From a virus, in the IMG/VR virus record IMGVR_UViG_3300015206_000003, positions 1-47,562 of that record: a stretch of DNA of 47,562 nucleotides. One strand, written 5' to 3'. The notes under the pieces were generated by a model. The model did not search any database, was not told the DNA's origin, and saw nothing but the letters and a program-made list of their open reading frames with translations. Below are positions 1-47,562 of this stretch, piece by piece. Positions within the stretch are counted from its first letter, which is position 1. Every line of letters starts with the position of its first letter. The position numbers were made by a program, and so were the translations under genes.

Positions 1-247
1 ATGCGCCTTCGGTGTAGATCTGGCCGGTGGGGAGCGGGTAGGTAGCCGTGCCCGCTACGACGTTGATTGAGTCATCGAACGTGAGAAAGAGCGACGTATT
101 GCGCGCGAGACACTGCGCCGCATCGTCCGCGTACTGGTAAAGCTCGGCGAGCGTGAGCCAGTTCGCGGCCACCAGATCGGCCTGACTCTGAAAGCCGAGT
201 CTGAACCAGACGTCGGCGTTGACGGAATTGGCTGTGTCGCAGGGCAT
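1..247 (-). CDS. Head-tail adaptor-like virion protein, N-terminal part (cut by window edge)
   Basis: Reads from an ATG at 247, directly after the TAG of the preceding gene, for 82 codons to the window edge without a stop. Visible stretches such as RLGFQSQADL, LAELYQYADDAAQ and VVAGTATYPLP suit the helical N-terminus and first strand of a connector or adaptor protein placed between capsid and tail. The open end is complemented by the minus-strand frame entering at the right edge (47173-47562): together they give one coherent protein resembling the neighbour at 248-937. The family is inferred only from context and that resemblance. The joined frame lacks two bases (or has one extra) at the closure. 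Confidence 0.7.
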   Translation of the reverse strand, partial: MPCDTANSVNADVWFRLGFQSQADLVAANWLTLAELYQYADDAAQCLARNTSLFLTFDDSINVVAGTATYPLPTGQIYTEGA

Positions 248-937
248 CTACTTGCCCTTCGACTTTCCGACCAGGCGCGAACGGTCGAACGAAGCGAGTT
301 CAAAAGGAAGGCTGTCGTAACCCGCGCCGACGTTTCGGGCTTTGATGAAGGCGCCATAGTCCTGTGCGGCCTGCAAATAATGGTCGAACAGCGGCAGCGT
401 CGCCGCGAATTCTGCGCCGCCTTCGACTTGGCGAACGCGGTATATCCCGTAGTTCACCAGTTCCTGGTGATATTCGGCCGGGATCGCGGGAATGTCTCCG
501 CCGTTCACGAGCAGCGCCGGTGAGGCTGCGTACTGAAGCTGGAGGGTGACGGGAGCGGCAGAAGTTCGGTAGAAGGCCGCCAGATCGGCGCCCGCCGCCA
601 CGTAGCGGATCGGCGCCCCGATCGCGGCTGGCCACGCCGCATCGAGCGACCAGAGTTCGCTGAACGTCGTCGGCCGGACCTTCGCGCCCCCTGTATCTGT
701 GAGACGCAGGGGTGCAAGGTAGTCGGCGACGACGGGGAGCACGTGGAGAAACGTCGTCGCCCCGGGAACGACGAGCGCGGCCTGTTTTTCGATGCAGAGT
801 GTGAGGAGACAGAAAAGGCGCTGGCCTTCGTTCACGGCGCCGAGGATCTCGGCGCCTGGATAGAACTTTGGTCCGCCTACGGCCGCGGCTTCATTCAGGC
901 GAGAAGATACGAGTCCGGAAATGGTCGCGGTTGTCAT
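248..937 (-). CDS. Putative head-tail adaptor/connector protein, paralogue of the edge gene
   Basis: 229 residues, no signal peptide or membrane segment. A helical N-terminus (LNEAAAV, ILGAVNEGQRLFCLL) precedes beta-rich sequence and a segment VRPTTFSELWSLDAAW. That segment is matched by LRPTSTGQLFALDAVW in the neighbouring gene split by the window ends, so the two look like duplicated copies. A C-terminal helical part (LFDHYLQAAQDYGAFI) follows. Such paralogous pairs next to tail-hub genes typically act at the portal-tail interface. It lies in the continuous leftward late operon, 50 nt downstream of the 988-1950 gene. I do not recognise a named family with certainty. Confidence 0.7.
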   Translation of the reverse strand: MTTATISGLVSSRLNEAAAVGGPKFYPGAEILGAVNEGQRLFCLLTLCIEKQAALVVPGATTFLHVLPVVADYLAPLRLTDTGGAKVRPTTFSELWSLDAAWPAAIGAPIRYVAAGADLAAFYRTSAAPVTLQLQYAASPALLVNGGDIPAIPAEYHQELVNYGIYRVRQVEGGAEFAATLPLFDHYLQAAQDYGAFIKARNVGAGYDSLPFELASFDRSRLVGKSKGK

Positions 938-941
938 CTAA

Positions 942-955
942 GTTTCACGTGAAAC
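942..955. other. parS-like site (ParB-binding palindrome)
   Basis: The perfect 14-bp palindrome GTTTCACGTGAAAC is identical to the core of the bacterial chromosomal parS site (consensus TGTTTCACGTGAAACA); only the two outermost bases differ here (A and C). It lies in the 50-bp non-coding gap between two late virion genes. From base composition alone an exact 14-mer is expected about 0.0002 times in a window this size. Host ParB would be the expected ligand. It could alternatively be a small transcript hairpin. Confidence 0.75.
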
Positions 956-987
956 CCCTGTGTTTATTGGGTTGCGAAGCATCTTTG

Positions 988-1950
988 CTATGGTGAAGAA
1001 GTCGGCGGATTCGGCATCCCGGGCGCCCCGCTGTAGCCTCTGCACACTCGCGCCATTCGGTGCCGGACGAATCGATTCGCCATTTGAACGGGCGCTTTCA
1101 CCCGACGCTGCGCGTGCTCCACAAGGAGCATGCGGTCCAGTTCCCGGCTGAAGCTCGCCTCGTAGCGGATCGCTTCCGAGCCCGTCGCGATATCCGCGCG
1201 TGCGCCTTCGAGCAAAACCTTGTCCGTGACGAACGGCAGCGGCGAGCGCGACGTATTCGTGCCGTCGAACGGGTAAGGATTTCTTACGTACTGCAGCGCA
1301 AAGCCGCGCGACCACAGTGGAGGCGGGTAGAACTCGATCTGGTGCAGGACGCCTGGCGTCGCGGCCGGCGGCGCCGGTTCGGCCGAATCGTCGTATTCGG
1401 CGTACGTCATCGGAAGGCCGACAAAAGTTCGCGGCCCGCTCGTGGCGTCGAGTTCCGCTTTCGTCATCCCGTCCATTGGCCGGTTGGTGTAGGGGCTCAG
1501 AACGGTGACGATCGCGTTGCAGTCCGCGGGCAGCGCATACACGTTCTGCATGAAGACGTACGGCGAAGCCGCGTAAACGGTGGCGGCCGGATCCGAGCCG
1601 AGCCCTTCGTACGGGCGATCGAGCGTCAGCGCCGCGGCCCCGACGTACGTGGCCACGTAGATCGCCGTGTCGCCTGGCCGGTAGACGTTCTGCCCGGTGA
1701 TGGCGTTCGTCCAGGCCGTTCCCACGCCTGCCACGGCGTTCGATCCGACCGTGAACGTAACGGTATCGGCGCCGGCGATCGACTGGTAAGCGGCGACCGT
1801 CTGGACCGTCGCGTGCGCTTTCAGGCCAGTCCAGTCCGTCGCTTCGAGCACGCTGGTGTAACGGGTATTGAGATAGGAGTCGAGGAGGTCGAGCGAGACG
1901 TCGGGCGCCCCGGTTTGCAGGATGAAACGGAGCTGGCCCCATGTGGACAT
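988..1950 (-). CDS. Putative head-tail connector/virion protein
   Basis: 320 residues. The start ATG at 1950 is preceded at 7 nt by the late GTCGAATA box and has no Shine-Dalgarno sequence. The N-terminus (LLDSYLNTRYTSVLEATDW) resembles a helical adaptor domain. The middle is beta-rich and partly low-complexity (TFTVGSNAVAGVGTAW looks like a carbohydrate or hub-type beta module). The C-terminus is helical and basic (FSRELDRMLLVEHAQRR). It sits between the Asp-box protein and the adaptor paralogues, so a role at the neck or tail hub is likely. No family is recognised with confidence. Confidence 0.7.
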   Translation of the reverse strand: MSTWGQLRFILQTGAPDVSLDLLDSYLNTRYTSVLEATDWTGLKAHATVQTVAAYQSIAGADTVTFTVGSNAVAGVGTAWTNAITGQNVYRPGDTAIYVATYVGAAALTLDRPYEGLGSDPAATVYAASPYVFMQNVYALPADCNAIVTVLSPYTNRPMDGMTKAELDATSGPRTFVGLPMTYAEYDDSAEPAPPAATPGVLHQIEFYPPPLWSRGFALQYVRNPYPFDGTNTSRSPLPFVTDKVLLEGARADIATGSEAIRYEASFSRELDRMLLVEHAQRRVKAPVQMANRFVRHRMARVCRGYSGAPGMPNPPTSSP

Positions 1951-1957
1951 ATAGGGC

Positions 1958-1965
1958 TATTCGAC
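1958..1965 (-). promoter_or_regulatory. GTCGAATA late box, 7 nt before start of 988-1950 gene
   Basis: Minus-strand GTCGAATA followed by GCCCTAT and ATG. One of seven exact copies placed 7-8 nt before late start codons. It begins one base after the stop codon of the upstream gene. Confidence 0.65.
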
Positions 1966-3027
1966 TTAGAGCGGGCTCGTCATGACGCCGGCGATCTGAA
2001 CCCCGGGCGTCGTCGCGTTGCGGCCAATAGCGATAAACCACCCGAAATCGTCCAGCCAGCGAAAGTCGCTAAAGATTCTTAGCGGATCGGCTGCGATCGG
2101 CGTCCCGCGATCGATCCAGCGCGCGCCGTCGAACGACGTCATGACACGTCCGGTGGATGACACGGCCGCGAATAAAGCAAATCGCGGGCTCCACGCGACC
2201 CCCAACCAAGCCGAGGTATTATCATCGACGCTCGCGTGCGCCGTCCAGTTGACGCCGTCTGGTGAGGTAATGACCTCAAGCCCGGGCGTCGTCGATCCAA
2301 GACTGACGACGACCAGTAAGCCGAGCAGAGGCGACCAGGCGATACGTCCGAAATTGGGCGATGTCGAGGGAATCGCGCGAGCGGTCCACGTTACGCCGTC
2401 CGGCGAGGTTTGCATCGAGTCTTCCGATGTGGCGACAAATAAACTGAGTTCCTGCACCCAGAGCACGCGCCTTATGCCATTTCCACTGCTGCCGCGAGCG
2501 GTCCACGTTACGCCGTCCGGCGAGGTTTGAAACGCCACTGCCTGCCCGTTGGCGGCCGTGGCTGCGAACAGACCGAGCGGAGGCGACCAGTCGAGTCCAT
2601 CCCAAAAAAACATATCGATCGCTGCCGAATTCGAGCCGGTCCAGGTGATGCCATCGGGCGAGGTCATCGCGGGCGACGTGCCCGCCGCGCCACCGTGCGC
2701 GAGCGCCGCGAAGAGGTTGAGCGTCGAAGACCAGACAATCGCGTTCCACCCGACCGTATCGTCTGACGACGTGCGCAGGGTCCACGTGACGCCGCCGTCG
2801 TCGGACGTCATGATCTTGCTGCCGGCGGATCCGGCTGTGAAGTTGGTAACGACCAGCCTGCGAAGTGCAGGCGAGTACGCGTTATCGGACCATGCGCCGT
2901 ACTGCGGGAGATTGTGCGGAGTCCAGGCCGAAGAGAGCCGGGAGGAGTCGGCCGCGGGAACGCTCGCGACGCAGGACGGCGCGGGCGCGCTCGCGAACTG
3001 GTAGCCCTGCGGACACCCGTTTCTCAT
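1966..3027 (-). CDS. Asp-box (BNR-type) beta-propeller virion protein
   Basis: 353 residues with six Asp-box-like motifs, S-x-D-G-x-x-W, in the forms TSDDGGVTWT, TSPDGITWTG, TSPDGVTWTA (twice), TSPDGVNWTA and TSFDGARWID. They are spaced roughly 40-50 residues apart and followed by similar strands ending in LFAA or LFVA. This is the pattern of a six- or seven-bladed sialidase-like propeller. Asp boxes are structural turns and do not by themselves prove catalysis. The N-terminus (CPQGYQF...SCVA) echoes the exported neighbour at 3034-3582. A receptor-binding or decoration role on the virion is the most likely use. The blade repeats are also visible at DNA level. Confidence 0.75.
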   Translation of the reverse strand: MRNGCPQGYQFASAPAPSCVASVPAADSSRLSSAWTPHNLPQYGAWSDNAYSPALRRLVVTNFTAGSAGSKIMTSDDGGVTWTLRTSSDDTVGWNAIVWSSTLNLFAALAHGGAAGTSPAMTSPDGITWTGSNSAAIDMFFWDGLDWSPPLGLFAATAANGQAVAFQTSPDGVTWTARGSSGNGIRRVLWVQELSLFVATSEDSMQTSPDGVTWTARAIPSTSPNFGRIAWSPLLGLLVVVSLGSTTPGLEVITSPDGVNWTAHASVDDNTSAWLGVAWSPRFALFAAVSSTGRVMTSFDGARWIDRGTPIAADPLRIFSDFRWLDDFGWFIAIGRNATTPGVQIAGVMTSPL

Positions 3028-3033
3028 TCACAC

Positions 3034-3582
3034 TCACTGAAGGCCGCTCTGCAAGTAGTACAGGCAGGTTGCGTTCAAGACGCTTCCCGCTCCCCCCGCG
3101 AACGCGGCGGTGCTGTTAAAAATAATCACCGGTTTGTTTATCATTTGCGCAGAGCTTCCTGCCAAAATGATGCTGCTGCCTGCGCCAATCTGGGGCAGGG
3201 TTCCTGTCAGCAGGGCGGCCTGGACGGTGCTGCTGTAGCCTCCAGCGATGAAAGTGCCGTAACTGAAATCGATAGGGCCGCCGCCAGTGAACGAAGTGGT
3301 GCCGGAAGAATTGAGCACGCAGGTTATGAGGTGCACCAAAGTTCCTGCACCTTGAGCCGGGATCAACTGAACCGGCGTAGTGAACATGCCGTTGACCTGG
3401 GCGGCCGTCAGGGTGACGGAGCGGGATAAGATTGCGGTCGCGCCGGGAGTTGCCACGCAGACGCCGCCCGAGGCCGTGTAACCCTGCGGGCACGTCGGCT
3501 GCGCGTGAACATCGGAATGATTGAGCAGACAAGCGACAGCGAAAAACGTGAGACCTGCGAACCACGTGCGGAGACGCATCAT
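3034..3582 (-). CDS. Exported protein with Sec signal peptide, function unknown
   Basis: 182 residues from ATG 3582, chosen because AAGGA lies 7-11 nt upstream and the protein then starts with a clear signal peptide: MMRLR, hydrophobic core GLTFFAVACLL, then HAQ as a likely cleavage site. The mature part begins CPQGYTASGGVCVA, the same Cys-containing opening as the propeller protein next door, and is then beta-rich and small-residue-rich. Sec signals are unusual in virion proteins. It could be a lysogen or host-surface protein, or a virion-associated adhesin that passes the membrane. No family is recognised. Confidence 0.7.
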   Translation of the reverse strand: MMRLRTWFAGLTFFAVACLLNHSDVHAQPTCPQGYTASGGVCVATPGATAILSRSVTLTAAQVNGMFTTPVQLIPAQGAGTLVHLITCVLNSSGTTSFTGGGPIDFSYGTFIAGGYSSTVQAALLTGTLPQIGAGSSIILAGSSAQMINKPVIIFNSTAAFAGGAGSVLNATCLYYLQSGLQ

Positions 3583-3601
3583 AAAGGAATCCTTCTTTCG
3601 G

Positions 3602-4018
3602 TTAAGGCAGCATTTCGGCGTCAACCGTCACGGTTGCGACCGAACCCGCGCCCATGACGAGCTGGACCGACCAATTGATCGGCAGGTAGATCCCCGCCAC
3701 GCCGAGCAGATTGCCGCCCGCCGCGATCGTTGGCGGCAGCCACGCGCCCGGGTAGAAGTCCGCGAAGTATACGCCCGCGACGCTGAGTCCGCTGGCGAGA
3801 GCGAAGCCCACAAGCGGAATGGGAGTGGTGTTACCGGGAGCGAATCCGCAGAGAAAGACCGTATCGATCCCGCCCGTCGTCGTCGCGCCAGCCGCCACGG
3901 TGATGATGAGCCTTACGCCCTTACCCCATGTGGCGACGTGTGCGGCTGAGAACGTCGTCGAACCCGCGGCGAGCGCCACGGCGGCGATGACGTTCCGTTG
4001 TAGAGCCTTATTTTGCAT
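3602..4018 (-). CDS. Virion-associated hypothetical protein
   Basis: 138 residues, Gly/Ala/Val-rich and beta-strand-like throughout (VRLIITVAAGATTTGG, VQLVMGAGSVATVTVDAEMLP), without a convincing signal peptide. Its position directly downstream of the capsid and 4022-4543 genes, plus the small-residue-rich beta pattern, fit a capsid decoration or minor structural protein. No family is recognised. Confidence 0.65.
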   Translation of the reverse strand: MQNKALQRNVIAAVALAAGSTTFSAAHVATWGKGVRLIITVAAGATTTGGIDTVFLCGFAPGNTTPIPLVGFALASGLSVAGVYFADFYPGAWLPPTIAAGGNLLGVAGIYLPINWSVQLVMGAGSVATVTVDAEMLP

Positions 4019-4021
4019 GGA

Positions 4022-4543
4022 TTAAGAGAACGTGATGCCAACCGAGGACGTGACCAGCCAGAGGCCGTTGTAAGCCTTCAGCGTGAGTCCCGCGCCGGCG
4101 AACGCCGCGAAGGTGGCGACGTTGACCGAGGCGGATCCGGTCTGTAGAAGTCCGGTTGCAGTCAGCGTATGCGCGAAAGCGGTCGAGCTGACGATCGAGA
4201 TCACCACGCCGTCGTCCGTTCCCACCGTCGGAGCCGCCAGCGTGAGCGCGGCCACGCCAGCTTTGGTGATGATGTAGTCGGTTGGCGGTCGTACCGGCAC
4301 GGCGCCCGAGGCCGCGATGGCGAGCGGGATCTTCGCGGCGCCGTTCGGCCCGATCGCGTAGATCACCGTGCCATCGGGCTTCGTAATCTGGAAAGCGTTC
4401 GCGGTCTGATTTGTCGGGATCTGGATATCCAGCCCGACGTCGGAGCCCGCGCCGACGGTCGATTCGTGGCCCTGCGAGCCCGCGCCGCGCAGCGTTACGA
4501 CGGTCGGCCCGCGGAAGCGTGTCGGTTTGGAGAAGTCGCTCAT
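4022..4543 (-). CDS. Putative capsid decoration/minor head protein
   Basis: 173 residues from ATG 4543, three bases downstream of the capsid gene stop. The long upstream extension of the frame overlaps the capsid gene and is not used. The sequence is Thr/Ala/Gly-rich beta (RFRGPTVVTLRGAGSQG, DVGLDIQIPTNQTANAF, YIITKAGVAALTLAAPTVGTDDG). The C-terminal half resembles a repeated beta-sandwich module also seen at the C-terminus of the pentapeptide protein (VAALTLAAPTVG against AATLTLGTPTSN). A head decoration role is inferred from position. Confidence 0.65.
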   Translation of the reverse strand: MSDFSKPTRFRGPTVVTLRGAGSQGHESTVGAGSDVGLDIQIPTNQTANAFQITKPDGTVIYAIGPNGAAKIPLAIAASGAVPVRPPTDYIITKAGVAALTLAAPTVGTDDGVVISIVSSTAFAHTLTATGLLQTGSASVNVATFAAFAGAGLTLKAYNGLWLVTSSVGITFS

Positions 4544-4545
4544 GT

Positions 4546-5466
4546 TTAGCTCGAAGGCACGCCGTACGTGCCGTAATAGCCGTTGAAGCCGCAGGCGAAA
4601 CGCATCCAGCCCGCAGTCTTGACCGAGCGCGAATCGAATTCGATATCGTGGACCGTGTTGAAGGGCTCGCGCCAGTACCAGCGCAGTTCGGTGTCGGACG
4701 GATCCGATTCGAGGAACCAGGCGTGCGGATCGGTGAGGTAGTCCCAGACCTGCCACGAATCGAACGAGGGCATGCCCGAGCGGCGTTTAAACGAGTTGAT
4801 GGTGCGATTGGCGGTATCGGGCCGATCGTCGCCGCCGAGCAGTTCGGCGCCGATGAATTCCAGATCCGGCGGGAAGATCGCCCGCTTCATGGGGATTCTC
4901 TGCTTTTTCCCGCGGTGATCGAGAGATTTACGCGTGGCGCTCAGAGCGAGCTGCATCGACGTCACGTCCGGATCGGTCGCATACGCGAGCCGGTTGGACT
5001 GGACGCCGCCGCCGATCAGCGGGTGCGCGGTCGAGAACAGCGAAACGCCGTCCGGACCGTTCGCCAAAGTAAAGCCGTTGTTGAAGACCGAGGCCGCGGT
5101 GACTTCCTTCGTTTCCGACGCCGAGCGGCCGAGTTCGGTCGAGAGCTTTTTCACGACGCCGAAACGATCGTCGTCCATCGCGACCTTGGTGACGCGGAAG
5201 CCGAGCGAGTACTGGCCGTGAATGTAGGTCTTGTTGAAACCGGGCAGTGCTTCGTCGTAGCGCGTCGGTTCGCCTTCGGGTACGACCGCGAACTGGCCGA
5301 AGCCGGTGACTTCGGTGGTCTGCTCGATCGAGCGCGTCGAGGTTTCCATGCGGAAGACCTCGGAGAACTCTTCGGGGAAGCGTGCGTACTTCGTCATCAC
5401 CACTTCGTCGATCGCCGGGAGCATCGACTGAAGGTACAGATCCGGAAATATTGTCCGTATAAACAT
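4546..5466 (-). CDS. Major capsid protein (Mu gpT-like)
   Basis: 306 residues. The opening IFPDLYLQSMLPAIDEVVM, the central YSLGFRVTKVAMDDDRFGVVKKLSTELG and DGVSLFSTAHPLI, and the C-terminal RWYWREPFNTVHDIEFDSRS match the pattern of Mu gpT-like HK97-fold major head subunits. In these the LFSTAHP stretch is a frequent family marker. Scaffold-like (7049-7792) and head (5532-6107) genes lie just upstream and decoration-type genes downstream, as expected for a head module. No cleaved delta domain is evident, which agrees with a separate scaffold gene. Confidence 0.85.
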   Translation of the reverse strand: MFIRTIFPDLYLQSMLPAIDEVVMTKYARFPEEFSEVFRMETSTRSIEQTTEVTGFGQFAVVPEGEPTRYDEALPGFNKTYIHGQYSLGFRVTKVAMDDDRFGVVKKLSTELGRSASETKEVTAASVFNNGFTLANGPDGVSLFSTAHPLIGGGVQSNRLAYATDPDVTSMQLALSATRKSLDHRGKKQRIPMKRAIFPPDLEFIGAELLGGDDRPDTANRTINSFKRRSGMPSFDSWQVWDYLTDPHAWFLESDPSDTELRWYWREPFNTVHDIEFDSRSVKTAGWMRFACGFNGYYGTYGVPSS

Positions 5467-5531
5467 AGGGTTTTCTCTTTAACTTCCTGAAACCAAACCA
5501 CTGAAAACGAAGCCGTTCAACCGGGAAAATC

Positions 5532-6107
5532 CTAGACTGCGGCGGTTGCCTGGCCCTGAGACGATTTGTTGATCATCACTTCGACGATGGCGTTGGCGCC
5601 TTCGACATTCGGAGTGATCATCGCGATGCGTTGAATCTTGAGGTCGAGCGACGAAGTGCCTGCAAACGTGGCGCTGTTGACCTGGTGCGCCGACTGTTTC
5701 GTCAGCGTGCTGCCCGCTGCTACGATCGCGTTGGCGTTCTGCCCCGCCACCGTTGCCGTGGTGATGACCGTGGCACCCGAACACTGCGCGATGTAGATGA
5801 CGTCGATCTCATCCGTCACCGGATGCACCGAAGCGACAGAGGCGGCGCCGTACGTCAGCGAAGCGCCGAGAAAGAGCGACGTGCCAGGGGTGAGCTGCGA
5901 GCCCGCCTGAATGCGCGAATTGTTATAAGTTGGATTCTCGGCGAGCGGTACCGGAGTGCCGCCGGTCAGATGGCCCACGAGATCGAACATGAAGATCGGA
6001 TTCACGTCCGCCGCGGCCTTCGCGTACTGCGTCACGCTGAACGGAGTGCCGCCCGCGCGAACGATCGGACGAAAACCGAATGGATTATTGGGGTTAACCG
6101 TGGACAT
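5532..6107 (-). CDS. Head protein, capsid-decoration type
   Basis: 191 residues. AAAGG lies about 9 nt before the ATG. The N-terminus NPFGFRPIVRAGGTPFSV is a recurrent opening of small phage head proteins encoded immediately before the major capsid gene. The middle contains the short motif FLGASLTYGAAS, and the C-terminus is strand-rich. It probably forms a capsid cement or accessory head protein. The function is inferred from position and resemblance. Confidence 0.7.
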   Translation of the reverse strand: MSTVNPNNPFGFRPIVRAGGTPFSVTQYAKAAADVNPIFMFDLVGHLTGGTPVPLAENPTYNNSRIQAGSQLTPGTSLFLGASLTYGAASVASVHPVTDEIDVIYIAQCSGATVITTATVAGQNANAIVAAGSTLTKQSAHQVNSATFAGTSSLDLKIQRIAMITPNVEGANAIVEVMINKSSQGQATAAV

Positions 6108-6113
6108 AACTGT

Positions 6114-7049
6114 TTACCTTTGCCTCTCAAAATTGATGCCGGTCTCGCGTTCGCGGCCGAGATAGGTACTCGTGAGCGCGGGATCGTCGAGATCGCCGGC
6201 TGCGGACGAGCGAACGCGTTCGCCCTCCTTGAGCACCGAAATACCAGGCTTGCCGCCGAGGTCGATCTCCTGGGCCGCCCGTTCCTCGAACGATTCCTGC
6301 TGGTCGCGTACTTGTGAATTCGACTCTTCGGCGTAGTGCCGTTTGCGCGCGTCCGCCATGCGGATCGGGATCTCGCCCATCATGAGCGTGCCGACGGTCA
6401 CCGGGTTGCCGTTCTCGTCCTTGACGATCACGTAACCGCGCAGTCCGAAGCGTCCGATGCACCGTTCAGAGAGAAACTTGGGAGCCATGCCGGGAGTGCC
6501 ATAGCGCTCGACCGCTTCTTTCATCGGATCGGAATCGATCATCGCGTCCGTGCGATCCGCTTCGATCTCGACCGTGCGACACGGAATCGACATGATCCGC
6601 TTTCTAAACGCGTCAGCAACGGCTGCGACGCCGAAACGCGCGATCGCCGCGCGAAGCCCCGCCTTCATAACCGGATCGGGCACCGCGTTTTCCTCTTTGA
6701 GCAGGATCGTTTCAGCGGTCGTATTCGCGTACTCTTCCAGACCCATGCGCTCGACGTTGGCTTTCAGCGACGGGCAGGAGATCAGGAGTGGATCCGGACC
6801 GTAGAGAACACGCGTGTACGTCGGGATCGAATCGCCGAACGTCTTCTTGTCCCACTCCTCACGGAGAAAATCAACGGGATTGTCGGCGTCAGATGGTGGG
6901 TCTTTGAGGTCCAGCCCGAGATCGGTCGCGAGCGTCTTCTCGTGTTGCTTTTGCTCCTCGCGCGTCCTGATGCCGCGGAGAATGCCGGCGTTCATCGCCT
7001 CGGCAGGATCGGCCGCGGGCGGAATGATCTTCTTCTGAAACCGCGCCAT
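6114..7049 (-). CDS. Hypothetical head-module protein
   Basis: 311 residues, hydrophilic and mixed alpha/beta, without signal or membrane segments. The N-terminus is charged and Lys/Glu-rich (TREEQKQHEKTLATDLG). Later stretches include VYGT-free, soluble segments such as GLRGYVIVKDENGNPVTVGT. The ATG overlaps the preceding TAA by one base (TAATG), indicating translational coupling to the scaffold-like gene. It could be an internal head protein or assembly factor. No family is recognised. Confidence 0.7.
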   Translation of the reverse strand: MARFQKKIIPPAADPAEAMNAGILRGIRTREEQKQHEKTLATDLGLDLKDPPSDADNPVDFLREEWDKKTFGDSIPTYTRVLYGPDPLLISCPSLKANVERMGLEEYANTTAETILLKEENAVPDPVMKAGLRAAIARFGVAAVADAFRKRIMSIPCRTVEIEADRTDAMIDSDPMKEAVERYGTPGMAPKFLSERCIGRFGLRGYVIVKDENGNPVTVGTLMMGEIPIRMADARKRHYAEESNSQVRDQQESFEERAAQEIDLGGKPGISVLKEGERVRSSAAGDLDDPALTSTYLGRERETGINFERQR

Positions 7050-7792
7050 TACCGGGTACCGCCCATCTTCACGCCGGCTTTGGCGCGTTTAATGTAGGCC
7101 TCTTCGGTGATGCCCATCGAAGCGATCATGTGTTTCTGTCCTGGCGTCAACTCGTCGTCGTCCGGTTCGGCCGCCGCCGCCCGGCGTCCGCCCGATTCGC
7201 CCGCCTGCGCCGCCACGCGAGCGAGACGCGCGGTTTCCTTCTCTTCTTTCGTGGGTTCGGCGCCCGCGGGCTTGAGTTTGCCCGCGCGCATGAAGTCCAG
7301 CTCGGTCTTCTCGGCCGCCAGCTCCATCGCAACGGCCTGCGGCGTGCCGTCCTTCACGAGCGAGCCGTAATGGATCGCGGTCGACTTGAAGAAATCCGAG
7401 TCCTTTTTCTTCAGGTCCGGATACCGCCCGATCAGTTCCTGCTCTTTCGTGAGCTGCGTGGCCTTCGAGTTGATCATCGTTTCAACGTCGGCCTTTTTGA
7501 CGAAGCCGCGTTTTTCGGCGAGAGCATCGAAGCCCTTGGCGCCCCCGGTCGTAATCGCCTCGAGCACGTCCGGATCGTCTTCGGTCTCGGCGGCGGGAGC
7601 GCCAGCGGCAGCGGGAGTAGCTTTGGCTTTCGCCGCCCAGAATTCGGCGGTGCGCTGGTGCTCGGCCGAGGCCTCGGTCAGATCCTTGATCTGCTGCTCA
7701 AGAGCGGCAGTTCTTTCAGTGGCTGCTGTTGCGGCTGCTGTTGCGGCTGCGACCTGTTCGGGAGTGCCTGATGTTGTCGAGTTTTCAGCCAT
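7049..7792 (-). CDS. Scaffold-like protein
   Basis: 247 residues, highly charged and Ala/Glu/Lys-rich, with a predicted coiled coil near residues 15-60 (ERTAALEQQIKDLTEASAE) and a helical C-terminus ending in a basic tail. A low-complexity Pro/Ala linker lies near residues 60-75. Composition, length and position upstream of head and capsid genes are typical of capsid scaffolds. A GTCGAAAT sequence, a weak relative of the late box, lies 12 nt before the ATG. Confidence 0.7.
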   Translation of the reverse strand: MAENSTTSGTPEQVAAATAAATAATERTAALEQQIKDLTEASAEHQRTAEFWAAKAKATPAAAGAPAAETEDDPDVLEAITTGGAKGFDALAEKRGFVKKADVETMINSKATQLTKEQELIGRYPDLKKKDSDFFKSTAIHYGSLVKDGTPQAVAMELAAEKTELDFMRAGKLKPAGAEPTKEEKETARLARVAAQAGESGGRRAAAAEPDDDELTPGQKHMIASMGITEEAYIKRAKAGVKMGGTR

Positions 7793-7981
7793 ATACAGAA
7801 CTGATTTCGACGGTTTGCCCTCGCGCGTGCTTTTTTTGATACAAGCGGACGGAACGGGTAAACCACTGGGACTCTTGACCTTGTATTTGGAGGCGTCCGA
7901 AGGGACAATTGAAGAAGCGGGCCGAGCCGATGTTGAAGCATCGTCACGACCCTAACCACACGATCTGAGGAAACAGAACGC

Positions 7982-8566
7982 ATGGCTGCAAACCAGCTTA
8001 CCCCTGAACAGCGAGAAAAACGGAACGCAAGGCAGCGAGCCTGGAACGCGCGAAATGCGGAGAAAGTGCGTGCAACCGTGCGCGCCTGGAACGAGCGCAA
8101 TGCTGAGGGCATGCGAGCGTACAGGAGAGCCTACGACAAGACCGAAGATAGGCGGAAGGTCGGCCGCGAGCGCGCCGCCAAGAGACGCCAGTCCGATCCG
8201 CAAAAGGTCCGCGCGTATCAGAGGAAGCATTACCAGACGAACATTTTTGCGTGCCTCATCATCAAGCCAAAGGGTCGGGCAAGGCAACAGGGAATGGAGT
8301 TCGACGGCCTGAGCGACATCGGAAGATCACACCCGCTCGAATGCGCGTGTTGCAGCGGACGCCTGGACTACGGGGAGAAGTCAGGCAAATTTTCACGAAT
8401 GGCTCCGTCCCTCGATCGAATCGATAACACGAAAGGGTACGTTACTTCAAACGTTGCTGTGGTCTGTCGCGGCTGTAACGGCCTGAAGCGCGACGGAACG
8501 CTTCGGCAGTTCGAGTTGATCTTGGCCTACATGCGCAGAGCACTGCCAAACGACGTCCCTTTGTAA
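7982..8566 (+). CDS. Free-standing HNH endonuclease
   Basis: 194 residues on the plus strand, opposite to all neighbours. The N-terminal 90 residues are basic and repetitive (RQRAWNARNAEKVR, TVRAWNERNAEGMR), a DNA-binding-type region. The C-terminus has an HNH/zinc module: CACC near residue 122, the core SLDRIDNTKGYVTSNVAVVC and CRGC. This is the layout of homing-type HNH enzymes that nick DNA. GAGGA lies about 11 nt before the ATG. The 189-bp gap upstream has no other gene. Its 3-prime end overlaps the convergent gene at 8527-8862 by 40 bp. The antisense insertion between head and accessory genes suggests independent acquisition. Confidence 0.85.
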   Translation: MAANQLTPEQREKRNARQRAWNARNAEKVRATVRAWNERNAEGMRAYRRAYDKTEDRRKVGRERAAKRRQSDPQKVRAYQRKHYQTNIFACLIIKPKGRARQQGMEFDGLSDIGRSHPLECACCSGRLDYGEKSGKFSRMAPSLDRIDNTKGYVTSNVAVVCRGCNGLKRDGTLRQFELILAYMRRALPNDVPL

Positions 8567-8862
8567 AGGTCCGACCGTTTCGGAACGTACTCCATGAGGC
8601 AGATCGAGCACAAGACCTGATAGATTCCATCGCGCGGAACAACGTACAGGGGAACCGATTTTCCGATCTCCCGATCGCACAAAATTTCCCACGTTGCCCC
8701 GCAACCCTGGCAACCGGGGATCGCCTCGCCAGCCAGCAACGCGATCGCTTTGTTGTGCCAGTCGAGGCAGTCATCGCAGATCGTTTGCGCCGGACGGTCC
8801 ACCGATCCGAGCCGGTGGACGCGCCAGGCGGGTCGCTGCTTACTGCAAAACGAACAGGTCAC
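8527..8862 (-). CDS. Zinc-binding hypothetical protein (several CxxC pairs)
   Basis: 111 residues. Cys pairs CSFC, CDDC, CQGC and CSIC suggest two zinc ribbons. The segment PLYVVPRDGIYQVLC followed by YVPKRSDLYKGTSFG is a conserved-looking core. It starts at GTG 8862 with a GTGA overlap with the stop of the upstream gene, so it is translationally coupled. Its last 40 bp are antisense to the end of the HNH gene. The function is unknown; a protein- or nucleic-acid-binding accessory role is likely. Confidence 0.7.
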   Translation of the reverse strand: MTCSFCSKQRPAWRVHRLGSVDRPAQTICDDCLDWHNKAIALLAGEAIPGCQGCGATWEILCDREIGKSVPLYVVPRDGIYQVLCSICLMEYVPKRSDLYKGTSFGSALRM

Positions 8863-9158
8863 GCCGCCTTGGCGGGCGTAACGGGCGCCGCTTTGACGGC
8901 CGGGACTTTGACGGGCGCCGGCTTACCGAGCAGCCCGACGCCGTTGAGCGACGCGACGGTCGTATCGATCAGCGTGCCGGTTGCGGCCAGCAGCGCGGGC
9001 GAAGCGGGAGCGCCGAGCGTTTTCGCGGCGGTGGCCACCGGGTTGAGGATGATCTGCTTTTTCACGGCCGAGGGCGCGTGCTTGAACGCGCCTTCGACGG
9101 CCACGACGGATTGGAGGATGCTCGGCATCAGGCCGAGCAGCGTAACGAAGATTCCCAT
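8859..9158 (-). CDS. Small hydrophobic-start accessory protein
   Basis: 99 residues. Residues 3-20 are hydrophobic (IFVTLLGLMPSILQSVVAV) and could associate with a membrane. The middle is amphipathic helix, and the C-terminus is a Pro/Ala/Lys tail. The start is preceded by a late GTCGAATA box at 7 nt and lacks a Shine-Dalgarno sequence. Its neighbours are other small membrane or tail-rich proteins. A holin-like or membrane-associated role is possible but unproven. Confidence 0.6.
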   Translation of the reverse strand: MGIFVTLLGLMPSILQSVVAVEGAFKHAPSAVKKQIILNPVATAAKTLGAPASPALLAATGTLIDTTVASLNGVGLLGKPAPVKVPAVKAAPVTPAKAA

Positions 9159-9164
9159 GAGGGA

Positions 9165-9383
9165 CTATTCGACCGACTTCGGCGCGGGCGTTTTTGCGGG
9201 AACGGCTGCGGGTTTGGGCTCGGGTTTCGGCGCGGCGTCGAAGAACGGTTTCGCGTCGTCGCCGTGAAGGGTGATGATGTCTTTGCCGACCATGACGTGC
9301 ACGGAGCCGTCTTTGTTGTACTTAACGTGAGTGATGGCGGCGGGGTTGATCGCGTGGCCTGGAACGAAGATGAAGTCTTTCAT
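9165..9383 (-). CDS. Small hypothetical protein with Pro/Ala/Lys tail
   Basis: 72 residues. A compact N-terminal domain of about 45 residues (FIFVPGHAINPAAITHVKY, GSVHVMVGKDIITLHGDD) is followed by a Pro/Ala/Lys-rich tail. The tail resembles that of the next gene product. A GTCGAATT variant of the late box lies 8 nt before the ATG. The function is unknown. Confidence 0.65.
   Translation of the reverse strand: MKDFIFVPGHAINPAAITHVKYNKDGSVHVMVGKDIITLHGDDAKPFFDAAPKPEPKPAAVPAKTPAPKSVE
9166..9173 (-). promoter_or_regulatory. GTCGAATA late box, 7 nt before start of 8859-9158 gene
   Basis: Minus-strand GTCGAATA, spacer GTCCCTC, then ATG. It overlaps the last codons and the TAG stop of the upstream gene. 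Confidence 0.65.
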
Positions 9384-9389
9384 ACCGGG

Positions 9390-9536
9390 TCAATTCGACG
9401 CGACCGCGCGCGGACGACACCGATAGCGTCCGTACCGCAGCAGGCGGATCTGGCGCTCGACGCCGGCGAGCTGCGCGAGGAGTACTTCGAGCTTCCGAAG
9501 GCGTTTGAGGCGCTTAGAGCCCGAAACGCCCTGCAT
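9390..9536 (-). CDS. Small basic protein (48 aa)
   Basis: Begins at ATG 9536 inside the end of the small membrane-protein gene (23-nt overlap) and ends at TGA 9390. It is rich in Arg, Lys and Leu (SKRLKRLRKLEVLLAQL) and would form one amphipathic basic helix. The overlap and a stop close to the next start support a real, coupled gene, but its length limits confidence. The function is unknown. Confidence 0.5.
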   Translation of the reverse strand: MQGVSGSKRLKRLRKLEVLLAQLAGVERQIRLLRYGRYRCRPRAVASN

Positions 9537-9675
9537 GAAAGCCGCCGAACAGGTACACGATCAAAAGAATGACCAGCAACGCGCCGACGATCCCGAACCC
9601 GCCGTTGTAGCCGTAGCTTCTGTAGCCGAAGCCGCCGCCGAAAAGGAGCAATAAGAGAATCAGGAGAATGATCAT
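9514..9675 (-). CDS. Small two-helix membrane protein (53 aa), holin-like
   Basis: Starts at ATG 9675. Two hydrophobic segments (ILLILLLLLFG and GIVGALLVILLIVYLFGG) flank a Gly/Tyr loop GYRSYGYNGG. Small proteins of this type recur in phage accessory blocks. Two membrane segments with a short soluble tail fit a holin or membrane-modulating protein partnering the endolysin at 21099-21539, but they are far apart. The role is inferred. Confidence 0.6.
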   Translation of the reverse strand: MIILLILLLLLFGGGFGYRSYGYNGGFGIVGALLVILLIVYLFGGFHAGRFGL

Positions 9676-9693
9676 AGTTTTTAGCCTTTCAAA

Positions 9694-10434
9694 TCATCGA
9701 GGCGTTCCGGAAGGGGACGACGGGACCATCGTTCCCTGCGGAGCGGGGACGTAAATAACCTGCGGCTGCGCAACCGGAGCCGCGGGCGCCGCCCGGTTGA
9801 ACAGCGCGAACCCGGAAATCAGAATCGCGAGGATGCCCACTAATACAGACCACGAAGCGCCGATGCCTTCAGTCTTGCCGTGACTTTGGGAGGTACTGTT
9901 TGCCAGCTTCTCCACCACCCCCGCGAGCCGCTCCATTTGCGGATCCACAACTGCCTGCTTTCCGGCGCCGACGTACGACGACTTTTCGAGCGCCGCGATG
10001 CGCTCGGTAATGGCGGTGACAGTTCGGTCGAGCTGCGTGGCGAGGTTTATGGCCGAAGTGTTCACGGCATTCCGCAGGGTTTCTGCTGTTGTCGCCGCGG
10101 TCGTAGCCAGGGCCGTTATGGCAGCGTCGGACCGCGAGGCGGCAGTCTGGACGGCCAACTGGTCATACTGGCGTGTGGAATCGAGACGCTTGGATTCGAG
10201 GGCATCCATTGCCTCCTGATGCACGGCGCGCAGAGACACGATTTTCTCGCTCGACAGGACGAGAGCCTCCAGCCGGACGATCTTTTCATTGACCAGCTCA
10301 ACCCTCAACTGCGCCATGTCGTCGATCCGCCTGATCGAGCCATCCACGAGGTCGAGGACGTTCTTGGTCGGATCGATGACTGCACCGCCGCGGCCGTCGA
10401 CGGCGATACCGGGCTGAGGTCGCTGCTTTTCCAT
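9694..10434 (-). CDS. Coiled-coil protein with C-terminal membrane anchor
   Basis: 246 residues. Residues about 20-175 are a long Ala/Glu/Lys/Arg-rich helical region (LVDGSIRRIDDMAQLRVELV, ALESKRLDSTRQYDQLA, TERIAALEKS). A single membrane segment near residue 195-215 (SWSVLVGILAILISGFALF) is followed by a Pro-rich tail. The cytoplasmic coiled coil plus one anchor is seen in phage lysis or membrane accessory proteins next to holin-like genes. No enzymatic motif is visible. Confidence 0.65.
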   Translation of the reverse strand: MEKQRPQPGIAVDGRGGAVIDPTKNVLDLVDGSIRRIDDMAQLRVELVNEKIVRLEALVLSSEKIVSLRAVHQEAMDALESKRLDSTRQYDQLAVQTAASRSDAAITALATTAATTAETLRNAVNTSAINLATQLDRTVTAITERIAALEKSSYVGAGKQAVVDPQMERLAGVVEKLANSTSQSHGKTEGIGASWSVLVGILAILISGFALFNRAAPAAPVAQPQVIYVPAPQGTMVPSSPSGTPR

Positions 10435-10449
10435 TTGCCTGCGCAGCGA

Positions 10450-11517
10450 TTACCGGATGGCGCGTGTCGTGACGGCGCTCGAGTAGCTCGCCGTAGCGAA
10501 GTTGGCCGGCGGCGGATCGAAGAACCCAAGCCACTCGTAGAAGCCGTCCTGGTTGTATTTTTCGAGCGCGTTCACGCCATCGACGACGGCGTGCGGATCG
10601 GTGATGAGCGAACGCCCGACCCGCGCCACGTCGAGCGCATCGTCCGACTTCGCGATCCAGCGCGAGGGAACCCAGGGGATAGCGGACGAGACGACGGACG
10701 GCACGCCCTTGGCGATCCCGTCCGCCGTAACGATATTGAAACTCTCGGTGTAGGAAACCTGCATCATCAGGTGCAGGCCTTCGATGATGTCGAGGAAGTC
10801 CGGCCACGCCTGCCAGTTCAGGATCTTCAAGGTCACGTTCGGCTGGCTGGCAATGAGCGATTCGATGGCGCGCTCGATTGACGAGCCGCCGTCGGGACGT
10901 CCGCCGTTCATGACGAAGTCGACGGGCACGCGCAGTTCCTTGGCGATCGCGCACGCCGCGGCGGCAGCGGTCAGGAAGTTCTTGAGCGCCCGGCAGGCGC
11001 CGAACGCGCCGATTCGCACCGTTCCGCCGTTATAAAGCGGGCGGTTCTGCATCACCGTCGAGTTGAGGTCGTAAAGGTTAGGCAGGTACAGCGCTTCAAC
11101 CGAATAGACTTCCGTGAGCCAGTCGACGAACTCCTGCGAGTTGCCGGAAACGCGGAAGTTGAGCAGTTCCTTCTGCAGGTGGACGTATGACGCGAGCAGG
11201 CGCACGCCGTTGGCGTCCGCCTGCAGGAAGCCCACATTGCTGTGGATATTGACGACGAACTCGATCTGCGGGTAACGGATCACGCACTTGCCGAGATCGA
11301 GAACGGGCAGCCACGCCGCGGAGATCACGACGTGCGTAATCGAGGGATTGGCCTTGAGGAAGGCGTCGAGATCGACGATGGAATTGATGGCGAAGGCGCT
11401 GACGGGGACACCGTGGCGCTTCAGGACTTTGGCGGTATTCAGGGCGGAAACGCCGAGACCGATATGGGAGATGTTCGCGTTGGCGGCGAAGTTTTTGTAG
11501 CAGAGAGCAAGATTCAT
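10450..11517 (-). CDS. Glycosyltransferase (GT4-like, GT-B fold)
   Basis: 355 residues with a GT-B layout. The N-terminal half starts with a Gly-rich turn (ISHIGLGVSALNTAKVLKRHG) typical of GT4 enzymes. The C-terminal half contains VRIGAFGACRALKN, a linking strand NVTLKILNWQAW and the family signature SYTESFNIVTADGIAKGVP. The two acidic residues of that signature fit the E-x7-E nucleotide-sugar site with a D in place of the second E. It probably transfers a sugar to host envelope, virion or modified DNA. A GTCGAAAG variant of the late box lies near the start. It is the only clear biosynthetic enzyme in the accessory block. Confidence 0.8.
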   Translation of the reverse strand: MNLALCYKNFAANANISHIGLGVSALNTAKVLKRHGVPVSAFAINSIVDLDAFLKANPSITHVVISAAWLPVLDLGKCVIRYPQIEFVVNIHSNVGFLQADANGVRLLASYVHLQKELLNFRVSGNSQEFVDWLTEVYSVEALYLPNLYDLNSTVMQNRPLYNGGTVRIGAFGACRALKNFLTAAAAACAIAKELRVPVDFVMNGGRPDGGSSIERAIESLIASQPNVTLKILNWQAWPDFLDIIEGLHLMMQVSYTESFNIVTADGIAKGVPSVVSSAIPWVPSRWIAKSDDALDVARVGRSLITDPHAVVDGVNALEKYNQDGFYEWLGFFDPPPANFATASYSSAVTTRAIR

Positions 11518-11544
11518 GCACCTGAGTCTTTCGACTGCAGGCGC

Positions 11545-11805
11545 CTACGGTGTGCGTTTTTTCGGGCGCATCTCATCGAGAATCGTCTCGGGCATCGCGA
11601 GAACGGCCCGCAGCGCGGCGACCGAGCCCTGTGCCCGGTAGATGTCATGGGGCACCGTTGCCTGCGCGCAGGCTTCTTTAGCCCGTACGAATTCGGCGCC
11701 GATACGCGTTCGCAGCAACGCAAACGACGGCGAAGCCAGCATGTCGCGGAAGCGTTCGGCGTCGAGCCCGTCGAGCCGTTCGTCGGGCAGCGTTTTCGTG
11801 TCCAT
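11545..11805 (-). CDS. Hypothetical protein (86 aa), helical
   Basis: Soluble, mainly helical. The central stretch FVRAKEACAQATVPHDIYRA is followed by VAALRAVLAMPETILDEM, a pattern found in small phage proteins of unknown function encoded near terminase or portal genes. The ATG is directly downstream of the previous stop, in a tight series of three genes. No function is assigned. Confidence 0.65.
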   Translation of the reverse strand: MDTKTLPDERLDGLDAERFRDMLASPSFALLRTRIGAEFVRAKEACAQATVPHDIYRAQGSVAALRAVLAMPETILDEMRPKKRTP

Positions 11806-12084
11806 CTACTCGTCCACGATATCTTTCACGTCCTCGCGCTGGACGAAGCCGAGGCGCCGGATCGCGAATTCGAGGATGCGGCCGGCGTCCTCGTGGCGTC
11901 CGTTGTTTCGGTTCTGCAGGGTGATGTAGGTACCGTCACGGCGTCCGATGTAGCAGCAAAGCTGCTCAAGCTCGCCCTTGTCGATCGCCTCTTTGACCTG
12001 CGCAACGATGCGCAGCGCGTCTGCGATCGCCTCCGGATCGAGCGGCGAATCGACTTCGGGCGCGGGCTTCGGTTCGGTATCCAT
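11806..12084 (-). CDS. Hypothetical protein (92 aa)
   Basis: Soluble. A Pro-rich acidic N-terminus is followed by a helix (IADALRIVAQVKEAIDKG) and a small alpha/beta core (CCYIGRRDGTYITLQNRNNG, AGRILEFAIRRLGFVQRE). It lies immediately downstream of the Tad1-like gene, with its ATG abutting that gene's TAG, so the two are likely co-translated. No family is recognised. Confidence 0.65.
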   Translation of the reverse strand: MDTEPKPAPEVDSPLDPEAIADALRIVAQVKEAIDKGELEQLCCYIGRRDGTYITLQNRNNGRHEDAGRILEFAIRRLGFVQREDVKDIVDE

Positions 12085-12462
12085 CTAATGCGCGTGCGTT
12101 CCTTCGACGCCCCGCGCGATCCGTTCGACGGTCCGCTTCTGCAACTGCCGCAACGCCTCTTCCAAACTGCTGAGAGCTATCGCGTTGGCTCCGCACGCAT
12201 ACGGTCCGGCCTGAAACGAACGCAGCCGGTCGATGACGATGGCGAGAAGCGCCTCGTGCGTCACGCCGTTCACACCGACTTCCTTGATGGGTCCGTTCTG
12301 GAAATCGATATAGCAGGCGTCGTCCGGAGCGTCTTCAGCCGTACGCCACGCAATCGCGTACCTGTGGCATGCGCCGCCTGCCCCGGGTTCATCCCGCACG
12401 ATGACCCTGACCTGGTGATTCGCCGAATCGCCCGGAACGACGTGATCGGTGATTTGCCTCAT
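12085..12462 (-). CDS. Tad1-like anti-Thoeris/CBASS sponge protein
   Basis: 125 residues. The N-terminus is strand-rich (HRYAIAWRT). The C-terminal half carries the compact signature of the Tad1/Acb2 hairpin superfamily: FQNGPIKEVGVNGVTHEALL, then IVIDRLRSFQAGPYACGANA, LSSLEEALRQL and RTVERIARGVEGTHAH. Tad1 proteins bind the Thoeris signal (gcADPR isomers) and some also cyclic nucleotides, so they block defence signalling. The position of the Arg-rich C-terminal helix (RT..R..RGVEG) agrees with the ligand-binding helix of that family. This assignment rests on pattern recall, not a search. A second sponge-type gene lies at 17069-17317. Confidence 0.75.
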   Translation of the reverse strand: MRQITDHVVPGDSANHQVRVIVRDEPGAGGACHRYAIAWRTAEDAPDDACYIDFQNGPIKEVGVNGVTHEALLAIVIDRLRSFQAGPYACGANAIALSSLEEALRQLQKRTVERIARGVEGTHAH

Positions 12463-12463
12463 G

Positions 12464-12628
12464 TCAGTATCGGCCGCCAGCCTTTCCGGCGGGCGGCGCC
12501 TTCACCTTTGGCGTCGTCGCCTGCGCGGGCGCGGGCATCTTGCCGCCCTTCGTGCCGCCGGTGGACGATGAACCGGTACCGCCGCGCGCGGCGACGAGAG
12601 TATTGAAATGAGGTGTGGATTTTGCCAT
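12464..12628 (-). CDS. Small Gly/Lys/Pro-rich protein (54 aa)
   Basis: Starts at ATG 12628, 7 nt downstream of a GTCGAATA late box, and ends at TGA one base before the Tad1-like start. Low complexity: Gly-Thr-Ser-rich middle and Pro/Ala/Lys C-terminus (KMPAPAQATTPKVKAPPAGK), probably disordered. Its promoter-like box and coupling to the Tad1-like gene suggest it leads the accessory operon. The function is unknown. Confidence 0.6.
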   Translation of the reverse strand: MAKSTPHFNTLVAARGGTGSSSTGGTKGGKMPAPAQATTPKVKAPPAGKAGGRY

Positions 12629-12635
12629 ACGTACC

Positions 12636-12643
12636 TATTCGAC
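12636..12643 (-). promoter_or_regulatory. GTCGAATA late box, 7 nt before start of 12464-12628 gene
   Basis: Minus-strand GTCGAATA, spacer GGTACGT, then ATG. It lies in a 49-bp intergenic gap, not in coding sequence. It would start transcription of the accessory block holding the Tad1-like and glycosyltransferase genes. Confidence 0.7.
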
Positions 12644-12677
12644 GCGCTGTATACTGGTCTGCTGATCGGTCGCGGCC

Positions 12678-12773
12678 TCATTGAAGCAACGAAATGATTG
12701 CAGCGCGCGGTGGCACAGGCTCACTTTTCCGCGACTCGTCGTCGTGGGCGCCGTCGCTCCACTCGCGTATCAT
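12678..12773 (-). CDS. Small hypothetical protein (31 aa)
   Basis: ATG 12773 overlaps the TGA of the 1186-residue gene as ATGA, a classic coupling. The charged N-terminal half (REWSDGAHDDESRKSEPV) precedes a hydrophobic end (AAIISLLQ). Its length prevents functional inference; the overlap is the main support. Confidence 0.4.
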   Translation of the reverse strand: MIREWSDGAHDDESRKSEPVPPRAAIISLLQ

Positions 12774-15700
12774 CTGACTGTTGAGACGCGTTGTACATAG
12801 AGCGGGATGTTCTCGCCCTGTATCACCACCGCGCCTGACTCGTCGAGGTAGTCCAGTTTCATTAGCACGGAACCGGCACGCTTGTCGACGGATATCGCGC
12901 ACGGCGAGACGGGGCACGCCGTGGTCACGACTTTCCCGGTCGCAGCCGTAATGGTTACCTCCACCTGCGCCGCGGCCGTTCCCTGAATGGTGAATGGGAT
13001 CATCACCGTCGCGTAATTCGGCGGATCTACGCCGCCCAGACGAACCGCAGGCCAGCGCCGCGGGAACGACATGCCGAAGATGAAGCCGGGCCACTTGCCG
13101 AAGTGCCAGCTTACGTCTCCCCAGTTCGCGGGCGCGGTGTTGGTTGCAACGCTGGCCGAGTCCCAGAAGGCACCGCCCGTGTTGAATGCCGCCGTGCCCA
13201 TCACCGCGCCGTACATCTTGTCGCCCCAGTCGCGATTCGCCGGAGTCGGATTATTGATGTATAGCTCGGAGATCGCGTTCATGATTTCGGAGTTTTGCTC
13301 GCGGCCCACGGTCATCGAGTCCTGACTCGACGAGCTGTAATTGCAGCCCGGTGACTTCCACGCAAAAGGAGTCGAGGACGCTGGCGGATTGACGGGCGAG
13401 CATAACTGGTAGCCGATGCCGTAGCTGGTCGTGAGGCTGGTTACGTCGGTGCCCACATCATGCAGCCATTGCGCGATTCCGGTCGAGAGAGTTTTATAGA
13501 AAGCGGCGATCGAGCTGAGCGCCGGATCCGTGATCCTGGACAGGAAGCCAGTGCCCATGGATTTGACTCCCAGGTAGAAGCTCTGTTGCCCGTTGCCGAC
13601 TATGTTGCTCAGGTTGCCCGCGTAGGTGGATCCGGTTGCTCCGGGCCACGCGTGGTCGAGGGTGATTGAGCCGTCGGCGTTGGGCACGCAATTGAAGCCG
13701 TAACCGAGATCCGCGGAATCGCTCTGGTCGGTTCCGAACACCAGCATGGTGCCGCCATTGCCGTTATTCGTGTTGGTGGCCATCCAGCTCACGGTGCCCG
13801 AGTCCCAGGGCCAGTTGACTGATAGCGTGGTGGTCGTCCCGGTCACGTACTGAAACTGCGAGGCGAACGGCTGGCCGCCGCTCGATCCGGCAAAGGTCAG
13901 AGAGTCAGCGCCGGAGGACGGAAAGGGCGGGCTGCCATTTGTGACCGTCACGGACGAGCTGCCTCTCACAACCGTGGCGTGGCCCTGCGCGGTGCCGATG
14001 CAGGCGGATGCCGGGATACCTGTCGGAGCGGTAACGATTGCGGAGCCGTTCGTCATGGTGAGCGGCCCGAAGCTATGGTTGGGGCCGAAGCAGCCGGCGG
14101 CGGCGCAGGCGGCGTTACCGGAGTTATTGAACAGGTACGAGTTTATGAACGAATTGTCAGCCGTCTTGCACGCCGCGTCGTTCGCCATCATCTGCGTGAG
14201 GTCGCTTACCCAGCGCGCGCGCCATACCGGATCGGGATCGTAAACAGCCGGGTAGTCCACCCACTCATAGGCGTAGCCGGTGTTGCGCGAGTCATAGTAA
14301 TTGCAGCCATGGGCCGCGATGTCCTGGACGTAATACTCGCCCTGCATGGCGTAGCTGCGGAGGTTGGGCCAGGGCGCTGAGGCTTCGGGATCCAGGATAG
14401 CTGAGAACATGCTCCCGACCACCAGCCCGCCGGTGATCAGGGGCGCATAGCCGTTGCCGATTGGATTGCCCGTTGGCATGGTCACGGCGCAGCAATTTAT
14501 GCTGTCTGCGACTGCCTTGGGCTCGTCGAGGCCGGAGGCGTAATACAAGCCGCTGGCCACGAGGTTCTCGCCGTAAAAGTACTCGCCGCCGTTGCTGCCG
14601 TTCGAGATCCACGGGAACGGCGCAGGGTCGAAGCTGTACTGGCGGGATGATTGCGGCAGCCCGTTGAGCGCCGGGATATCGTGCTGCGCCGGGGCGAGGT
14701 AAAGAGCTGAGGGGCCTTCGCAGCCGGTTGGCCGCCAGTACCACTCACCGATGCCGGAAGTATCTATGGTCAGGTTCGCGCGAAGGTCCACCATTGCGCC
14801 GGGGCCAGGGTCTGCTCCTCCCTTGCAAATCGCGGCGCTCGGATCGTTGATGAAATCGGTTCCCGCGCCAGTGACTTTGAACTGGCCTATACCGTTTCCC
14901 GCCGGCCACGCGGCTGCGGTCGTTCCTCCGGAACCTCTCGCCAGTACTGCCAGCGTCGCCGGGCCGCTTGTGGCTGAGGACGCGCTGATGCGGACCTCCT
15001 CCGTGCCGTTCAGCCAGATACGCGTCGGGTAGTCCGACAAGTCGATGCAGCCGGCGTTTGAGACCTGGACTGTCAATGAGTCTGCGGCGAGGTCTGCGGC
15101 CAGGCCGTTAGGGCAGGTATTGTCACCGGCAGGCAGCCCGACGCCGCCCCACTTGTAGGAGACAGCTCCCGCGCCGACGTTTTGCCACACGTGCGCGTTC
15201 CAGCCCGCGGCCGCGTAATCGCCTTTGCGCAGGCGCATCACGTACATTTGCGTCGCGTCTTCCATGCCCCACAGATTCCGCCCCCACGCGATCATCGAAC
15301 CGAACAGCTCATCCACAATCGGATTGGCGTTGATGACAATCCCTTTCGAGTCCATCGCGACCGCGCCGACCGTGGCGCTCGTCGTCGCGCACGCGCCGGT
15401 CACGTCGCAGAACGTTAGCTGAAACACGTACTGCCCAAATATTAGGCCCGTGACGCTGGGAGTACACGAGTAACGGTTGTCGAAGATGACCCGCGTCTTC
15501 CCGGTGAGCTGGGTCCAGTAACAGTTACCCGCGCTCGCCGTGTCGGCCATGGAGAAGCTGGAAGTTCCGTCTAGCGTGTTCGCAAAGCCGGCGCGCAGCG
15601 TCGTAACGGGTGACCACAACGTGGCAGCGGCCTTAATAACAGCGACTGGTCCCGTTACCGGTGTGGCCACGTATGTCACGCCTGCTGATGTGGCGTTATA

Positions 15701-16330
15701 CCCGTTGGCGGTGGAATCATTCAGGCTGCCCTCCCATTCAAAAACGAGGGATGGATCCGGATCGTAAGTCACGGGCGCCCGCGAGCCCAGCGGCACCAGC
15801 GTCGAGGACATGCGCATAAAGGCCACGGAGATGGTTGGCTCATTGCCATTGCCCATCACAAAGCCGGTGCCTGTAGACTCGTCGGCCGTCTCCACGGTGT
15901 ACGCGGGCGACGCCGTGAAAAACAGATTACCCTGGTTGTCGGAGGCTTCATAGTGGTCCACCGTGTTCGCCTGGTCATGCTGCAGGCGCACGCGAACGTC
16001 CTTCACGGCGAGAGCGTCGAGCGGTATAAACACCCCTGGCCCGTTATCGAACGCGCTGCGAATGGAGAGGCCCTCACCCACACCGGCCTGGTTGGCGAAA
16101 TAGGCGACCCAGCCGCTTGCCCCGTAGTAAGTCGGCCACGTTCCCGTGCCCGCGATGATGTGAGTGTAGGCACCCGCCGGCCAGTCGAGGACGCGAAACT
16201 CCACGCGGTTGGTCGGCGTGTTCGGGATCGCGAGCGAGTAGATATTCTGCGGGCCGTACTGCACGCTCTGGCCGGCGAACGCCGGCAGCGCGAGCGCGGC
16301 GAAAAGGCAAGCGAGCGTTTTGGGCGTCAC
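12770..16330 (-). CDS. Large exported adhesin/glycan-active-type protein (1186 aa)
   Basis: Start GTG 16330 is chosen because GTGA overlaps the previous stop and gives a Sec signal peptide (TLACLFAALALPAFA, cleavage near AFAG). After it come a LamG-like beta module (residues about 20-180), an Ig/PKD-like stretch (VIFDNRYSCTPSVTG, GQYVFQLTFCDVTG), and a large middle domain rich in aromatic and Gly residues with conserved-looking DYPAVYDPDPVWRARWVSDL. It ends with a beta-sandwich (AQVEVTITAATGKV). The middle domain resembles alpha-barrel glycoside-hydrolase-like folds, but no catalytic residue can be assigned. A tail-spike, depolymerase or lysogen-surface role is possible. Confidence 0.7.
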   Translation of the reverse strand: MTPKTLACLFAALALPAFAGQSVQYGPQNIYSLAIPNTPTNRVEFRVLDWPAGAYTHIIAGTGTWPTYYGASGWVAYFANQAGVGEGLSIRSAFDNGPGVFIPLDALAVKDVRVRLQHDQANTVDHYEASDNQGNLFFTASPAYTVETADESTGTGFVMGNGNEPTISVAFMRMSSTLVPLGSRAPVTYDPDPSLVFEWEGSLNDSTANGYNATSAGVTYVATPVTGPVAVIKAAATLWSPVTTLRAGFANTLDGTSSFSMADTASAGNCYWTQLTGKTRVIFDNRYSCTPSVTGLIFGQYVFQLTFCDVTGACATTSATVGAVAMDSKGIVINANPIVDELFGSMIAWGRNLWGMEDATQMYVMRLRKGDYAAAGWNAHVWQNVGAGAVSYKWGGVGLPAGDNTCPNGLAADLAADSLTVQVSNAGCIDLSDYPTRIWLNGTEEVRISASSATSGPATLAVLARGSGGTTAAAWPAGNGIGQFKVTGAGTDFINDPSAAICKGGADPGPGAMVDLRANLTIDTSGIGEWYWRPTGCEGPSALYLAPAQHDIPALNGLPQSSRQYSFDPAPFPWISNGSNGGEYFYGENLVASGLYYASGLDEPKAVADSINCCAVTMPTGNPIGNGYAPLITGGLVVGSMFSAILDPEASAPWPNLRSYAMQGEYYVQDIAAHGCNYYDSRNTGYAYEWVDYPAVYDPDPVWRARWVSDLTQMMANDAACKTADNSFINSYLFNNSGNAACAAAGCFGPNHSFGPLTMTNGSAIVTAPTGIPASACIGTAQGHATVVRGSSSVTVTNGSPPFPSSGADSLTFAGSSGGQPFASQFQYVTGTTTTLSVNWPWDSGTVSWMATNTNNGNGGTMLVFGTDQSDSADLGYGFNCVPNADGSITLDHAWPGATGSTYAGNLSNIVGNGQQSFYLGVKSMGTGFLSRITDPALSSIAAFYKTLSTGIAQWLHDVGTDVTSLTTSYGIGYQLCSPVNPPASSTPFAWKSPGCNYSSSSQDSMTVGREQNSEIMNAISELYINNPTPANRDWGDKMYGAVMGTAAFNTGGAFWDSASVATNTAPANWGDVSWHFGKWPGFIFGMSFPRRWPAVRLGGVDPPNYATVMIPFTIQGTAAAQVEVTITAATGKVVTTACPVSPCAISVDKRAGSVLMKLDYLDESGAVVIQGENIPLYVQRVSTVR

Positions 16331-17049
16331 GACCCCGTAACCAACGGGATGCGAGCCCACACGAAGATGAGCGGTACGCCAGCCGGCAGCGGCAGCGTAA
16401 CCCCGGGTGGCAGGATGCAAGTGTAAAAGTAGGGTACGGCGGTCACCGGATCAGGCCCAGCCGCCCATGTGCTCGCGCCATAAGCATTGCCAGTCACCGG
16501 ATCGACGCAGTTACCAGGAAATGCCGCGGGTGGATGCACGCGAAACGCGATGATCGCCTTGTCGCTCGAACATTGCAGCGTCATCGTGCCGGTCGCGACG
16601 GCGAGCTGCGGGACGCAGAGAGTCCCGATACCGGGCTCGATATCGAGCGTGGTGGCCGTCCCGAGTACAACGCATCCGGCCGCTGTAGCGCATCCAGTCT
16701 CCACAGTAATGCCGACGCTTGGCGGCCCGGCCGGACCCGCCGAACCCGTCGCGCCTGGCGGTCCCCCGACGCTCGCCGGCAGCGTCACGATCGCGATCTT
16801 GTCGCCATTGTGGAGGACGCCGGACGCGAAGCGCACGCTGACGGCGGTCGGGGTTGTCGTGAGAACGTAGGCGGGTGGCGCCTGAAACGTGCCGTTGACG
16901 AAGATCATCAGCGACGATCCGGCCGCGGCCGTCAGCGACGGGAACGCCGCCGCGTTGGTTACGGTGTAGACGCGGGCGGCAGGCTGCTGCGCCACACAAA
17001 CGGCCGCGGCGAACAGACTACAAACGAGCGCCTTGACGAATTTACCCAT
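16327..17049 (-). CDS. Exported collagen-like protein
   Basis: 240 residues. A Sec signal peptide (VKALVCSLFAAAVCVAQQ) is followed by a beta domain opening with RVYTVTNAAAFPSL. A short collagen-like segment GPPGATGSAGPAGPP near residues 95-112 leads to a Cys-containing C-terminal beta domain. The start is 7 nt after a GTCGAATA late box and has no Shine-Dalgarno sequence. The collagen-like repeat suggests trimerisation, as in phage fibres. A signal peptide is unusual for a fibre, so secretion to the host surface is also possible. It overlaps the next gene start by four bases. Confidence 0.7.
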   Translation of the reverse strand: MGKFVKALVCSLFAAAVCVAQQPAARVYTVTNAAAFPSLTAAAGSSLMIFVNGTFQAPPAYVLTTTPTAVSVRFASGVLHNGDKIAIVTLPASVGGPPGATGSAGPAGPPSVGITVETGCATAAGCVVLGTATTLDIEPGIGTLCVPQLAVATGTMTLQCSSDKAIIAFRVHPPAAFPGNCVDPVTGNAYGASTWAAGPDPVTAVPYFYTCILPPGVTLPLPAGVPLIFVWARIPLVTGS

Positions 17050-17056
17050 GCATGGT

Positions 17057-17064
17057 TATTCGAC
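17057..17064 (-). promoter_or_regulatory. GTCGAATA late box, 7 nt before start of 16327-17049 gene
   Basis: Minus-strand GTCGAATA, spacer ACCATGC, then ATG. It lies between the stop of the Acb2-like gene and the exported collagen-like gene. Confidence 0.65.
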
Positions 17065-17068
17065 GATT

Positions 17069-17317
17069 TCAGTATTTTCCCCCGTGCGTGATTGCCGAGT
17101 TCGCATCCATCCGTGCCTCCCGGCACTTACGGATCGCAGCGTTGCGATCCGGCGACGGCGGCGCGTTCGCAACGATCGCCTTCACGGCGTCCGAGAGCGC
17201 TTTCCGGATCTTATGGCCGGAGTGGATCTGCTCATCCGTCCAAAAGTGGTACTCGAACGCGTCGTCGATCGCTTCTGACACTTCCGGCGTTACTTCTGTG
17301 GCGCGGGTAAAGTCCAT
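17069..17317 (-). CDS. Acb2-like (DUF7681-type) anti-CBASS sponge protein
   Basis: 82 residues, all-helical. The pattern FEYHFWTDEQI, an Arg/Lys helix, PPSPDRNAAIRKCREARM and ANSAITHGGKY matches the Acb2/DUF7681 family: F-x-Y-H near the N-terminus, a P-P-S-x-D-R turn, then R-E-A-R-M-x-A-N-x-A-I. Family members form hexamers that bind cyclic di- and trinucleotides and so block CBASS. It sits between the portal and the exported fibre-like gene. The assignment is by pattern recall. A Tad1-type gene occurs 5 kb downstream. Confidence 0.75.
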   Translation of the reverse strand: MDFTRATEVTPEVSEAIDDAFEYHFWTDEQIHSGHKIRKALSDAVKAIVANAPPSPDRNAAIRKCREARMDANSAITHGGKY

Positions 17318-17387
17318 GATTCACCATATCGTCCCACGAAACGACCTCGTCCGAGTCACCCACGTCGAAGTCGTCGCCCTCGTACAT
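17232..17387 (-). CDS. Possible small acidic protein (51 aa) overlapping the Acb2-like gene
   Basis: ATG 17387 is coupled (TGATG) to the portal stop and the first 20 residues are acidic and plausible (YEGDDFDVGDSDEVVSWDD). After that the frame overlaps the start of the Acb2-like gene by about 85 bp and becomes Arg/Ser-rich, like non-coding frame. Either it is a real short gene with an overlapping tail or a translational leader. Low confidence. Confidence 0.3.
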   Translation of the reverse strand: MYEGDDFDVGDSDEVVSWDDMVNHGLYPRHRSNAGSVRSDRRRVRVPLLDG

Positions 17388-19666
17388 CACGACGCTCCAT
17401 GCAGGTTCTCGGGATGGCCTGAGTACAGATTCGGCCCGGTTGCGGCCGGGTTGCCGGGCGGCGCCACGCCCTGGCGCGGTCCGGTGCCGAACAAGCCGTG
17501 CGCGAACGCGAGCGGATCGCCGCCCGACGCCGCGGCCGACTGCACCAGCTTCTCGATGACGGCCTGTTGCAGCTTCTTTTGCTGCAACTGCGCCATCTGC
17601 TGCATGTAGTGCGCTTCGAGCGCCTTCATGGCGTCCGGATCGCGGTTCGGATCGACCTGCGCGCGCTGATAGTCGGCGTAGTGCCGGATCATGTGGACCT
17701 GATCGTTGTCCATCGGGTTCACGTGAACCTCTTCGCCTTCGAGCATCATCGTCCACTCTTCCCGCGGGTCGATCGGGATATCGGGCGCCGGCGGCTTTGG
17801 AACCATATCCTCAAAGTTGGGATCGCCCAACGCCGCGTGCGCGTCGCTCGTGACCTGCCAGAGCGCCGTCGGGTTCTGAACAATGAGCGGGTTCTGTAAG
17901 TCGAGCTGATAGCGCGCCAGCGCCTGTTCCTTCTTCGTTTCTTTCGACCAAATCGAATTCGCGAACTGGAGCCGGAAGTCGTAACGCCCATTGCGATCCT
18001 CCAGTTCGAGCGCCGAGGCGCCGTTGTTCGTCGGGAAAAGCCCGTCGGCGTCCTCTTCGGTGACGCGGAAGAACGTCTGCTCGGGCGAGAACATGTATTC
18101 GAGTGCCCAGAAGTGCTGGAGCACGATCGCCATGTCCTCGCGCAGCACCTTCGTATCGAGCGAGATCCGGACGTTGCCCTCTTCAAGCAGGTTCACCGTC
18201 TGCGACGCCGTGCGCGGCGCGTTCGGGCGGTCCGACTGGCGCCCCATCTGGAGATCGCTCATGCCGGTTAGCTTCTCGCCGTACGCGAGGATCGTCTGTT
18301 CCTTCCATGTGACGGATTCGAGGCCCACGCCGATTTTGAACTGAATGAGATCGGTAGCCGGGTTATCCAGCGGGATGCCAAGCCCGGGCTGGATCCGGAT
18401 CGTATCGGGCGTGACGCCGGACGCCGGACGGTAGCCGAACGGTGGCGAGATCGCGAGCTGCGCGCCCTCGGTCCCGAGATTGTGATTCACACGGAGCTCG
18501 TCTTCGAGGTCGATGAGCATCTCGCCCATGCCAGGAGACCAGTACGTGCCGTCCTTGCACATCGACGCTTCGACGAACGGGCGCCGGTCCTTCATCGTGG
18601 GGTATAGCGTTTCGAGGTCCTGGACGCCGACAACCATGTTCAGTTCCGGCAGGTAGCGAATCAGGTAATCGCGCTGTTTCATTTCGCGGCGATCGAAGTC
18701 CCACTCGCCGGCGTTGGCGTTGGCTCGCTGCCCCTTCTTGACCGGACGCCAGCGCCCGTACCATTCGAGGATCATGATCCACTCGCCCGACGATTGCGGA
18801 CGGTCGTAGAGGACGCCTTCCGCTTCGTCCTTCTCCCGCTTGATCTCTTCGCCTTCCGATTCGCGCTGTTGCCCGCGCTGCGCGAACTGCACGATCTGGA
18901 GCCAGTTTTCCTTAATGCCGCGGTAACGGCCCTCCTGCTCGCCCTTCAGCAGATCATCGGGTCTGACGCGCACGCGCCGGATAACAAAGGAGAATTCCTG
19001 GAGCGTCTTCACTTCCTCGGCCGGCACGATGATGTCATCCGGCCAGCACGGTTCGAACGCCGGCCCTTCGTAATCGACGACGGTCTCGCCGCCGACTTCG
19101 TACGTGTCGCGCTTCCACGGCGAGTACGCGATCGACTTCCCAAAGATGAGCTTGCGGAGAACGAACTCGCAAAACGGGTTCAGCAGCTTCATGCTGTTGA
19201 ACACGCGCCACGTCATGTAAACCGAGATCTTCTTGTCTTTCTTGTAATCGGACGGTCCGACGGGCACGGCCTCGATCTCGGCGTCGTCACCGAAAAGCGC
19301 GTCCATTTCCTTTGCCCACTTCGTCCAGATGTTCCAGCGAATGAACGGCACGGGCACGTTAGACGCGGCTTCTTCGCCCTGCGCCGGAACGTCGGTGACC
19401 GCGCGCCAGCGGCGGTAGTACTCGCGCCAGCGACCGATGCGACGGTTGTGATCGGACAGCGCGGCGCGATAGTCCTGCTGGACCCGGTTACCGATCTTCT
19501 GGAGTTCCGAGTCTGACCATTTAAGCTGATACTCGACCTGTTGCTTCGGCGGCGCCGGCGGCGGTGGGGCTTGCTGCTGTGGTGGCGCTTGTTGCTGCGG
19601 TGGTGCGCTCACAGGCGCGTTCTGTTGTGGTGGAGGCTGTTGCCCGGGCGGCGGCTGTGGAGTCAC
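17387..19666 (-). CDS. Portal protein
   Basis: 759 residues, large and charged, starting at GTG 19666 after a late box. A Pro/Gln-rich N-terminus (about 45 residues) is followed by a helical region with YQLKWSDSELQKIGNRVQQD and YRAALSDHNRRIGRWREYYR. The central WNIWTKWAKEMDALFGDDAE and wing-like segments precede a long helical clip and crown with a Gln-rich C-terminus (HYMQQMAQLQQKKLQQA). Size, order (first gene of the unit after TerL) and the C-terminal Gln helix fit portals of short-tailed phages. It forms the dodecameric channel through which TerL packages DNA. No exact family is confirmed. Confidence 0.8.
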   Translation of the reverse strand: MTPQPPPGQQPPPQQNAPVSAPPQQQAPPQQQAPPPPAPPKQQVEYQLKWSDSELQKIGNRVQQDYRAALSDHNRRIGRWREYYRRWRAVTDVPAQGEEAASNVPVPFIRWNIWTKWAKEMDALFGDDAEIEAVPVGPSDYKKDKKISVYMTWRVFNSMKLLNPFCEFVLRKLIFGKSIAYSPWKRDTYEVGGETVVDYEGPAFEPCWPDDIIVPAEEVKTLQEFSFVIRRVRVRPDDLLKGEQEGRYRGIKENWLQIVQFAQRGQQRESEGEEIKREKDEAEGVLYDRPQSSGEWIMILEWYGRWRPVKKGQRANANAGEWDFDRREMKQRDYLIRYLPELNMVVGVQDLETLYPTMKDRRPFVEASMCKDGTYWSPGMGEMLIDLEDELRVNHNLGTEGAQLAISPPFGYRPASGVTPDTIRIQPGLGIPLDNPATDLIQFKIGVGLESVTWKEQTILAYGEKLTGMSDLQMGRQSDRPNAPRTASQTVNLLEEGNVRISLDTKVLREDMAIVLQHFWALEYMFSPEQTFFRVTEEDADGLFPTNNGASALELEDRNGRYDFRLQFANSIWSKETKKEQALARYQLDLQNPLIVQNPTALWQVTSDAHAALGDPNFEDMVPKPPAPDIPIDPREEWTMMLEGEEVHVNPMDNDQVHMIRHYADYQRAQVDPNRDPDAMKALEAHYMQQMAQLQQKKLQQAVIEKLVQSAAASGGDPLAFAHGLFGTGPRQGVAPPGNPAATGPNLYSGHPENLHGAS

Positions 19667-19673
19667 AGGAGGC

Positions 19674-19681
19674 TATTCGAC
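19674..19681 (-). promoter_or_regulatory. GTCGAATA late box, 7 nt before portal start
   Basis: Minus-strand GTCGAATA, spacer GCCTCCT, then GTG. It is downstream of a leftward terminator hairpin (19761-19791) and no gene lies between, so this short region must hold the portal promoter if the hairpin works. This is the best positional support for a promoter role. Confidence 0.75.
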
Positions 19682-19760
19682 TTGCCGCGGTGGTAAAAGG
19701 TGGTAGCCTGATGTTCAAACCGGTGAGATCGGGCGCGGTATTCGGCCGTCGCTGGATCGG

Positions 19761-19791
19761 AAAAAGGCCCGCGTGTTCTTCCGCGGGCTTT
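19761..19791 (-). terminator. Leftward hairpin terminator
   Basis: Stem GCCCGCG/CGCGGGC (19782-19788 paired with 19767-19773) with an 8-nt loop, followed on the minus strand by five T residues. It would end leftward transcription before the portal unit and is oriented away from the plus-strand genes. Confidence 0.65.
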
Positions 19792-19793
19792 CG

Positions 19794-19799
19794 TATACT
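19794..19799 (+). promoter_or_regulatory. -10 hexamer TATACT, 7 nt before start of 19807-20130 gene
   Basis: TATACT, spacer CTTTCGT, then ATG at 19807. The arrangement implies transcription starting at or near the start codon. No clear -35 is seen. Confidence 0.5.
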
Positions 19800-19806
19800 C
19801 TTTCGT

Positions 19807-20130
19807 ATGGCAAGCACGTCGAAGCTTCCGCCGCCGGGACACCCCACCGCCCCGAACTATTGGATGTGGGAAACGTCCGGCCATCTCGCCGACGCCGTTG
19901 AGCAGTACCTGGACGATGCAAACGCCTGCACTTTGCGGCAGTTGGCTTTGCTTCGCGCCTACTTCAAACAGTGGGTTGACTCGCCGGTCTGGGATATGAA
20001 CCCGTCGCATGACGAGGAATCGCGGGCGGAACTGGCGCGTCTGCGGCTCCAGTGCGACGGCATTACGAACGTGGCCGACATGAGAGCGTGGATCGCGGCG
20101 GCGATCCGGATCGATATCGATCCTCTATGA
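19807..20130 (+). CDS. Hypothetical plus-strand protein (107 aa)
   Basis: Soluble. A Pro-rich N-terminus (STSKLPPPGHPTAPNYWMWE) is followed by helical stretches (LADAVEQYLDDANACTLRQL, LLRAYFKQWVDSPVWDM, SHDEESRAELARLRLQCDGI). Its own leaderless-type promoter lies just upstream, and it is antisense to the minus late arm. It is coupled by ATGA to 20127-20414. No family is recognised. Confidence 0.65.
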   Translation: MASTSKLPPPGHPTAPNYWMWETSGHLADAVEQYLDDANACTLRQLALLRAYFKQWVDSPVWDMNPSHDEESRAELARLRLQCDGITNVADMRAWIAAAIRIDIDPL

Positions 20131-20414
20131 GCGTTGCGCACACCGTTACGTTCTGGCCGTCGGGACGCGGCAAAGCGCAATGCCCGCCCGATCCGCGCTG
20201 GCCGAACGGAATCGCCCTTGACGCGCACGGCGACGATCAGGGTCCGACGTGTCTGGTCGCGTTGCCTTATCCGGCCCCGGAGTGCGGGGCCCACCTTATC
20301 GAATGCGCGCTCTGCGGTACGAAGGTTGCGATAACGGCGGCCGGACGTCCCGACGACCCCGTCAGCGTCCGCCTGTTGTGCTTCGTGGAAGCCATAACGA
20401 AACCCTCTGCCTAA
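20127..20414 (+). CDS. Hypothetical plus-strand protein (95 aa)
   Basis: ATG overlaps the previous stop as ATGA. Compact alpha/beta sequence (HTVTFWPSGRGKAQ, LVALPYPAPECGAHL) with two Cys-containing stretches (ECGAHLIECALCGT), possibly metal-binding or disulphide-linked. The two-gene plus-strand island is flanked by minus genes on both sides. The function is unknown. Confidence 0.65.
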   Translation: MSVAHTVTFWPSGRGKAQCPPDPRWPNGIALDAHGDDQGPTCLVALPYPAPECGAHLIECALCGTKVAITAAGRPDDPVSVRLLCFVEAITKPSA

Positions 20415-20457
20415 GGCGGCGTCGCCGTCACGAGCACCGTGCCGCAACAATTCGACT

Positions 20458-20556
20458 TCATGGCTTCCCGATCGTTCCGCGCCACCACGCCGCCACGTAT
20501 CGAAACGGCAGCTTGACGATGGCCCACCAGAGCGGGTCTTGCTTCGCCGGCGTCAT
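20458..20556 (-). CDS. Small Trp/Arg-rich protein (32 aa)
   Basis: ATG 20556 overlaps the upstream stop (ATGA). The residues DPLWWAIVKLPFRYVAAWWR form an aromatic amphipathic segment that could sit at a membrane. Coupling to 20553-20969 supports translation; the function is unknown. Confidence 0.45.
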   Translation of the reverse strand: MTPAKQDPLWWAIVKLPFRYVAAWWRGTIGKP

Positions 20557-20969
20557 TTGTCCTTCGGGATCGCCGTCGGAGCGTACGAACGCGAGCCGGT
20601 CCGCGTGCTGGTACACAGCTCCTCTATCTCATGCTTGAGGAGTACCCCTTCGAGCGCCTTCTTCGTCACGTTTACGATTGCAAGGAAGACTGCCGCGCCG
20701 AGCCGTTTGCGGACAGCGGGAACGTCCGGCTTCGACTCCATCGAGCATGGTGAGATCCGGAGTTCAAAGCGTTCACCCTTGGCGTTAAATTCCGCTTCCG
20801 GATCTTCATTCTCCACCAGCGCCTTCAACCGCTCGCGGCATTTCTGATAACGCCGTTCGGTGGGTGCGAACTCGTCGCGGAGTTTGGTGAGATCGCCCCA
20901 CTCATCGATAAGATCGGCGGGAACGATCTGCGTCAGGACGGGAACGGCAGCGGATTTTGTTGCAGTCAT
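20553..20969 (-). CDS. Hypothetical protein (138 aa), possibly recombination-associated
   Basis: Helical N-terminal half with charged stretch (EWGDLTKLRDEFAPTERRYQ), then FELRISPCSMESKPDVPAVR and VNVTKKALEGVLLKHEIEEL. This layout recalls small host-nuclease or recombination-associated phage proteins, but no signature is decisive. The ATG is 8 nt downstream of a late GTCGAATA box. A basic plus-strand ORF lies back to back with it. Confidence 0.6.
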   Translation of the reverse strand: MTATKSAAVPVLTQIVPADLIDEWGDLTKLRDEFAPTERRYQKCRERLKALVENEDPEAEFNAKGERFELRISPCSMESKPDVPAVRKRLGAAVFLAIVNVTKKALEGVLLKHEIEELCTSTRTGSRSYAPTAIPKDK

Positions 20970-20977
20970 ACAAGAAA

Positions 20978-20985
20978 TATTCGAC
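20978..20985 (-). promoter_or_regulatory. GTCGAATA late box, 8 nt before start of 20553-20969 gene
   Basis: Minus-strand GTCGAATA, spacer TTTCTTGT, then ATG. This is the only copy with an 8-nt spacer and the only one with a plausible -35-like TTGGCA at a 17-nt distance from TCGAAT. Confidence 0.6.
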
Positions 20986-21008
20986 AGGCCACACGCAAAC
21001 CTGCCAAG

Positions 21009-21098
21009 ATGGAAAACATGAAAAACACCAAATCGGCGAAAGCCCCTAAGAAGTCTGAGACCAAGAAGTCGACCGCGAAGAAGCCCGCAAAGAAGTAG
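21009..21098 (+). CDS. Small Lys-rich basic protein (29 aa)
   Basis: ATG 21009 to TAG, with 13 Lys residues in 29 (KAPKKSETKKSTAKKPAKK), resembling histone H1-like tails. It lies between a minus-strand promoter box and the end of the endolysin gene, on the opposite strand. A DNA-binding or condensing role is possible. Length limits confidence. Confidence 0.45.
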   Translation: MENMKNTKSAKAPKKSETKKSTAKKPAKK

Positions 21099-21539
21099 TT
21101 ACGCCGCGTTCGCCACGGCTGCCGCATCCCACGCCGACTGCGCGCCCGCAGCGTTGTAACACCAGCGCGCCGGCGTCGTTCTGACGTCCACGTGGATGTA
21201 ACCCTGATCGAGCGCGACGCCGATCCCGCCGTTGCGAAACGCGGGAACGAGTCGCGCTTTCCGGTACATCCCTGCAGGCGTCATTCCCACAATCATGATG
21301 TCCGCCGCGTTGCCCTGGACGTGCTCGGAATCCGCGACGCCGCCGACTTCGGCGTTATGCGCCGCGCAACGATACGCGCTCGTGACGACGATCGGGACGT
21401 TGCCGGCGACGGTTCGGAGCGCTTCGAGAGCATCTAGCAACCGGCTAGTCGTGAGATTGAGACCGCCGCAATGCGCGCAGTTGATCCCGCTGTGACACTT
21501 CAGTTCATCGTGCGAGAAGTGCGTTGACGTGTTTTCCAT
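21099..21539 (-). CDS. Endolysin, M15 zinc peptidase (Peptidase_M15_3-like)
   Basis: 146 residues, single domain. The order of zinc and catalytic motifs fits M15 LAS peptidases: SAYRCAAHNAEVGG near residue 55, then SEHVQGNAADI with the His and Asp ligands near 72-80, and GYIHVDVR near 114 with the third His. These enzymes cleave the L-Ala/D-Glu or D-Ala bonds of peptidoglycan; here it would lyse the host at the end of infection. The short Cys-rich N-terminus (CHSGINCAHCGG) may add a zinc site. There is no signal peptide, so a holin is expected. Confidence 0.85.
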   Translation of the reverse strand: MENTSTHFSHDELKCHSGINCAHCGGLNLTTSRLLDALEALRTVAGNVPIVVTSAYRCAAHNAEVGGVADSEHVQGNAADIMIVGMTPAGMYRKARLVPAFRNGGIGVALDQGYIHVDVRTTPARWCYNAAGAQSAWDAAAVANAA

Positions 21540-21542
21540 TGA

Positions 21543-21740
21543 CTACGCCCCGACGGCTTTCGACGCCGCCTTCGATCCCCCACCCAATTGAGGCTTTTCC
21601 GGATTCCGTTCCAGTTCGGCCGCCAGTTCGGCCGGCGTCATGCCGTCGCGATGCGCCTGCAGAGCGATCATAAGCCAAAGGTTCGTAGTCGGATATCGCA
21701 AACGATACAGCGCCTGCCGGATCGTCTCGTCCGGCGTCAT
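21543..21740 (-). CDS. Hypothetical protein (65 aa)
   Basis: Helical and soluble, with a conserved-looking core DETIRQALYRLRYPTTN and MTPAELAAELERNPEKPQ. The start overlaps the stop of 21737-21976 (ATGA), so it is translated with it. No family is recognised. Confidence 0.6.
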   Translation of the reverse strand: MTPDETIRQALYRLRYPTTNLWLMIALQAHRDGMTPAELAAELERNPEKPQLGGGSKAASKAVGA

Positions 21741-21976
21741 CGCCGTTTCGCCGCGTCGTTGAGCGCCGAGCGCAGGCCGCCGGGCGCCACGCGGTTCGCC
21801 CTCGCGTCGATCTTCTTCTTAGTCGAGCTGCTGATGTTGCCAACACGTTCGGCGCGTGACGCCCCGCTCTTTGCCGCCCGGGCGTGGCTGGCATCGTTTA
21901 CGGGGAACGTACGATTCGGGCCGGCGAACGCTGAAGCGGGGAGCGCGTTACGCGCTGCTGCTGTGAGTCTTGCCAT
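21737..21976 (-). CDS. DUF6582-like small virion-associated protein
   Basis: 79 residues from ATG 21976, supported by the late box 7 nt upstream and by the opening LTAAARNALPASAFAGPNRT, followed by NDASHARAAKSGASRA and a Lys-rich helix (SSTKKKIDARANR). This resembles the DUF6582 pattern often found in phages near protease or head genes. The longer upstream frame is not used. The function is unknown. Confidence 0.65.
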   Translation of the reverse strand: MARLTAAARNALPASAFAGPNRTFPVNDASHARAAKSGASRAERVGNISSSTKKKIDARANRVAPGGLRSALNDAAKRR

Positions 21977-22239
21977 GCGAGAGTATTCGACCGAGACCAT
22001 TCTCGAAAATATCGCGGGCAAGGTCCTCTTGCGCCCGTCTGGCCTCGCTGGCCAAGTGCCGCGCCGAGCTCCATCGCGTAACGGAATTCTACCGAGTAAT
22101 GGCGGAACGTGTAGGCCACGGGCGGCGGCGGAATGCTGATCGTCTTCGCCCCGCGCACCCACAACAGACGTTCCGGATCGAGCGTCGCGCCCGCCGCGAC
22201 CGCCGCGAGAAGCCCGAGAAAGCCGCGTCGTGACGTCAT
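21898..22239 (-). CDS. Tat-signal-like protein, probably frameshifted near its C-terminus
   Basis: The N-terminus SRRGFLGLLAAVAAG matches a twin-arginine-type signal (SRRGFL plus hydrophobic core). The in-frame protein is normal to about residue 60 (FRYAMELGAALG), then becomes Arg/Ser-rich and runs to 21898 over the next gene. Skipping one base in GGCGCGGCACTTGGCC would continue as LASEARRAQEDLARDIFENG and end near 21948. That reads as a coherent charged helix. So there is either a sequencing indel or a +1 frameshift. The protein would lie at or beyond the membrane. No catalytic motif is visible. Confidence 0.6.
   Translation of the reverse strand: MTSRRGFLGLLAAVAAGATLDPERLLWVRGAKTISIPPPPVAYTFRHYSVEFRYAMELGAALGQRGQTGARGPCPRYFREWSRSNTLAWQDSQQQRVTRSPLQRSPARIVRSP
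21984..21991 (-). promoter_or_regulatory. GTCGAATA late box, 7 nt before start of 21737-21976 gene
   Basis: Minus-strand GTCGAATA, spacer CTCTCGC, then ATG. It lies inside the 3-prime part of the upstream frame. Confidence 0.6.
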
Positions 22240-22475
22240 TACTTATCCGCCGCCTTGACGGCATCCTCGGCCGCTTCCCACATCGCCTCCACGCCCGCGC
22301 CGTAACCGGAAGCGTAGCGATCGCCCTGTTCCATGTTTGTAGCGTTCACGCGGCAGAGCGAATCACGGATGTTCTGGAGCTGCTGGAGGATGCCCGGTCT
22401 GTACGTCGTCGGCGCGCGCCTCGGACGGTCTTCGCTATCGCCGCAATTGCTCATCTCTCCCATCCAGACAAACAC
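22239..22475 (-). CDS. Hypothetical protein (78 aa)
   Basis: Soluble; a helical core GILQQLQNIRDSLCRVNATN and ERYASGYG-type ending with VEAMWEAAEDAVKAADK. The TAA overlaps the next ATG by one base. The apparent start is GTG 22475, with in-frame ATGs at 22463 and 22454 also possible; the latter has GGGAG directly upstream. The function is unknown. Confidence 0.6.
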   Translation of the reverse strand: MFVWMGEMSNCGDSEDRPRRAPTTYRPGILQQLQNIRDSLCRVNATNMEQGDRYASGYGAGVEAMWEAAEDAVKAADK

Positions 22476-22479
22476 CTGA

Positions 22480-24237
22480 TCATCGTAGCCTCACGTTCGT
22501 CCCGCGGCGGTCGTCGTTCGCCCGCGGCGGCTGTCCGTATCGTCGCATTTCGGGCGCCTTCGTTCCGGACGGTAGCACCGGAACCGGCCGCGGCATGCGC
22601 AGAATGACGACGCACGCGAGCGCCAGCGCGATCACCGTATCGTCGTGGCAACCCGATTGGTGCTCTGCCTTGCCGGTTTTCTTGATGACGAACGTGAGCA
22701 GCTCCTGTTGCGTGATCGGATCGTGGATCGCGAGCGAATCCTGACGGATCAGTTCATCGAGCATTGAGATGAGCAGCGGCCGCGAAACGCCGCCCGTTTC
22801 CCATCCGAGTTTGTCCGAGCGCGTCTGCGGGTCCTGGTCCGCCGCGACCGATCGGTGATAGAGCAGCGAGCGCGGATAGTCGGCATTCATTACCGCTTCG
22901 AGCATCGAGACGCCGCCGCCGCCCGGGTTGATCTCGCCACAGAGCTGCGCCATGTTGTACCAGCGGCAGACCCGCGCCATGTAGCGGCCGGTCTCGCCCG
23001 GCATCATGCGGGCGCGCAGCACGGCCACCTGTTCGCCCGTATCGCGATCGAGCATCTGGCCCACGCTGTAATCCGGATCCGACTGCCCGTCGCCCTCGGT
23101 GACGTCGACGCCTTGGGCGCAGTCGGCGCCGCAGGCGTACAGTCTCCCCTTCTCCGGACGTTTCCAGACTCGTAACGCGCCGTGTTGGCCCGGGTGGAAC
23201 ACGAGGCGCTTCTCTTCGTCCGTCTCGTCGATCCGCAGCTCACCCACCATCGGATCGCGCTGGATCGGCATGCGCTGGATGTGCGGAACGCTGAAACGAT
23301 TGCGTGACGACGCCGTAAACGCTTCTTCAGGCGTCGCCGGGTGCTCGCGTTTGAACCGCGTTTCGTCGCGTGCGCAGTCGTTGATGATCGTCCATCGGCG
23401 CCAGGCAAGCTGTTCGAGCGAGAGATTGAAGCGGGCTTTCAGCTCCCACTCCTCTTTCGATAGAACGTCCTGGAATTTGTCGGGCGCGACCGTGAGACGC
23501 ATCCGGTTGTCGGGATGCTCCCACCAGCCCATGAACAGGCCGAGCCAGTCGGATTCGCTCGCGGGATCCATCGCGTCCTGCCACATCTTGTGAAACGTGT
23601 CGCCGATCGTTTTCGCCGTCCCCTCGATCACGGCGCAGGTTTCGGGCAGTTTCGGGACTGCGGACATTACCGCTGTCAGCGTGTCGAGAGGACGGTCGTA
23701 GTAGGGGAATTCCGAGAAATGGACGTTTGTAAGACGGAACGAGCGGCCGAAGTTCAATGAGCCCGCCGTCTTGACCTGTATCCATGAGCTTTCCGGATCG
23801 CCCGCGTATTCGTAGTTGATCCGGTCGGTCAGGGGTACGGACGGCGGCAGCGCGATCTTGCCGGCGAACGGCTTGTAACGCTCATGAAACCGTTTGTAGA
23901 TCCGGAAGATGTTGTCCGTCGACGTCGCATCGTGCGCGATCACGGCCGTGTGGACGCCCGCCGTGAACGCCGTCGACTGAAAAAACTGCGCCGCGGCGCC
24001 CGTCGTCGCCTGAATCCGCCTGCTCTTCAGGTATATGAGTCTGACGGGAACGCCCTTCGCACGTTGCTTCTTGATCGCGGCCTGCAGGCGGATCTGCCCC
24101 GGGCCGAGGACCATCGGGACGATTTCCTTCGCTTCGGTCTCGACGACGAGCGACGAACGGCAGAAACTCTCATGATTCCTGAACTCGCGGTAGACGAGGT
24201 CGAGATCGGCAGCGCTCATCGTTTCGACGTTACTCAC
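22480..24237 (-). CDS. terL: Terminase large subunit
   Basis: 585 residues. The ATPase half has a degenerate Walker A-type loop, YLKSRRIQATTGAAAQF near residue 75, and a Walker B-like strand LTNVHFSEFPYY near 170. The nuclease half (RNaseH-like fold) has the acidic ligands in GADCAQGVDVTEG near 370 and HDDTVIALALA near 530. This order is characteristic of phage TerL, which packages DNA into the capsid and cuts it. The start is GTG 24237; ATG at 24219 (MSAADLDLVYREF) is an alternative. It lies behind the sigma-factor gene in the same unit. Confidence 0.95.
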   Translation of the reverse strand: MSNVETMSAADLDLVYREFRNHESFCRSSLVVETEAKEIVPMVLGPGQIRLQAAIKKQRAKGVPVRLIYLKSRRIQATTGAAAQFFQSTAFTAGVHTAVIAHDATSTDNIFRIYKRFHERYKPFAGKIALPPSVPLTDRINYEYAGDPESSWIQVKTAGSLNFGRSFRLTNVHFSEFPYYDRPLDTLTAVMSAVPKLPETCAVIEGTAKTIGDTFHKMWQDAMDPASESDWLGLFMGWWEHPDNRMRLTVAPDKFQDVLSKEEWELKARFNLSLEQLAWRRWTIINDCARDETRFKREHPATPEEAFTASSRNRFSVPHIQRMPIQRDPMVGELRIDETDEEKRLVFHPGQHGALRVWKRPEKGRLYACGADCAQGVDVTEGDGQSDPDYSVGQMLDRDTGEQVAVLRARMMPGETGRYMARVCRWYNMAQLCGEINPGGGGVSMLEAVMNADYPRSLLYHRSVAADQDPQTRSDKLGWETGGVSRPLLISMLDELIRQDSLAIHDPITQQELLTFVIKKTGKAEHQSGCHDDTVIALALACVVILRMPRPVPVLPSGTKAPEMRRYGQPPRANDDRRGTNVRLR

Positions 24238-24243
24238 TTGTAT

Positions 24244-24420
24244 TCATTTCGCCAACCGGGACGCCTGATTGATCTCCGCTGTCGTCTTATCGCAAAAGAT
24301 CCGTAACGATTCGACCAGATCGCGGGCAGCGGCGATGCTCCCCTTGTCGATGTAACCGCGCGCAAGGGTGTAGAGCAACGCGATCGCGCTCTCGTTGATC
24401 TTGTATGACGGCTCGGTCAT
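24244..24420 (-). CDS. Hypothetical protein (58 aa)
   Basis: Helical, with core YKINESAIALLYTLARGYID and AARDLVESLRIFCDKTTA. ATG 24420 overlaps the previous stop (ATGA). It lies between the sigma and terminase genes, so a packaging or regulatory accessory role is possible. The function is unknown. Confidence 0.6.
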   Translation of the reverse strand: MTEPSYKINESAIALLYTLARGYIDKGSIAAARDLVESLRIFCDKTTAEINQASRLAK

Positions 24421-24638
24421 TCGCCCCTCGTGATGAAGTAGATCGGCGACTGGCAGGCGATCGCGTCGTGGGCGAGCTTCGTCATGGCTTCGAGTTGCCG
24501 ATCCCGCGCCCCGTCGTATTTGTCGAGCAGCTTCTCGAATTCGGCGAGCGAACACTCGCGCGACGCCTGGTAGAACGTCCGGACGAACGCCTGCCGTACC
24601 CCGTCGGCGAGGATCGTACGTGACGCCTTGTCTTTCAT
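24417..24638 (-). CDS. Hypothetical protein (73 aa)
   Basis: Soluble and helical (GVRQAFVRTFYQASRECSLA, FEKLLDKYDGARDRQLEAM). ATG overlaps the sigma stop as ATGA, so it is coupled to the sigma gene. It could be a partner of the sigma factor (for example an anti-sigma or modulator), which is only a guess from position. Confidence 0.6.
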   Translation of the reverse strand: MKDKASRTILADGVRQAFVRTFYQASRECSLAEFEKLLDKYDGARDRQLEAMTKLAHDAIACQSPIYFITRGE

Positions 24639-25255
24639 TCGCCTCTCACGCTGATTCCCACCATCGTACGCGCTTCCGCCAATTTAGCCCGCGTCCACGT
24701 CACGCTGCGTCCGACCTGCCGGGCCGTGACGGCGAGCGGCTGGCCGGCGAGCTGGCCACGCAGAACGCTCCGTTCGAGCGTCGGCAGCGCACGTATAGCG
24801 TTCTGCAAGACCCGGTGGATCTGCTCGCGTTCGGCCTGATCGTACGCGCTGGCGGTCCGATCGGTGTCGAGCGCGGGCGGCAGCCAGCCATCGTTAGCCT
24901 GTGCAATGGCTTGCAGCGATACGTTGCGCTCCTCGCGGTATGCACGCCGTTTCTGCGAATCGATGATGGCGCCGCGGACGCGGAAGTACGCATACGCTTC
25001 GAAGCCCGCTTGCGAGGCGCGCGACGGGCGATACGCATTCGCGGCCTTCACGAGCCCGACGTTTCCCGCCTGCGCGAGATCGCGAATGTCGATCGTGGGC
25101 GAGAACATCCAGCGGACCTCGCGCGCCACTCTGAGCACCATCGGGAGCAGCTCGACGATGGCGCGTTCGCGGTTCCAGCGTTTCCACGCCCCGTAGGCGC
25201 CCGCTTCCGATAGGGTTTTCCGTGTAACTGCCTGAGCCGACGAGCGCTCATGCAC
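24635..25255 (-). CDS. Phage-encoded sigma-70 family factor (FliA/WhiG-like)
   Basis: 206 residues from GTG 25255. Region 2 is clear (about residues 45-105): DIRDLAQAGNVGLVKAANAY, then FEAYAYFRVRGAIIDSQKR, with the conserved DLxQxGxxGL and YAxFRxRGAIxD residues for core binding and -10 recognition. Region 4 is near 150-200: ALPTLERSVLRGQLAGQPL and a helix-turn-helix VTARQVGRSVTWTRAKLAEA. Region 1.1 is absent and the linker is short, as in FliA/WhiG-type factors. It would redirect host RNA polymerase to phage late promoters. The start is supported by the stop of the preceding small gene just upstream. Confidence 0.85.
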   Translation of the reverse strand: MHERSSAQAVTRKTLSEAGAYGAWKRWNRERAIVELLPMVLRVAREVRWMFSPTIDIRDLAQAGNVGLVKAANAYRPSRASQAGFEAYAYFRVRGAIIDSQKRRAYREERNVSLQAIAQANDGWLPPALDTDRTASAYDQAEREQIHRVLQNAIRALPTLERSVLRGQLAGQPLAVTARQVGRSVTWTRAKLAEARTMVGISVRGE

Positions 25256-25274
25256 GATGTAGAAGTCCCAAAGG

Positions 25275-25421
25275 TTACTTGTGAGTGACAGGTTTTGCCG
25301 CCTCACGAGCGACCTTTTTCGCCGCCTCGCGGGCAACGGCGGCGGCATGGCGCTTCGCGACGCCTGCCAGCCGAACCCGCTCGCGAACTTGAAGGACATA
25401 CGAATCCCACAGTTTACTCAT
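25275..25421 (-). CDS. Small basic Ala/Lys-rich protein (48 aa)
   Basis: ATG 25421 overlaps the end of the HGG gene. After SKLWDSYVLQVRERVRLAG it becomes a basic Ala-rich helix (KRHAAAVAREAAKKVAREAA), resembling small DNA-associated helices. It sits directly before the sigma gene. The function is unknown. Confidence 0.5.
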   Translation of the reverse strand: MSKLWDSYVLQVRERVRLAGVAKRHAAAVAREAAKKVAREAAKPVTHK

Positions 25422-25800
25422 CAGCGACGTTGGTTCCTTCCGTTGTTTTTACCGCTCTGCGGTGGATCTGTATAAACTCTTCCCACAGCACTGTGCCGAG
25501 CGATGCGTCGGCCGAACGCGACGGATCGAGCGGCGCCACCGCAACCAGACCTGCGCGATTGAGCACTTCACGAGCTGCGGATATCTCCTGCGCGGACGGT
25601 TCCCACTTCTTACTGGTACGCACGCGAACGGAACGGGCGAGCACGCCGAGGGCGGGATCGATGAGGAGGAGGAGACGACGGCGGGCAGCGGCGATGACCT
25701 GAGGTGCAGATCCGCCGTGGACGCGGCAGACGCGCGCGCCGGTGATGGCCTGGCCTTTGCAGGCCACGCCGTTCGAGCGTTTGGCGGTACACACGCTCAT
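25414..25800 (-). CDS. HGG-motif protein, possible terminase small subunit
   Basis: 128 residues. The N-terminus CTAKRSNGVACKGQAITGAR with CRVHGGSAPQV is a Cys/His-rich motif (C-x10-C-x9-C-x2-H) common in proteins encoded upstream of phage TerL. The C-terminal half is helical (SAQEISAAREVLNRAGL). Position four genes before TerL and the HGG motif make a small terminase or zinc-binding packaging factor plausible, but this is not proven. A GTCGATAA box and a leader hairpin precede it. Confidence 0.65.
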   Translation of the reverse strand: MSVCTAKRSNGVACKGQAITGARVCRVHGGSAPQVIAAARRRLLLLIDPALGVLARSVRVRTSKKWEPSAQEISAAREVLNRAGLVAVAPLDPSRSADASLGTVLWEEFIQIHRRAVKTTEGTNVADE

Positions 25801-25807
25801 AGGTCGC

Positions 25808-25828
25808 GGCGCTCATGGGTCGAGCGCC
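25808..25828 (-). repeat. Inverted repeat in the leader of the packaging operon
   Basis: GGCGCTC and GAGCGCC separated by 7 nt, lying within the 40 nt between the promoter-like box and ATG 25800. It could form a hairpin that affects translation. An ATG inside the loop opens another short frame. Confidence 0.4.
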
Positions 25829-25837
25829 ACTAAGTAA

Positions 25838-25845
25838 TTATCGAC
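25838..25845 (-). promoter_or_regulatory. GTCGATAA, sigma-28-like -10 element for the packaging operon
   Basis: Minus-strand GTCGATAA matches seven of eight bases of the FliA -10 (GCCGATAA). TAAT at 25862-25865 is at 16 nt, close to the FliA -35 TAAA spacing. It precedes the operon containing the phage sigma gene. It is also close to the late box GTCGAATA. Confidence 0.5.
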
Positions 25846-25890
25846 ACAAAAACGAAGGACAATTAAACGTGGCGCACGTGGGTGGCCGTT

Positions 25891-26211
25891 CTAAGCCGCC
25901 TTCCCGGGTCCGCTTTCGAGATTGAGCAGCCGCTTTTCGATCGCGTTGACGCGCATGAGCAGCTCGGCGGTGTTTGCGTCCGTCTCATCATGCCAGCGGG
26001 ACTGACGCGCAATCATCTCGATGCAGGTCGTCACGTTGGCGCCAGTCTTTCGCCCATGATCGAGAACGGCGCGGATTTCGCTGTGAAGCGCTCCGACTTC
26101 GGCGGCGATCAGGGCGGCGGTGCGGTCTTCGGAAGCTTGGACCACGCTCTCGATCTTTCCGCTTAAGCGCGATTCCATCCCATCGAGGTACGTCTTCAGC
26201 TCCTCGTTCAT
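25891..26211 (-). CDS. Coiled-coil protein (106 aa)
   Basis: Start at ATG 26211 (ATGA overlap with the exported gene). Helical throughout: ELKTYLDGMESRLSGKIESV, EDRTAALIAAEVGALHSEIR and TAELLMRVNAIEKRLLNLES. It is likely an oligomerising protein in the lysogeny-side operon. The short charged helices recall small phage proteins that accompany repressors or superinfection-exclusion genes, but no assignment is safe. Confidence 0.65.
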   Translation of the reverse strand: MNEELKTYLDGMESRLSGKIESVVQASEDRTAALIAAEVGALHSEIRAVLDHGRKTGANVTTCIEMIARQSRWHDETDANTAELLMRVNAIEKRLLNLESGPGKAA

Positions 26212-26675
26212 TTCGAATCCTTCGCGGGCGCGGCGGGCGGCGGAACGGCAACGGGCGCGGGATCGGGAGCTATCGCGAAGCCTCCCTCGCGGAAATAGCG
26301 GATAGCAGTTTCCTCCGAGAGGCCGTTCCGTTTCGCATACTCGCGAACCCTGACCATGCTGGCTACCGTCCCGGACCACTCCTTTTCGGTCATCGTCAGT
26401 TTGAACTCTTTGCCATCCTCGTCCTGTATGTAGAAGACGCCCTTCTCAAGGACAAATTTGATCAGGCCGTGAACTGTAACGTTTGGCATCGGCAGGAGCC
26501 GGATGCCTCCGATCGGAAGTCGCTCGTAATCGACTGTGAATCTATAGCCGTCGCGCTCGATCGTGTAAGTCGTGTAGGCCGCCCGGGCGAGTGTGCCGGT
26601 CTCCCACGCGCGATCTTTCGCGGCTAAGAGCCCGACGGACAGTAACAGCGCGAGAACTGCCGCCTTCGTTTTCAT
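26208..26675 (-). CDS. Exported protein of the lysogeny-side operon
   Basis: 155 residues from ATG 26675. The signal peptide is KTKAAVLALLLSVGLLAAKD. The mature protein has a small beta domain (YTTYTIERDGYRFTVDYERL, GGIRLLPMPNVTVHGLIKFV), a helical part and a Pro/Ala tail. It is translated from the operator-controlled leftward promoter together with the KGG and coiled-coil genes. Exported proteins from the immunity region often alter the host surface or block other phages, which is inferred here. Confidence 0.65.
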   Translation of the reverse strand: MKTKAAVLALLLSVGLLAAKDRAWETGTLARAAYTTYTIERDGYRFTVDYERLPIGGIRLLPMPNVTVHGLIKFVLEKGVFYIQDEDGKEFKLTMTEKEWSGTVASMVRVREYAKRNGLSEETAIRYFREGGFAIAPDPAPVAVPPPAAPAKDSK

Positions 26676-26851
26676 TTCTTTCCTTTTTTCGCGGCCTTCT
26701 TTTTCGGTTTCTCGGCTTCTTCCGCCTTTACCGCAGCCCATCGCGCCTGCACAGCCTTCCGCGCACTCTCGCTGCGTTCCTGTTTCGTTCGCGCGGCAGC
26801 AGTAGCCAGTCCGCCCTTTCTCCCAATTTCGGCGGTGTCGACCAGTGTCAT
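26672..26851 (-). CDS. KGG-type basic protein (59 aa), candidate DNA-binding regulator
   Basis: Opening TLVDTAEIGRKGGLATAAAR with the GRKGG motif, a charged helix (KQERSESARKAVQARWAAV) and a Lys-rich tail (KPKKKAAKKGKK). Proteins with this motif occur on mobile elements and are thought to bind nucleic acid; no structure-based function is known to me. It is the first gene leftward of the operator cluster. Its -10 (TATAGT) is exactly 7 nt before the ATG, and it overlaps the next gene as ATGA. It could be the repressor, a weak inference. Confidence 0.65.
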   Translation of the reverse strand: MTLVDTAEIGRKGGLATAAARTKQERSESARKAVQARWAAVKAEEAEKPKKKAAKKGKK

Positions 26852-26858
26852 GAAAATA

Positions 26859-26864
26859 ACTATA
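26859..26864 (-). promoter_or_regulatory. Leftward -10 hexamer TATAGT
   Basis: On the minus strand TATAGT is followed by TATTTTC and ATG 26851, a 7-nt gap. The -35 region falls near 26882-26887 inside the operator cluster and is weak (CAATAC). Operator 1 lies within the spacer. Confidence 0.6.
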
Positions 26865-26867
26865 CCA

Positions 26868-26884
26868 TACGCAGCAATTGCGTA
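26868..26884. promoter_or_regulatory. Operator 1, TACGCA-GCAAT-TGCGTA
   Basis: 17-bp palindrome with 6-bp arms and a 5-bp centre. It lies in the spacer of the leftward promoter and directly abuts the rightward -35 (26885). Confidence 0.75.
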
Positions 26885-26914
26885 TTGACATCATTCGCAA
26901 CCGCTGCGTATACT
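26885..26914 (+). promoter_or_regulatory. Rightward early promoter
   Basis: TTGACA (26885-26890), an 18-nt spacer and TATACT (26909-26914), close to the sigma-70 consensus. It drives the early arm from 26959. Its spacer and -10 are covered by operator 2, so a bound repressor would block it. Confidence 0.8.
26894..26910. promoter_or_regulatory. Operator 2, TTCGCA-ACCGC-TGCGTA
   Basis: Same 17-bp architecture with one arm change (TTCGCA for TACGCA). Centre is 26 bp from operator 1. It overlaps the rightward -10. Confidence 0.7.
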
Positions 26915-26926
26915 TCAGGTACACGG

Positions 26927-26943
26927 TACGCACCGGTTGCGTA
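26927..26943. promoter_or_regulatory. Operator 3, TACGCA-CCGGT-TGCGTA
   Basis: Perfect arms around CCGGT. Centre is 33 bp from operator 2, downstream of the expected rightward start site and upstream of the AAAGGAG ribosome-binding site. Confidence 0.75.
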
Positions 26944-26958
26944 TAAAAGGAGCCCACC

Positions 26959-27183
26959 ATGCAGGACAACGAATACGAATACGCCGAATACGAAGCGCAG
27001 AACGAACGCGAAGACGCCGCCCGTCAACGCCGCGAGCGCGAAGACGAAACGAACCCGATGGTAGTCGAACGCCGCATGATCGCGCGGGTGAATGTGGCGA
27101 TCAGCGAGATCTTCGCGGACGCCGCCAGCCGGATCCGGACGACGGAAGAGTCGGACATCGAAATGGAACGGAGGACGCGCTAA
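26959..27183 (+). CDS. First early gene, acidic/charged protein (74 aa)
   Basis: Has a normal ribosome-binding site (AAAAGGAG about 7 nt before ATG), unlike many late genes. Acidic and Tyr-rich start (DNEYEYAEYEAQNEREDAA), then a helical Arg/Glu-rich region (IARVNVAISEIFADAASRIR). First position behind the main early promoter suggests an early host-takeover or regulator role; nothing specific can be assigned. Confidence 0.7.
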   Translation: MQDNEYEYAEYEAQNEREDAARQRREREDETNPMVVERRMIARVNVAISEIFADAASRIRTTEESDIEMERRTR

Positions 27184-27753
27184 ATGGCAACCAACGGATT
27201 CTATCCGCAGAACGGCAGCGCGGTCATGCCGCCCACTGGCAAGTTCAAACCGACGGTTGGACTGCCGCAGATCGTAGCGCTCGCCGCCGTAACGGGCGAG
27301 ATGGTGTCGTCGCAGTTTGGCGAGAGCGAAGTAAAGCTGATGCTGACCAACGGACAGCCCTGGTACGTCGCGCAGGCGATGGCGGACGCGATCCGCACGT
27401 CGGGCATTCAGCCGAGGCAGCAACTCGAAGTCACCAAAACGGGTAAAGGACCGATGGACTGGAAGATCGTGCCGTTACAGGCTCATTTGGGGGGAGCCCC
27501 TGCGGCCGCGCCTCCGCAGACGGTAGTTGCAGGGACTCCCGCGGCTGCGCAACCGCTCGCAACATCGCAACAGACACAGCATAGCGCCCCCAAGTCGCAG
27601 CTCGCGGCTTGCTTCGAACAGGCGTGCGACGCCATCAAGGGCGCGCAGGCCTACGCGAACAGCATCGGCCTCGGAATCACGTTCACGTCCGAAGACGTGC
27701 GCTCGACCGCGATCAGCGCGTGCATCGGTTGCCAGAAGGGAGGCTCACGATGA
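27184..27753 (+). CDS. Early DNA-metabolism-type hypothetical protein (189 aa)
   Basis: The N-terminal domain (residues about 10-100) reads KPTVGLPQIVALAAVTGEMV, VKLMLTNGQPWYVAQAMADA and QQLEVTKTGKGPMDWKIVPL, a small beta/alpha unit. A Pro/Ala/Gln linker follows, then a helical C-terminal domain (LAACFEQACDAIKGAQAYAN, GITFTSEDVRSTAISACIG). This two-part layout occurs in early phage proteins next to Gp157-like genes. GGAGG lies about 11 nt before the ATG. A nucleic-acid-related function is possible; no family is named. Confidence 0.65.
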   Translation: MATNGFYPQNGSAVMPPTGKFKPTVGLPQIVALAAVTGEMVSSQFGESEVKLMLTNGQPWYVAQAMADAIRTSGIQPRQQLEVTKTGKGPMDWKIVPLQAHLGGAPAAAPPQTVVAGTPAAAQPLATSQQTQHSAPKSQLAACFEQACDAIKGAQAYANSIGLGITFTSEDVRSTAISACIGCQKGGSR

Positions 27754-28388
27754 CGCCTCCATCACCAGTAGCATCGCTACTCGAAAGCGCTGCCTCGATC
27801 ATCGACTGGTCCGCCTGCGACGTCCCGCCCGGGACGTTCGGGCTGGCCGTCGTTCCGAAGGCGGCGGCGCCACGCGTTTCGTTGCGGGCGCACATCGAAG
27901 GCGTCGAAGGTATCGCCGATACGATCGAAGGCCTCGACGACGAAACGCTTTCGGCCGAAGAACGCGACGAACTGAGCGCCATGCTCATCGCCGCGATCGC
28001 CGGCACGAAACGCAAGGTGGACAACACGTCGAATGTTCTTGCGATGTACGAAGCACTCGAAGCGGGCGCAAAAGCTGAAAAGGAACGTCTCGCCAAACGC
28101 GAGGCGTTCTACGCGCGCCAGATCGAGCGCCTGACCGATTACGTCATCGCCACCATGACGACGTCGAATCTGCCGAAGCTCGAAGGCGAGACGTCGACCT
28201 TCGCGCTCCGGAAGAATCCGCCGTCGGTCGTAATCGAAGCGGGCGCCACGTTCTCGCACGAATTCACGGCGTATCCGGACGCGCCGCCGCCGCGGCCGGA
28301 CAAAGATGCGATTAAGCGCGCACTGAAGGCAGGGCGCGCGATCGAGGGCGCGAGCCTGCAGGCAACGATGCGGCTGGTGCGCTCGTGA
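27750..28388 (+). CDS. Gp157-like phage protein
   Basis: 212 residues; ATG overlaps the previous stop. Central coiled coil (AAIAGTKRKVDNTSNVLAMY, EAGAKAEKERLAKREAFYAR) followed by LTDYVIATMTTSNLPKLEGE, TFALRKNPPSVVI, PDKDAIKRALKAGRAIEGA. The R-K-x-P-P-S-V and D-K-x-A-I-K-x-A-L-K-A-G motifs are characteristic of the Siphovirus Gp157 family, implicated in host resistance or replication-associated roles with unclear mechanism. The N-terminal 60 residues differ from the usual family length. Confidence 0.75.
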   Translation: MTPPSPVASLLESAASIIDWSACDVPPGTFGLAVVPKAAAPRVSLRAHIEGVEGIADTIEGLDDETLSAEERDELSAMLIAAIAGTKRKVDNTSNVLAMYEALEAGAKAEKERLAKREAFYARQIERLTDYVIATMTTSNLPKLEGETSTFALRKNPPSVVIEAGATFSHEFTAYPDAPPPRPDKDAIKRALKAGRAIEGASLQATMRLVRS

Positions 28389-28573
28389 CGTGGCGCGAGG
28401 CAATCGAGGCGCGCGACTTCGAGCCCGTTCCGCCACGTCGGCGCGACGGGCTCTGCGATAAGGTTTACGGTATGCTCGGCACGCGCGTCACGAACGGTCA
28501 CGTTTACGGCTTTCTCCTCGGAATCGTCATCGGAACGGCGTGCGCGTTGCTTGCGTGGAGTCTGCCGCACTAA
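28385..28573 (+). CDS. Small membrane protein (62 aa)
   Basis: GTG start overlapping the Gp157 stop (GTGA). A soluble Arg-rich N-terminus is followed by a membrane helix near residues 42-60 (VYGFLLGIVIGTACALLAW). It ends the first early operon, directly followed by tandem repeats and a terminator. The function is unknown. Confidence 0.65.
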   Translation: MTWREAIEARDFEPVPPRRRDGLCDKVYGMLGTRVTNGHVYGFLLGIVIGTACALLAWSLPH

Positions 28574-28592
28574 TCGAAACGAATCGAAACGA
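28573..28592. repeat. Tandem 10-bp repeat (ATCGAAACGA x2)
   Basis: Two exact direct copies of ATCGAAACGA starting at the stop of the small membrane gene. They could be arm-type integrase or Xis sites near the attachment region, or only a chance duplication. Confidence 0.5.
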
Positions 28593-28598
28593 AGCAAA

Positions 28599-28641
28599 GC
28601 CCGCGGAACGCCGATGTCGAAACGGCGCCCGCGGGCTTTTT
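28599..28641 (+). terminator. Strong hairpin terminator of the early operon
   Basis: Outer stem GCCCGCGG/CCGCGGGC with an inner stem CGCCG/CGGCG, followed by five T residues. It separates the rightward early operon from the leftward integrase and may also act for the minus strand (weaker T-run). Confidence 0.75.
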
Positions 28642-28700
28642 GCTTTTCGGTCGCGCTGCGGGTCCAGCCGTTGCGCCACCTACAAAACTATTGAACCAAA

Positions 28701-29690
28701 TCAGAGGGCGCCGGCGAGAGGATTTCTGCCGGCGAAGAGACGAGTGCCGCGCACGTACATCTGCATCACCTTCGCGCTTTCATGCCCCGACAACTTCATA
28801 ATCTCCTGATCGCTCCTGCCCAATTCGGCCGACGCAGTCACGGCGCCGGCCCGCAGAGAGTGCGCGCCGAACTGTGCGGTATCGAGTCCCGCCCGCGCAA
28901 CCGCCCGCTTGACCACTTCATTGACGGCATCGCCAGCTATTGCCCTGTGCGTCAGCCGGTCGCCTGCCCTGACGGCACAGAAAAGCGGTCCGGCCCAATC
29001 GCCACGCTTCTTGATCCACGCCTTCAGCACCCGAACCGGATCGGTCGCCGCCCGCTTCCCGGGCCATACTGCAATGATGCGTCCGCGCCCGTTCTGGTCC
29101 GTTTTCGATTTTCTGTTGACCACTACGAGCCCCTGCGCATTGAACGTCACGTCGGCGAGTTGCAGCCGTACCAGTTCAGACCGCCGCAGCGACGTGGCGA
29201 AGCCGAGCACAAGCACGGCTCGGTCCCGCATACCAAGATTCGTCTTCGCATCGCAGCCCTGCGCGACGCGAAGAAAGTCGTCTGTTGCCAAAGGGGCTTT
29301 GCCGCGTGGCTGTTCACCGCATTCGCGACGCACCGCGCAAATCACCTGACGGGCATCGGCGAGAACCGGCACCGGCCGGCCTTCCCGCCTGTGTCGATCG
29401 ACGATCGCCGCCAAGTGACGCGCCGCGGTCGAGCAGCGCCGTTCCGCCGCCGAAAGCAGCCAGGTCACGTACAGGCTCGCGGTTTCGGCGTTGCACGGCA
29501 TCGGCACGCGGCCGGCATCAGCGCACCAGCGCTGAAACACAGCCCAATCCGATGCATACCCGCGCACCGTCAGATGCGCCCGCACTGCGTTTCTCAAATC
29601 TTCGCGGCGCCTTCTCAGGGCAGCCATATCGACACCTCCATACTCGAACAGCCGGAGCTGTCCATCCCTTCCGTCGTCATCTTTAGCCAT
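28701..29690 (-). CDS. int: Tyrosine integrase
   Basis: 329 residues. The N-terminal SAM-like part (AVFQRWCADAGRVPMPCNAE) is followed by the catalytic domain with the expected order: Arg in ATSLRRSELVRL near 167, Lys in NRKSKTDQNGRGR near 193, the H-x-x-R box AHSLRAGAVTA near 277, GH in KLSGHESAKVM near 301 and the nucleophile Tyr in MQMYVRG near 311. It catalyses site-specific recombination of phage and host DNA. The gene points leftward between two rightward operons. An attachment site is expected nearby but is not identified. Confidence 0.92.
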   Translation of the reverse strand: MAKDDDGRDGQLRLFEYGGVDMAALRRRREDLRNAVRAHLTVRGYASDWAVFQRWCADAGRVPMPCNAETASLYVTWLLSAAERRCSTAARHLAAIVDRHRREGRPVPVLADARQVICAVRRECGEQPRGKAPLATDDFLRVAQGCDAKTNLGMRDRAVLVLGFATSLRRSELVRLQLADVTFNAQGLVVVNRKSKTDQNGRGRIIAVWPGKRAATDPVRVLKAWIKKRGDWAGPLFCAVRAGDRLTHRAIAGDAVNEVVKRAVARAGLDTAQFGAHSLRAGAVTASAELGRSDQEIMKLSGHESAKVMQMYVRGTRLFAGRNPLAGAL

Positions 29691-29760
29691 CTGGACCCGC
29701 CTAACACAGGCTGTTCAAAAGGTATAACAGTGACAACTCAATCCGCAAGTACCAAAATAT

Positions 29761-29791
29761 TTGACGGGGAAAAACGGAAAAGGACTAGAAT
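29761..29791 (+). promoter_or_regulatory. Rightward promoter of the replication operon
   Basis: TTGACG (29761-29766) and TAGAAT (29786-29791) with a 19-nt spacer, slightly long. An ATG lies exactly 7 nt after the -10 (29799), the leaderless pattern seen elsewhere here. The region between the integrase start (29690) and here has no further gene. Confidence 0.55.
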
Positions 29792-29798
29792 GCAGGCA

Positions 29799-30036
29799 AT
29801 GCGGAAATCCGATTTTGGGCGTTATAATTTGTCATTGTACGGGTTACCCCGCCGCCGACTCACTGACCCCCGTGGACCTCCCAGGGAACTTCCGGCATTG
29901 CGCCGCCAGTTTCTTGGCAGGAGCAAACGACGCATGCCGCACGCGCACACTGGAAGGGCCAGCGAATCAAATCGCTGCCGTGCACCTATTTTTACGCACC
30001 TTCCGCGTTCCATGCAACAGGAAGTGGGAAAAAAAT
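29799..30036 (+). other. 238-bp leader/uncertain region before the replication gene
   Basis: No convincing gene. A frame from ATG 29799 runs 96 codons but is Arg/Pro-rich and overlaps the start of the replication gene, so it looks non-coding. The replication frame itself is open upstream and contains CRQCGNPIL and CHC, but without a good start. The region may be an untranslated leader or an N-terminal extension. Confidence 0.4.
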
Positions 30037-31113
30037 ATGGCGCAAATGGCGCCCCCCGGGTATCAGTCGAATTACTCGGCGATCCTTGAACTCATCCGCT
30101 ACGGCTATGGAATCTGGACGCCGTCGCAGATGGCAGCCCTGTTATTCCACGCTGAAAGAAGCACCGCGCACGGCCGCGAAGCCGACCAGCACAGCGCTAA
30201 CCAGGCGACGGAGGGAATCTATTCCGTACGCTCGCTGTCGTGGGTCCGCGGGCCATCCGGCCTCTCGAAATCCACCTGGTGCAGGTCCAACAACGAACTC
30301 CTGATCGATCCGGCAAAACCCGAAACCTTAAAAACCGGAGTGGTGCGAAAAATCCTGCGCACGAACCGCTACGGGAAGGACGACCCGACCGAATTTGAGC
30401 TGGACTGGCGAGCCATCAAACGGCGCATCGAAGCATGGAAAGAGCAAAAACGGGACCAGTTATATTCCGAGGGTGAGTGTCCCAATTTGGGACACTCAAA
30501 AGGCGAAGAGACGGTAAAGGGTGTGTCCGAATCTGAGACACTGAGTGTCCCAAATTGGGACACTCAGTGTCTCAATCCAGGACACTCACCACAACATGTG
30601 GAGGATCCGGCCCCAGGGCCCAGGGGTGTGTGTCCCAATTTGGGACACACAGTCAAGTCAAAGTCACTGGTCACAAGAGTCGGTCAGTCACAGCGCGCGC
30701 GCGAAAATCCCAGCGCGACAGAGATTGCTTGTGCCATTGAGGAAGCCAGCGGCGAGCGGCCGACCGACCGACTGACAAACTCAATCCTTCAAACCGCCGA
30801 ACGACTTAGACTCCCGCTCCCGGTAATCGTGCGCTGGATTCACGACAAATGCCACGAAGTCAGAGCCCGCGGATACCCGCTTCGCGCCGGCCTGCTGGAG
30901 GGCGCGGCCAAAACCGAACTCATTAGCTGGTGTAAATCGAATACCCGTTTTGTCGACAACGTCCGGATGCAGATCGAACAGGCAGAATATCGGAAAGAAC
31001 AGGAGAAAAATCAGCAGATGCCCACACAGGAACCCGTCGCCGATCCGGAATTCGCCACCGAGCTGCTGCGCAGCGTCGCCGCGAAAAAAGCTGAGAAAAA
31101 GGCGCAAGGCTGA
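30037..31113 (+). CDS. Replication initiator (O-like) with internal origin
   Basis: 358 residues from ATG 30037 (GTGGGA and an A-run upstream). The N-terminal about 120 residues form a winged-helix-type module (YSAILELIRYGYGIWTPSQM, YSVRSLSWVRGPSGLSKSTW, VRKILRTNRYGKDDPTEFEL). A linker follows whose DNA is made of palindromic iterons (30475-30647), giving repeated peptides such as CPNLGHS. The C-terminal helical part (IACAIEEASGERPTDRLTNS) may recruit a helicase. This layout equals the lambda O type, with the origin inside the gene. No polymerase or helicase gene is present in the window. Confidence 0.75.
   Translation: MAQMAPPGYQSNYSAILELIRYGYGIWTPSQMAALLFHAERSTAHGREADQHSANQATEGIYSVRSLSWVRGPSGLSKSTWCRSNNELLIDPAKPETLKTGVVRKILRTNRYGKDDPTEFELDWRAIKRRIEAWKEQKRDQLYSEGECPNLGHSKGEETVKGVSESETLSVPNWDTQCLNPGHSPQHVEDPAPGPRGVCPNLGHTVKSKSLVTRVGQSQRARENPSATEIACAIEEASGERPTDRLTNSILQTAERLRLPLPVIVRWIHDKCHEVRARGYPLRAGLLEGAAKTELISWCKSNTRFVDNVRMQIEQAEYRKEQEKNQQMPTQEPVADPEFATELLRSVAAKKAEKKAQG
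30475..30647. repeat. Origin iterons: five copies of a 17-bp palindrome
   Basis: Consensus TGTCCCAATTTGGGACA. Copies at 30478-30494 and 30631-30647 (exact), 30546-30562 (exact with central A), 30524-30540 and 30568-30584 (degenerate). The first and third extend to 23-bp palindromes with GAG/CTC flanks. Copies two to four are spaced exactly 22 bp apart, about two helical turns. Located inside the replication gene, they are the likely binding sites of its product. Confidence 0.8.
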
Positions 31114-31115
31114 AT

Positions 31116-31382
31116 ATGCCGTGGCCTACGGAATGGAACCGCGAGAACATCCGCCGCGACCTCGAAGAGGCCACCGGCGGCGGCGTTTCGGTCGACGATC
31201 CCCTGCCCGATACGCTGCTCGCGGTAGCGCAGTCGCTCGACCTGAAGCCGGCCGAGCTGCGCATCTGGATCGGCGACGGGCGCCCGAAGCTCCCCGAGGA
31301 GTGGAACGCCGCGAATCTGACCGCGTGGGCCCGCAGGTACAACCTCGGAAAATTCGCACAGGAGCAAACAACCGAACCATGA
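31116..31382 (+). CDS. Hypothetical early protein (88 aa)
   Basis: Starts two bases after the replication gene stop. Soluble, Trp-rich (PWPTEWNRENIRRDLEEATG, ELRIWIGDGRPKLPEEWNAA). The helical N-terminus could bind a partner. It overlaps the next start (ATGA). The function is unknown. Confidence 0.65.
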   Translation: MPWPTEWNRENIRRDLEEATGGGVSVDDPLPDTLLAVAQSLDLKPAELRIWIGDGRPKLPEEWNAANLTAWARRYNLGKFAQEQTTEP

Positions 31383-31654
31383 ACGCCTGGACAGAACCCG
31401 ATCTCGACACGAGCCGCGTCCGTGAGCTGGACCAGCTCCTGCGCGCCAACCCCGAAAACGTCGGCGGACGCCGCCCGAAAAGCGCAGCAGGCGAGATCCA
31501 GCGGCAGAACTATCACCGCCGCCGTATAGCTTACCTGCGGCGTGGAGGACGTCACGCTGAAGCCGACGCCGAGGCCGACGTCTACGCCGCGCGCGAAGCG
31601 TACGACGAACGGGAGCGGATACTGGCGAGCCAGATCGGGAGGCAACAGCCATGA
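31379..31654 (+). CDS. Hypothetical early protein (91 aa)
   Basis: ATGA overlap with the previous gene. Basic and helical, with RVRELDQLLRANPENVGG, the cluster YHRRRIAYLRRGGRHAEAD and AREAYDERERILASQ. It may bind nucleic acid. No family is recognised. Confidence 0.6.
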   Translation: MNAWTEPDLDTSRVRELDQLLRANPENVGGRRPKSAAGEIQRQNYHRRRIAYLRRGGRHAEADAEADVYAAREAYDERERILASQIGRQQP

Positions 31655-31860
31655 CGGTCACGGTCACCATGACGGTCGAGAACGAAGACGGGCACGCCCT
31701 CACCGACGCAGAGATCTCCGAGGCGTACACCAGGGCCGTCGAGATACTCACCTGCGCCGAAACGAAGGCCGAGATTGCCGGGAAGATCGCCGAATCGGGA
31801 CGCCTGCCGGCGCCCAAACCGCCCCGCCGACCGTGCGCGAGAAAGCGAGTTTTGCGATGA
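31651..31860 (+). CDS. Hypothetical early protein (69 aa)
   Basis: ATGA overlap. Begins with TVTVTMTVENEDGHALTD (beta strand then turn) and a helical stretch AEISEAYTRAVEILTCAETK, then a basic tail. The function is unknown. Confidence 0.6.
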   Translation: MTVTVTMTVENEDGHALTDAEISEAYTRAVEILTCAETKAEIAGKIAESGRLPAPKPPRRPCARKRVLR

Positions 31861-32024
31861 AAACCCGAAAAACGCGTTTACGGGCGCTTTACGCGATCGG
31901 CGGCCGTTCTGCGCCGTCGGTAGTCCCAGGAACCCGCCTCGCGAGCGTATGCGCGGCGTTTGGCGTGTCGGCGGGTACGTTTCGCGGCTGGTGGTATCCC
32001 CAAATCACAGGAGAAATTTTATGA
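31857..32024 (+). CDS. Small basic early protein (55 aa)
   Basis: ATGA overlap. Arg/Lys-rich start (KTRKTRLRALYAIGG) and a hydrophobic aromatic end (AFGVSAGTFRGWWYP) in a pattern like a small helix-turn-helix (LASVCAAFGVSAGTFRGW). It could bind DNA. The function is unknown. Confidence 0.55.
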   Translation: MKTRKTRLRALYAIGGRSAPSVVPGTRLASVCAAFGVSAGTFRGWWYPQITGEIL

Positions 32025-32239
32025 CGCCCGACCCACCCCGCATAATTCTCGATCCGATGACGGTCGCGCGCCTCGTCGCGAAACTCACCCCGGCGGAAGA
32101 CGCCGAGCTGATCAAAATCATCGAAGGCGCAGGCGACGACGAACTCGAAAAGTGCACGCGGACGTGCGACTGGCTGCTGAAGCGTTTCCCGCAAGTCGCC
32201 GTCTCGATACGGCGTTCGGCGGCGGCGAGAACGAACTGA
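32021..32239 (+). CDS. Hypothetical early protein (72 aa)
   Basis: ATGA overlap. Helical, with LDPMTVARLVAKLTPAEDAE, LIKIIEGAGDDELEKC and LLKRFPQVAVSIRRS. It ends at the start of the helix-turn-helix gene (TGATG). The function is unknown. Confidence 0.6.
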   Translation: MTPDPPRIILDPMTVARLVAKLTPAEDAELIKIIEGAGDDELEKCTRTCDWLLKRFPQVAVSIRRSAAARTN

Positions 32240-32544
32240 TGACGCCCGCTCAACTGCTTGCCCGGGACGTGGGCGCCACGCGCAAACGCCTGCACCTGAC
32301 GATCGCCGTGATGGCGTGGCAAATCGGCATTTCGGAATCTGCTTTGCGCCGCATCGAAAACGGGACGTCGAAGAACACGCACGGCGATACGGCGTCCGCT
32401 ATCGTTGCGTGGGCTGCTAACCGCGGCTACCGCCATTTCGGCGGCGTCCGCATCGACTGGCCCGTATCGCGCGCAACGTCGTTTTTCAATACGCGGCGGC
32501 GCCGCGCCGATGACGAGGACGAAAAACAGGGAGGTTTGTTCTGA
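32239..32544 (+). CDS. XRE-type helix-turn-helix regulator (101 aa)
   Basis: The N-terminal 65 residues match an XRE/Cro domain: LLARDVGATRKRLHLTIAVM, AWQIGISESALRRIENGTSK with a turn G-I-S and recognition helix, and a fourth helix. The C-terminal half is basic and acidic mixed. It is a plausible regulator of early or lysogenic transcription, possibly the factor binding the operators at 26.87-26.94 kb, but this is not shown. Confidence 0.7.
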   Translation: MTPAQLLARDVGATRKRLHLTIAVMAWQIGISESALRRIENGTSKNTHGDTASAIVAWAANRGYRHFGGVRIDWPVSRATSFFNTRRRRADDEDEKQGGLF

Positions 32545-32888
32545 TGCAGATCAACGACGGCAACTTGAGCGAACCCGTGATAGAAGCGGGCTTCAGAAAA
32601 ATGGCAGAGCATCTGGCTAGCGGTGGCCGGATCGTCATCGGGACGAGTGAGGCGCTGGACGAAGGATTCATCGTTGGCAAAGACGGCGAGCGTCATCTGG
32701 CGATCAAGCGCCGCGCGACACGGCAGGAATTTGTCGATACGCAGATCGGCAGCGCCGAAGACAGACGCCGGAGCGAGGCGATGCACGCGCCGTTCTATTA
32801 CGAGCTGGAGCTTTGGGACCGAGTGCTCGACGACGGAAACGGAATGCGGCTCGGTATCAGAATTCGTCAGGGAAAGGCGGGCGCGTGA
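32544..32888 (+). CDS. Hypothetical early protein (114 aa)
   Basis: Shares one base with the previous stop. Alpha/beta: VIEAGFRKMAEHLASGGR, IVIGTSEALDEGFIVGKDGE, RHLAIKRRATRQEFVD, FYYELELWDRVLDDGNGMRL. The strand pattern could form a small beta-grasp-like fold. The function is unknown. Confidence 0.65.
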   Translation: MQINDGNLSEPVIEAGFRKMAEHLASGGRIVIGTSEALDEGFIVGKDGERHLAIKRRATRQEFVDTQIGSAEDRRRSEAMHAPFYYELELWDRVLDDGNGMRLGIRIRQGKAGA

Positions 32889-33226
32889 CCGAGGAAGAAT
32901 TGGCCGTTTGCGTGCGTCGTACCACGTACTCTAACCCTATTAAACATTGGCGTTTTGCGCGAAACTTAAGGTGCTTGAACTGGTCAATTTATATCCTCAA
33001 AGACCCACTGACCGAAGAGAGGTCCGCCGTTTTCTTCCCGGCCGGCGCGCATGAAATGGCGGAACTGGCGTCGGCGGTCTGCGCCGAGGCGGGCGTGAAG
33101 TACTGGATTTCGCCGTTCAACGATTCGATCACGTGTACGAAGTGCCGCAAGACGTCGTACAACTGGAACGACGTCGAAAAGCGCTACTGCGGCTTCTGCA
33201 AGGTCTTTCACGAGGATCCGCTATGA
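32885..33226 (+). CDS. Zinc-ribbon protein (113 aa)
   Basis: GTG start with GTGA overlap. The N-terminal half (residues 1-80) contains strands and a helix with Ala/Glu; the C-terminus ends CTKCRKTSYNWNDVEKRYCG followed by FCKVFHEDPL. This is a two-CxxC zinc ribbon with a W-N-D-V core that is common in small phage proteins. The function is unknown. Confidence 0.65.
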   Translation: MTEEELAVCVRRTTYSNPIKHWRFARNLRCLNWSIYILKDPLTEERSAVFFPAGAHEMAELASAVCAEAGVKYWISPFNDSITCTKCRKTSYNWNDVEKRYCGFCKVFHEDPL

Positions 33227-33263
33227 CCCGCGCAGAACCCGCGCTGCGTATCTCAAATTTCCC

Positions 33264-33293
33264 TTGCATGCAGTTGCGCGGGTGGTCTATCAT
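33264..33293 (+). promoter_or_regulatory. Internal promoter of the helix-turn-helix gene at 33301
   Basis: TTGCAT (33264-33269), an 18-nt spacer and TATCAT (33288-33293). ATG 33301 follows 7 nt later, again a leaderless-type arrangement. Confidence 0.5.
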
Positions 33294-33300
33294 TGCGGCT

Positions 33301-33855
33301 ATGCCATCCTCCGCCGCAAAGCCAGCACGCACCGCAACCATGTCGAAAGTCGAAGTCATCGAGTACCTCGGCAAGTCCAAACGCACGGTCGAGACGTTCG
33401 TCTCGAAGGGCCGTCTGGGCGTTTCCTACTTCGAAGGGCCGAACGGAAAGACCGCGATTTTCCAGCGCGAGGAGGTCGAAGCGCTGAAGCGCGATATCGA
33501 CACGCCGACGTACCGGGCGACGCCCGAAACGGCGACATCGCGCCAGGGCTTCGCGCACTTCGGACCGACGCCGCCGTCTCGTCCGGCGCTCGTTTCCGCT
33601 CCGTCCGCGTCTGGCGGTTCGCTCGGCGTCACCGATCTGGCGATGATCTTTGCGCGTGCCGCCGAGTATGCAAAGCCGCCCGCGCCCGTGACGATGCCCG
33701 GGCCGTTCGTCGGGCTCGCGGAAGCGGTCGAACTTTCGGGGATGCCGGCGTCGTGGCTCCTCGCACAGGCGCGCGCCGGTGTGCCGTGGGCGGTGAACGT
33801 CGGGACCGGGAAAAAAGCGTTCTGGCGGTTTGCGATTGCGGGAGGCAGGAAATGA
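33301..33855 (+). CDS. Helix-turn-helix DNA-binding protein (MerR/excisionase-like)
   Basis: 184 residues from ATG 33301. The upstream ATG 33223 (ATGA-coupled) would add 26 residues of doubtful sequence, so this start is preferred because a promoter-like element precedes it. The N-terminal winged helix reads KVEVIEYLGKSKRTVETFVS, KGRLGVSYFEGPNGK and AIFQREEVEALKRD. A Pro/Ser-rich linker (residues 70-125) leads to a second small helical domain (PFVGLAEAVELSGMPASWLL, AQARAGVPWAVN). It could be a repressor, excisionase or transcription regulator. Confidence 0.65.
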   Translation: MPSSAAKPARTATMSKVEVIEYLGKSKRTVETFVSKGRLGVSYFEGPNGKTAIFQREEVEALKRDIDTPTYRATPETATSRQGFAHFGPTPPSRPALVSAPSASGGSLGVTDLAMIFARAAEYAKPPAPVTMPGPFVGLAEAVELSGMPASWLLAQARAGVPWAVNVGTGKKAFWRFAIAGGRK

Positions 33856-34088
33856 GCCAGTTCGATCATGAATCGGACGATCAATCGGCAGCGGCGAACG
33901 CGCTCGTCCGCGATTTGAAGATGCCGCTGGACGAGCGCGCTGCGTTCATCGTCGAGAACGCGAGAGAAATATACGTGCGCGTTCGGATCGGTGATCGATT
34001 CGAGAATTACCCGCTTTCCGAACTACGCGGCGTGATGGCGATCAGCGAGGCGTTCCGCCTGCTGCTGCATGAGGGAGGTCCGCGATGA
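33852..34088 (+). CDS. Hypothetical early protein (78 aa)
   Basis: ATGA overlap. Acidic start (SQFDHESDDQSAAANALVRD), then EREIYVRV-type strands: NAREIYVRVRIGDRFENYPL and a helix ELRGVMAISEAFRLL. The function is unknown. Confidence 0.6.
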   Translation: MSQFDHESDDQSAAANALVRDLKMPLDERAAFIVENAREIYVRVRIGDRFENYPLSELRGVMAISEAFRLLLHEGGPR

Positions 34089-34164
34089 CGCTACCTACGG
34101 CAACCGGATCGCCGCGATGGAACGCGACGTCGCGAAGCTCAAGCTATGGGCTGGCATGAAATGA
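34069..34164 (+). CDS. Small helical protein (31 aa)
   Basis: ATG 34069 inside the end of the previous gene. The helical sequence YGNRIAAMERDVAKLKLWAG is a convincing amphipathic helix, whereas the alternative frame from 34085 is not. It overlaps the next start (ATGA at 34161). The function is unknown. Confidence 0.4.
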   Translation: MREVRDDATYGNRIAAMERDVAKLKLWAGMK

Positions 34165-34370
34165 CGCTGGAGCAAATCAACATCCTCGCAGCCGAAGTGA
34201 AGGCCGGTCGCGCCTCGCGGACCTGCCCGCCTCACATGCCGGTCGTGGTGCATCGAATAGGCGGAACGAACGCCGCGCTTAATAACGTCTGCGGGAAGTG
34301 CGGCGAGCACCTCGTCCGCGAATCGGTCGATCGCGAATGGACGGTTAGCGACCCGCCAGCGCCGCTTTGA
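34161..34370 (+). CDS. Last early protein, zinc-binding (69 aa)
   Basis: Begins TLEQINILAAEVKAGRASR with Cys/His residues TCPPHMPVVVHRIGGTN and CGKCGEHLV, a possible zinc site. Its end overlaps the end of the convergent 1715-residue gene by 26 bp. The function is unknown. Confidence 0.6.
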   Translation: MTLEQINILAAEVKAGRASRTCPPHMPVVVHRIGGTNAALNNVCGKCGEHLVRESVDREWTVSDPPAPL

Positions 34371-37300
34371 CGTCCGCCAGCGTCTTCGCGCGATCCGCCG
34401 GCGCCTCGCGCGCGAGCGCCGCCCGAAACTTCCGCATGAACATTGGCTGAAGCAGTTTCTTTTCCGTCGCCGTCGATGCGCTGTAGACCTTCACGGCATC
34501 GTCGATCGACAGACTGAGAAACGAACGCTCGATCGGGCTTTCCCGCGACGCCCGTACCGCCATCTCGATATCCTGCCTGGAAAACTTCCCTGCCTGCTGT
34601 GCAGCCTTCACGTCCGCCGGCACACCCTTGTGGTTCTGCAGCGATCGCGTGAGCGAGCTGCGAAGCGTCGAGCGTTCGGCCGCTTCCGGCGTACGTGTTT
34701 CGTCGCCGTGCGAGGCCAGCTCGTGCGCCATGCGTTCGGCCGGCGACTGGTCGAGGTCGGCGTTCGCCGGCGAAAGCCCGACGAACTGCTCGGCCTGTTG
34801 TCCCGGGGACGCGCCCAGGTTCTTTTGCCGCAAAGCGTTTTCGATCGAGCGCGGTTCAAACTGCTTTGCCACGAACTTGCCAACTTCACCAGCCCGCGCA
34901 AGCGGCGAATCGTCCGGATTCTGGATTTGGACGTGCCAGAAATCGCTGTTACGCAGCAATTCAGAAAACAGCGTGATCGCGGGCGCCACTTTGTTTTCGA
35001 GCGTCGTGACTGGGTGACGGGCGAAGGAGTGAACGTCTTTCACGTAGCTCATCAGAGACGTGCGCTCCGCATGGCCGTGCTCGTCGGTCTGCCCGTTCTT
35101 CGGGTAGAAGTAGTCTTCGCCTTCTTCCGGCCACTTGCCGGTATGCAGGTATTGGTAGAGCGCCGCATACGCCATGTGGAACATCAGCATCGAGCCGATG
35201 TAACTCAGCCGCTTCAGGTTCACGGGCTCGCCACGCATCGCGTTGATCGGCTGTCGAACGACGTCCACCGCGGCGCCGCCAATCTCGCGGACCGTGCCGA
35301 GAAAGTACTGATCGGCGCGCATCATGAACATCGAGAGGTCTTTCACGTAGCGATGCGTAAAGAAGTTGTCGCGCGCCACTTCGCCCATGCGGTTGTCAAC
35401 CGAGTTGACGGTCTCAGCCATGACGCGTTGCACGTCGGCATAGGCTGCATTCGGTCCGAGCCGTGCGAGATCGGCCGCCGCCATATCCGCCATCGTGCCC
35501 ATTTTCATGCGCGGTACAACTTCGTCCATGATGAGACGCGTCAGCGCTTCCATGCCGGCGAACGGCGCGCGGATCGCAGCTCCCGGCAGATTCCCCTGGC
35601 TCATCGCCTTGACCATGTTCTCGGCAATCGTAGTCCGATACATCTGATCGAGGCGGGCGCGCGCGCCGCCCGAGGTCAGATCGTTCATGATCTTGCCGAT
35701 CACCGAGCCCTGCGAGCCTGGCGTGTACCACTCCTTCAGATACTTGCTGCCACTGACCCAGGCCGTGAACGGCGCCGCCGGCGCGGCTACGAGATTCCGT
35801 GCGCCCTCGATCGGGTGGCCGCGTGCGATCTGTTCGAGACCGATCGAGCCCTTGCTGATGGTCGCCTCGAAAGCGGTTTTCGTCAGATGGAATCCGGACA
35901 GGCCGAGGTTGAACAGGTTCATGACGTTGTTCAGGCCCATCGCGGCGCGAAACGGGGCGTAGCGGCTGAGACCGGGTGAAAGGTAGTTATCCACCATGCG
36001 CGCCGCGCCGTCCGGAAGATACCAGTGGCCTTTGATGACGAGGCCGCCGACGTCGTACGGTTGCGCGATCGCCGTCACTTCGGTATTGCCTTCAATGTCA
36101 CGCAGCGCGTGCAGCTTCGGATTCTCGTCGAGGAACTTCTTCCACTCGGCGTACACTTTCGGCGCCGTCCGTTCGAACAGTTCGCGTGAACCCACCCACA
36201 TTTCGGCGAGTTGCGCCATCTTCTCTTCGCGCTTGCGGGTGTATTCCTTCCTGCCGCCTCGCAGGTCCGCCAGATCGCGAAGCTGTTTCTGGAATTCTTT
36301 GCGCTGCGCGATCGCGCCCTTGAGATTCTTCAGGTCGACGCGGGCCGCGGTGCGATCGGCCGGCGCGCTCGCTTTGTCCTTCAGTGTGGCGTAGGCACGT
36401 TTGAGCCGTCCGACTGTAGCCGCGTCCGGATACTCCAGCACGAACCGCTTTCCGGATCCGGCCAGCCAGTCGATCTGGTGGCCGATCTCGTGGGCGACGA
36501 CGTCCTCGGCGGATCCGTGCAGCGTCTTGATGCCGCCGCCAGCCTTATCCGCACGGCCGACGGCTTCGCCGAGACTGAGGAACCCGCGATCGTGCTTGAT
36601 GCCGAGCGCGTCGGCGACTTTGTGCAGGCCAGTCCAAAGCCCCTCGTTCGGGAATTCGCTGATCTGCTGGATGCTCTGTCCGTAGACCGTGCCGATGGGA
36701 TCCTGAAGCTGACGATAGCCGAACGGTGCTTTCCCATCCCGCGCGTCGACGTAGCGCGCCGCCATTGCGGGATCCTTCAATATCCGGTGGCCCGCGACGT
36801 ACTTATCCATTTCACGAATCTTGAGCAGCGTCATCGTGACGGGGTTGTCAGTGAGCGGCTTGAGGCCTGCGGCGAGACCGTCCGCGATCGTCGGATACGT
36901 GCGTTTCTTCAGAAACGATTTGCCGCCCTCGAGCGGACGCTTCCCGAAAAACGCCTGCATCACCGTTTTGGCACGCTCCGGTTTAGCCCAGATGTGAGCG
37001 AAGTAGTTTTCGTAGAAGTTCCGGAGCTTGCCCGTGCCGAGCGCCTGGACCATATCGCGGCGGTCGTTGTAGAGATCGCGCAGCAGCTTGGCAACGGTAT
37101 CGAGGTACGGAGATTTCTGCTTTTGCCCGGTCTCCATCCGGTTGATGAAGTCGAAGTTGTCGGCCGCCGGCTGCCGGTTGAAGTACTTCCTGGCTGTACG
37201 AACCGAATGCTCAGCCTGATCGGTGCGCCGCGCGAGTTCCCCGATATGGCCGCGAATGATGAGTGAGGCGAGCTTTGAGGAGCGATCGACGAGCGACGGC

Positions 37301-39492
37301 CAGAGCATTTTAGCGATGTCGTCGTAAGTATCGCGGATACCCGTCGCAACGTTGCGCAGCACCGGTGCAACGTCCTCGCGAATGAACGTCGGAATGCCGA
37401 GCGCCAGCAGCTCGGGCGAGACGGCGCCCGAACGCGGATCGGAACGGTCGCCGAACGAAGCGGCGAATGCGTCGGCGGGATCCGGTTCGCCGAACAGGCT
37501 TTTCTCAGTGCTCATGGCGTGCTGCGGATCCAGTTCCGATTCGTCGATTTCGCGCACGAGGATCGGCTGTTTGTATTTCGCGAGTTCCGCCGGATAGAGG
37601 CCGAAATGCGCGGCCTTGGCGACAAGCGTCGCGCGGTATTCCGCCGCGCCCTTGGGGTTCAGGGAGTAGACGCGTTCGAGCGCCATGCGGCGATTGTTGC
37701 CGCCGAGCACGTTGCCGTAGCGATCGATGATTGAGGGGCCGTTGATCGCGTCCGGGTTCGTATTGATGACCTTGACCGGACGGAAGCGGGATCCGCTGGC
37801 TGTGACAACGCGCTGACGGTTCGCCGGCAGCGAATAGTCTCGGTCGTTGATGTAGTGAAAATCGGGATTCGGCTCGAACGAAAAGGGATTGTGCGACGGG
37901 TAGGTGTCGCTCAGCTCGCGGACGGCGTAGCGGGCTTTGTAGGGCTCGTCTCTTCCTTCAGCATAGACTTCCGTCTCTGCGCCGCTCGTAACTGGATGGC
38001 CTGGCCGACGAGGTTCTGGAACCTCTTTCCCTTCGCCTGCGGGCTGTTCGGATTGGGCTTCGGCTGAGGCTGCGCTTCCGGCATGACTTGATTCTACAGT
38101 TGGCGCGGCCGCACTGGAACCCGAAATCTCCTTCTGGGGAATTTTCTCGGTACCGGTACCGGAGGGAGTGACCGGCGGTTTCTGATCAGGGGGTTTCTGA
38201 TCGGCCGCATCGCGAATCATCCTCGCACGTATCGCCGTCGTTACGGGCTCGGGCTTCTCTACTTCCGTTTCTTCGGCTGCGGGTTTCCCGCCGCTTGCTG
38301 TAAGTTCCGGAGCAGGTTTGGCGGGCTCTGCTTTTTCGCCGGCGGGCGCGACGGTGGTTTTGGTTTCATGTGGTTTCTCCTTTTCGGGTTCGGACGCGAC
38401 GACGTTCCAGCCGGGCGGGACGGCGGGCGCCTGATCGGGTTCCTTGATTCGTTCCTGCCACGCCGAGTACTTCTCGCCCCGCAGACGCTTTCGCGGATCG
38501 ACGGTCTTCGTTTCGGGCGTCGCGGCTTTCGTCTCGATCAGCGGCGCAACCGGTGCAGCTTTCGGGGTTTTCGTCTTGATAACGGGCGGTTTCGTTTCGG
38601 CCTCGGGCGCGCGAACGCCGCCGATCGGCTGGCCCGTCGACGTGTACTGAACGGGCGCCGGCGTTTCGGGTTTCGGCGTTGCCTTGGCGAATCGGGCTTT
38701 GAGGATGGGTTCGTATTTGGCCCTCAGCGCATCAACGGTCTTCGCGGTCTTCGCGCCGGCAAACAATCCCACAAGGTCGCCGGCAACAGCGGCATACTCT
38801 TCCGGAAGGCCGATCTTCTTAAGCGCTGCCTCGGCCGTCGTCTGCGCGGCCATCGTTGTGGCAAGAGTTGCTGCAGTCGCGATTGGCGCCGCGGCGCCCG
38901 CGCCTGCCATCAGAGGCGTGGCAGCTTCAAACACCCCGCCGATAGTTTTGTGGAGGCCCCCGGCTTTTTCGCGCAGCGTCGGGCGCGACATCTGTTCGAC
39001 GCCTTCGACCGCGTTAGAACCGCCCGTGAGCGGCGTATCGAGAACGCTCAGCGGTCCGCGTTCCTGCCCGGGCGCGACCATCGGAGACGTTGCCCCGGTT
39101 CGCGGATTTCTCCACTTCGGTGCGCTCGCACGCGACTGCGCATCAGTCTGGAGTGCCGAAGGAAGTGGCGGCGGCGGTACTGGAGGCGCTGCCGTCTTCA
39201 GGTGCTGAAGCAACGCTTGCGTGTCGATGGGCTGCGTGCCGGTTACGTGCCCCGCGATCGCCTGCGCGTTCTGAGTCGTGATCGCGTCCGCCTGATCGGG
39301 GTGCATCAGAGTGCCGGGCGGTTGTAACGCAGGCGGTGCAGCGACGGGCTGCGCGGGTTGCACAGCCGGTTGAGACGGTGCGTCCGGCGTCGACGAAACG
39401 ACGTTCCAGCCGCCACTCGCTTGAGTGGGCGCGGAAGGCGCCGGCGTATCCGGAACGGACGAGACGACGTTCCAGCCGCCCTGATCGGGCAC
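34345..39492 (-). CDS. Polyvalent ejected-type virion protein (1715 aa) with ParB-like and zincin domains
   Basis: Starts at GTG 39492. Repeats of GGWNVVSS (residues 5-35) and PPGWNVVAS (near 365) in a long Pro/Ala-rich N-terminus, then a hydrophobic stretch near 195-230. Around 530-650 lies a DdrB-like ParB-superfamily domain (ASGSRFRPVKVINT, NGPSIIDRYGNVLGGNNRRM, YKQPILVREIDE). A zinc metallopeptidase motif HEIGHQIDWLAG is near 1000. The C-terminal 600 residues are helical and resemble tail-ejected parts. Such polyproteins are carried in the capsid and delivered with the DNA to protect or process it. It overlaps the last early gene by 26 bp. Confidence 0.8.
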   Translation of the reverse strand: MPDQGGWNVVSSVPDTPAPSAPTQASGGWNVVSSTPDAPSQPAVQPAQPVAAPPALQPPGTLMHPDQADAITTQNAQAIAGHVTGTQPIDTQALLQHLKTAAPPVPPPPLPSALQTDAQSRASAPKWRNPRTGATSPMVAPGQERGPLSVLDTPLTGGSNAVEGVEQMSRPTLREKAGGLHKTIGGVFEAATPLMAGAGAAAPIATAATLATTMAAQTTAEAALKKIGLPEEYAAVAGDLVGLFAGAKTAKTVDALRAKYEPILKARFAKATPKPETPAPVQYTSTGQPIGGVRAPEAETKPPVIKTKTPKAAPVAPLIETKAATPETKTVDPRKRLRGEKYSAWQERIKEPDQAPAVPPGWNVVASEPEKEKPHETKTTVAPAGEKAEPAKPAPELTASGGKPAAEETEVEKPEPVTTAIRARMIRDAADQKPPDQKPPVTPSGTGTEKIPQKEISGSSAAAPTVESSHAGSAASAEAQSEQPAGEGKEVPEPRRPGHPVTSGAETEVYAEGRDEPYKARYAVRELSDTYPSHNPFSFEPNPDFHYINDRDYSLPANRQRVVTASGSRFRPVKVINTNPDAINGPSIIDRYGNVLGGNNRRMALERVYSLNPKGAAEYRATLVAKAAHFGLYPAELAKYKQPILVREIDESELDPQHAMSTEKSLFGEPDPADAFAASFGDRSDPRSGAVSPELLALGIPTFIREDVAPVLRNVATGIRDTYDDIAKMLWPSLVDRSSKLASLIIRGHIGELARRTDQAEHSVRTARKYFNRQPAADNFDFINRMETGQKQKSPYLDTVAKLLRDLYNDRRDMVQALGTGKLRNFYENYFAHIWAKPERAKTVMQAFFGKRPLEGGKSFLKKRTYPTIADGLAAGLKPLTDNPVTMTLLKIREMDKYVAGHRILKDPAMAARYVDARDGKAPFGYRQLQDPIGTVYGQSIQQISEFPNEGLWTGLHKVADALGIKHDRGFLSLGEAVGRADKAGGGIKTLHGSAEDVVAHEIGHQIDWLAGSGKRFVLEYPDAATVGRLKRAYATLKDKASAPADRTAARVDLKNLKGAIAQRKEFQKQLRDLADLRGGRKEYTRKREEKMAQLAEMWVGSRELFERTAPKVYAEWKKFLDENPKLHALRDIEGNTEVTAIAQPYDVGGLVIKGHWYLPDGAARMVDNYLSPGLSRYAPFRAAMGLNNVMNLFNLGLSGFHLTKTAFEATISKGSIGLEQIARGHPIEGARNLVAAPAAPFTAWVSGSKYLKEWYTPGSQGSVIGKIMNDLTSGGARARLDQMYRTTIAENMVKAMSQGNLPGAAIRAPFAGMEALTRLIMDEVVPRMKMGTMADMAAADLARLGPNAAYADVQRVMAETVNSVDNRMGEVARDNFFTHRYVKDLSMFMMRADQYFLGTVREIGGAAVDVVRQPINAMRGEPVNLKRLSYIGSMLMFHMAYAALYQYLHTGKWPEEGEDYFYPKNGQTDEHGHAERTSLMSYVKDVHSFARHPVTTLENKVAPAITLFSELLRNSDFWHVQIQNPDDSPLARAGEVGKFVAKQFEPRSIENALRQKNLGASPGQQAEQFVGLSPANADLDQSPAERMAHELASHGDETRTPEAAERSTLRSSLTRSLQNHKGVPADVKAAQQAGKFSRQDIEMAVRASRESPIERSFLSLSIDDAVKVYSASTATEKKLLQPMFMRKFRAALAREAPADRAKTLADVKAALAGR

Positions 39493-39494
39493 GG

Positions 39495-41051
39495 TTAGTT
39501 CCCGCCCGATACGTAGACCATCGAGCCGTCCGCGCCCTTCTTCCAGACCTGCCCGTTGCCGAACGTGTGCGTGCCGGCTGCGAGCCCGTTCGTGACGGTC
39601 GCCGGCGGCGGCGCGTGTGCAGCCGGTGCTGCGGTGCGTTGCGCGGGTTGCGCAGGTTTCACAGGTTGCGCAGTTTTCGTGCCCTTCGAAGCGGTCCCGC
39701 TGGCGGGAAACTCCTGCATCCGATCAGCCCAATCGTTATGCGGGATATCGTTGCCGGTCGCCTCGGAAACGTCCTGCTCAAACTTATTTTGGACAGCGGC
39801 GTAGGCCTGCCGCCGCTTCTCGAAAGGAGATGCTCCGCCCATGACGGTATCGGCCGTCGAGACGCTCCCGTCAGCGTTTGTGTTCGCGCTTTTCATCTCC
39901 GCGTCGTAGGCGATGTTGGCTTGCTTCAAGCCGAGATCCCGCGAATTCCGGATCGTACGCGCGGTCGCGGGCGTCATCACTTTTGGCTTCGGCGCCGGCG
40001 TAGCGTTTGGATCTTTGCGCGTGCCGCCGATGCCCTTCGCTACGTTCGTCGATTTCAGTTCGCCCGTTTCCGGATCGAACCCCTGCATCGTCACGTCGCC
40101 CTTGTCGTTCGTCGACGGTTCGAAGCGGAGACTCTTCGGCGCCTTCGGCGTCGGCGCTTTTACGGCGTCGGCAACGTCCTTCATCAGACTGAGCGGAACT
40201 TTCGTACCCACGGCGAGATCGAAGCCCTGCACCTTTGCCTTGTCCGCCAAATCCTGCGTGACGGTCCCGACCTGGCTTTTCTTATCGGCAGCGTCGGAGG
40301 CCTTCTGAAGCTGTGTTTGAATATCGCCGATTGCGCCCGCATGGGAGAACGGAATACGCGTCCCGGGCTTCATCCCGATCTGATCCTGCAGGAATTTCTC
40401 GGTATCGCTGCCTGGCTTCGCGACAAAGCTGTTCGAGTCGTTCAGATCGCCCTGCTCCTGCTCGCTCTTGGTCGGAAAGTAATACCAGTTTCCGTTGATC
40501 TGGTGCATCCGGCTGACGTCGCGTCCGGACTGCGCGGGCGACGCAGGCGCCTGTTGCTGCTGCGGTGGTGCAGCCGCGGACTGGCCAGCCGTACTCGTGG
40601 GATCGGGCTGCGCGAGTGTTGGCCTGCTCTGCGGCATGTCGGTTCGCTGGTTCGGGTCGTCCGGACCGAACGAAGAATTCTGCTGATCCTGTTGTGCCTG
40701 CGTGAGCTGCGGCCGGCGGGAATCTCTTCCGAGCAGAGTGGGATACTTTCCGTTGTCGCCCTCCTTGGGCGGATTCGGATCGGGCGCCGCCCCGGGATCA
40801 ATGCCGTTTGCGTTCGGCCCTGTAACCGGAGTGCCTCCCATTCGGATCGCTTCGAGTTCGTCCTGTAAGCCCTGATGCGCCTGCGTAGCCTGCTGCGTGG
40901 CCTGCTGCGCGGCCTGCCGCTGCTGCAGGAGCGACTGCTGGTTCGCAGCCGACTTCAGGGCGTTGAAGACGCTTGCCGAAGACGAGGCAAACCCCGCCGC
41001 CGCGCCAAGCGAGGGATTGTAGCTGTCGGGAAGGGGCGCAAACTGAGGCAT
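39495..41051 (-). CDS. Gln-rich internal virion protein (518 aa)
   Basis: N-terminal Ala/Gln-rich helices (SLLQQRQAAQQATQQATQAH), long Pro/Gln-rich linkers (PPQQQQAPASPAQSGRD), a soluble middle domain (NGNWYYFPTKSEQEQGDLND) and a C-terminal part ending HTFGNGQVWKKGADGSMVYV, which looks like a small beta hairpin module also found in phage spike proteins. Located between the 1715-residue polyprotein and the tail genes, it fits an internal core or ejection protein. No enzyme motif is visible. Confidence 0.65.
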   Translation of the reverse strand: MPQFAPLPDSYNPSLGAAAGFASSSASVFNALKSAANQQSLLQQRQAAQQATQQATQAHQGLQDELEAIRMGGTPVTGPNANGIDPGAAPDPNPPKEGDNGKYPTLLGRDSRRPQLTQAQQDQQNSSFGPDDPNQRTDMPQSRPTLAQPDPTSTAGQSAAAPPQQQQAPASPAQSGRDVSRMHQINGNWYYFPTKSEQEQGDLNDSNSFVAKPGSDTEKFLQDQIGMKPGTRIPFSHAGAIGDIQTQLQKASDAADKKSQVGTVTQDLADKAKVQGFDLAVGTKVPLSLMKDVADAVKAPTPKAPKSLRFEPSTNDKGDVTMQGFDPETGELKSTNVAKGIGGTRKDPNATPAPKPKVMTPATARTIRNSRDLGLKQANIAYDAEMKSANTNADGSVSTADTVMGGASPFEKRRQAYAAVQNKFEQDVSEATGNDIPHNDWADRMQEFPASGTASKGTKTAQPVKPAQPAQRTAAPAAHAPPPATVTNGLAAGTHTFGNGQVWKKGADGSMVYVSGGN

Positions 41052-41055
41052 AGAT

Positions 41056-41544
41056 TTATACGCTCACGCCGCCGCCGAAACCATAGCTCGACGTGCTGCC
41101 CGAACTTGAACTGCCGGCGGTGGAACCGAGCGACGTAAGCGCGTAGTTCAGCGACGCGAGCAGGTTCTGAGAGTTGACCCCTTGCTGCACGTTGGCAAAG
41201 TTAGCCTGATTTCCCGCGAGGTCGCTTTGCCTTCCGAGTTCCGTTTGGAGCGCTGTCGATCCCGTTGCGCCCGATTTTCCGAACCCGCGCGCCGCGAGGA
41301 ACTGGCTGATCCGGCTTCCCGTTCCGGCCGACGTCTTGTTGATCGTGTCGGCCGACGCCGTTTCCTGCGCTGCGACCCCTGGGGACATCGTGCCCGCGTT
41401 TGACTCCGCCAGATCCGACGACAGGCCCGATCCGATCTGGCTCTGCAGCGACGTCTGTCCCGGCGAGTACGTGTTCGACGTCGTGGCGCTGCTGTTCGAG
41501 CTGCTGCCCGTCCCGCCGGCCGACCCCCCTAAGCTCAGTCCCAT
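41056..41544 (-). CDS. Gly/Ser-rich virion protein (162 aa)
   Basis: AGAGG lies about 7 nt before ATG 41544. Low-complexity ends (SSSSGSTSSYGFGGG) with a helical middle (NKTSAGTGSRISQFLAARGF, LQTELGRQSDLAGNQANFAN, LLASLNYALTSLGS). This combination is common in phage virion proteins encoded after tail-hub genes. About 344 bp are also open in the overlapping acetyltransferase frame, an unusual overlap. Confidence 0.65.
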   Translation of the reverse strand: MGLSLGGSAGGTGSSSNSSATTSNTYSPGQTSLQSQIGSGLSSDLAESNAGTMSPGVAAQETASADTINKTSAGTGSRISQFLAARGFGKSGATGSTALQTELGRQSDLAGNQANFANVQQGVNSQNLLASLNYALTSLGSTAGSSSSGSTSSYGFGGGVSV

Positions 41545-42022
41545 TGAGATCCTCTCTTATCAGCGCCACCAGCACCGCGTCCGCCGGTTGGCCGTTGCGC
41601 AGCGTTGCCGAGCGCAGCGTGCCCTCGATCGTCCCGCCGATCCGGCACGCGAGTGCGATCGCCAGCCGGTTCCACGCCGGCACGAACGCCTGAATCCGGA
41701 TCGCCTGCGGTTCGGAGGCGAATAGTAACGTCGCCGCGGTCTGCAGCTCGGACGCCTGAACTCCCCAGAGCCGGCGTGAAAGCAGAATATGCGCAGTAAA
41801 AACCACAGGCGATGAGCGCTCGCAGATAATAACGCCGCCGAGATTGTCGTTTTTCCATACGCCGTACGTCCTTGCGTCCCTGAACCGGACACTGTAGGAT
41901 TCGACAAATTCATCGATTGAGGACGGAAAGAAGTCGTCGGCGAGCTGGCGGCGCCGTGCGCTCGCCCACTCCCAGGCCAAAGGCCACGCCCACTGCGGAA
42001 ACCCCTCTGTAATGCGGATCAT
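41201..42022 (-). CDS. GNAT-like acetyltransferase with overlapping C-terminal extension
   Basis: From ATG 42022 (ATGA overlap with the pentapeptide gene). Residues 1-160 have a GNAT-like layout: WAWPLAWEWASARRRQLADD, FRDARTYGVWKNDNLGGVII, HILLSRRLWGVQASELQTAA, AFVPAWNRLAIALACRIGGT and ADAVLVALIRED. In phages such domains are typically encoded between tail genes and may modify host or virion proteins. After residue 160 the frame continues 113 codons over the Gly/Ser-rich gene without a stop, probably an accidental read-through region. No acetyl-CoA loop is clear. Confidence 0.7.
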   Translation of the reverse strand: MIRITEGFPQWAWPLAWEWASARRRQLADDFFPSSIDEFVESYSVRFRDARTYGVWKNDNLGGVIICERSSPVVFTAHILLSRRLWGVQASELQTAATLLFASEPQAIRIQAFVPAWNRLAIALACRIGGTIEGTLRSATLRNGQPADAVLVALIREDLNGTELRGVGRRDGQQLEQQRHDVEHVLAGTDVAAEPDRIGPVVGSGGVKRGHDVPRGRSAGNGVGRHDQQDVGRNGKPDQPVPRGARVRKIGRNGIDSAPNGTRKAKRPRGKSG

Positions 42023-43179
42023 CGGAGCGTAAACCAGTTCGTGCCATCGGTCAGAATCCGGATGCCGGCGCCCGCCGCGAGCGCCAGCGTACCGCCCGCG
42101 CCATCGATGAGCGCGGTGCCGGGATCGATCGTCACGACGGCCGCCGAGGCGTTCTGGACCGAGATTTGCCAGGTATTCGAAGTCGGCGTCCCAAGCGTGA
42201 GCGTCGCCGCGGCCGAGAACGAGAGGAGTTTGTTTGCGTCCCACGCCGCCACGGTGTAGCTGGCGGCGAGAGGAATTACCGCCGCTTCAGTGCCCGCCGC
42301 GCCCGTCGCGAGGTTATTGAGATTCGCGCCAGTGAGGTTCGCGCCGGCGAAAGTGGGCGGCGCCCCGACACCGCCTCCGGACGTAACGGCGCACACTCCG
42401 GTAAGGTCCGCGCCGGTGAAGATCGCTCCTATGAGCGTCGCACTCAGAAAAGAACAGCCAACGAGCCTTGCCCCGGTGAAGTCGCAGCCTTCGAGCGTGC
42501 AGTTTACAAAATTGACACCACTGAGATCGGCGCCGCGGAAGGTCGCGCCAGTGCAGATCAGGTTGGCGAAGATCGCGCCCGCGAGATTTGCGTTGTTGAA
42601 GTTTCCCGCGCTGAAGAAGTAAACGGCCGACGTGAAGTCGCACCCATGAAAGTTGGAACCACTGCCGTTATTGCCGCCAGGCGTTCCGCCGGCGTCTTTG
42701 AAGTCCGAGCCGCTGAAGTCGCCCGCGTACGTCGCGCCCGAGACGGAGCCCGACGTGCTTCTGAAATCGCAGCCCCTGAAATTGCCGGTGAGCGATGCGC
42801 CGTCCAGAGATGAGGCGAAAAAGTTTGCGCCTTCGAAATTGCCGTTTAACGTCGCCGCGTCCAGGGAGGCATCCTGAAAGTTTGCGCCCTGGAAATTGCC
42901 GGTCAGGATACAGCTCGACATCGTCGCCGCGAAGAAACTCGCCAGATCATAAGTAAAGGCGGTACCGGGATTGAACGTCTCGCCCGTCAGCGTCTGTCCC
43001 GCGAAATCGAGTGGAAAGATCGTTGCCGGCGTGCCTGGCGTGCCTGGAGCTCCGTCCTTTCCTGCTGGGCCCACGGTTCCGCCAACCGCCAGCGCGATTC
43101 GACGCAGGCGATCGTTGACTGCGTTCACGAGCGTAGTTCCCTGAAGGTTCTGCGGCAGCGCAGCGAGAGGAATACTCAC
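42019..43179 (-). CDS. Pentapeptide-repeat virion protein with collagen-like stalk
   Basis: 386 residues from GTG 43179 (GTGA overlap). A short helix, a collagen-like stretch (VGPAGKDGAPGTPGTPA, residues 37-53), then roughly 180 residues of pentapeptide repeats with the A(D/N)LXX or (D/N)FXX pattern (FQGANFQDASLDAATLNGNF, ADLSGVNFVNCTLEGCDF). It ends with a beta domain (VTIDPGTALIDGAGGTLAL). Such right-handed beta-solenoids with a collagen stalk form trimeric fibre or spike proteins, probably for receptor contact. A DNA-mimic or gyrase-inhibitor role is also known for pentapeptide proteins but is less likely here. Confidence 0.8.
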   Translation of the reverse strand: MSIPLAALPQNLQGTTLVNAVNDRLRRIALAVGGTVGPAGKDGAPGTPGTPATIFPLDFAGQTLTGETFNPGTAFTYDLASFFAATMSSCILTGNFQGANFQDASLDAATLNGNFEGANFFASSLDGASLTGNFRGCDFRSTSGSVSGATYAGDFSGSDFKDAGGTPGGNNGSGSNFHGCDFTSAVYFFSAGNFNNANLAGAIFANLICTGATFRGADLSGVNFVNCTLEGCDFTGARLVGCSFLSATLIGAIFTGADLTGVCAVTSGGGVGAPPTFAGANLTGANLNNLATGAAGTEAAVIPLAASYTVAAWDANKLLSFSAAATLTLGTPTSNTWQISVQNASAAVVTIDPGTALIDGAGGTLALAAGAGIRILTDGTNWFTLR

Positions 43180-44774
43180 GAGCTTTGCCCTCCATCCGTC
43201 ACCTCGAAGGGAACATCCACCCAGGTCCACTGATTGGACGTGTCGTCCGGTGGTTGCAGGATATCGACCCAGACAGGCAAAACGTCGGAAGATTCAAGCG
43301 GAAAATCGAGCCACTTCCACGCCGAGGCCGATGCATCCTTATCCTGCACCGTGCGCGCCCAGACTCTGATCGCGTAGATTCGCGCCGCAACCGGCCCTGT
43401 GAGCTGCACCCGCAGCAACCGCCCGCGAATGCCCGGCCGCAGGATGGTGAGCAGAGTCTGACGGCCGTTCGGCGTCGAGAGCGCCGCCGTATAGAGGACC
43501 GCGAGAGCCGAGCCGTCCTGGTTGGTGATGACGTTCATCGTCACCGAGCCGCCGGTATCCGCGCGCAGATCGATCTCGATCCGCTTGAACATGTGGATGC
43601 GCTCGGACTGGAGATCGAATTCGAGCGTGTTGAAGGCTTCGTTGCCGTTCAGCGTTGCGCCGGCGAGATAGCGGCCAATGTGGCCATGCCGCACCTGGAC
43701 ACGATACAGGCGATAGTTCGCGGCGCCCGTAGTCTGGAGGCGAATCGAACGCGCTTCGATCCCTTCAGGCAGCGGAACTATTACCCAGGCGCGCGACGTT
43801 GCCGCCGCGGTGAGCCCGTACGTGCCCTGAGCTGTCGGTACTTCCCCGGGCAGATCGGTTGAGAGCGTGACCGAGGCCGTACCCGAGGTTTCCATATCGA
43901 AACGCAGCGCGTCGAGCGTCGACACGTCGCCCGAGGTGAGCGGAGTCTCCATCGAATCCCAGACGAAACCCGCCGCCGACTCCGCCGCCTGGATGAACAT
44001 GCCGATGACGCGCATGAGCAGCCGCGCCGAGTAAAGCCGGAACGTGTTCGCGGCCAGGCCGACGATGGCGATTTGCCACAAAAATCCCTGAATGGTGGCG
44101 AACGGGTAGTGAAAGACGCCGCGGCCGCTCGATGCCACCGTGATCGACTCGCGTACTGCTTTCTGGTTCCCGGGCAGATCGGAGACGATATTGACGAGCG
44201 CCGTGCCGGGCCCGGTGTCGATATCGAGCTGCAGCTCCTTGCACTCCTTGTTTTTGGGGACGCCGAGATCGGTCGGGATTGTCGACGCCACGAGAGCGAG
44301 CCGCGCCTCCACGTAGTAATAGATGTAGACGTTGTGGATGACGAGGCGCGCGGAAGTCATCCCGTCGATCAGCACGGACATGTTGCGCGCCAGTATGCCG
44401 CCGTCCTCGTTCTCCGGAAACAGATCCCCGGGGAATCCGAACGAAGTCGTCTGTCGCGGGCCTGCGACCAATATGCCCATCGGGGATGGAGGGATGACGC
44501 CGTTATTGAAGGCGGCGTAAATGTTCACGTCGGCGCCCAGCTCGTAGTCGATCGCGACCTCCAGCCACATCTTGTCATTGTCTGGAAAGCCGCAGTCTTC
44601 GTAGTGCGACTGGTAAACGCACTCGATAGGCACCGCGCCGCCGCCCGGCTGCTGATCGGCCGTGAAGAAGCCGCGGAAGTCGCCGATGTTGAAACCCTGC
44701 GCGGCGCCCCCTTCGCTTCCGGTGAGCGCACACATCTGTATCCCGTCAAAGAAGAAACCAAAAAAACCGTTCAT
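43176..44774 (-). CDS. Putative tail hub/tail protein (532 aa)
   Basis: Beta-rich with aromatic strands throughout. Repeated-looking segments such as LDALRFDMETSGTASVTLST and FNTLEFDLQSERIHMF, together with KECKELQLDIDTGPG, suggest two or three similar jelly-roll-like domains. ATG overlaps the previous stop as ATGA. Position after the hub-type protein and before the pentapeptide fibre suggests a tail or baseplate-like adaptor. No family is recognised. Confidence 0.65.
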   Translation of the reverse strand: MNGFFGFFFDGIQMCALTGSEGGAAQGFNIGDFRGFFTADQQPGGGAVPIECVYQSHYEDCGFPDNDKMWLEVAIDYELGADVNIYAAFNNGVIPPSPMGILVAGPRQTTSFGFPGDLFPENEDGGILARNMSVLIDGMTSARLVIHNVYIYYYVEARLALVASTIPTDLGVPKNKECKELQLDIDTGPGTALVNIVSDLPGNQKAVRESITVASSGRGVFHYPFATIQGFLWQIAIVGLAANTFRLYSARLLMRVIGMFIQAAESAAGFVWDSMETPLTSGDVSTLDALRFDMETSGTASVTLSTDLPGEVPTAQGTYGLTAAATSRAWVIVPLPEGIEARSIRLQTTGAANYRLYRVQVRHGHIGRYLAGATLNGNEAFNTLEFDLQSERIHMFKRIEIDLRADTGGSVTMNVITNQDGSALAVLYTAALSTPNGRQTLLTILRPGIRGRLLRVQLTGPVAARIYAIRVWARTVQDKDASASAWKWLDFPLESSDVLPVWVDILQPPDDTSNQWTWVDVPFEVTDGGQSS

Positions 44775-47173
44775 TCGGTGGACTCCACTGTCGTCAGGTC
44801 ATTGCGGTGGTAGAACCATCGTCCGCCCTTTTGCGTAGCGAGATAAGCATTACGTTCCGGTTCCTGCCCCTCGTCGTAGACAAGCAGGTTCCACTGCGGT
44901 GCAGCCGCGATCGTGAAATCGACCTCAGTCGGCGGCGCAGCCGTGGTCAGCTCGATCACTGTCGGAGAATCGTAAACCCTGACTGTGAAGTTTGACCCGT
45001 CGATGACGATGATGCCGCCCACCATTAAGGAATTGAACAGATCGCCCGACTGCCAGTTGTAAAGGCTGCGGGTGGATCCCAAAACTATGCAGTAGCCTGT
45101 GCCTGTGAGTGGCGGCGTGGGCAAGGTGTACGGGAGCGTAACCGGCGGCGCAGCAGTGGCCAGCTCGATCACTGTCGGAGAATCGTAAACCGTGACTGTG
45201 AAGTTTGACCCGTCGATGACGATGATGCTCCCCACCATCGAAGCCGTGAACAGATCGCCCGACTGCCACGTGTAAAGGTTCCGGGCACCCACGACTATGC
45301 CGTAGCCTGTGCCTGTGGGCGGCGTCGGCGCGCACGTGTACGCGAACGTAGATGGCGGCGCAGCAGTGGCCAGCTCGATCGCTGTCGGAGTATCGTAACG
45401 CGTGACTGTGAAGTTTGACCCGTCGATGACGATGATGCTCCCCACCATCGAAGCCGTGAACAGATCGCCCGACTGCCACGCGAATTGGTTGCTGGTGCGC
45501 CCGACGACTGAGCCATAGCCCGTTCCTGCGAGCGGCGCCGTTCCCGCCGCGAGTTCAGCGTAGGCGACGTAAAGACGGCCGAGCGCGTGGCCGAGTGCGA
45601 TCGCATAGCAGTCGGTCGAAGTCGAATTGAAGGCCGTCCCGGGCAGCACCGAACCGGGCGGCGTGCGTGGCCCGTCGTTGGTGATCTGCTGATTGAACAG
45701 CGGCAGAATATCGCCCGAAATCTGGTGGACGGCATTCATGTCGAACAGTTGCAGGCCGTTCGGTCCGACGAAGTAGTCGATCGCGCCCGCCGGCGCCAGC
45801 GCAAACGTACTCGCGAGGCCCACGCCTTCGTAGACCTGTTCGAGCGTCGCCGTTGTCGGGTCCGTGCCGGTCATCATCCAGATCGTGCGCTCTTTGTAGA
45901 TCACGAGCTGGTTGCTGTGTATCGAGCACCAGACGATTTCTTCGTCTTCGAGCCCCACGTCGACCCAATCGCCCACCTGAGGGTCGGTGAACCAGTATTG
46001 CGGCAGGCCCGGGCGTGTGAAGTACAGGCGATTCTTCTGCACCATCGGAGACCATGCGTAGAGCCGCGAGAAATACGGCCCGATGATGCCTTTGCAGGCG
46101 GCCGGCAGACCGTTGACGAACGGCATCACGATGCCGTTGTTGGTCGCCTGCAGGTCCGAGATCGTGTCGAGGAACGCAGTCGCCGGCGCTGCCACGGTCG
46201 AAACGACCTGGCCCACGCGATACGCCTGGCCGAGCGTTCCGCCCGTTGCGTAGATATTCACGAAGCCGATGCGCGCATCGACGGGCGCGTCGGCCGCGGG
46301 GATCCCAACGGCGATGTTCTGCGCCACGACCGTGATCGCTTCCGACGCCGGCCCCGGGTTCGATTCGAGCGAGAGGTCCGCCGACTGAAACGTCAGATAG
46401 AACTGATAGGTGCCAGTCGGCAGACTGGTGATGCCGCCAGTGCCGAGCGCTGTGTCGGGGTTGCCGTCAGAGCCCGAGACCAGGATGAGCGTGTTCGGAA
46501 TGATCGGCGTGATGACGAGGTTCTGGCTCGTGCCGTCGTAGGTCACCGCACAATTCGTATCTCCCGCCGCGATCAGCGAGAGCACCAGCGGGATTTGCGG
46601 CGCCGAATATCCGTTCTCGGCAATCGAGTACACGACGCCCGCGATCGTGAGCGAATGCACGTAAGCCGGATCGCCGATGAGGTTGTACGTGTAGGTCACC
46701 GTGGTGACGGGTGAGGGTATCGTGCCGGGCGCCACGGTAGGCGACGCCGGCGGCGGCGTGAGCGTCCACGTCTCCCACCCGCCCGCGGCCGAGTGGCGCC
46801 CCTGCATCCCGCGGTTCATCACGTACATGAAGCCGTTTTGCGAGGCGAAGCCGATACGTCCGCCATCGAAGCCAGTGGCGATCGGCGTCGCGTTCGCGTT
46901 GTAGTAGAGCGCGGACGTGGGCGCCGTGATGCCGGAATTGCAGCCCACGTAGTACGGGCTCCCGACGCCGCCCATATTTGCCGCTGAGTGTGCGATACCC
47001 GCTCCCGGGATCGAGAACAGGCCATTGTAGCCCTCGCGACTGATAAGGCGGCCGAGCGCGTCCGATCGCCAGTTCTGCGCCAGAAGGTAGTCGGTGTCGG
47101 GAACCTTATCGACTGGAGGCAGGCACGTGAAGCCACCGCCGAGGATCTGGAGTTTCTTGCGTTCGTAACCCAT
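44771..47173 (-). CDS. Tail hub / DNA-stabilisation-type beta-propeller protein (800 aa)
   Basis: ATG 47173 is coupled to the previous stop (TGATG). The beginning ILGGGFTCLPPVDKVPDTDY and NWRSDALGRLISREGYNGLF, followed by repeated strand-turn motifs, is like tail-hub or packaged-DNA-stabilisation proteins (P22 gp10-like propellers). The C-terminal part contains three tandem repeats of about 70 residues (WQSGDLFTASMVGSIIVIDG, NFTVTVYDSPTVIELATAA). The function is inferred: joining the portal channel to the tail tip or receptor binding. Confidence 0.7.
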   Translation of the reverse strand: MGYERKKLQILGGGFTCLPPVDKVPDTDYLLAQNWRSDALGRLISREGYNGLFSIPGAGIAHSAANMGGVGSPYYVGCNSGITAPTSALYYNANATPIATGFDGGRIGFASQNGFMYVMNRGMQGRHSAAGGWETWTLTPPPASPTVAPGTIPSPVTTVTYTYNLIGDPAYVHSLTIAGVVYSIAENGYSAPQIPLVLSLIAAGDTNCAVTYDGTSQNLVITPIIPNTLILVSGSDGNPDTALGTGGITSLPTGTYQFYLTFQSADLSLESNPGPASEAITVVAQNIAVGIPAADAPVDARIGFVNIYATGGTLGQAYRVGQVVSTVAAPATAFLDTISDLQATNNGIVMPFVNGLPAACKGIIGPYFSRLYAWSPMVQKNRLYFTRPGLPQYWFTDPQVGDWVDVGLEDEEIVWCSIHSNQLVIYKERTIWMMTGTDPTTATLEQVYEGVGLASTFALAPAGAIDYFVGPNGLQLFDMNAVHQISGDILPLFNQQITNDGPRTPPGSVLPGTAFNSTSTDCYAIALGHALGRLYVAYAELAAGTAPLAGTGYGSVVGRTSNQFAWQSGDLFTASMVGSIIVIDGSNFTVTRYDTPTAIELATAAPPSTFAYTCAPTPPTGTGYGIVVGARNLYTWQSGDLFTASMVGSIIVIDGSNFTVTVYDSPTVIELATAAPPVTLPYTLPTPPLTGTGYCIVLGSTRSLYNWQSGDLFNSLMVGGIIVIDGSNFTVRVYDSPTVIELTTAAPPTEVDFTIAAAPQWNLLVYDEGQEPERNAYLATQKGGRWFYHRNDLTTVESTE
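44930..45560 (-). repeat. Three tandem repeats inside the tail-hub gene
   Basis: Three copies, spaced 213 and 210 bp, of a unit of about 70 codons. The core CTCCCCACCATCGAAGCCGT is conserved between the second and third copies; the first copy differs more (NSLMVGG for TASMVGS). Recent duplication of a beta-hairpin module. Confidence 0.8.
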
Positions 47174-47562
47174 CAGCGTCCGCTTCCCCACAAGCTCTGC
47201 ACCACCGCGTCCAGCATTTGCTGGCGTTGGGCCAGGTGCGCCGCGACCTCGGGTCGCGCGTTATCGCTCTCTTTTGAAAGCGCGCCGGCGATCATGGCGT
47301 CAGAAAAGTAGATTTCGAGCACCGGCGAGAGCGGGAGGACCGTATTCGTCGCCGTCACGGTTGCGGGCGCCTGTTCGAGAATTTGCTCGAGAGTCGAGTT
47401 TGCCGTCGGATTCGGGTAGAGCGTGGCCGTTTTGGCGTCCGCCGCATCGAGCGAGAGCCGCGTCGGCGGTCCGGTCTTCGTGCCCCAGACGGCATCGAGC
47501 GCGAAAAGCTGGCCCGTTGACGTCGGCCTGAGAAACTGCACGGCGCCGCCTGCATAGACGAG
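47173..47562 (-). CDS. Head-tail adaptor-like virion protein, C-terminal part (cut by window edge)
   Basis: Frame enters at the right edge (first codon CTC at 47562) and ends at TGA 47173. It contains GGAVQFLRPTSTGQLFALDA and ATLYPNPTANSTLEQILEQA, then a helical end (AAHLAQRQQMLDAVVQSLWG). It fits exactly the missing second half of the protein that starts at 247 (GQIYTEGA and then LVYAGGAVQF) and resembles the paralogue at 248-937. The joint lacks two bases (mod 3) for frame continuity. Confidence 0.75.
   Translation of the reverse strand, partial: LVYAGGAVQFLRPTSTGQLFALDAVWGTKTGPPTRLSLDAADAKTATLYPNPTANSTLEQILEQAPATVTATNTVLPLSPVLEIYFSDAMIAGALSKESDNARPEVAAHLAQRQQMLDAVVQSLWGSGR

Follow-up and report, generated by a model that had tools for sequence, protein, structure and literature searches.

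The window, i.e. the whole stretch of DNA analysed here, is an IMG/VR virus record of 47,562 bases. It contains seven exact copies of the octamer GTCGAATA (hereafter the box), at positions 1958, 9166, 12636, 17057, 19674, 20978 and 21984, all on the minus strand, and our recount of the window agrees with the original prediction that there are no further exact copies. Dinucleotide shuffles of the window contained a mean of 1.2 copies, with seven or more being reached in 0 of 100 shuffles. The spacers between the boxes and their start codons, earlier given as 7, 7, 7, 7, 7, 8 and 7 nt, were reproduced exactly. Since a random 8-mer of the window falls 7-8 nt before an ORF (ATG or GTG start, at least 50 codons) with a probability of 0.023, the placement of all seven boxes at this distance corresponds to a p-value of about 3e-12.

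Boxed genes and their surroundings

Upon examining the individual genes, we find that the box at 21984-21991 (-) is followed after 7 nt by an ATG at 21976, which opens a DUF6582-like protein of 79 aa (MARLTAAARN...). This start is internal to a longer ORF, and the N-terminus of the 79-aa protein is conserved at the boxed starts of two relatives (L038 and G013), supporting the boxed internal start as its probable true N-terminus. The box at 20978-20985 (-) has the single spacer of 8 nt, before the ATG at 20969 of a 138-aa protein with ten boxed homologues in relatives, and that at 19674-19681 (-) stands 7 nt before the GTG at 19666 of the portal gene (759 aa, 17387-19666), whose homologues are also boxed and keep the box despite N-termini of differing length. 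The remaining four boxes all have spacers of 7 nt and precede the ATG at 17049 of a 240-aa protein (box 17057-17064 (-)), the ATG at 12628 of a 54-aa protein, MAKSTPH... (box 12636-12643 (-)), the ATG at 9158 of a 99-aa protein (box 9166-9173 (-)) and the ATG at 1950 of a 320-aa protein, MSTWGQLRF... (box 1958-1965 (-)). For the 54-aa gene, L043 has a homologue with a box, and in G001 a boxed start codes for MAKSTPH; homologues of the 320-aa gene are boxed in several relatives, of which two have the related octamer GGCGAATA.

Three variant boxes were present as previously described. GTCGAATT at 9392-9399 (-) lies 8 nt before the ATG at 9383 of a 72-aa protein with boxed homologues in relatives, whereas the weaker variants GTCGAAAG at 11528-11535 (-) and GTCGAAAT at 7804-7811 (-) lie 10 nt before the ATG at 11517 (355 aa) and 11 nt before the ATG at 7792 (247 aa), respectively. 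In relatives the core GTCGAA is still enriched at 10-13 nt from starts. The gene behind the first of the weaker variants, 10450-11517 (-) in the late region, matches GT4-conflict (a glycosyltransferase of conflict systems, 3.4e-7) and is possible defence cargo.

The spacers of the boxed genes in the window contain no Shine-Dalgarno (SD) sequence, in line with the original prediction, whereas several early plus-strand genes have strong ones. The leftward terminator hairpin that had been placed before the portal box was likewise found, at 19767-19788 (-), where seven G-C pairs are followed by CTTTTT; no other terminator match in the region is as G-C-rich. The portal box lies 86 nt behind this intrinsic terminator, and the interval between the two contains no sigma-70-type match. 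A promoter of that type, TTGACA-18-TATACT, precedes the plus-strand early genes at 26885-26914 (+), being an 11/12 match from a consensus scan only. The minus-strand late genes between 34 and 47 kb (34345-47191) are not preceded by an exact box; if the genome is circular or circularly permuted, they may be served by read-through that begins at box 1958. A Gp157/Gam-like protein at 27609-28388 (+) and a tyrosine integrase at 28701-29690 (-) indicate that the phage is probably temperate.

Conservation of the box in relatives

We used the terminase large subunit (22480-24237 (-)) as the anchor for finding relatives. A terminase search returned 13 relatives in IMG/VR, forming the discovery set, and a terminase alignment search returned 44 viral loci and six places in genome assemblies, four of which belong to Bryobacterales/Bryobacteraceae MAGs. 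A divergent relative (L070) lies within a long Bryobacterales MAG contig (DAIDIH010000057.1, 100,515 bp), which suggests acidobacterial hosts.

Gene calls were made with a simple purpose-made codon-usage caller. GTCGAATA was found exactly 7 nt before an ORF start in 27 of 46 cases in the discovery set (window included). The position test proposed in the original prediction was run on a separate set of 37 loci outside discovery, where 17 of 41 copies were at exactly 7 nt, the highest value among all 1680 permutations of the box letters. Permuted letters served as the control because unrestricted 8-mer counts at 7 nt, which we discarded for this purpose, are topped by GC-rich words from overlapping ORFs. 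The backward-read box pattern, as a further control, occurred 0 times in 13 phage records. Orthologous genes are boxed across relatives, among them those of the portal, the MSTWGQ protein and the 138-aa protein, and in total 72 of 110 boxes are at exactly 7 nt from the start codon. The pattern that had been named as evidence against the idea, many copies far from any start in relatives, was not observed: there are 97 clade-type boxes on the late strand versus 14 on the other, and roughly two in three of the late-strand boxes are followed by a start codon at 6-10 nt. The term late is used here on the basis that the boxed genes are structural.

In the main group, GTCGAAAG also occurs ahead of the capsid-like gene; these stretches were considered as boxes and rejected, as they look like the coding end of the upstream gene. 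In one relative (L053) the boxes at 1589, 6284 and 9116 read GTCGAAGT, two of them with a spacer of 7 nt and the third ahead of a capsid-like gene that has an SD, and this octamer is possibly a third box type.

A phage sigma factor and two box types

At 24635-25399 (-), and immediately upstream of the terminase in almost all of the relatives in which that stretch is present, lies the gene of a phage sigma factor of 254 aa, nearest to FliA/sigma-28 and the predicted reader of the box. The ORF matches Pfam Sigma70_r2 (E 1.1e-10, score 41.6 versus a cut-off of 24) and TIGR02937 (E 1.7e-18, score 66.8 versus 42.9), with the FliA_WhiG model TIGR02479 coming second at a score of 59.7, below its family cut-off of 189.6; its best PDB chains are FliA (E 4e-9). 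An ECF identity, suggested by the first Pfam hit alone, was rejected, as PDB and NCBIfam place FliA/WhiG nearest among the named subfamilies. Region 4 is weak in the Pfam search (Sigma70_r4_2, E 0.064, below cut-off), and helices at 207-252 are confident in an AF2 model that is as a whole only moderate (pLDDT 71, pTM 0.39); the fold-search neighbours of this moderate model are sigma factors. The protein had no match at E 1e-5 among 50,697 deposited phage records, and our literature search found no report on either the phage sigma or the box. One relative (L067) has a second sigma-like ORF at 6337-6988 besides the terminase-adjacent one. The sigma gene, the sigma-28 likeness and the sister type GGCGAATA were not part of the original prediction.

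The sigma-28 consensus is TAAAGTTT-n11-GCCGATAA, with GCCGATAA being the -10 octamer, and at the aer promoter transcription starts 6 bp downstream of this octamer (PMC2859248), the conserved A of which is position -11 (PMC12781870). Both GTCGAATA and GGCGAATA are alike, though not identical, to GCCGATAA, with a compatible spacing to +1 (about 6-7 nt after the octamer). When the conserved A is set at -11 as in sigma-28, GTCGAATA spans -15 to -8 and +1 is predicted to coincide with the first base of the start codon. A strong -35 element was rejected, since de novo k-mer counts found none and only a slight signal; the TAAA -35 box that characterises sigma-28 promoters was not found 15 nt upstream of the octamer, and at -19 to -17, where sigma-28 promoters have their -35 element, purines/A are slightly in excess (p = 3e-4 at -19 and about 0.01 at -18 and -17).

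A sister phage set uses GGCGAATA at the same place as GTCGAATA. At the diagnostic distance, GGCGAA occurs 21 times in the sister set against 0.74 expected, and in the main set GTCGAA occurs 61 times against 0.95 expected, with only two GGCGAA against 1.24 expected; three members of the GGC set (L063, L056 and L051) retain some GTC boxes. On the sigma tree the box type requires two changes, as few being obtained in 0 of 1000 shuffles, and on the terminase tree four changes (9 of 1000 shuffles), so the switch between GTC and GGC boxes follows the sigma phylogeny. We infer the pairing of sigma and box from this covariation together with the linkage. Residue 150 of the sigma, which by FliA alignment lies just after region 2.4, is lysine (K) in 21 of the 23 phages of GTC type and arginine (R) in all 7 of GGC type, a difference that serves as a lead only because the lineages are related.

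Promoter reading, rival explanations and known systems

The bases between box and gene were counted over 72 deduplicated boxes at 7 nt. A pyrimidine directly precedes the start codon in 66 of them, compared with 47% in SD genes, and one base before this pyrimidine, at box+6, there is a G in 47. Where the start codon is 9-12 nt from the box, a group in which some examples may be due to chance, the G is at box+6 in 11 of 16 cases (p = 0.002) versus 6 of 16 at -2 of the codon, indicating that it is anchored to the box and does not move with the start codon. Among 56 starts behind exact-A boxes, TTG was never found at box+8, as expected if the base at box+8 is +1.

We consider it very probable that the FliA-like sigma encoded by the phage recognises GTCGAATA as the -10 element of its late promoters, most of the resulting mRNAs being leaderless. 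The original prediction had favoured a promoter with transcripts beginning at or close to the ATG, and the promoter part is strengthened by the FliA-like sigma gene, the separate SD-bearing starts in relatives, the box-anchored initiator and the box type following the sigma; the portal box standing behind a terminator also favours it. Counting against it are the weak region 4, the slight -35 signal, the GTC boxes retained in the GGC set and the lack of an exact box before the minus-strand genes at 34-47 kb. A translation-initiation signal that replaces the SD on SD-less genes would account for a box that takes the place of an SD with a constant spacer of 7 nt, and none of 104 boxed genes has an SD, a count that is partly forced, since the SD slot is already taken up by the box. 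In several relatives, however, the same box lies 16-36 nt upstream of starts with their own SD. This is the case for a conserved capsid-like MANPNNPFGFRP gene of ~190 aa in G009 (44502), L056, L051, L063 and L059, and for other genes in G005, L045, L062 and L039. A signal akin to an SD should lie within the mRNA and set the start codon, which the separate SD-bearing starts and the box-anchored initiator argue against indirectly, and we rejected such a role on the strength of the former. The G at box+6 staying with the box, the resemblance to the sigma-28 -10 element, the way in which box type follows sigma phylogeny and the normal SDs of early genes in the same phage also make a ribosome signal very unlikely.

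Other rivals keep a role in transcription. Reading of the box by a sigma-28/FliA-type factor of the host is suggested by its closeness to GCCGATAA, which bacterial FliA reads; we regard it as having only a slim chance, since linkage of the phage sigma is kept in almost every relative and a change of sigma goes with a change of box type. That the box is an operator, bound by a phage repressor or activator close to where late genes start, with two small HTH proteins of the early region as possible candidates, is the least plausible and highly improbable, given that the box is not palindromic, is strictly oriented, keeps a base-exact distance to starts and follows the sigma, and that no other promoter motif was found upstream of boxed genes. 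The promoter part of our explanation is shared by a further alternative, in which transcription begins at scattered positions and the majority of late mRNAs have a short untranslated leader. Spacers of 8-11 nt and SD leaders do exist, but most boxes keep a spacer of exactly 7 nt, the codon behind them opens with a purine that follows a pyrimidine, and TTG starts are absent behind exact-A boxes (0 of 56), which leaves this version unlikely.

Under the phage-sigma promoter with leaderless mRNAs, host sigma-70 would transcribe the early genes and the sigma operon first, after which the phage sigma, bound to the box on host RNA polymerase, would switch on the structural genes, many of which are served by their own box. 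The box would act as a -10 element at about -15 to -8. At most late genes it stands close enough to the start codon for the mRNA to be expected to begin there, without a ribosome-binding leader; this leaderless 5' end is predicted from the box spacing and the pyrimidine-purine initiator, with +1 being the first base of the start codon at most late promoters. Spacers of 8-11 nt would leave a leader of a few nt, and some genes of relatives, including the ~190-aa capsid-like gene, would combine this box with an ordinary leader and SD. A more far-reaching idea, which we hold as doubtful, is that the late programme of a broad soil-phage group is leaderless by design, a phage sigma producing mRNAs whose first codon is AUG or GUG at the very 5' end and thereby shifting late translation onto the leaderless route, with a few capsid-like genes given SD leaders for higher output and shifts in the sigma (perhaps K150 to R) retuning the -14 base from T to G.

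Box and sigma together offer a ready reading of late transcription for uncultured soil phages and let true gene starts be called, and the GTC and GGC types provide sigma/-10 pairs in a natural series with which promoter specificity can be studied. Should the leaderless geometry prove true, the phage would have a regulon that fuses promoter and start codon at many genes, and this would be a good test bed for the translation of leaderless mRNAs and for why a virus would prefer them.

When compared with known systems, the closest arrangement is that of phiEco32, where the phage sigma gp36 directs host RNAP to one element (tAATGTAtA) that precedes later genes, and transcription starts 6-8 bp downstream of it (PMC8948821). 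The middle/late promoters of gp36 share with the window a phage sigma and a single conserved element before late genes. They differ in the motif and in the lineage of the sigma, which here is FliA-like and seems to keep region 4. In addition, the element here keeps a fixed spacer of 7 nt to the start codon, leaderless mRNAs being predicted, and sister phages switch the second box base. The late promoters of phage 7-11 gp47 (GTAAtg-16-aCTA) also combine a phage sigma with late genes and a specificity that diverged between related phages, but their consensus is bipartite with a clear upstream element, in contrast to the slight -35 signal observed here. Bacterial FliA/sigma-28 promoters have a -10 octamer of the same form, GNCGAWWA, at a similar distance to +1, and FliA proteins are the nearest solved relatives of the phage sigma, which nevertheless scores far under the FliA family cut-off (59.7 versus 189.6) and lacks the TAAA box at its promoters. 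Mycobacterial leaderless transcripts are mRNAs starting at ATG or GTG. The same mRNA start is predicted here, with the difference that the geometry belongs to a phage late regulon with its own sigma.

Follow-up and report, generated by a model that had tools for sequence, protein, structure and literature searches.

T4 gp55 is a phage sigma factor that serves late promoters consisting of a -10 element only (TATAAATA); it lacks sigma4 and works together with gp33 and gp45. The phage sigma gp36 of phiEco32 acts on middle and late genes through a single-element promoter (tAATGTAtA) that has no -35, with transcription starting 6-8 bp downstream of the element, and its lack of region 4 homology explains the absent -35; leaderless starts are not mentioned for it (PMC8948821). 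The late sigma gp47 of phage 7-11 possesses region 4 and its promoters are bipartite (GTAAtg-16-aCTA) (PMC8948821). In Mycobacterium (PMC4633059) and in other bacteria (PMC3160421), leaderless genes carry a -10-like element shortly before an ATG or GTG start. Where such an element lies about 10-12 bp from the start codon, it is accepted as a sign of a leaderless gene (PMC3160421). These signals resemble the sigma-70 -10 (TANNNT).

Single-element late promoters read by phage sigmas are thus known, and so, separately, are leaderless mRNAs. Here we describe a virus record, the window (the whole stretch of DNA analysed, 47,562 nucleotides or 47.6 kb, 62% G+C), in which both may meet. With phiEco32 gp36 and T4 gp55 this locus shares a phage sigma and, as judged from sequence, -10-only promoters before late genes; with gp47 it shares a sigma that has region 4; with the leaderless genes it shares a -10-like element shortly before ATG and GTG starts. 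It differs from phiEco32 in the sequence of the box and in a sigma4 that is present and conserved, from phage 7-11 in showing no upstream element, and from the bacterial leaderless signals in that the box is phage-specific and accompanies a phage sigma. A lineage-wide leaderless late regulon served by a sigma that keeps sigma4, yet without a -35, appears to be a new combination, and the literature searched yielded no case of a phage sigma serving leaderless late genes. Among known isolates, annotated phage records gave remote sigma matches only (Paenibacillus larvae phages and unannotated fecal phages). The comparisons below suggest a late switch that would make leaderless mRNAs.

The sigma gene and its product

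The sequence-only reading had proposed a FliA-like sigma factor at 24635-25255, in the TerL operon. The gene does encode a sigma factor and is part of the cluster running towards TerL, in the order TerS-like gene, sigma gene, small genes, TerL (Table 1), but the start proposed for it made it slightly too short. Codon-usage scoring picks GTG 25306, which is preceded by AAAGG, and a start at 25255 would remove an LWD motif common to relatives; because of this choice and the retained motif, GTG 25306 is the likely start. One relative (G012) had seemed to carry a sigma gene disrupted by two TGA codons; this was rejected, as both lie upstream of the gene start and the gene is intact.

The 223-residue protein comprises sigma2 (about residues 34-123), a linker and sigma4 (about residues 149-223); sigma3 was sought between the two domains and is absent. 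The linker of ~39 residues is of low confidence and largely unstructured, compared with ~87 residues in FliA. Sigma2 was recognised by Pfam Sigma70_r2 (PF04542; 1.1e-10, 41.6 against a threshold of 24), and the score of 66.8 bits with the NCBIfam sigma70-ECF superfamily model (TIGR02937) exceeds the general sigma-70 cut-off of 42.9. The structure model (pLDDT 74, pTM 0.41) is good for the two domains only; whole-chain superposition was poor and the domain arrangement is not predicted, and domain-level matches alone were used. Residues 34-123 superpose on a sigma domain 2 bound to -10 DNA (3ugo) at 1.6 A over 85 residues, and residues 149-223 on ECF sigma4 domains (3hug, 2h27), with 1.7 A over 75 residues for one of them. 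The presence of sigma2 and sigma4 only is the make-up of Group 4, ECF-like sigmas, while the best sequence matches of region 2 among solved structures are to FliA. Because sigma3 is missing and the curated FliA/WhiG threshold (TIGR02479) is missed widely (59.7 against 189.6 bits), the protein is not a FliA but a sigma of two domains whose sigma2 resembles that of FliA. The likeness to FliA proposed earlier therefore holds for sigma2 and stops there, the TAAA-type -35 of FliA/WhiG being absent as well.

The sigma4 helix-turn-helix is kept in most family members, and most of them also preserve its recognition helix (GRSLTWTRAKLAEAR in relatives) despite the lack of a -35. This helix may serve in flap binding, in contact with a co-activator or in non-specific DNA binding.

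The late box and its distance to the start codon

The structural genes of the window lie on the minus strand. The 8-mer GTCGAATA occurs seven times, every copy on this late strand, where 1.2 are expected and none of 100 shuffles reached seven. Its match to the FliA -10 (GCCGATAA) at five of eight positions had been pointed out before and was verified by eye. The main structural point had been missed, namely a fixed, leaderless-type spacing: the gap from the end of the box to the ATG or GTG of a late-strand gene is exactly 7 nt in six of the seven copies and 8 nt in the other (probability ~1e-9 for six or more of the seven at a given offset). Including a variant copy (GTCGAATT), eight late genes carry a box; the remaining late genes must be reached by read-through or from other promoters. 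For the 79-aa box protein the match is phrog_16160 (3.9e-20), of unknown function; its relatives in G006, G007 and G016 have a box too, and it may serve as a late-gene marker.

Table 1. Positions of the features discussed, numbered along the window
Feature	Positions	Strand	Remarks
Late gene, weak tail-protein match	988..1950	-	orthologues have GTCGAAT, or GGCGAAT in an Arg119 clade
Box GTCGAATA	1958..1965	-	7 nt before ATG 1950
Major head protein	4546..5466	-	
99-aa late gene with box	8859..9158	-	
Box GTCGAATA	9166..9173	-	7 nt before ATG 9158
72-aa box gene	9165..9383	-	likely orthologues with box in several relatives
Variant box GTCGAATT	9392..9399	-	8 nt before ATG 9383
54-aa box gene (MAKSTPHFN...)	12464..12628	-	box in relatives' orthologues
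Box GTCGAATA	12636..12643	-	7 nt before ATG 12628
240-aa late gene with box	16327..17049	-	
Box GTCGAATA	17057..17064	-	7 nt before ATG 17049
Portal protein	17387..19666	-	phrog_1216, 9.7e-7
Box GTCGAATA	19674..19681	-	7 nt before GTG 19666 (portal gene)
138-aa box gene	20553..20969	-	box also in relatives' orthologues
Box GTCGAATA	20978..20985	-	8 nt before ATG 20969
79-aa box gene	21737..21976	-	phrog_16160
Box GTCGAATA	21984..21991	-	7 nt before ATG 21976
TerL	22480..24237	-	downstream of sigma, same cluster
Sigma gene	24635..25306	-	upstream of TerL; likely start GTG 25306
Sigma4 part of sigma gene	~24635..24862	-	
TerS-like gene	25414..25800	-	head of sigma/TerL cluster; weak matches
GACCYATGA pair	25797..25821	-	just upstream of TerS-like gene
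GTCGATAA	25838..25845	-	before sigma/TerL cluster; not consensus, uncertain
Three 25-nt repeats	26861..26944		between two gene arms
Sigma-70-type promoter	26885..26914	+	TTGACA-18-TATACT
Plus-strand block	26959..33855	+	Gp157/Gam-like protein, weak anti-repressor matches
Internal virion protein	44771..47191	-	

Sixteen related virus contigs were gathered via sigma and TerL. The pattern GTCGAATA-N7-RTG is present in 14 of the 17 records (the window and its 16 relatives), with 0 for the reversed-pattern control, and in an unbiased scan of 8-mers before gene starts GTCGAATA at 7 nt ranked first (29 of its 54 occurrences). Single-base variants showed the first seven letters to be nearly fixed, the eighth being A, then C, G or T. 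When sigma-bearing contigs were pooled, GTCGAAT lay at N8 in 76 sites, at N9 in 17 and at N10 in 14, other distances having 0-6 each; GTCGAAT-N8-10-RTG was also found in 12 of 23 further records. In likely orthologous genes the box is retained while the upstream DNA diverges. Clades that at first seemed box-less were found to carry GGCGAAT or GCCGAAT at equal distance in orthologues of the window's box genes, and the idea that they lack a box was rejected.

The absence of a conserved -35 upstream of the seven late boxes, an earlier observation, was confirmed on these seven and on 96 non-redundant box sites from relatives, where column information, 5- and 6-mers, and scans for TAAA and TTGACA at many offsets revealed no -35 (weak columns, at most 0.16 bit). 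The FliA/WhiG-type TAAA expected ~15 nt before GCCGATAA was not enriched at any offset in the 96 sites. On general knowledge, a short motif conserved close to gene starts might also be an operator, in which case the box would be bound by some other phage regulator, at promoters that went unrecognised. We find this very unlikely: the fixed distance to the inferred start and the non-palindromic form suit a -10 element, and no further promoter element is visible upstream.

Bacterial transcription usually starts with a pyrimidine at -1 and a purine at +1. In the 68 N8 sites among the 96, a pyrimidine stands at -1 in 91% and G at -2 in 66%, with the purine of the start codon at +1; G-pyrimidine precedes the start in 41 of the 68, compared with 17% of 712 control starts (p ~2.5e-15). 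Of the 12 N10 sites, 10 still have the G at box+7, as would be expected were the box to fix the start site. Cytosine at -1 has been reported for mycobacterial starts (PMC4633059), and the gap from box to presumed start agrees with phiEco32 gp36 promoters (PMC8948821) and with the -10-like signals taken to mark leaderless genes (PMC3160421).

The eight box genes of the window all lack a Shine-Dalgarno-like core, which 17 of 39 other called genes possess. This would also be expected if the box acted in the mRNA as a translation signal, binding the ribosome 7 nt before the start codon by other means than a Shine-Dalgarno sequence, and the distance would suit such an element. However, the box occurs on a subset of late-strand genes only, the -1 pyrimidine/+1 purine pattern is a transcription-start signature, the G in N10 sites keeps its distance to the box and not to the start codon, and the box varies with a sigma residue (see below), making a translation signal very unlikely.

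Taken together, we think it probable, on comparative grounds, that the phage sigma recognises GTCGAAT as a -10 element standing alone and that transcripts begin at the start codon, giving leaderless late mRNAs. According to this model, the small sigma (sigma2 and sigma4, no sigma3), made from the TerS-sigma-TerL cluster, would redirect host RNA polymerase to a stand-alone -10, GTCGAAT then usually A, before genes presumably expressed late in infection. Initiation would occur 8 nt after the last T of GTCGAAT and would coincide with the start codon's first base or lie 1-2 nt ahead of it. Given this distance of the box to the start codon, mRNAs beginning at boxes would be leaderless or nearly so, and would be translated without a Shine-Dalgarno sequence. 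The conserved sigma4 without any -35 counts against this explanation, as a reading based on sigma2 only does not account for it. The small number of late genes with a box, eight, also weighs against it.

Association of the box with the sigma family

A profile search with the sigma recovered 56 viral loci. GTCGAAT is present with sigmas down to ~35% identity and absent with more remote ones, permuted controls being near zero. TerL relatives in Bryobacteraceae genomes in which the sigma is divergent or unrecognisable have at most one chance-level box each. The box is retained where sigma4 has diverged (L060, L057).

Base 2 of the box, T or G, covaries with residue 119 of sigma region 2.4, Lys or Arg. 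Counted by site, Lys119 goes with 96 GT and 15 GG, and Arg119 with 3 GT and 16 GG (Fisher 1.6e-9); counted by contig, the T/G ratio is 21:3 for Lys against 1:7 for Arg (p 2.6e-4). The covariation is also seen within orthologous genes. Among the TerL relatives in Bryobacteraceae, G182, with an Arg-type sigma, has two GGCGAAT boxes, one of them before a 755-aa ORF. Exceptions to the rule are L015 (Arg, GT), L050, L061 and L066. On the sigma tree the residue label needs ~5 changes, although weak branches allow fewer and the changes are not firmly placed; the association is partly phylogenetic. With the box tracking the sigma family and its second base covarying with residue 119, the earlier proposal of a phage-specific sigma that would fire late genes is well supported by comparison.

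These distributions also bear on the possibility that the boxes are leaderless late promoters read by a host sigma of FliA/WhiG or ECF type, the phage sigma doing something else. Nearly all Bryobacteraceae genomes sampled encode relatives detected by the sigma model, typically near 1e-20, and the partial resemblance of the box to the FliA -10 points the same way. This possibility nevertheless seems unlikely, since a FliA-type -35 is found at no site, the box pattern is rare in hosts (~2 per ~6 Mb genome against 6 in the 47 kb of the window), and the box follows the phage sigma family and varies with it.

Serine recombinase genes in G012, G014, G027 and G028 (L039-L044, L118-L121) have GTCGAAT or GGCGAAT 8-10 nt before the start. 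Because the box precedes them, recombination may also be under the control of the phage sigma.

Possible autoregulation, likely host and neighbouring elements

Autoregulation of the sigma had been suggested from GTCGATAA at 25838, before the cluster. This sequence is present, and its match to GCCGATAA at seven of eight positions and the TAAT 16 nt upstream were verified by eye. It is, however, not the consensus box and not enriched (2 found, 1.1 expected), and N7-GTG after it opens five codons only. Of ~10 relatives, only G001 and G004 have a true GTCGAATA at the corresponding position, and autoregulation as a general rule was rejected; it is possible in some members, judging from those two boxes.

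Contigs binned as Bryobacteraceae (Acidobacteriota) also have the sigma adjoining and upstream of TerL, and the two genes are neighbours in further genomes of this family. One contig was binned as Streptosporangiaceae. Binning errors are possible. Bryobacteraceae are the likely host group. Searches of annotated phage genomes turned up no close relative of this group, whose probable hosts are poorly cultured soil bacteria. For such phages the model would supply a concrete and testable late switch and would link leaderless translation to a phage sigma; it also predicts efficient translation of leaderless mRNA in the Bryobacteraceae host. The family may be seen, too, as a natural series: a residue of the sigma and a base of the promoter appear to have changed in step.

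We put forward tentatively, at somewhat less than an even chance, a broader reading for the lineage: the late programme of a whole lineage of Bryobacteraceae phages would be run by a sigma that reads only a -10, via sigma2; promoter and start codon would be fused, so that box-initiated mRNAs are leaderless; the sigma switch would also be a switch of translation mode, from Shine-Dalgarno early to leaderless late; and the code linking sigma and box would have shifted inside this lineage, T going with Lys119 and G with Arg119.

The TerS-like product at the head of the cluster matches phrog_3678 (unknown function) at 1.7e-8 and, weakly, the terminase small subunit phrog_10899 (0.0038). Just upstream of its gene are two copies of GACCYATGA, 16 bp apart, a pair that recurs in G004, G009 and G010 at 17 bp; they may be cos/pac repeats bound by terminase. 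The region between the two gene arms holds a strong sigma-70-type promoter, and around it stand three 25-nt repeats whose core (ACGCA...TGCGTA) is an imperfect palindrome; these are likely repressor operators at the early promoter.

What the first reader, a model, noticed from the sequence alone, without database searches (positions are those of the whole stretch)
26859..26943. Three 17-bp operators TWCGCA-N5-TGCGTA at divergent promoters without a CI gene
Operators lie at 26868-26884, 26894-26910 and 26927-26943, overlapping leftward and rightward promoters (TTGACA-18-TATACT) as in lambda OR. No classical CI repressor lies next to them; the adjacent leftward gene is a 59-residue GRKGG protein, and XRE-type (32239) and MerR-type (33301) genes are in the early arm. 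The lysogeny switch may therefore use a non-standard repressor.
Basis: partly seen in the sequence, partly recalled or inferred. Interest (0 to 1): 0.75.

Follow-up and report, generated by a model that had tools for sequence, protein, structure and literature searches.

The report
Mini-repressor that binds its own operators
A temperate soil phage lacking a classical repressor appears to run its dormancy switch with a tiny 59-residue protein of a family with no assigned function, whose DNA target can be partly read from its sequence; many relatives sit in Acidobacteria and their phages.

Summary
The three 17-bp operators are real (26868-26884, 26894-26910, 26927-26943; none expected by chance). 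They flank and overlap a strong rightward early promoter and abut a leftward one. Relatives in Acidobacteriota phages and chromosomes carry the same kind of palindrome at their own promoters: 24 of 59 close relatives against 0.5 expected. The protein predicts the operator. A four-residue KGGx insert adds 2 bp, and the N-terminal flank type sets even or odd length (16, 17, 18 or 19 bp; 35 of 39 perfect-arm sites, shuffled maximum 22; 8 of 8 among strong fresh relatives). Residues after GG track the bases: RA gives TACGT, TA gives C at position 5, RV gives GA and RL gives TA at positions 4-5. Paralogues in one genome carry different, matching operators. This covariation indicates direct binding. 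The phage has a tyrosine integrase and no S24-type CI. The gene looks leaderless, like lambda cI. Binding is inferred with high confidence; the lysogeny role is likely but untested. The family is absent from Pfam, NCBIfam and PDB; only PHROGs families of unknown function match.

The parts
26672..26851 (-). 59-residue GRKGG protein, proposed operator-binding repressor; start codon 7 nt after the -10, no Shine-Dalgarno, so probably leaderless
26868..26884 (.). operator O1 TACGCAGCAATTGCGTA, between the leftward -10 and the rightward -35
26894..26910 (.). operator O2 TTCGCAACCGCTGCGTA, between the -35 and -10 of the rightward promoter, overlapping the -10 by 2 bp
26927..26943 (.). operator O3 TACGCACCGGTTGCGTA, just downstream of the inferred rightward start point
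26885..26914 (+). rightward early promoter TTGACA-18-TATACT
26859..26864 (-). -10 (TATAGT) of the leftward promoter of the KGG gene; no good -35
26208..26675 (-). second leftward gene, overlapping the KGG stop by ATGA; small protein with apparent signal peptide, no Pfam match; similarly placed exported-looking genes in L004, L016, L022
26959..27183 (+). first gene of the rightward early operon (74 aa, unknown)
27750..28388 (+). Sipho_Gp157 / Gam-like early gene in the rightward operon
28701..29690 (-). tyrosine integrase (temperate lifestyle)

Best explanation
The 59-residue GRKGG protein is the operator-binding protein of this phage and most likely its lysogeny repressor. Shown by sequence: three near-identical palindromes sit on both divergent promoters, and the protein's relatives carry matching palindromes at their own promoters. 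Inferred: a dimer contacts the two TACGC half-sites, using the segment around GRKGG-L-A-T17-A18 and the helix that begins near T22. Binding at O1 covers the leftward promoter region (autoregulation), binding at O2 covers the rightward -10, and binding at O3 blocks the start of the early transcript. In the lysogen this keeps the early genes (Gp157 and others) off and keeps repressor level in balance. Loss of occupancy would start lytic growth.
For: (1) Association: TACG-N7..12-CGTA lies within 220 bp upstream of 17/37 and 7/22 close KGG relatives, against 0.30 and 0.22 expected from control windows of the same loci; distant relatives show little beyond chance. (2) Length covariation: perfect-arm sites have the length predicted from the protein (16, plus 2 for the KGGx insert, plus 1 for a non-AVxLG flank) in 35/39 loci; shuffled mean 11.6, maximum 22 of 5000. 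In fresh loci all 8 called sites of relatives scoring 50 or more had the predicted length. (3) Base covariation: residues 17-18 RA, TA, RV and RL go with half-site bases 4-5 GT, GC/TC, GA and TA; mutual information 1.42 bits against at most 0.78 in 2000 shuffles. (4) Paralogues in one genome each carry their own operator type: G520 L149 18 bp and L191 19 bp; G618 L144 18 and L187 19. (5) The O1 / -35 / O2 / -10 layout recurs in L004 and L015. (6) Where the -10 is strong, the KGG start codon lies 6-7 nt after it in 40/52 genes, so most look leaderless. (7) Temperate context without CI: integrase in 7 of 13 viral records, S24 in none. The phage of L014, whose KGG gene has no operator, has two strong HTH_3 genes instead.
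Against: No binding or genetic data. The proteins are short, so the tree is poorly resolved: well-supported branches give only 1-2 independent pairs, and shared ancestry inflates the shuffle statistics. Exceptions exist: L155 and L028 have 16-bp sites where 17 was predicted; L042 and L173 (RA) have A at position 5; L175 does not fit. The rule was derived on most of the loci in the 35/39 count. The AlphaFold models are only moderately confident (pLDDT 78 and 69) and no solved relative exists. The window may be a fragment, so a repressor elsewhere cannot be excluded. CI-like versus Cro-like function is not settled by sequence.
Confidence: 0.76

Rival explanations
1. The KGG protein binds the operators but is the Cro-like early regulator or a mere autoregulator; immunity is kept by another protein such as the XRE gene near 32239.
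For: An XRE gene exists in the early region. Many chromosomal KGG genes look simply autoregulated, with the operator on their own -10.
Against: The KGG gene is leftward, divergent from the early operon, while the XRE gene is inside the early region, where a lysogeny repressor would be shut off. Related records with operator and KGG (G852, G853, G856, G858, G859) have no detectable HTH_3 gene at all. In L013 and L017 the integrase follows KGG on the same strand.
Confidence: 0.16
2. A host repressor (LexA-like or other) binds the sites and the KGG protein is at most a helper, as in phage GIL01, where host LexA with the small phage protein gp7 acts on the lysogenic promoter.
For: The GIL01 precedent is published (PMC4551915, abstract). 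No biochemical identification exists here.
Against: Operator bases and length differ between phages and between paralogues of one genome and follow the neighbouring KGG protein. One conserved host protein would not do this.
Confidence: 0.05
3. The palindromes are unrelated to a repressor, for example replication, packaging or RNA hairpin signals that happen to lie near KGG genes.
For: Pairs of similar palindromes without a KGG gene beside them exist in other viral contigs (L006-L011).
Against: The sites sit on the promoters, are enriched about 50-fold upstream of close KGG relatives, and covary with that protein. L006-L011 have no KGG gene by the sites and look like an independent matter.
Confidence: 0.03

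Closest known systems
Phage lambda OR / CI-Cro switch
   Same: Three operators of about 17 bp shared by divergent promoters; repressor gene divergent from the early operon; leaderless repressor start close to the -10; integrase in the same genome (lambda details from general knowledge).
   Different: The protein is 59 residues, without a recognisable HTH_3 domain or S24 autocleavage domain, so RecA-dependent induction as in lambda is not expected.
P22 Arc and Mnt (ribbon-helix-helix mini-repressors)
   Same: Very small phage repressors acting as oligomers on palindromic operators (general knowledge).
   Different: The predicted model is all helical with no N-terminal strand, and no RHH family was matched by the window protein or its relatives.
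phrog_2384 (phage proteins of unknown function; the KGG segment matches its N-terminus)
   Same: 27 of 28 members tested match it, best E 6e-8. Longer proteins such as L027 carry the KGG segment at the N-terminus, and L027 has a 17-bp palindrome upstream.
   Different: The window protein lacks the large C-terminal part; no function is assigned to that family.
KGG repeat proteins (PF10685, stress-induced acidophilic repeat)
   Same: Shared KGG motif; weak similarity (best E 0.037 in 4 of 28 members).
   Different: No significant match; no DNA-binding role for that family turned up in the papers searched.
GIL01 gp7 with host LexA
   Same: Small phage protein at a CI-less lysogeny promoter (PMC4551915).
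   Different: gp7 works through LexA; here the covariation points to direct recognition by the small protein.

Membership tests
Lambda CI / XRE-S24 repressors | HTH_3-type DNA-binding domain in the repressor | tested here: not met
   No HTH family matched the window protein or its relatives in Pfam
Lambda CI / XRE-S24 repressors | S24 autocleavage domain encoded in the phage | tested here: not met
   0 of 13 records
Lambda-type operator switch (works like) | Multiple operators shared by divergent repressor and early promoters | tested here: met
   same layout in L004 and L015
Lambda-type operator switch (works like) | Integrase or other lysogeny gene in the same genome | tested here: met
   28701-29690 minus, Phage_integrase E 7e-18
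Lambda-type operator switch (works like) | Repressor binds the operators and confers immunity | not testable with these tools
   Needs biochemistry and genetics
Ribbon-helix-helix (Arc/Mnt) | Beta strand followed by two helices | tested here: inconclusive
   Model is two helices, no strand, pLDDT 78; monomer prediction only
KGG repeat PF10685 | Match above the curated cut-off | tested here: not met
   Best E only 0.037, in 4 of 28 members; window protein not among the listed matches
RKGG-ARW mini-repressor family (defined here) | GxxGG-x-A-[RT]-x...T-x-E-x-R...RKAxxARW core | tested here: met
RKGG-ARW mini-repressor family (defined here) | Operator of predicted length and base code at its own promoter | tested here: met
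   Window: no insert and LVD flank, so 17 bp; ATA, so TACGC; both observed, though the window helped to set the rule

The most novel reading that the evidence does not exclude
The RKGG-ARW proteins are a previously unrecognised class of minimal, probably all-helical sequence-specific DNA-binding proteins with a modular code: a one-turn insert sets operator length, and two or three residues set the half-site bases. Acidobacteriota phages, IS1-like elements and chromosomal genes use them as stand-alone repressors, defining many immunity specificities.
Probability: 0.55. Interest if true: 0.87.

Novelty: new variant of a known kind. Interest (0 to 1): 0.78.

Why it matters
If right, it gives a function to a large unannotated family of 50-70 residue proteins in Acidobacteriota and their phages, explains how CI-less temperate soil phages may stay dormant, and offers a very small repressor family whose target sequence is partly readable from the protein. 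It would also let metagenomic phages be sorted into predicted immunity groups from a 60-codon gene and its promoter.

Tried and rejected
Direct searches of named phages and plasmids found no relatives. A scan for the operator pair in viral contigs gave only palindromes without KGG genes beside them. A generic palindrome test with no base requirement was too weak to separate signal from background. A large group of KGG proteins with an N-terminal extension (ATGxxxPEKNPAAVALGKLGG type) shows no such operators, so the claim is limited to close relatives. Foldseek against PDB and its second look gave nothing. The cytoglobin hits are taken as chance. Tree-based independent-pair tests were underpowered. 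Literature searches found no description of this family. One order scan almost entirely repeated another.

Full report
OBSERVATION. The three palindromes are exact and unique in the window: 26868-26884 TACGCAGCAATTGCGTA, 26894-26910 TTCGCAACCGCTGCGTA, 26927-26943 TACGCACCGGTTGCGTA. None were found in 100 dinucleotide shuffles. The rightward promoter TTGACA-18-TATACT (26885-26914) is the only sigma-70-like hit in the 600 bp around them. O1 ends right before the -35, O2 lies between -35 and -10 and overlaps the -10, and O3 lies just past the expected start point. On the other strand the KGG gene has a -10 TATAGT at 26859-26864, 7 nt before its ATG, with no Shine-Dalgarno and no good -35.

CONTEXT. 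The window is a viral record of 47.6 kb. It carries a terminase, a Gp157 early gene and a tyrosine integrase at 28701-29690 minus, so it is probably temperate. No S24-type CI is present. The XRE gene (HTH_3 at 32281-32403) is weak and lies inside the rightward early region; the gene near 33301 resembles an excisionase.

RELATIVES. Profile searches found KGG relatives in viral contigs and in Acidobacteriota genomes. Of 396 genomes of that phylum, 43 had a match at E 1e-5 or better. No family in Pfam or NCBIfam covers them; PHROGs has only families of unknown function for most of them. No named phage or plasmid had a hit.

OPERATORS GO WITH THE KGG GENE. In the 220 bp upstream of the KGG core, TACG-N7..12-CGTA occurs in 17 of 37 closest relatives (0.30 expected from other windows of the same loci) and in 7 of 22 of the next class (0.22 expected). 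More distant relatives show 2/43, 0/31 and 1/34. The genes on the other side differ: early phage genes, IS1-like transposases (L034, L040, L043), or unrelated chromosomal genes. The KGG gene is the only constant neighbour seen.

PROTEIN PREDICTS OPERATOR LENGTH. Two protein features occur in all four combinations: presence of a four-residue KGGx insert, and the flank type before the first G (NPAAVALG-like or other). Lengths are 16 (no insert, AVALG), 17 (no insert, other), 18 (insert, AVALG) and 19 (insert, other). With sites called without regard to the protein (T.C...G.A palindromes of 14-21 bp with six perfect outer pairs), 35 of 39 loci have the predicted length; shuffling the proteins gives a mean of 11.6 and a maximum of 22 in 5000. 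For loci fetched after the rule was stated, all 8 sites called upstream of relatives scoring 50 or more had the predicted length. Four further sites upstream of weaker relatives did not fit, and about 2.4 chance sites were expected in that set. Some fresh loci are close kin of earlier ones, so the test is not wholly independent.

PROTEIN PREDICTS BASES. Numbering follows the window protein (G13 G14 L15 A16 T17 A18). Residues 17-18 RA go with half-site bases 4-5 GT (65 of 84 half-sites), TA with C at position 5 (14 of 16), RV with GA (8 of 8) and RL with TA (6 of 6). The window has T17, A18 and R21, and its sites read TACGC. Its nearest relatives L004 and L015 have R17 and TACGT sites. ATA proteins of the AVALG class (L016, L171 and others) also have TACGC or TGCTC sites, so the pairing appears in two length classes. 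Paralogues inside one genome carry their own type (G520: 18 and 19 bp; G618: 18 and 19 bp). A shared host factor would not produce this.

LIMITS OF THE COVARIATION. The proteins are short and the tree is weak: 1-2 independent pairs on well-supported branches, not enough for a sign test, although on the best tree the insert changes 9 times and T17 6 times. Exceptions are L155 and L028 (16 instead of 17 bp), L175, and two RA proteins (L042, L173) with A at position 5.

SWITCH LAYOUT. The order O1 / -35 / O2 / -10 recurs in L004 and L015. In 40 of 52 KGG genes with a good -10 the start codon follows it by 6-7 nt, so most are predicted leaderless, as general knowledge has it for lambda cI from PRM. 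In the window, L004, L016 and L022 the next gene overlaps the KGG stop and looks exported, a possible lysogenic-conversion gene. In L013 and L017 the integrase follows on the same strand. Integrase is present in 7 of 13 viral records, S24 in none, and HTH_3 is undetected in six of 12. The phage of L014, whose KGG gene has no operator and lies behind another gene on the same strand, has two strong HTH_3 genes instead.

STRUCTURE. AlphaFold2 predicts a helix at 6-20 and a long helix from 23 (pLDDT 78). For the insert-bearing L040 protein the first part is longer (helices 8-19 and 21-28, then 31-53; pLDDT 69). There is no PDB match. A one-turn insert adding 2 bp to the operator fits a dimer in which helix 1 sets the half-site distance; this is inference.

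VERDICT. That the KGG protein binds these operators directly is about 0.9 likely on covariation alone. That it is the lysogeny repressor is about 0.75. It works like a lambda-type switch; by the tests made it is not a member of the CI or KGG-repeat families, and probably not of the RHH family. Kind of system: known (repressor-operator switch). DNA-binding protein family: apparently undescribed.

Noticed in passing
24635-25399 (-): A sigma-70 region 2 protein lies in the leftward structural region next to the terminase genes; a phage-encoded sigma factor for late genes is possible.
   Followed up: no
26208-26675 (-): Exported-looking protein translationally coupled (ATGA) to the KGG gene; similarly placed exported-looking proteins without Pfam match follow KGG in L004, L016 and L022; candidate lysogenic-conversion genes.
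   Followed up: partly
34345-39492 (-): 1715-residue protein with a ddrB-like ParB domain.
   Followed up: no
L034, L040, L043 (also L005, L041 by inspection): KGG genes of the 18/19-bp operator classes lie divergent from IS1-like transposase genes, as if KGG also regulates transposition.
   Followed up: partly
L027, upstream of the KGG-bearing ORF: A longer phage protein carrying the KGG segment at its N-terminus has a perfect 17-bp palindrome TACTTGCTGAGCAAGTA and a second half-site upstream, suggesting the domain works in fusions too.
   Followed up: no
L035, L037, L038, L045: Solibacter-type chromosomal KGG proteins share a conserved C-terminal extension (TSKKALHLCLKRIK...QRIVFHRQYQNAEN) of unknown role.
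   Followed up: no
L006-L011: Pairs of TACGCA-N5-TGCGTA palindromes in viral contigs without KGG genes beside them; function unknown.
   Followed up: no

Follow-up and report, generated by a model that had tools for sequence, protein, structure and literature searches.

That an origin of replication can lie inside the gene for its own initiator has been known for decades from phage lambda. Each lambda iteron is an inverted repeat, imperfect and 18-19 bp long (PMC7466680, PMC6022878), and is bound by a dimer of the O protein through its N-terminal DNA-binding domain, the dimers then assembling into the O-some, while the C-terminal part of O contacts P and P brings DnaB (PMC6022878, PMC3985674). 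For phage P27 it is reported that an origin plasmid lost all ability to transform when its iterons carried synonymous changes (PMC7466680). The gene considered here, at 30037-31113 on the plus strand of an uncultivated phage, contains a set of repeated palindromes whose arrangement points to an origin of the same kind, and we would put at roughly three in four the probability that it encodes a diverged initiator with a lambda-type origin embedded in its coding sequence.

The window, by which we mean the whole stretch of DNA that was analysed, comprises the complete virus record of 47,562 bases (62% GC) and has the gene content of a tailed phage, with genes for a terminase (22480-24237, minus strand), a Gam-like protein (27609-28388, plus strand) and, beside the proposed origin gene, a tyrosine recombinase (28701-29690, minus strand; phrog_216 integrase, E 2e-18) that has relatives in five loci. 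P1 Cre and the recombinase of Streptomyces phage ZL12 are among the phage matches listed for this recombinase, and a search for a lox-like site near it gave no convincing candidate. Close to the terminase, at 24635-25399, lies a gene for a sigma-factor-like protein (PHROG RNA polymerase sigma factor, 2.6e-6). Scans of the window against Rfam and for tRNA genes gave no matches, nor did megablast of its 23-40 kb portion against phages. The earlier statement that the window lacks a DNA polymerase holds within a Pfam scan that covered 59 ORFs of the window, among whose families no helicase loader was recognised either. The cumulative GC skew reaches a local minimum at about 31-32 kb, to which we give no weight because plus-strand genes sit there.

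The proposed initiator gene begins with an ATG preceded by a GGAAG stretch, within an open frame that itself extends back to 29734, and encodes 358 residues. Between 30478 and 30647, corresponding to codons 148-205, it contains five copies of a 17-bp palindrome, TGTCCCAANTTGGGACA. The first (30478-30494), third (30546-30562) and fifth (30631-30647) match it without mismatch and form all eight arm pairs; the second (30524-30540) and fourth (30568-30584) are degenerate, with three and four mismatches and with five and four of the eight pairs respectively. Steps from start to start are 46, 22, 22 and 63 bp, and the third copy sits at the centre of a longer, perfect palindrome of 41 bp (30534-30574) whose ends reach into both degenerate neighbours. 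When up to two mismatches are allowed, the whole record contains no other copy. These coordinates bear out an earlier note in its count of five iterons within the gene, three of them at 22-bp spacing, and correct its division of the best copies into two exact ones and one with a central A: the palindrome is of odd length with an unpaired centre, so that three copies are equally exact. The same note had the sites encoding a repeated peptide, which is true of two copies, where CPNLGHS (copy 1) and CPNLGHT (copy 5) are read in frame 0; the other three read differently, as VSESETL (copy 2, frame 1), SVPNWDT (copy 3, frame 2) and CLNPGHS (copy 4, frame 0). Since the five copies occupy all three frames, it seems to be the DNA rather than the peptide that is under selection at the repeats.

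Chance is a poor explanation of the array. Counted as strand-matches, TGTCCCAANTTGGGACA was found seven times, against a mean of 0.03 and a maximum of one in dinucleotide shuffles of the window. The gene was also run through a detector for repeated dyads, which requires two 7-base arms with at most one mismatch, a centre of equal length, and copies alike within three bases and all within 250 bp; it gave four copies, a number reached by none of 200 synonymous-codon shuffles (largest, three). Among the 35 other window ORFs examined in this way, 34 gave one copy and the remaining one gave two. As a positive control the iterons of lambda O were found by the same detector (0/200 shuffles).

The protein itself is little help in placing the gene. 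Its 358 residues have no Pfam match at E up to 10, the best PHROG match (phrog_28080, E 0.056) is to a family of unknown function, and no Phage_rep_O or HTH_36 domain, nor any other domain on either flank of the repeats, was recognised; by these comparisons the window protein is outside the Phage_rep_O family. A sequence search of solved structures returned three weak matches to ribosomal proteins only, alignment to a winged-helix profile had a probability of 0.9%, and AlphaFold2 run on the single sequence gave a mean pLDDT of 42 and an unusable fold. Nothing credible was recovered as a homologue from viral contigs with the whole protein, its N-terminal part or its C-terminal part as queries, nor from phages, plasmids, 299 Pseudomonadota genomes and 199 Planctomycetota genomes; eight weak genome matches were judged to be chance, and the five of these that were inspected all lay over other genes. 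In GC content the region of the gene ranks with the lowest kilobases of the window, with 60-mers of 63% and 60% AT some 700 bp upstream of the repeats; at the repeats themselves the best 60-mer reaches 53% AT, and no marked AT-rich tract was found adjoining them.

Directly downstream, at 31116-31382 on the plus strand, lies a small conserved gene whose 88-residue product has no family match and which is recovered by tblastn at 44-46% identity in three related loci (L063, L066 and L068). The part of the proposed initiator behind the repeats (30700-31113) resembles this product (hhalign E 5.1e-5; blastp 0.013), the two sharing an EEA(S/T)G ... WI.D stretch that is conserved in the relatives of the smaller protein. 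The resemblance may mark a partner-binding module, although this is a guess.

As no family match, usable fold, loader gene or marked AT-rich tract was found, we infer from layout and from comparison with other phages that the protein is an initiator, and its winged helix, its binding of the sites as dimers, the local unwinding and the recruitment of host proteins are likewise inferred. In the mechanism that we propose, the five palindromes in the linker region of 30037-31113 would be bound by the product of the gene itself, probably in the form of dimers that use an N-terminal winged helix; at steps of 22 bp, or some two turns of the helix, neighbouring dimers would sit on one face of the DNA, where they could assemble into an O-some-like complex and unwind the DNA locally, and the C-terminal part would recruit the host helicase and its loader. 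Three comparisons make an embedded origin the best supported reading: the same palindrome core occurs at the same place in recognised initiators, among them a homologue of lambda O, the detector also finds the lambda O iterons, and in relatives of the phage the same neighbours flank a different initiator with its own set of palindromes.

The first of these comparisons began from exact searches of viral contigs for TGTCCCAAWTTGGGACA, which gave 39 stretches, mostly with single copies; one of them (L034) stands out, with six half-sites in 300 bp where none of the other 38 has more than four. The paired pattern GTCCCANNNTGGGACN{2,32}CCCANNNTGGG gave 19 stretches, 13 of them distinct after six duplicates had been dropped, and in seven of the 13 (L048, L049, L052, L054, L056, L057 and L061) tandem core palindromes are held by ORFs that we judge to be initiator-like, a judgement backed by a replication or HTH_36 match in five and not in L049 and L052. 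A control pattern with permuted half-sites gave three stretches, two of them distinct and none initiator-like, compared with the 19 for GTCCCA. A stricter form of the core pattern gave 110 stretches in GTDB genomes, only four of which (L080, L089, L099 and L133) are initiator-like, from genomes that between them comprise one each of Phascolarctobacterium, Planctomycetales, Erysipelotrichaceae and Pseudomonadota. The core is thus enriched in initiators among phage contigs and not across bacterial genomes at large.

Twelve ORFs besides that of the window, chosen by eye, carry the same core after an N-terminal domain, and seven of them match an initiator or HTH_36 family below 1e-5: L054 (Phage_rep_O, 5.8e-26, with a tblastn match to lambda O at 7e-11), L056 and L048 (HTH_36, 2.9e-12 and 8.5e-6), and L061, L133, L089 and L057 (PHROG replication initiation, 1e-18, 3.3e-13, 1.8e-13 and 3e-8). 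Some match is found in ten when the weaker ones are included, namely DnaB_2 in L080 (2.4e-4, just under its cut-off) and weak matches in L099 (2.4e-4) and L034 (9.5e-4), the repeats of the last not being significant (14/200 codon shuffles reach the count); L049 and L052 have no useful family match. Over the window gene, L034 and the 11 other ORFs, 59 core copies counted laxly, with up to five mismatches, fall in the three frames in numbers of 25, 22 and 12. A recognition-helix code shared by initiators with GTCCCA sites was looked for by eye and rejected, the same residues being present in initiators with other palindromes.

The core also occurs in other settings. Most of the GTDB stretches are of other kinds, chiefly dispersed arrays in Olsenella and in Bacteroidales of the rumen. 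Those of rumen Prevotella and other Bacteroidales (L076, L079, L081, L085, L086, L087, L098 and others) number several per genome and consist of three or four GTCCCA-N3-TGGGAC palindromes exactly 22 bp apart, mostly outside long ORFs; those of Olsenella SIG37 (L103, L116, L120, L121, L154 and L155) have steps of 32-33 bp, with many in one genome. A viral contig of 44.5 kb, IMGVR_UViG_3300034283_000839 (L002, L006, L012 and L016), has six scattered single exact copies of TGTCCCAAWTTGGGACA, which by analogy look like repressor stoperators.

Closer relatives of the phage were identified through the terminase, which is 61-74% identical in 13 loci, not all of which extend to the origin region. The recombinase and the 31116-31382 gene are both kept in L063, L066 and L068, and L065 keeps the recombinase. 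At the place of the window gene, L063, L065 and L066 have a different initiator-like gene, with an HTH-like stretch recognised by eye before its repeats and, in L065 and L066, no PHROG match. These genes carry palindromes of the GGGTGGGCCTATTCCAGGCCCACCC type (GGGCC-type, with a five-base centre), in five copies at steps of 44, 22, 44 and 22 bp in L066, in five copies in L065 and as a degenerate set in L063. For all three genes, none of 200 codon shuffles reaches the observed count. L068 has the same neighbours and yet another gene, without clear iterons. No similarity was detected by tblastn between the window gene and those at its place in these loci. The three palindrome-bearing relatives share with the window repeated palindromes after an N-terminal part, 22-bp steps and the same neighbours, but differ in having another protein and another palindrome. 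Between neighbours that were kept, then, a different gene goes with a different set of palindromes, an exchange which suggests that close relatives trade replication specificity as a single unit.

How general the arrangement might be was gauged from a sample drawn blind to repeats, 37 loci from searches with Phage_rep_O (7) and HTH_36 (30), matches without a locus being left out. Ten of the 37 genes have at least two palindrome copies and nine of these beat all 40 synonymous shuffles, the exception being L203 (5/40); the nine comprise 3/7 of the Phage_rep_O and 6/30 of the HTH_36 genes. In all nine the domain match is followed, 3-38 codons beyond its end, by the first of the repeats, and the palindrome differs from gene to gene. 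Among 85 control ORFs of the same loci, two copies were found in three and three copies in none. No significant palindrome family was found in the other 28 genes; many of the HTH_36 matches may be ordinary regulators, which would dilute the fraction of genes with repeats. In named phages the repeats are significant in four of eight genes, at 0 or 3 of 200 shuffles (lambda O, the O gene of Pseudomonas FBPa42, Klebsiella RCIP0098 and Psychrobacter Y8A), and not in Vibrio 1.061 (21/200), Vibrio 1.167, Flavonifractor Chenonceau or gene 18 of P22; none of 34 other genes of this set has two copies.

The strongest of the alternatives, which we nevertheless consider unlikely, is that the palindromes are operators at which the product or a phage repressor regulates transcription inside the gene, with no origin. 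Other HTH proteins are indeed encoded elsewhere in the window, and in several contigs (L046, L047, L050, L053 and L123) a pair of core palindromes, at a distance of 31 bp in the viral contigs and of 22 bp in L123, stands just before a short toxin-like ORF whose alignment includes one HigB_toxin member in a Pfam scan; there an operator is natural, and the pair looks like that of a toxin-antitoxin operon. In the window gene, however, the sites begin 441 bp into the coding sequence, well away from 29730-29758, where the one promoter-like match lies; five copies with three in phase are many for an operator, and in seven of the 13 distinct viral clusters the tandem core occurs in initiator-like ORFs.

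Still less probable is a parS-like partition or incompatibility site of an extrachromosomal prophage, bound by a phage or host protein. The likeness of the adjoining recombinase to those of P1 and ZL12 makes such a prophage possible, and two Runella loci (L152 and L164) have genes that by eye are ParB-like and that contain two palindromes of this core at a distance of 45 bp. Against this, ParA is absent among the families found in the 59 window ORFs, where a ddrB-ParB domain is the sole ParB-like match, and where a gene with this layout is recognised, it is a replication initiator. That the repeats are RNA hairpins of an early transcript or selfish palindromic inserts tolerated in a linker is the least probable of all, for although the single strand at 30465-30660 folds far better than shuffles (z = -9.25, with DNA parameters) and a linker tolerates inserts, with copies here in all frames, the copies are limited to one gene of the window and other phage initiators each have their own palindrome with helical spacing, which neither hairpins nor a mobile repeat would need.

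An embedded origin thus remains our preferred reading of the gene, and for the window alone it is a modest surprise because the principle is so old. Were it true, it would locate the replication origin of an uncultivated phage with an initiator that database searches do not recognise. The analysis also shows a means of finding origins from sequence only, namely through repeated palindromes within an early gene that stand up to codon shuffling. A wider proposition, for and against which we see about equal odds, is that winged-helix initiators write their binding palindromes into the linker, so that gene, specificity and origin would form a self-addressed cassette, that relatives swap such cassettes, and that the GTCCCA-N3-TGGGAC class is shared, in every frame, by very different initiators of phages and prophages from at least three bacterial phyla. 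The origin and DNA specificity of an uncharacterised phage initiator would then be readable from its gene alone. A palindrome proper to each initiator, the exchange of cassettes and one class spanning very different initiators may be new to specialists; among the papers listed in a literature search none dealt with the GTCCCA-type class or with the general rule, a weak result given the thin coverage of subscription journals.

Comparison with the known systems supports the suggestion of a lambda-like origin within an initiator gene as the best reading and removes the contrast that had been drawn with it, namely that the sites here, unlike those of lambda, are palindromes: lambda iterons are themselves inverted repeats (PMC7466680, PMC6022878). 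The product is unrelated to O in sequence, and the palindrome and the distance between half-sites are other than those of lambda; the copies number five, two of them degenerate, compared with four. In lambda the gene for the helicase loader P lies directly downstream of O, a place taken in the window by the 88-residue gene with no loader recognised, and no marked AT-rich tract was recognised beside the repeats. The Stx phages P27 and 933W also have their iterons, six in number, inside the O gene (PMC7466680); they are close to lambda, and the window phage is unrelated to them. What the window shares with lambda is the presence of several inverted-repeat iterons within the coding sequence of the (here putative) initiator gene, which follow the N-terminal DNA-binding domain in lambda and lie mid-gene in the window, and the occurrence of TCCC/GGGA in the half-sites of both.
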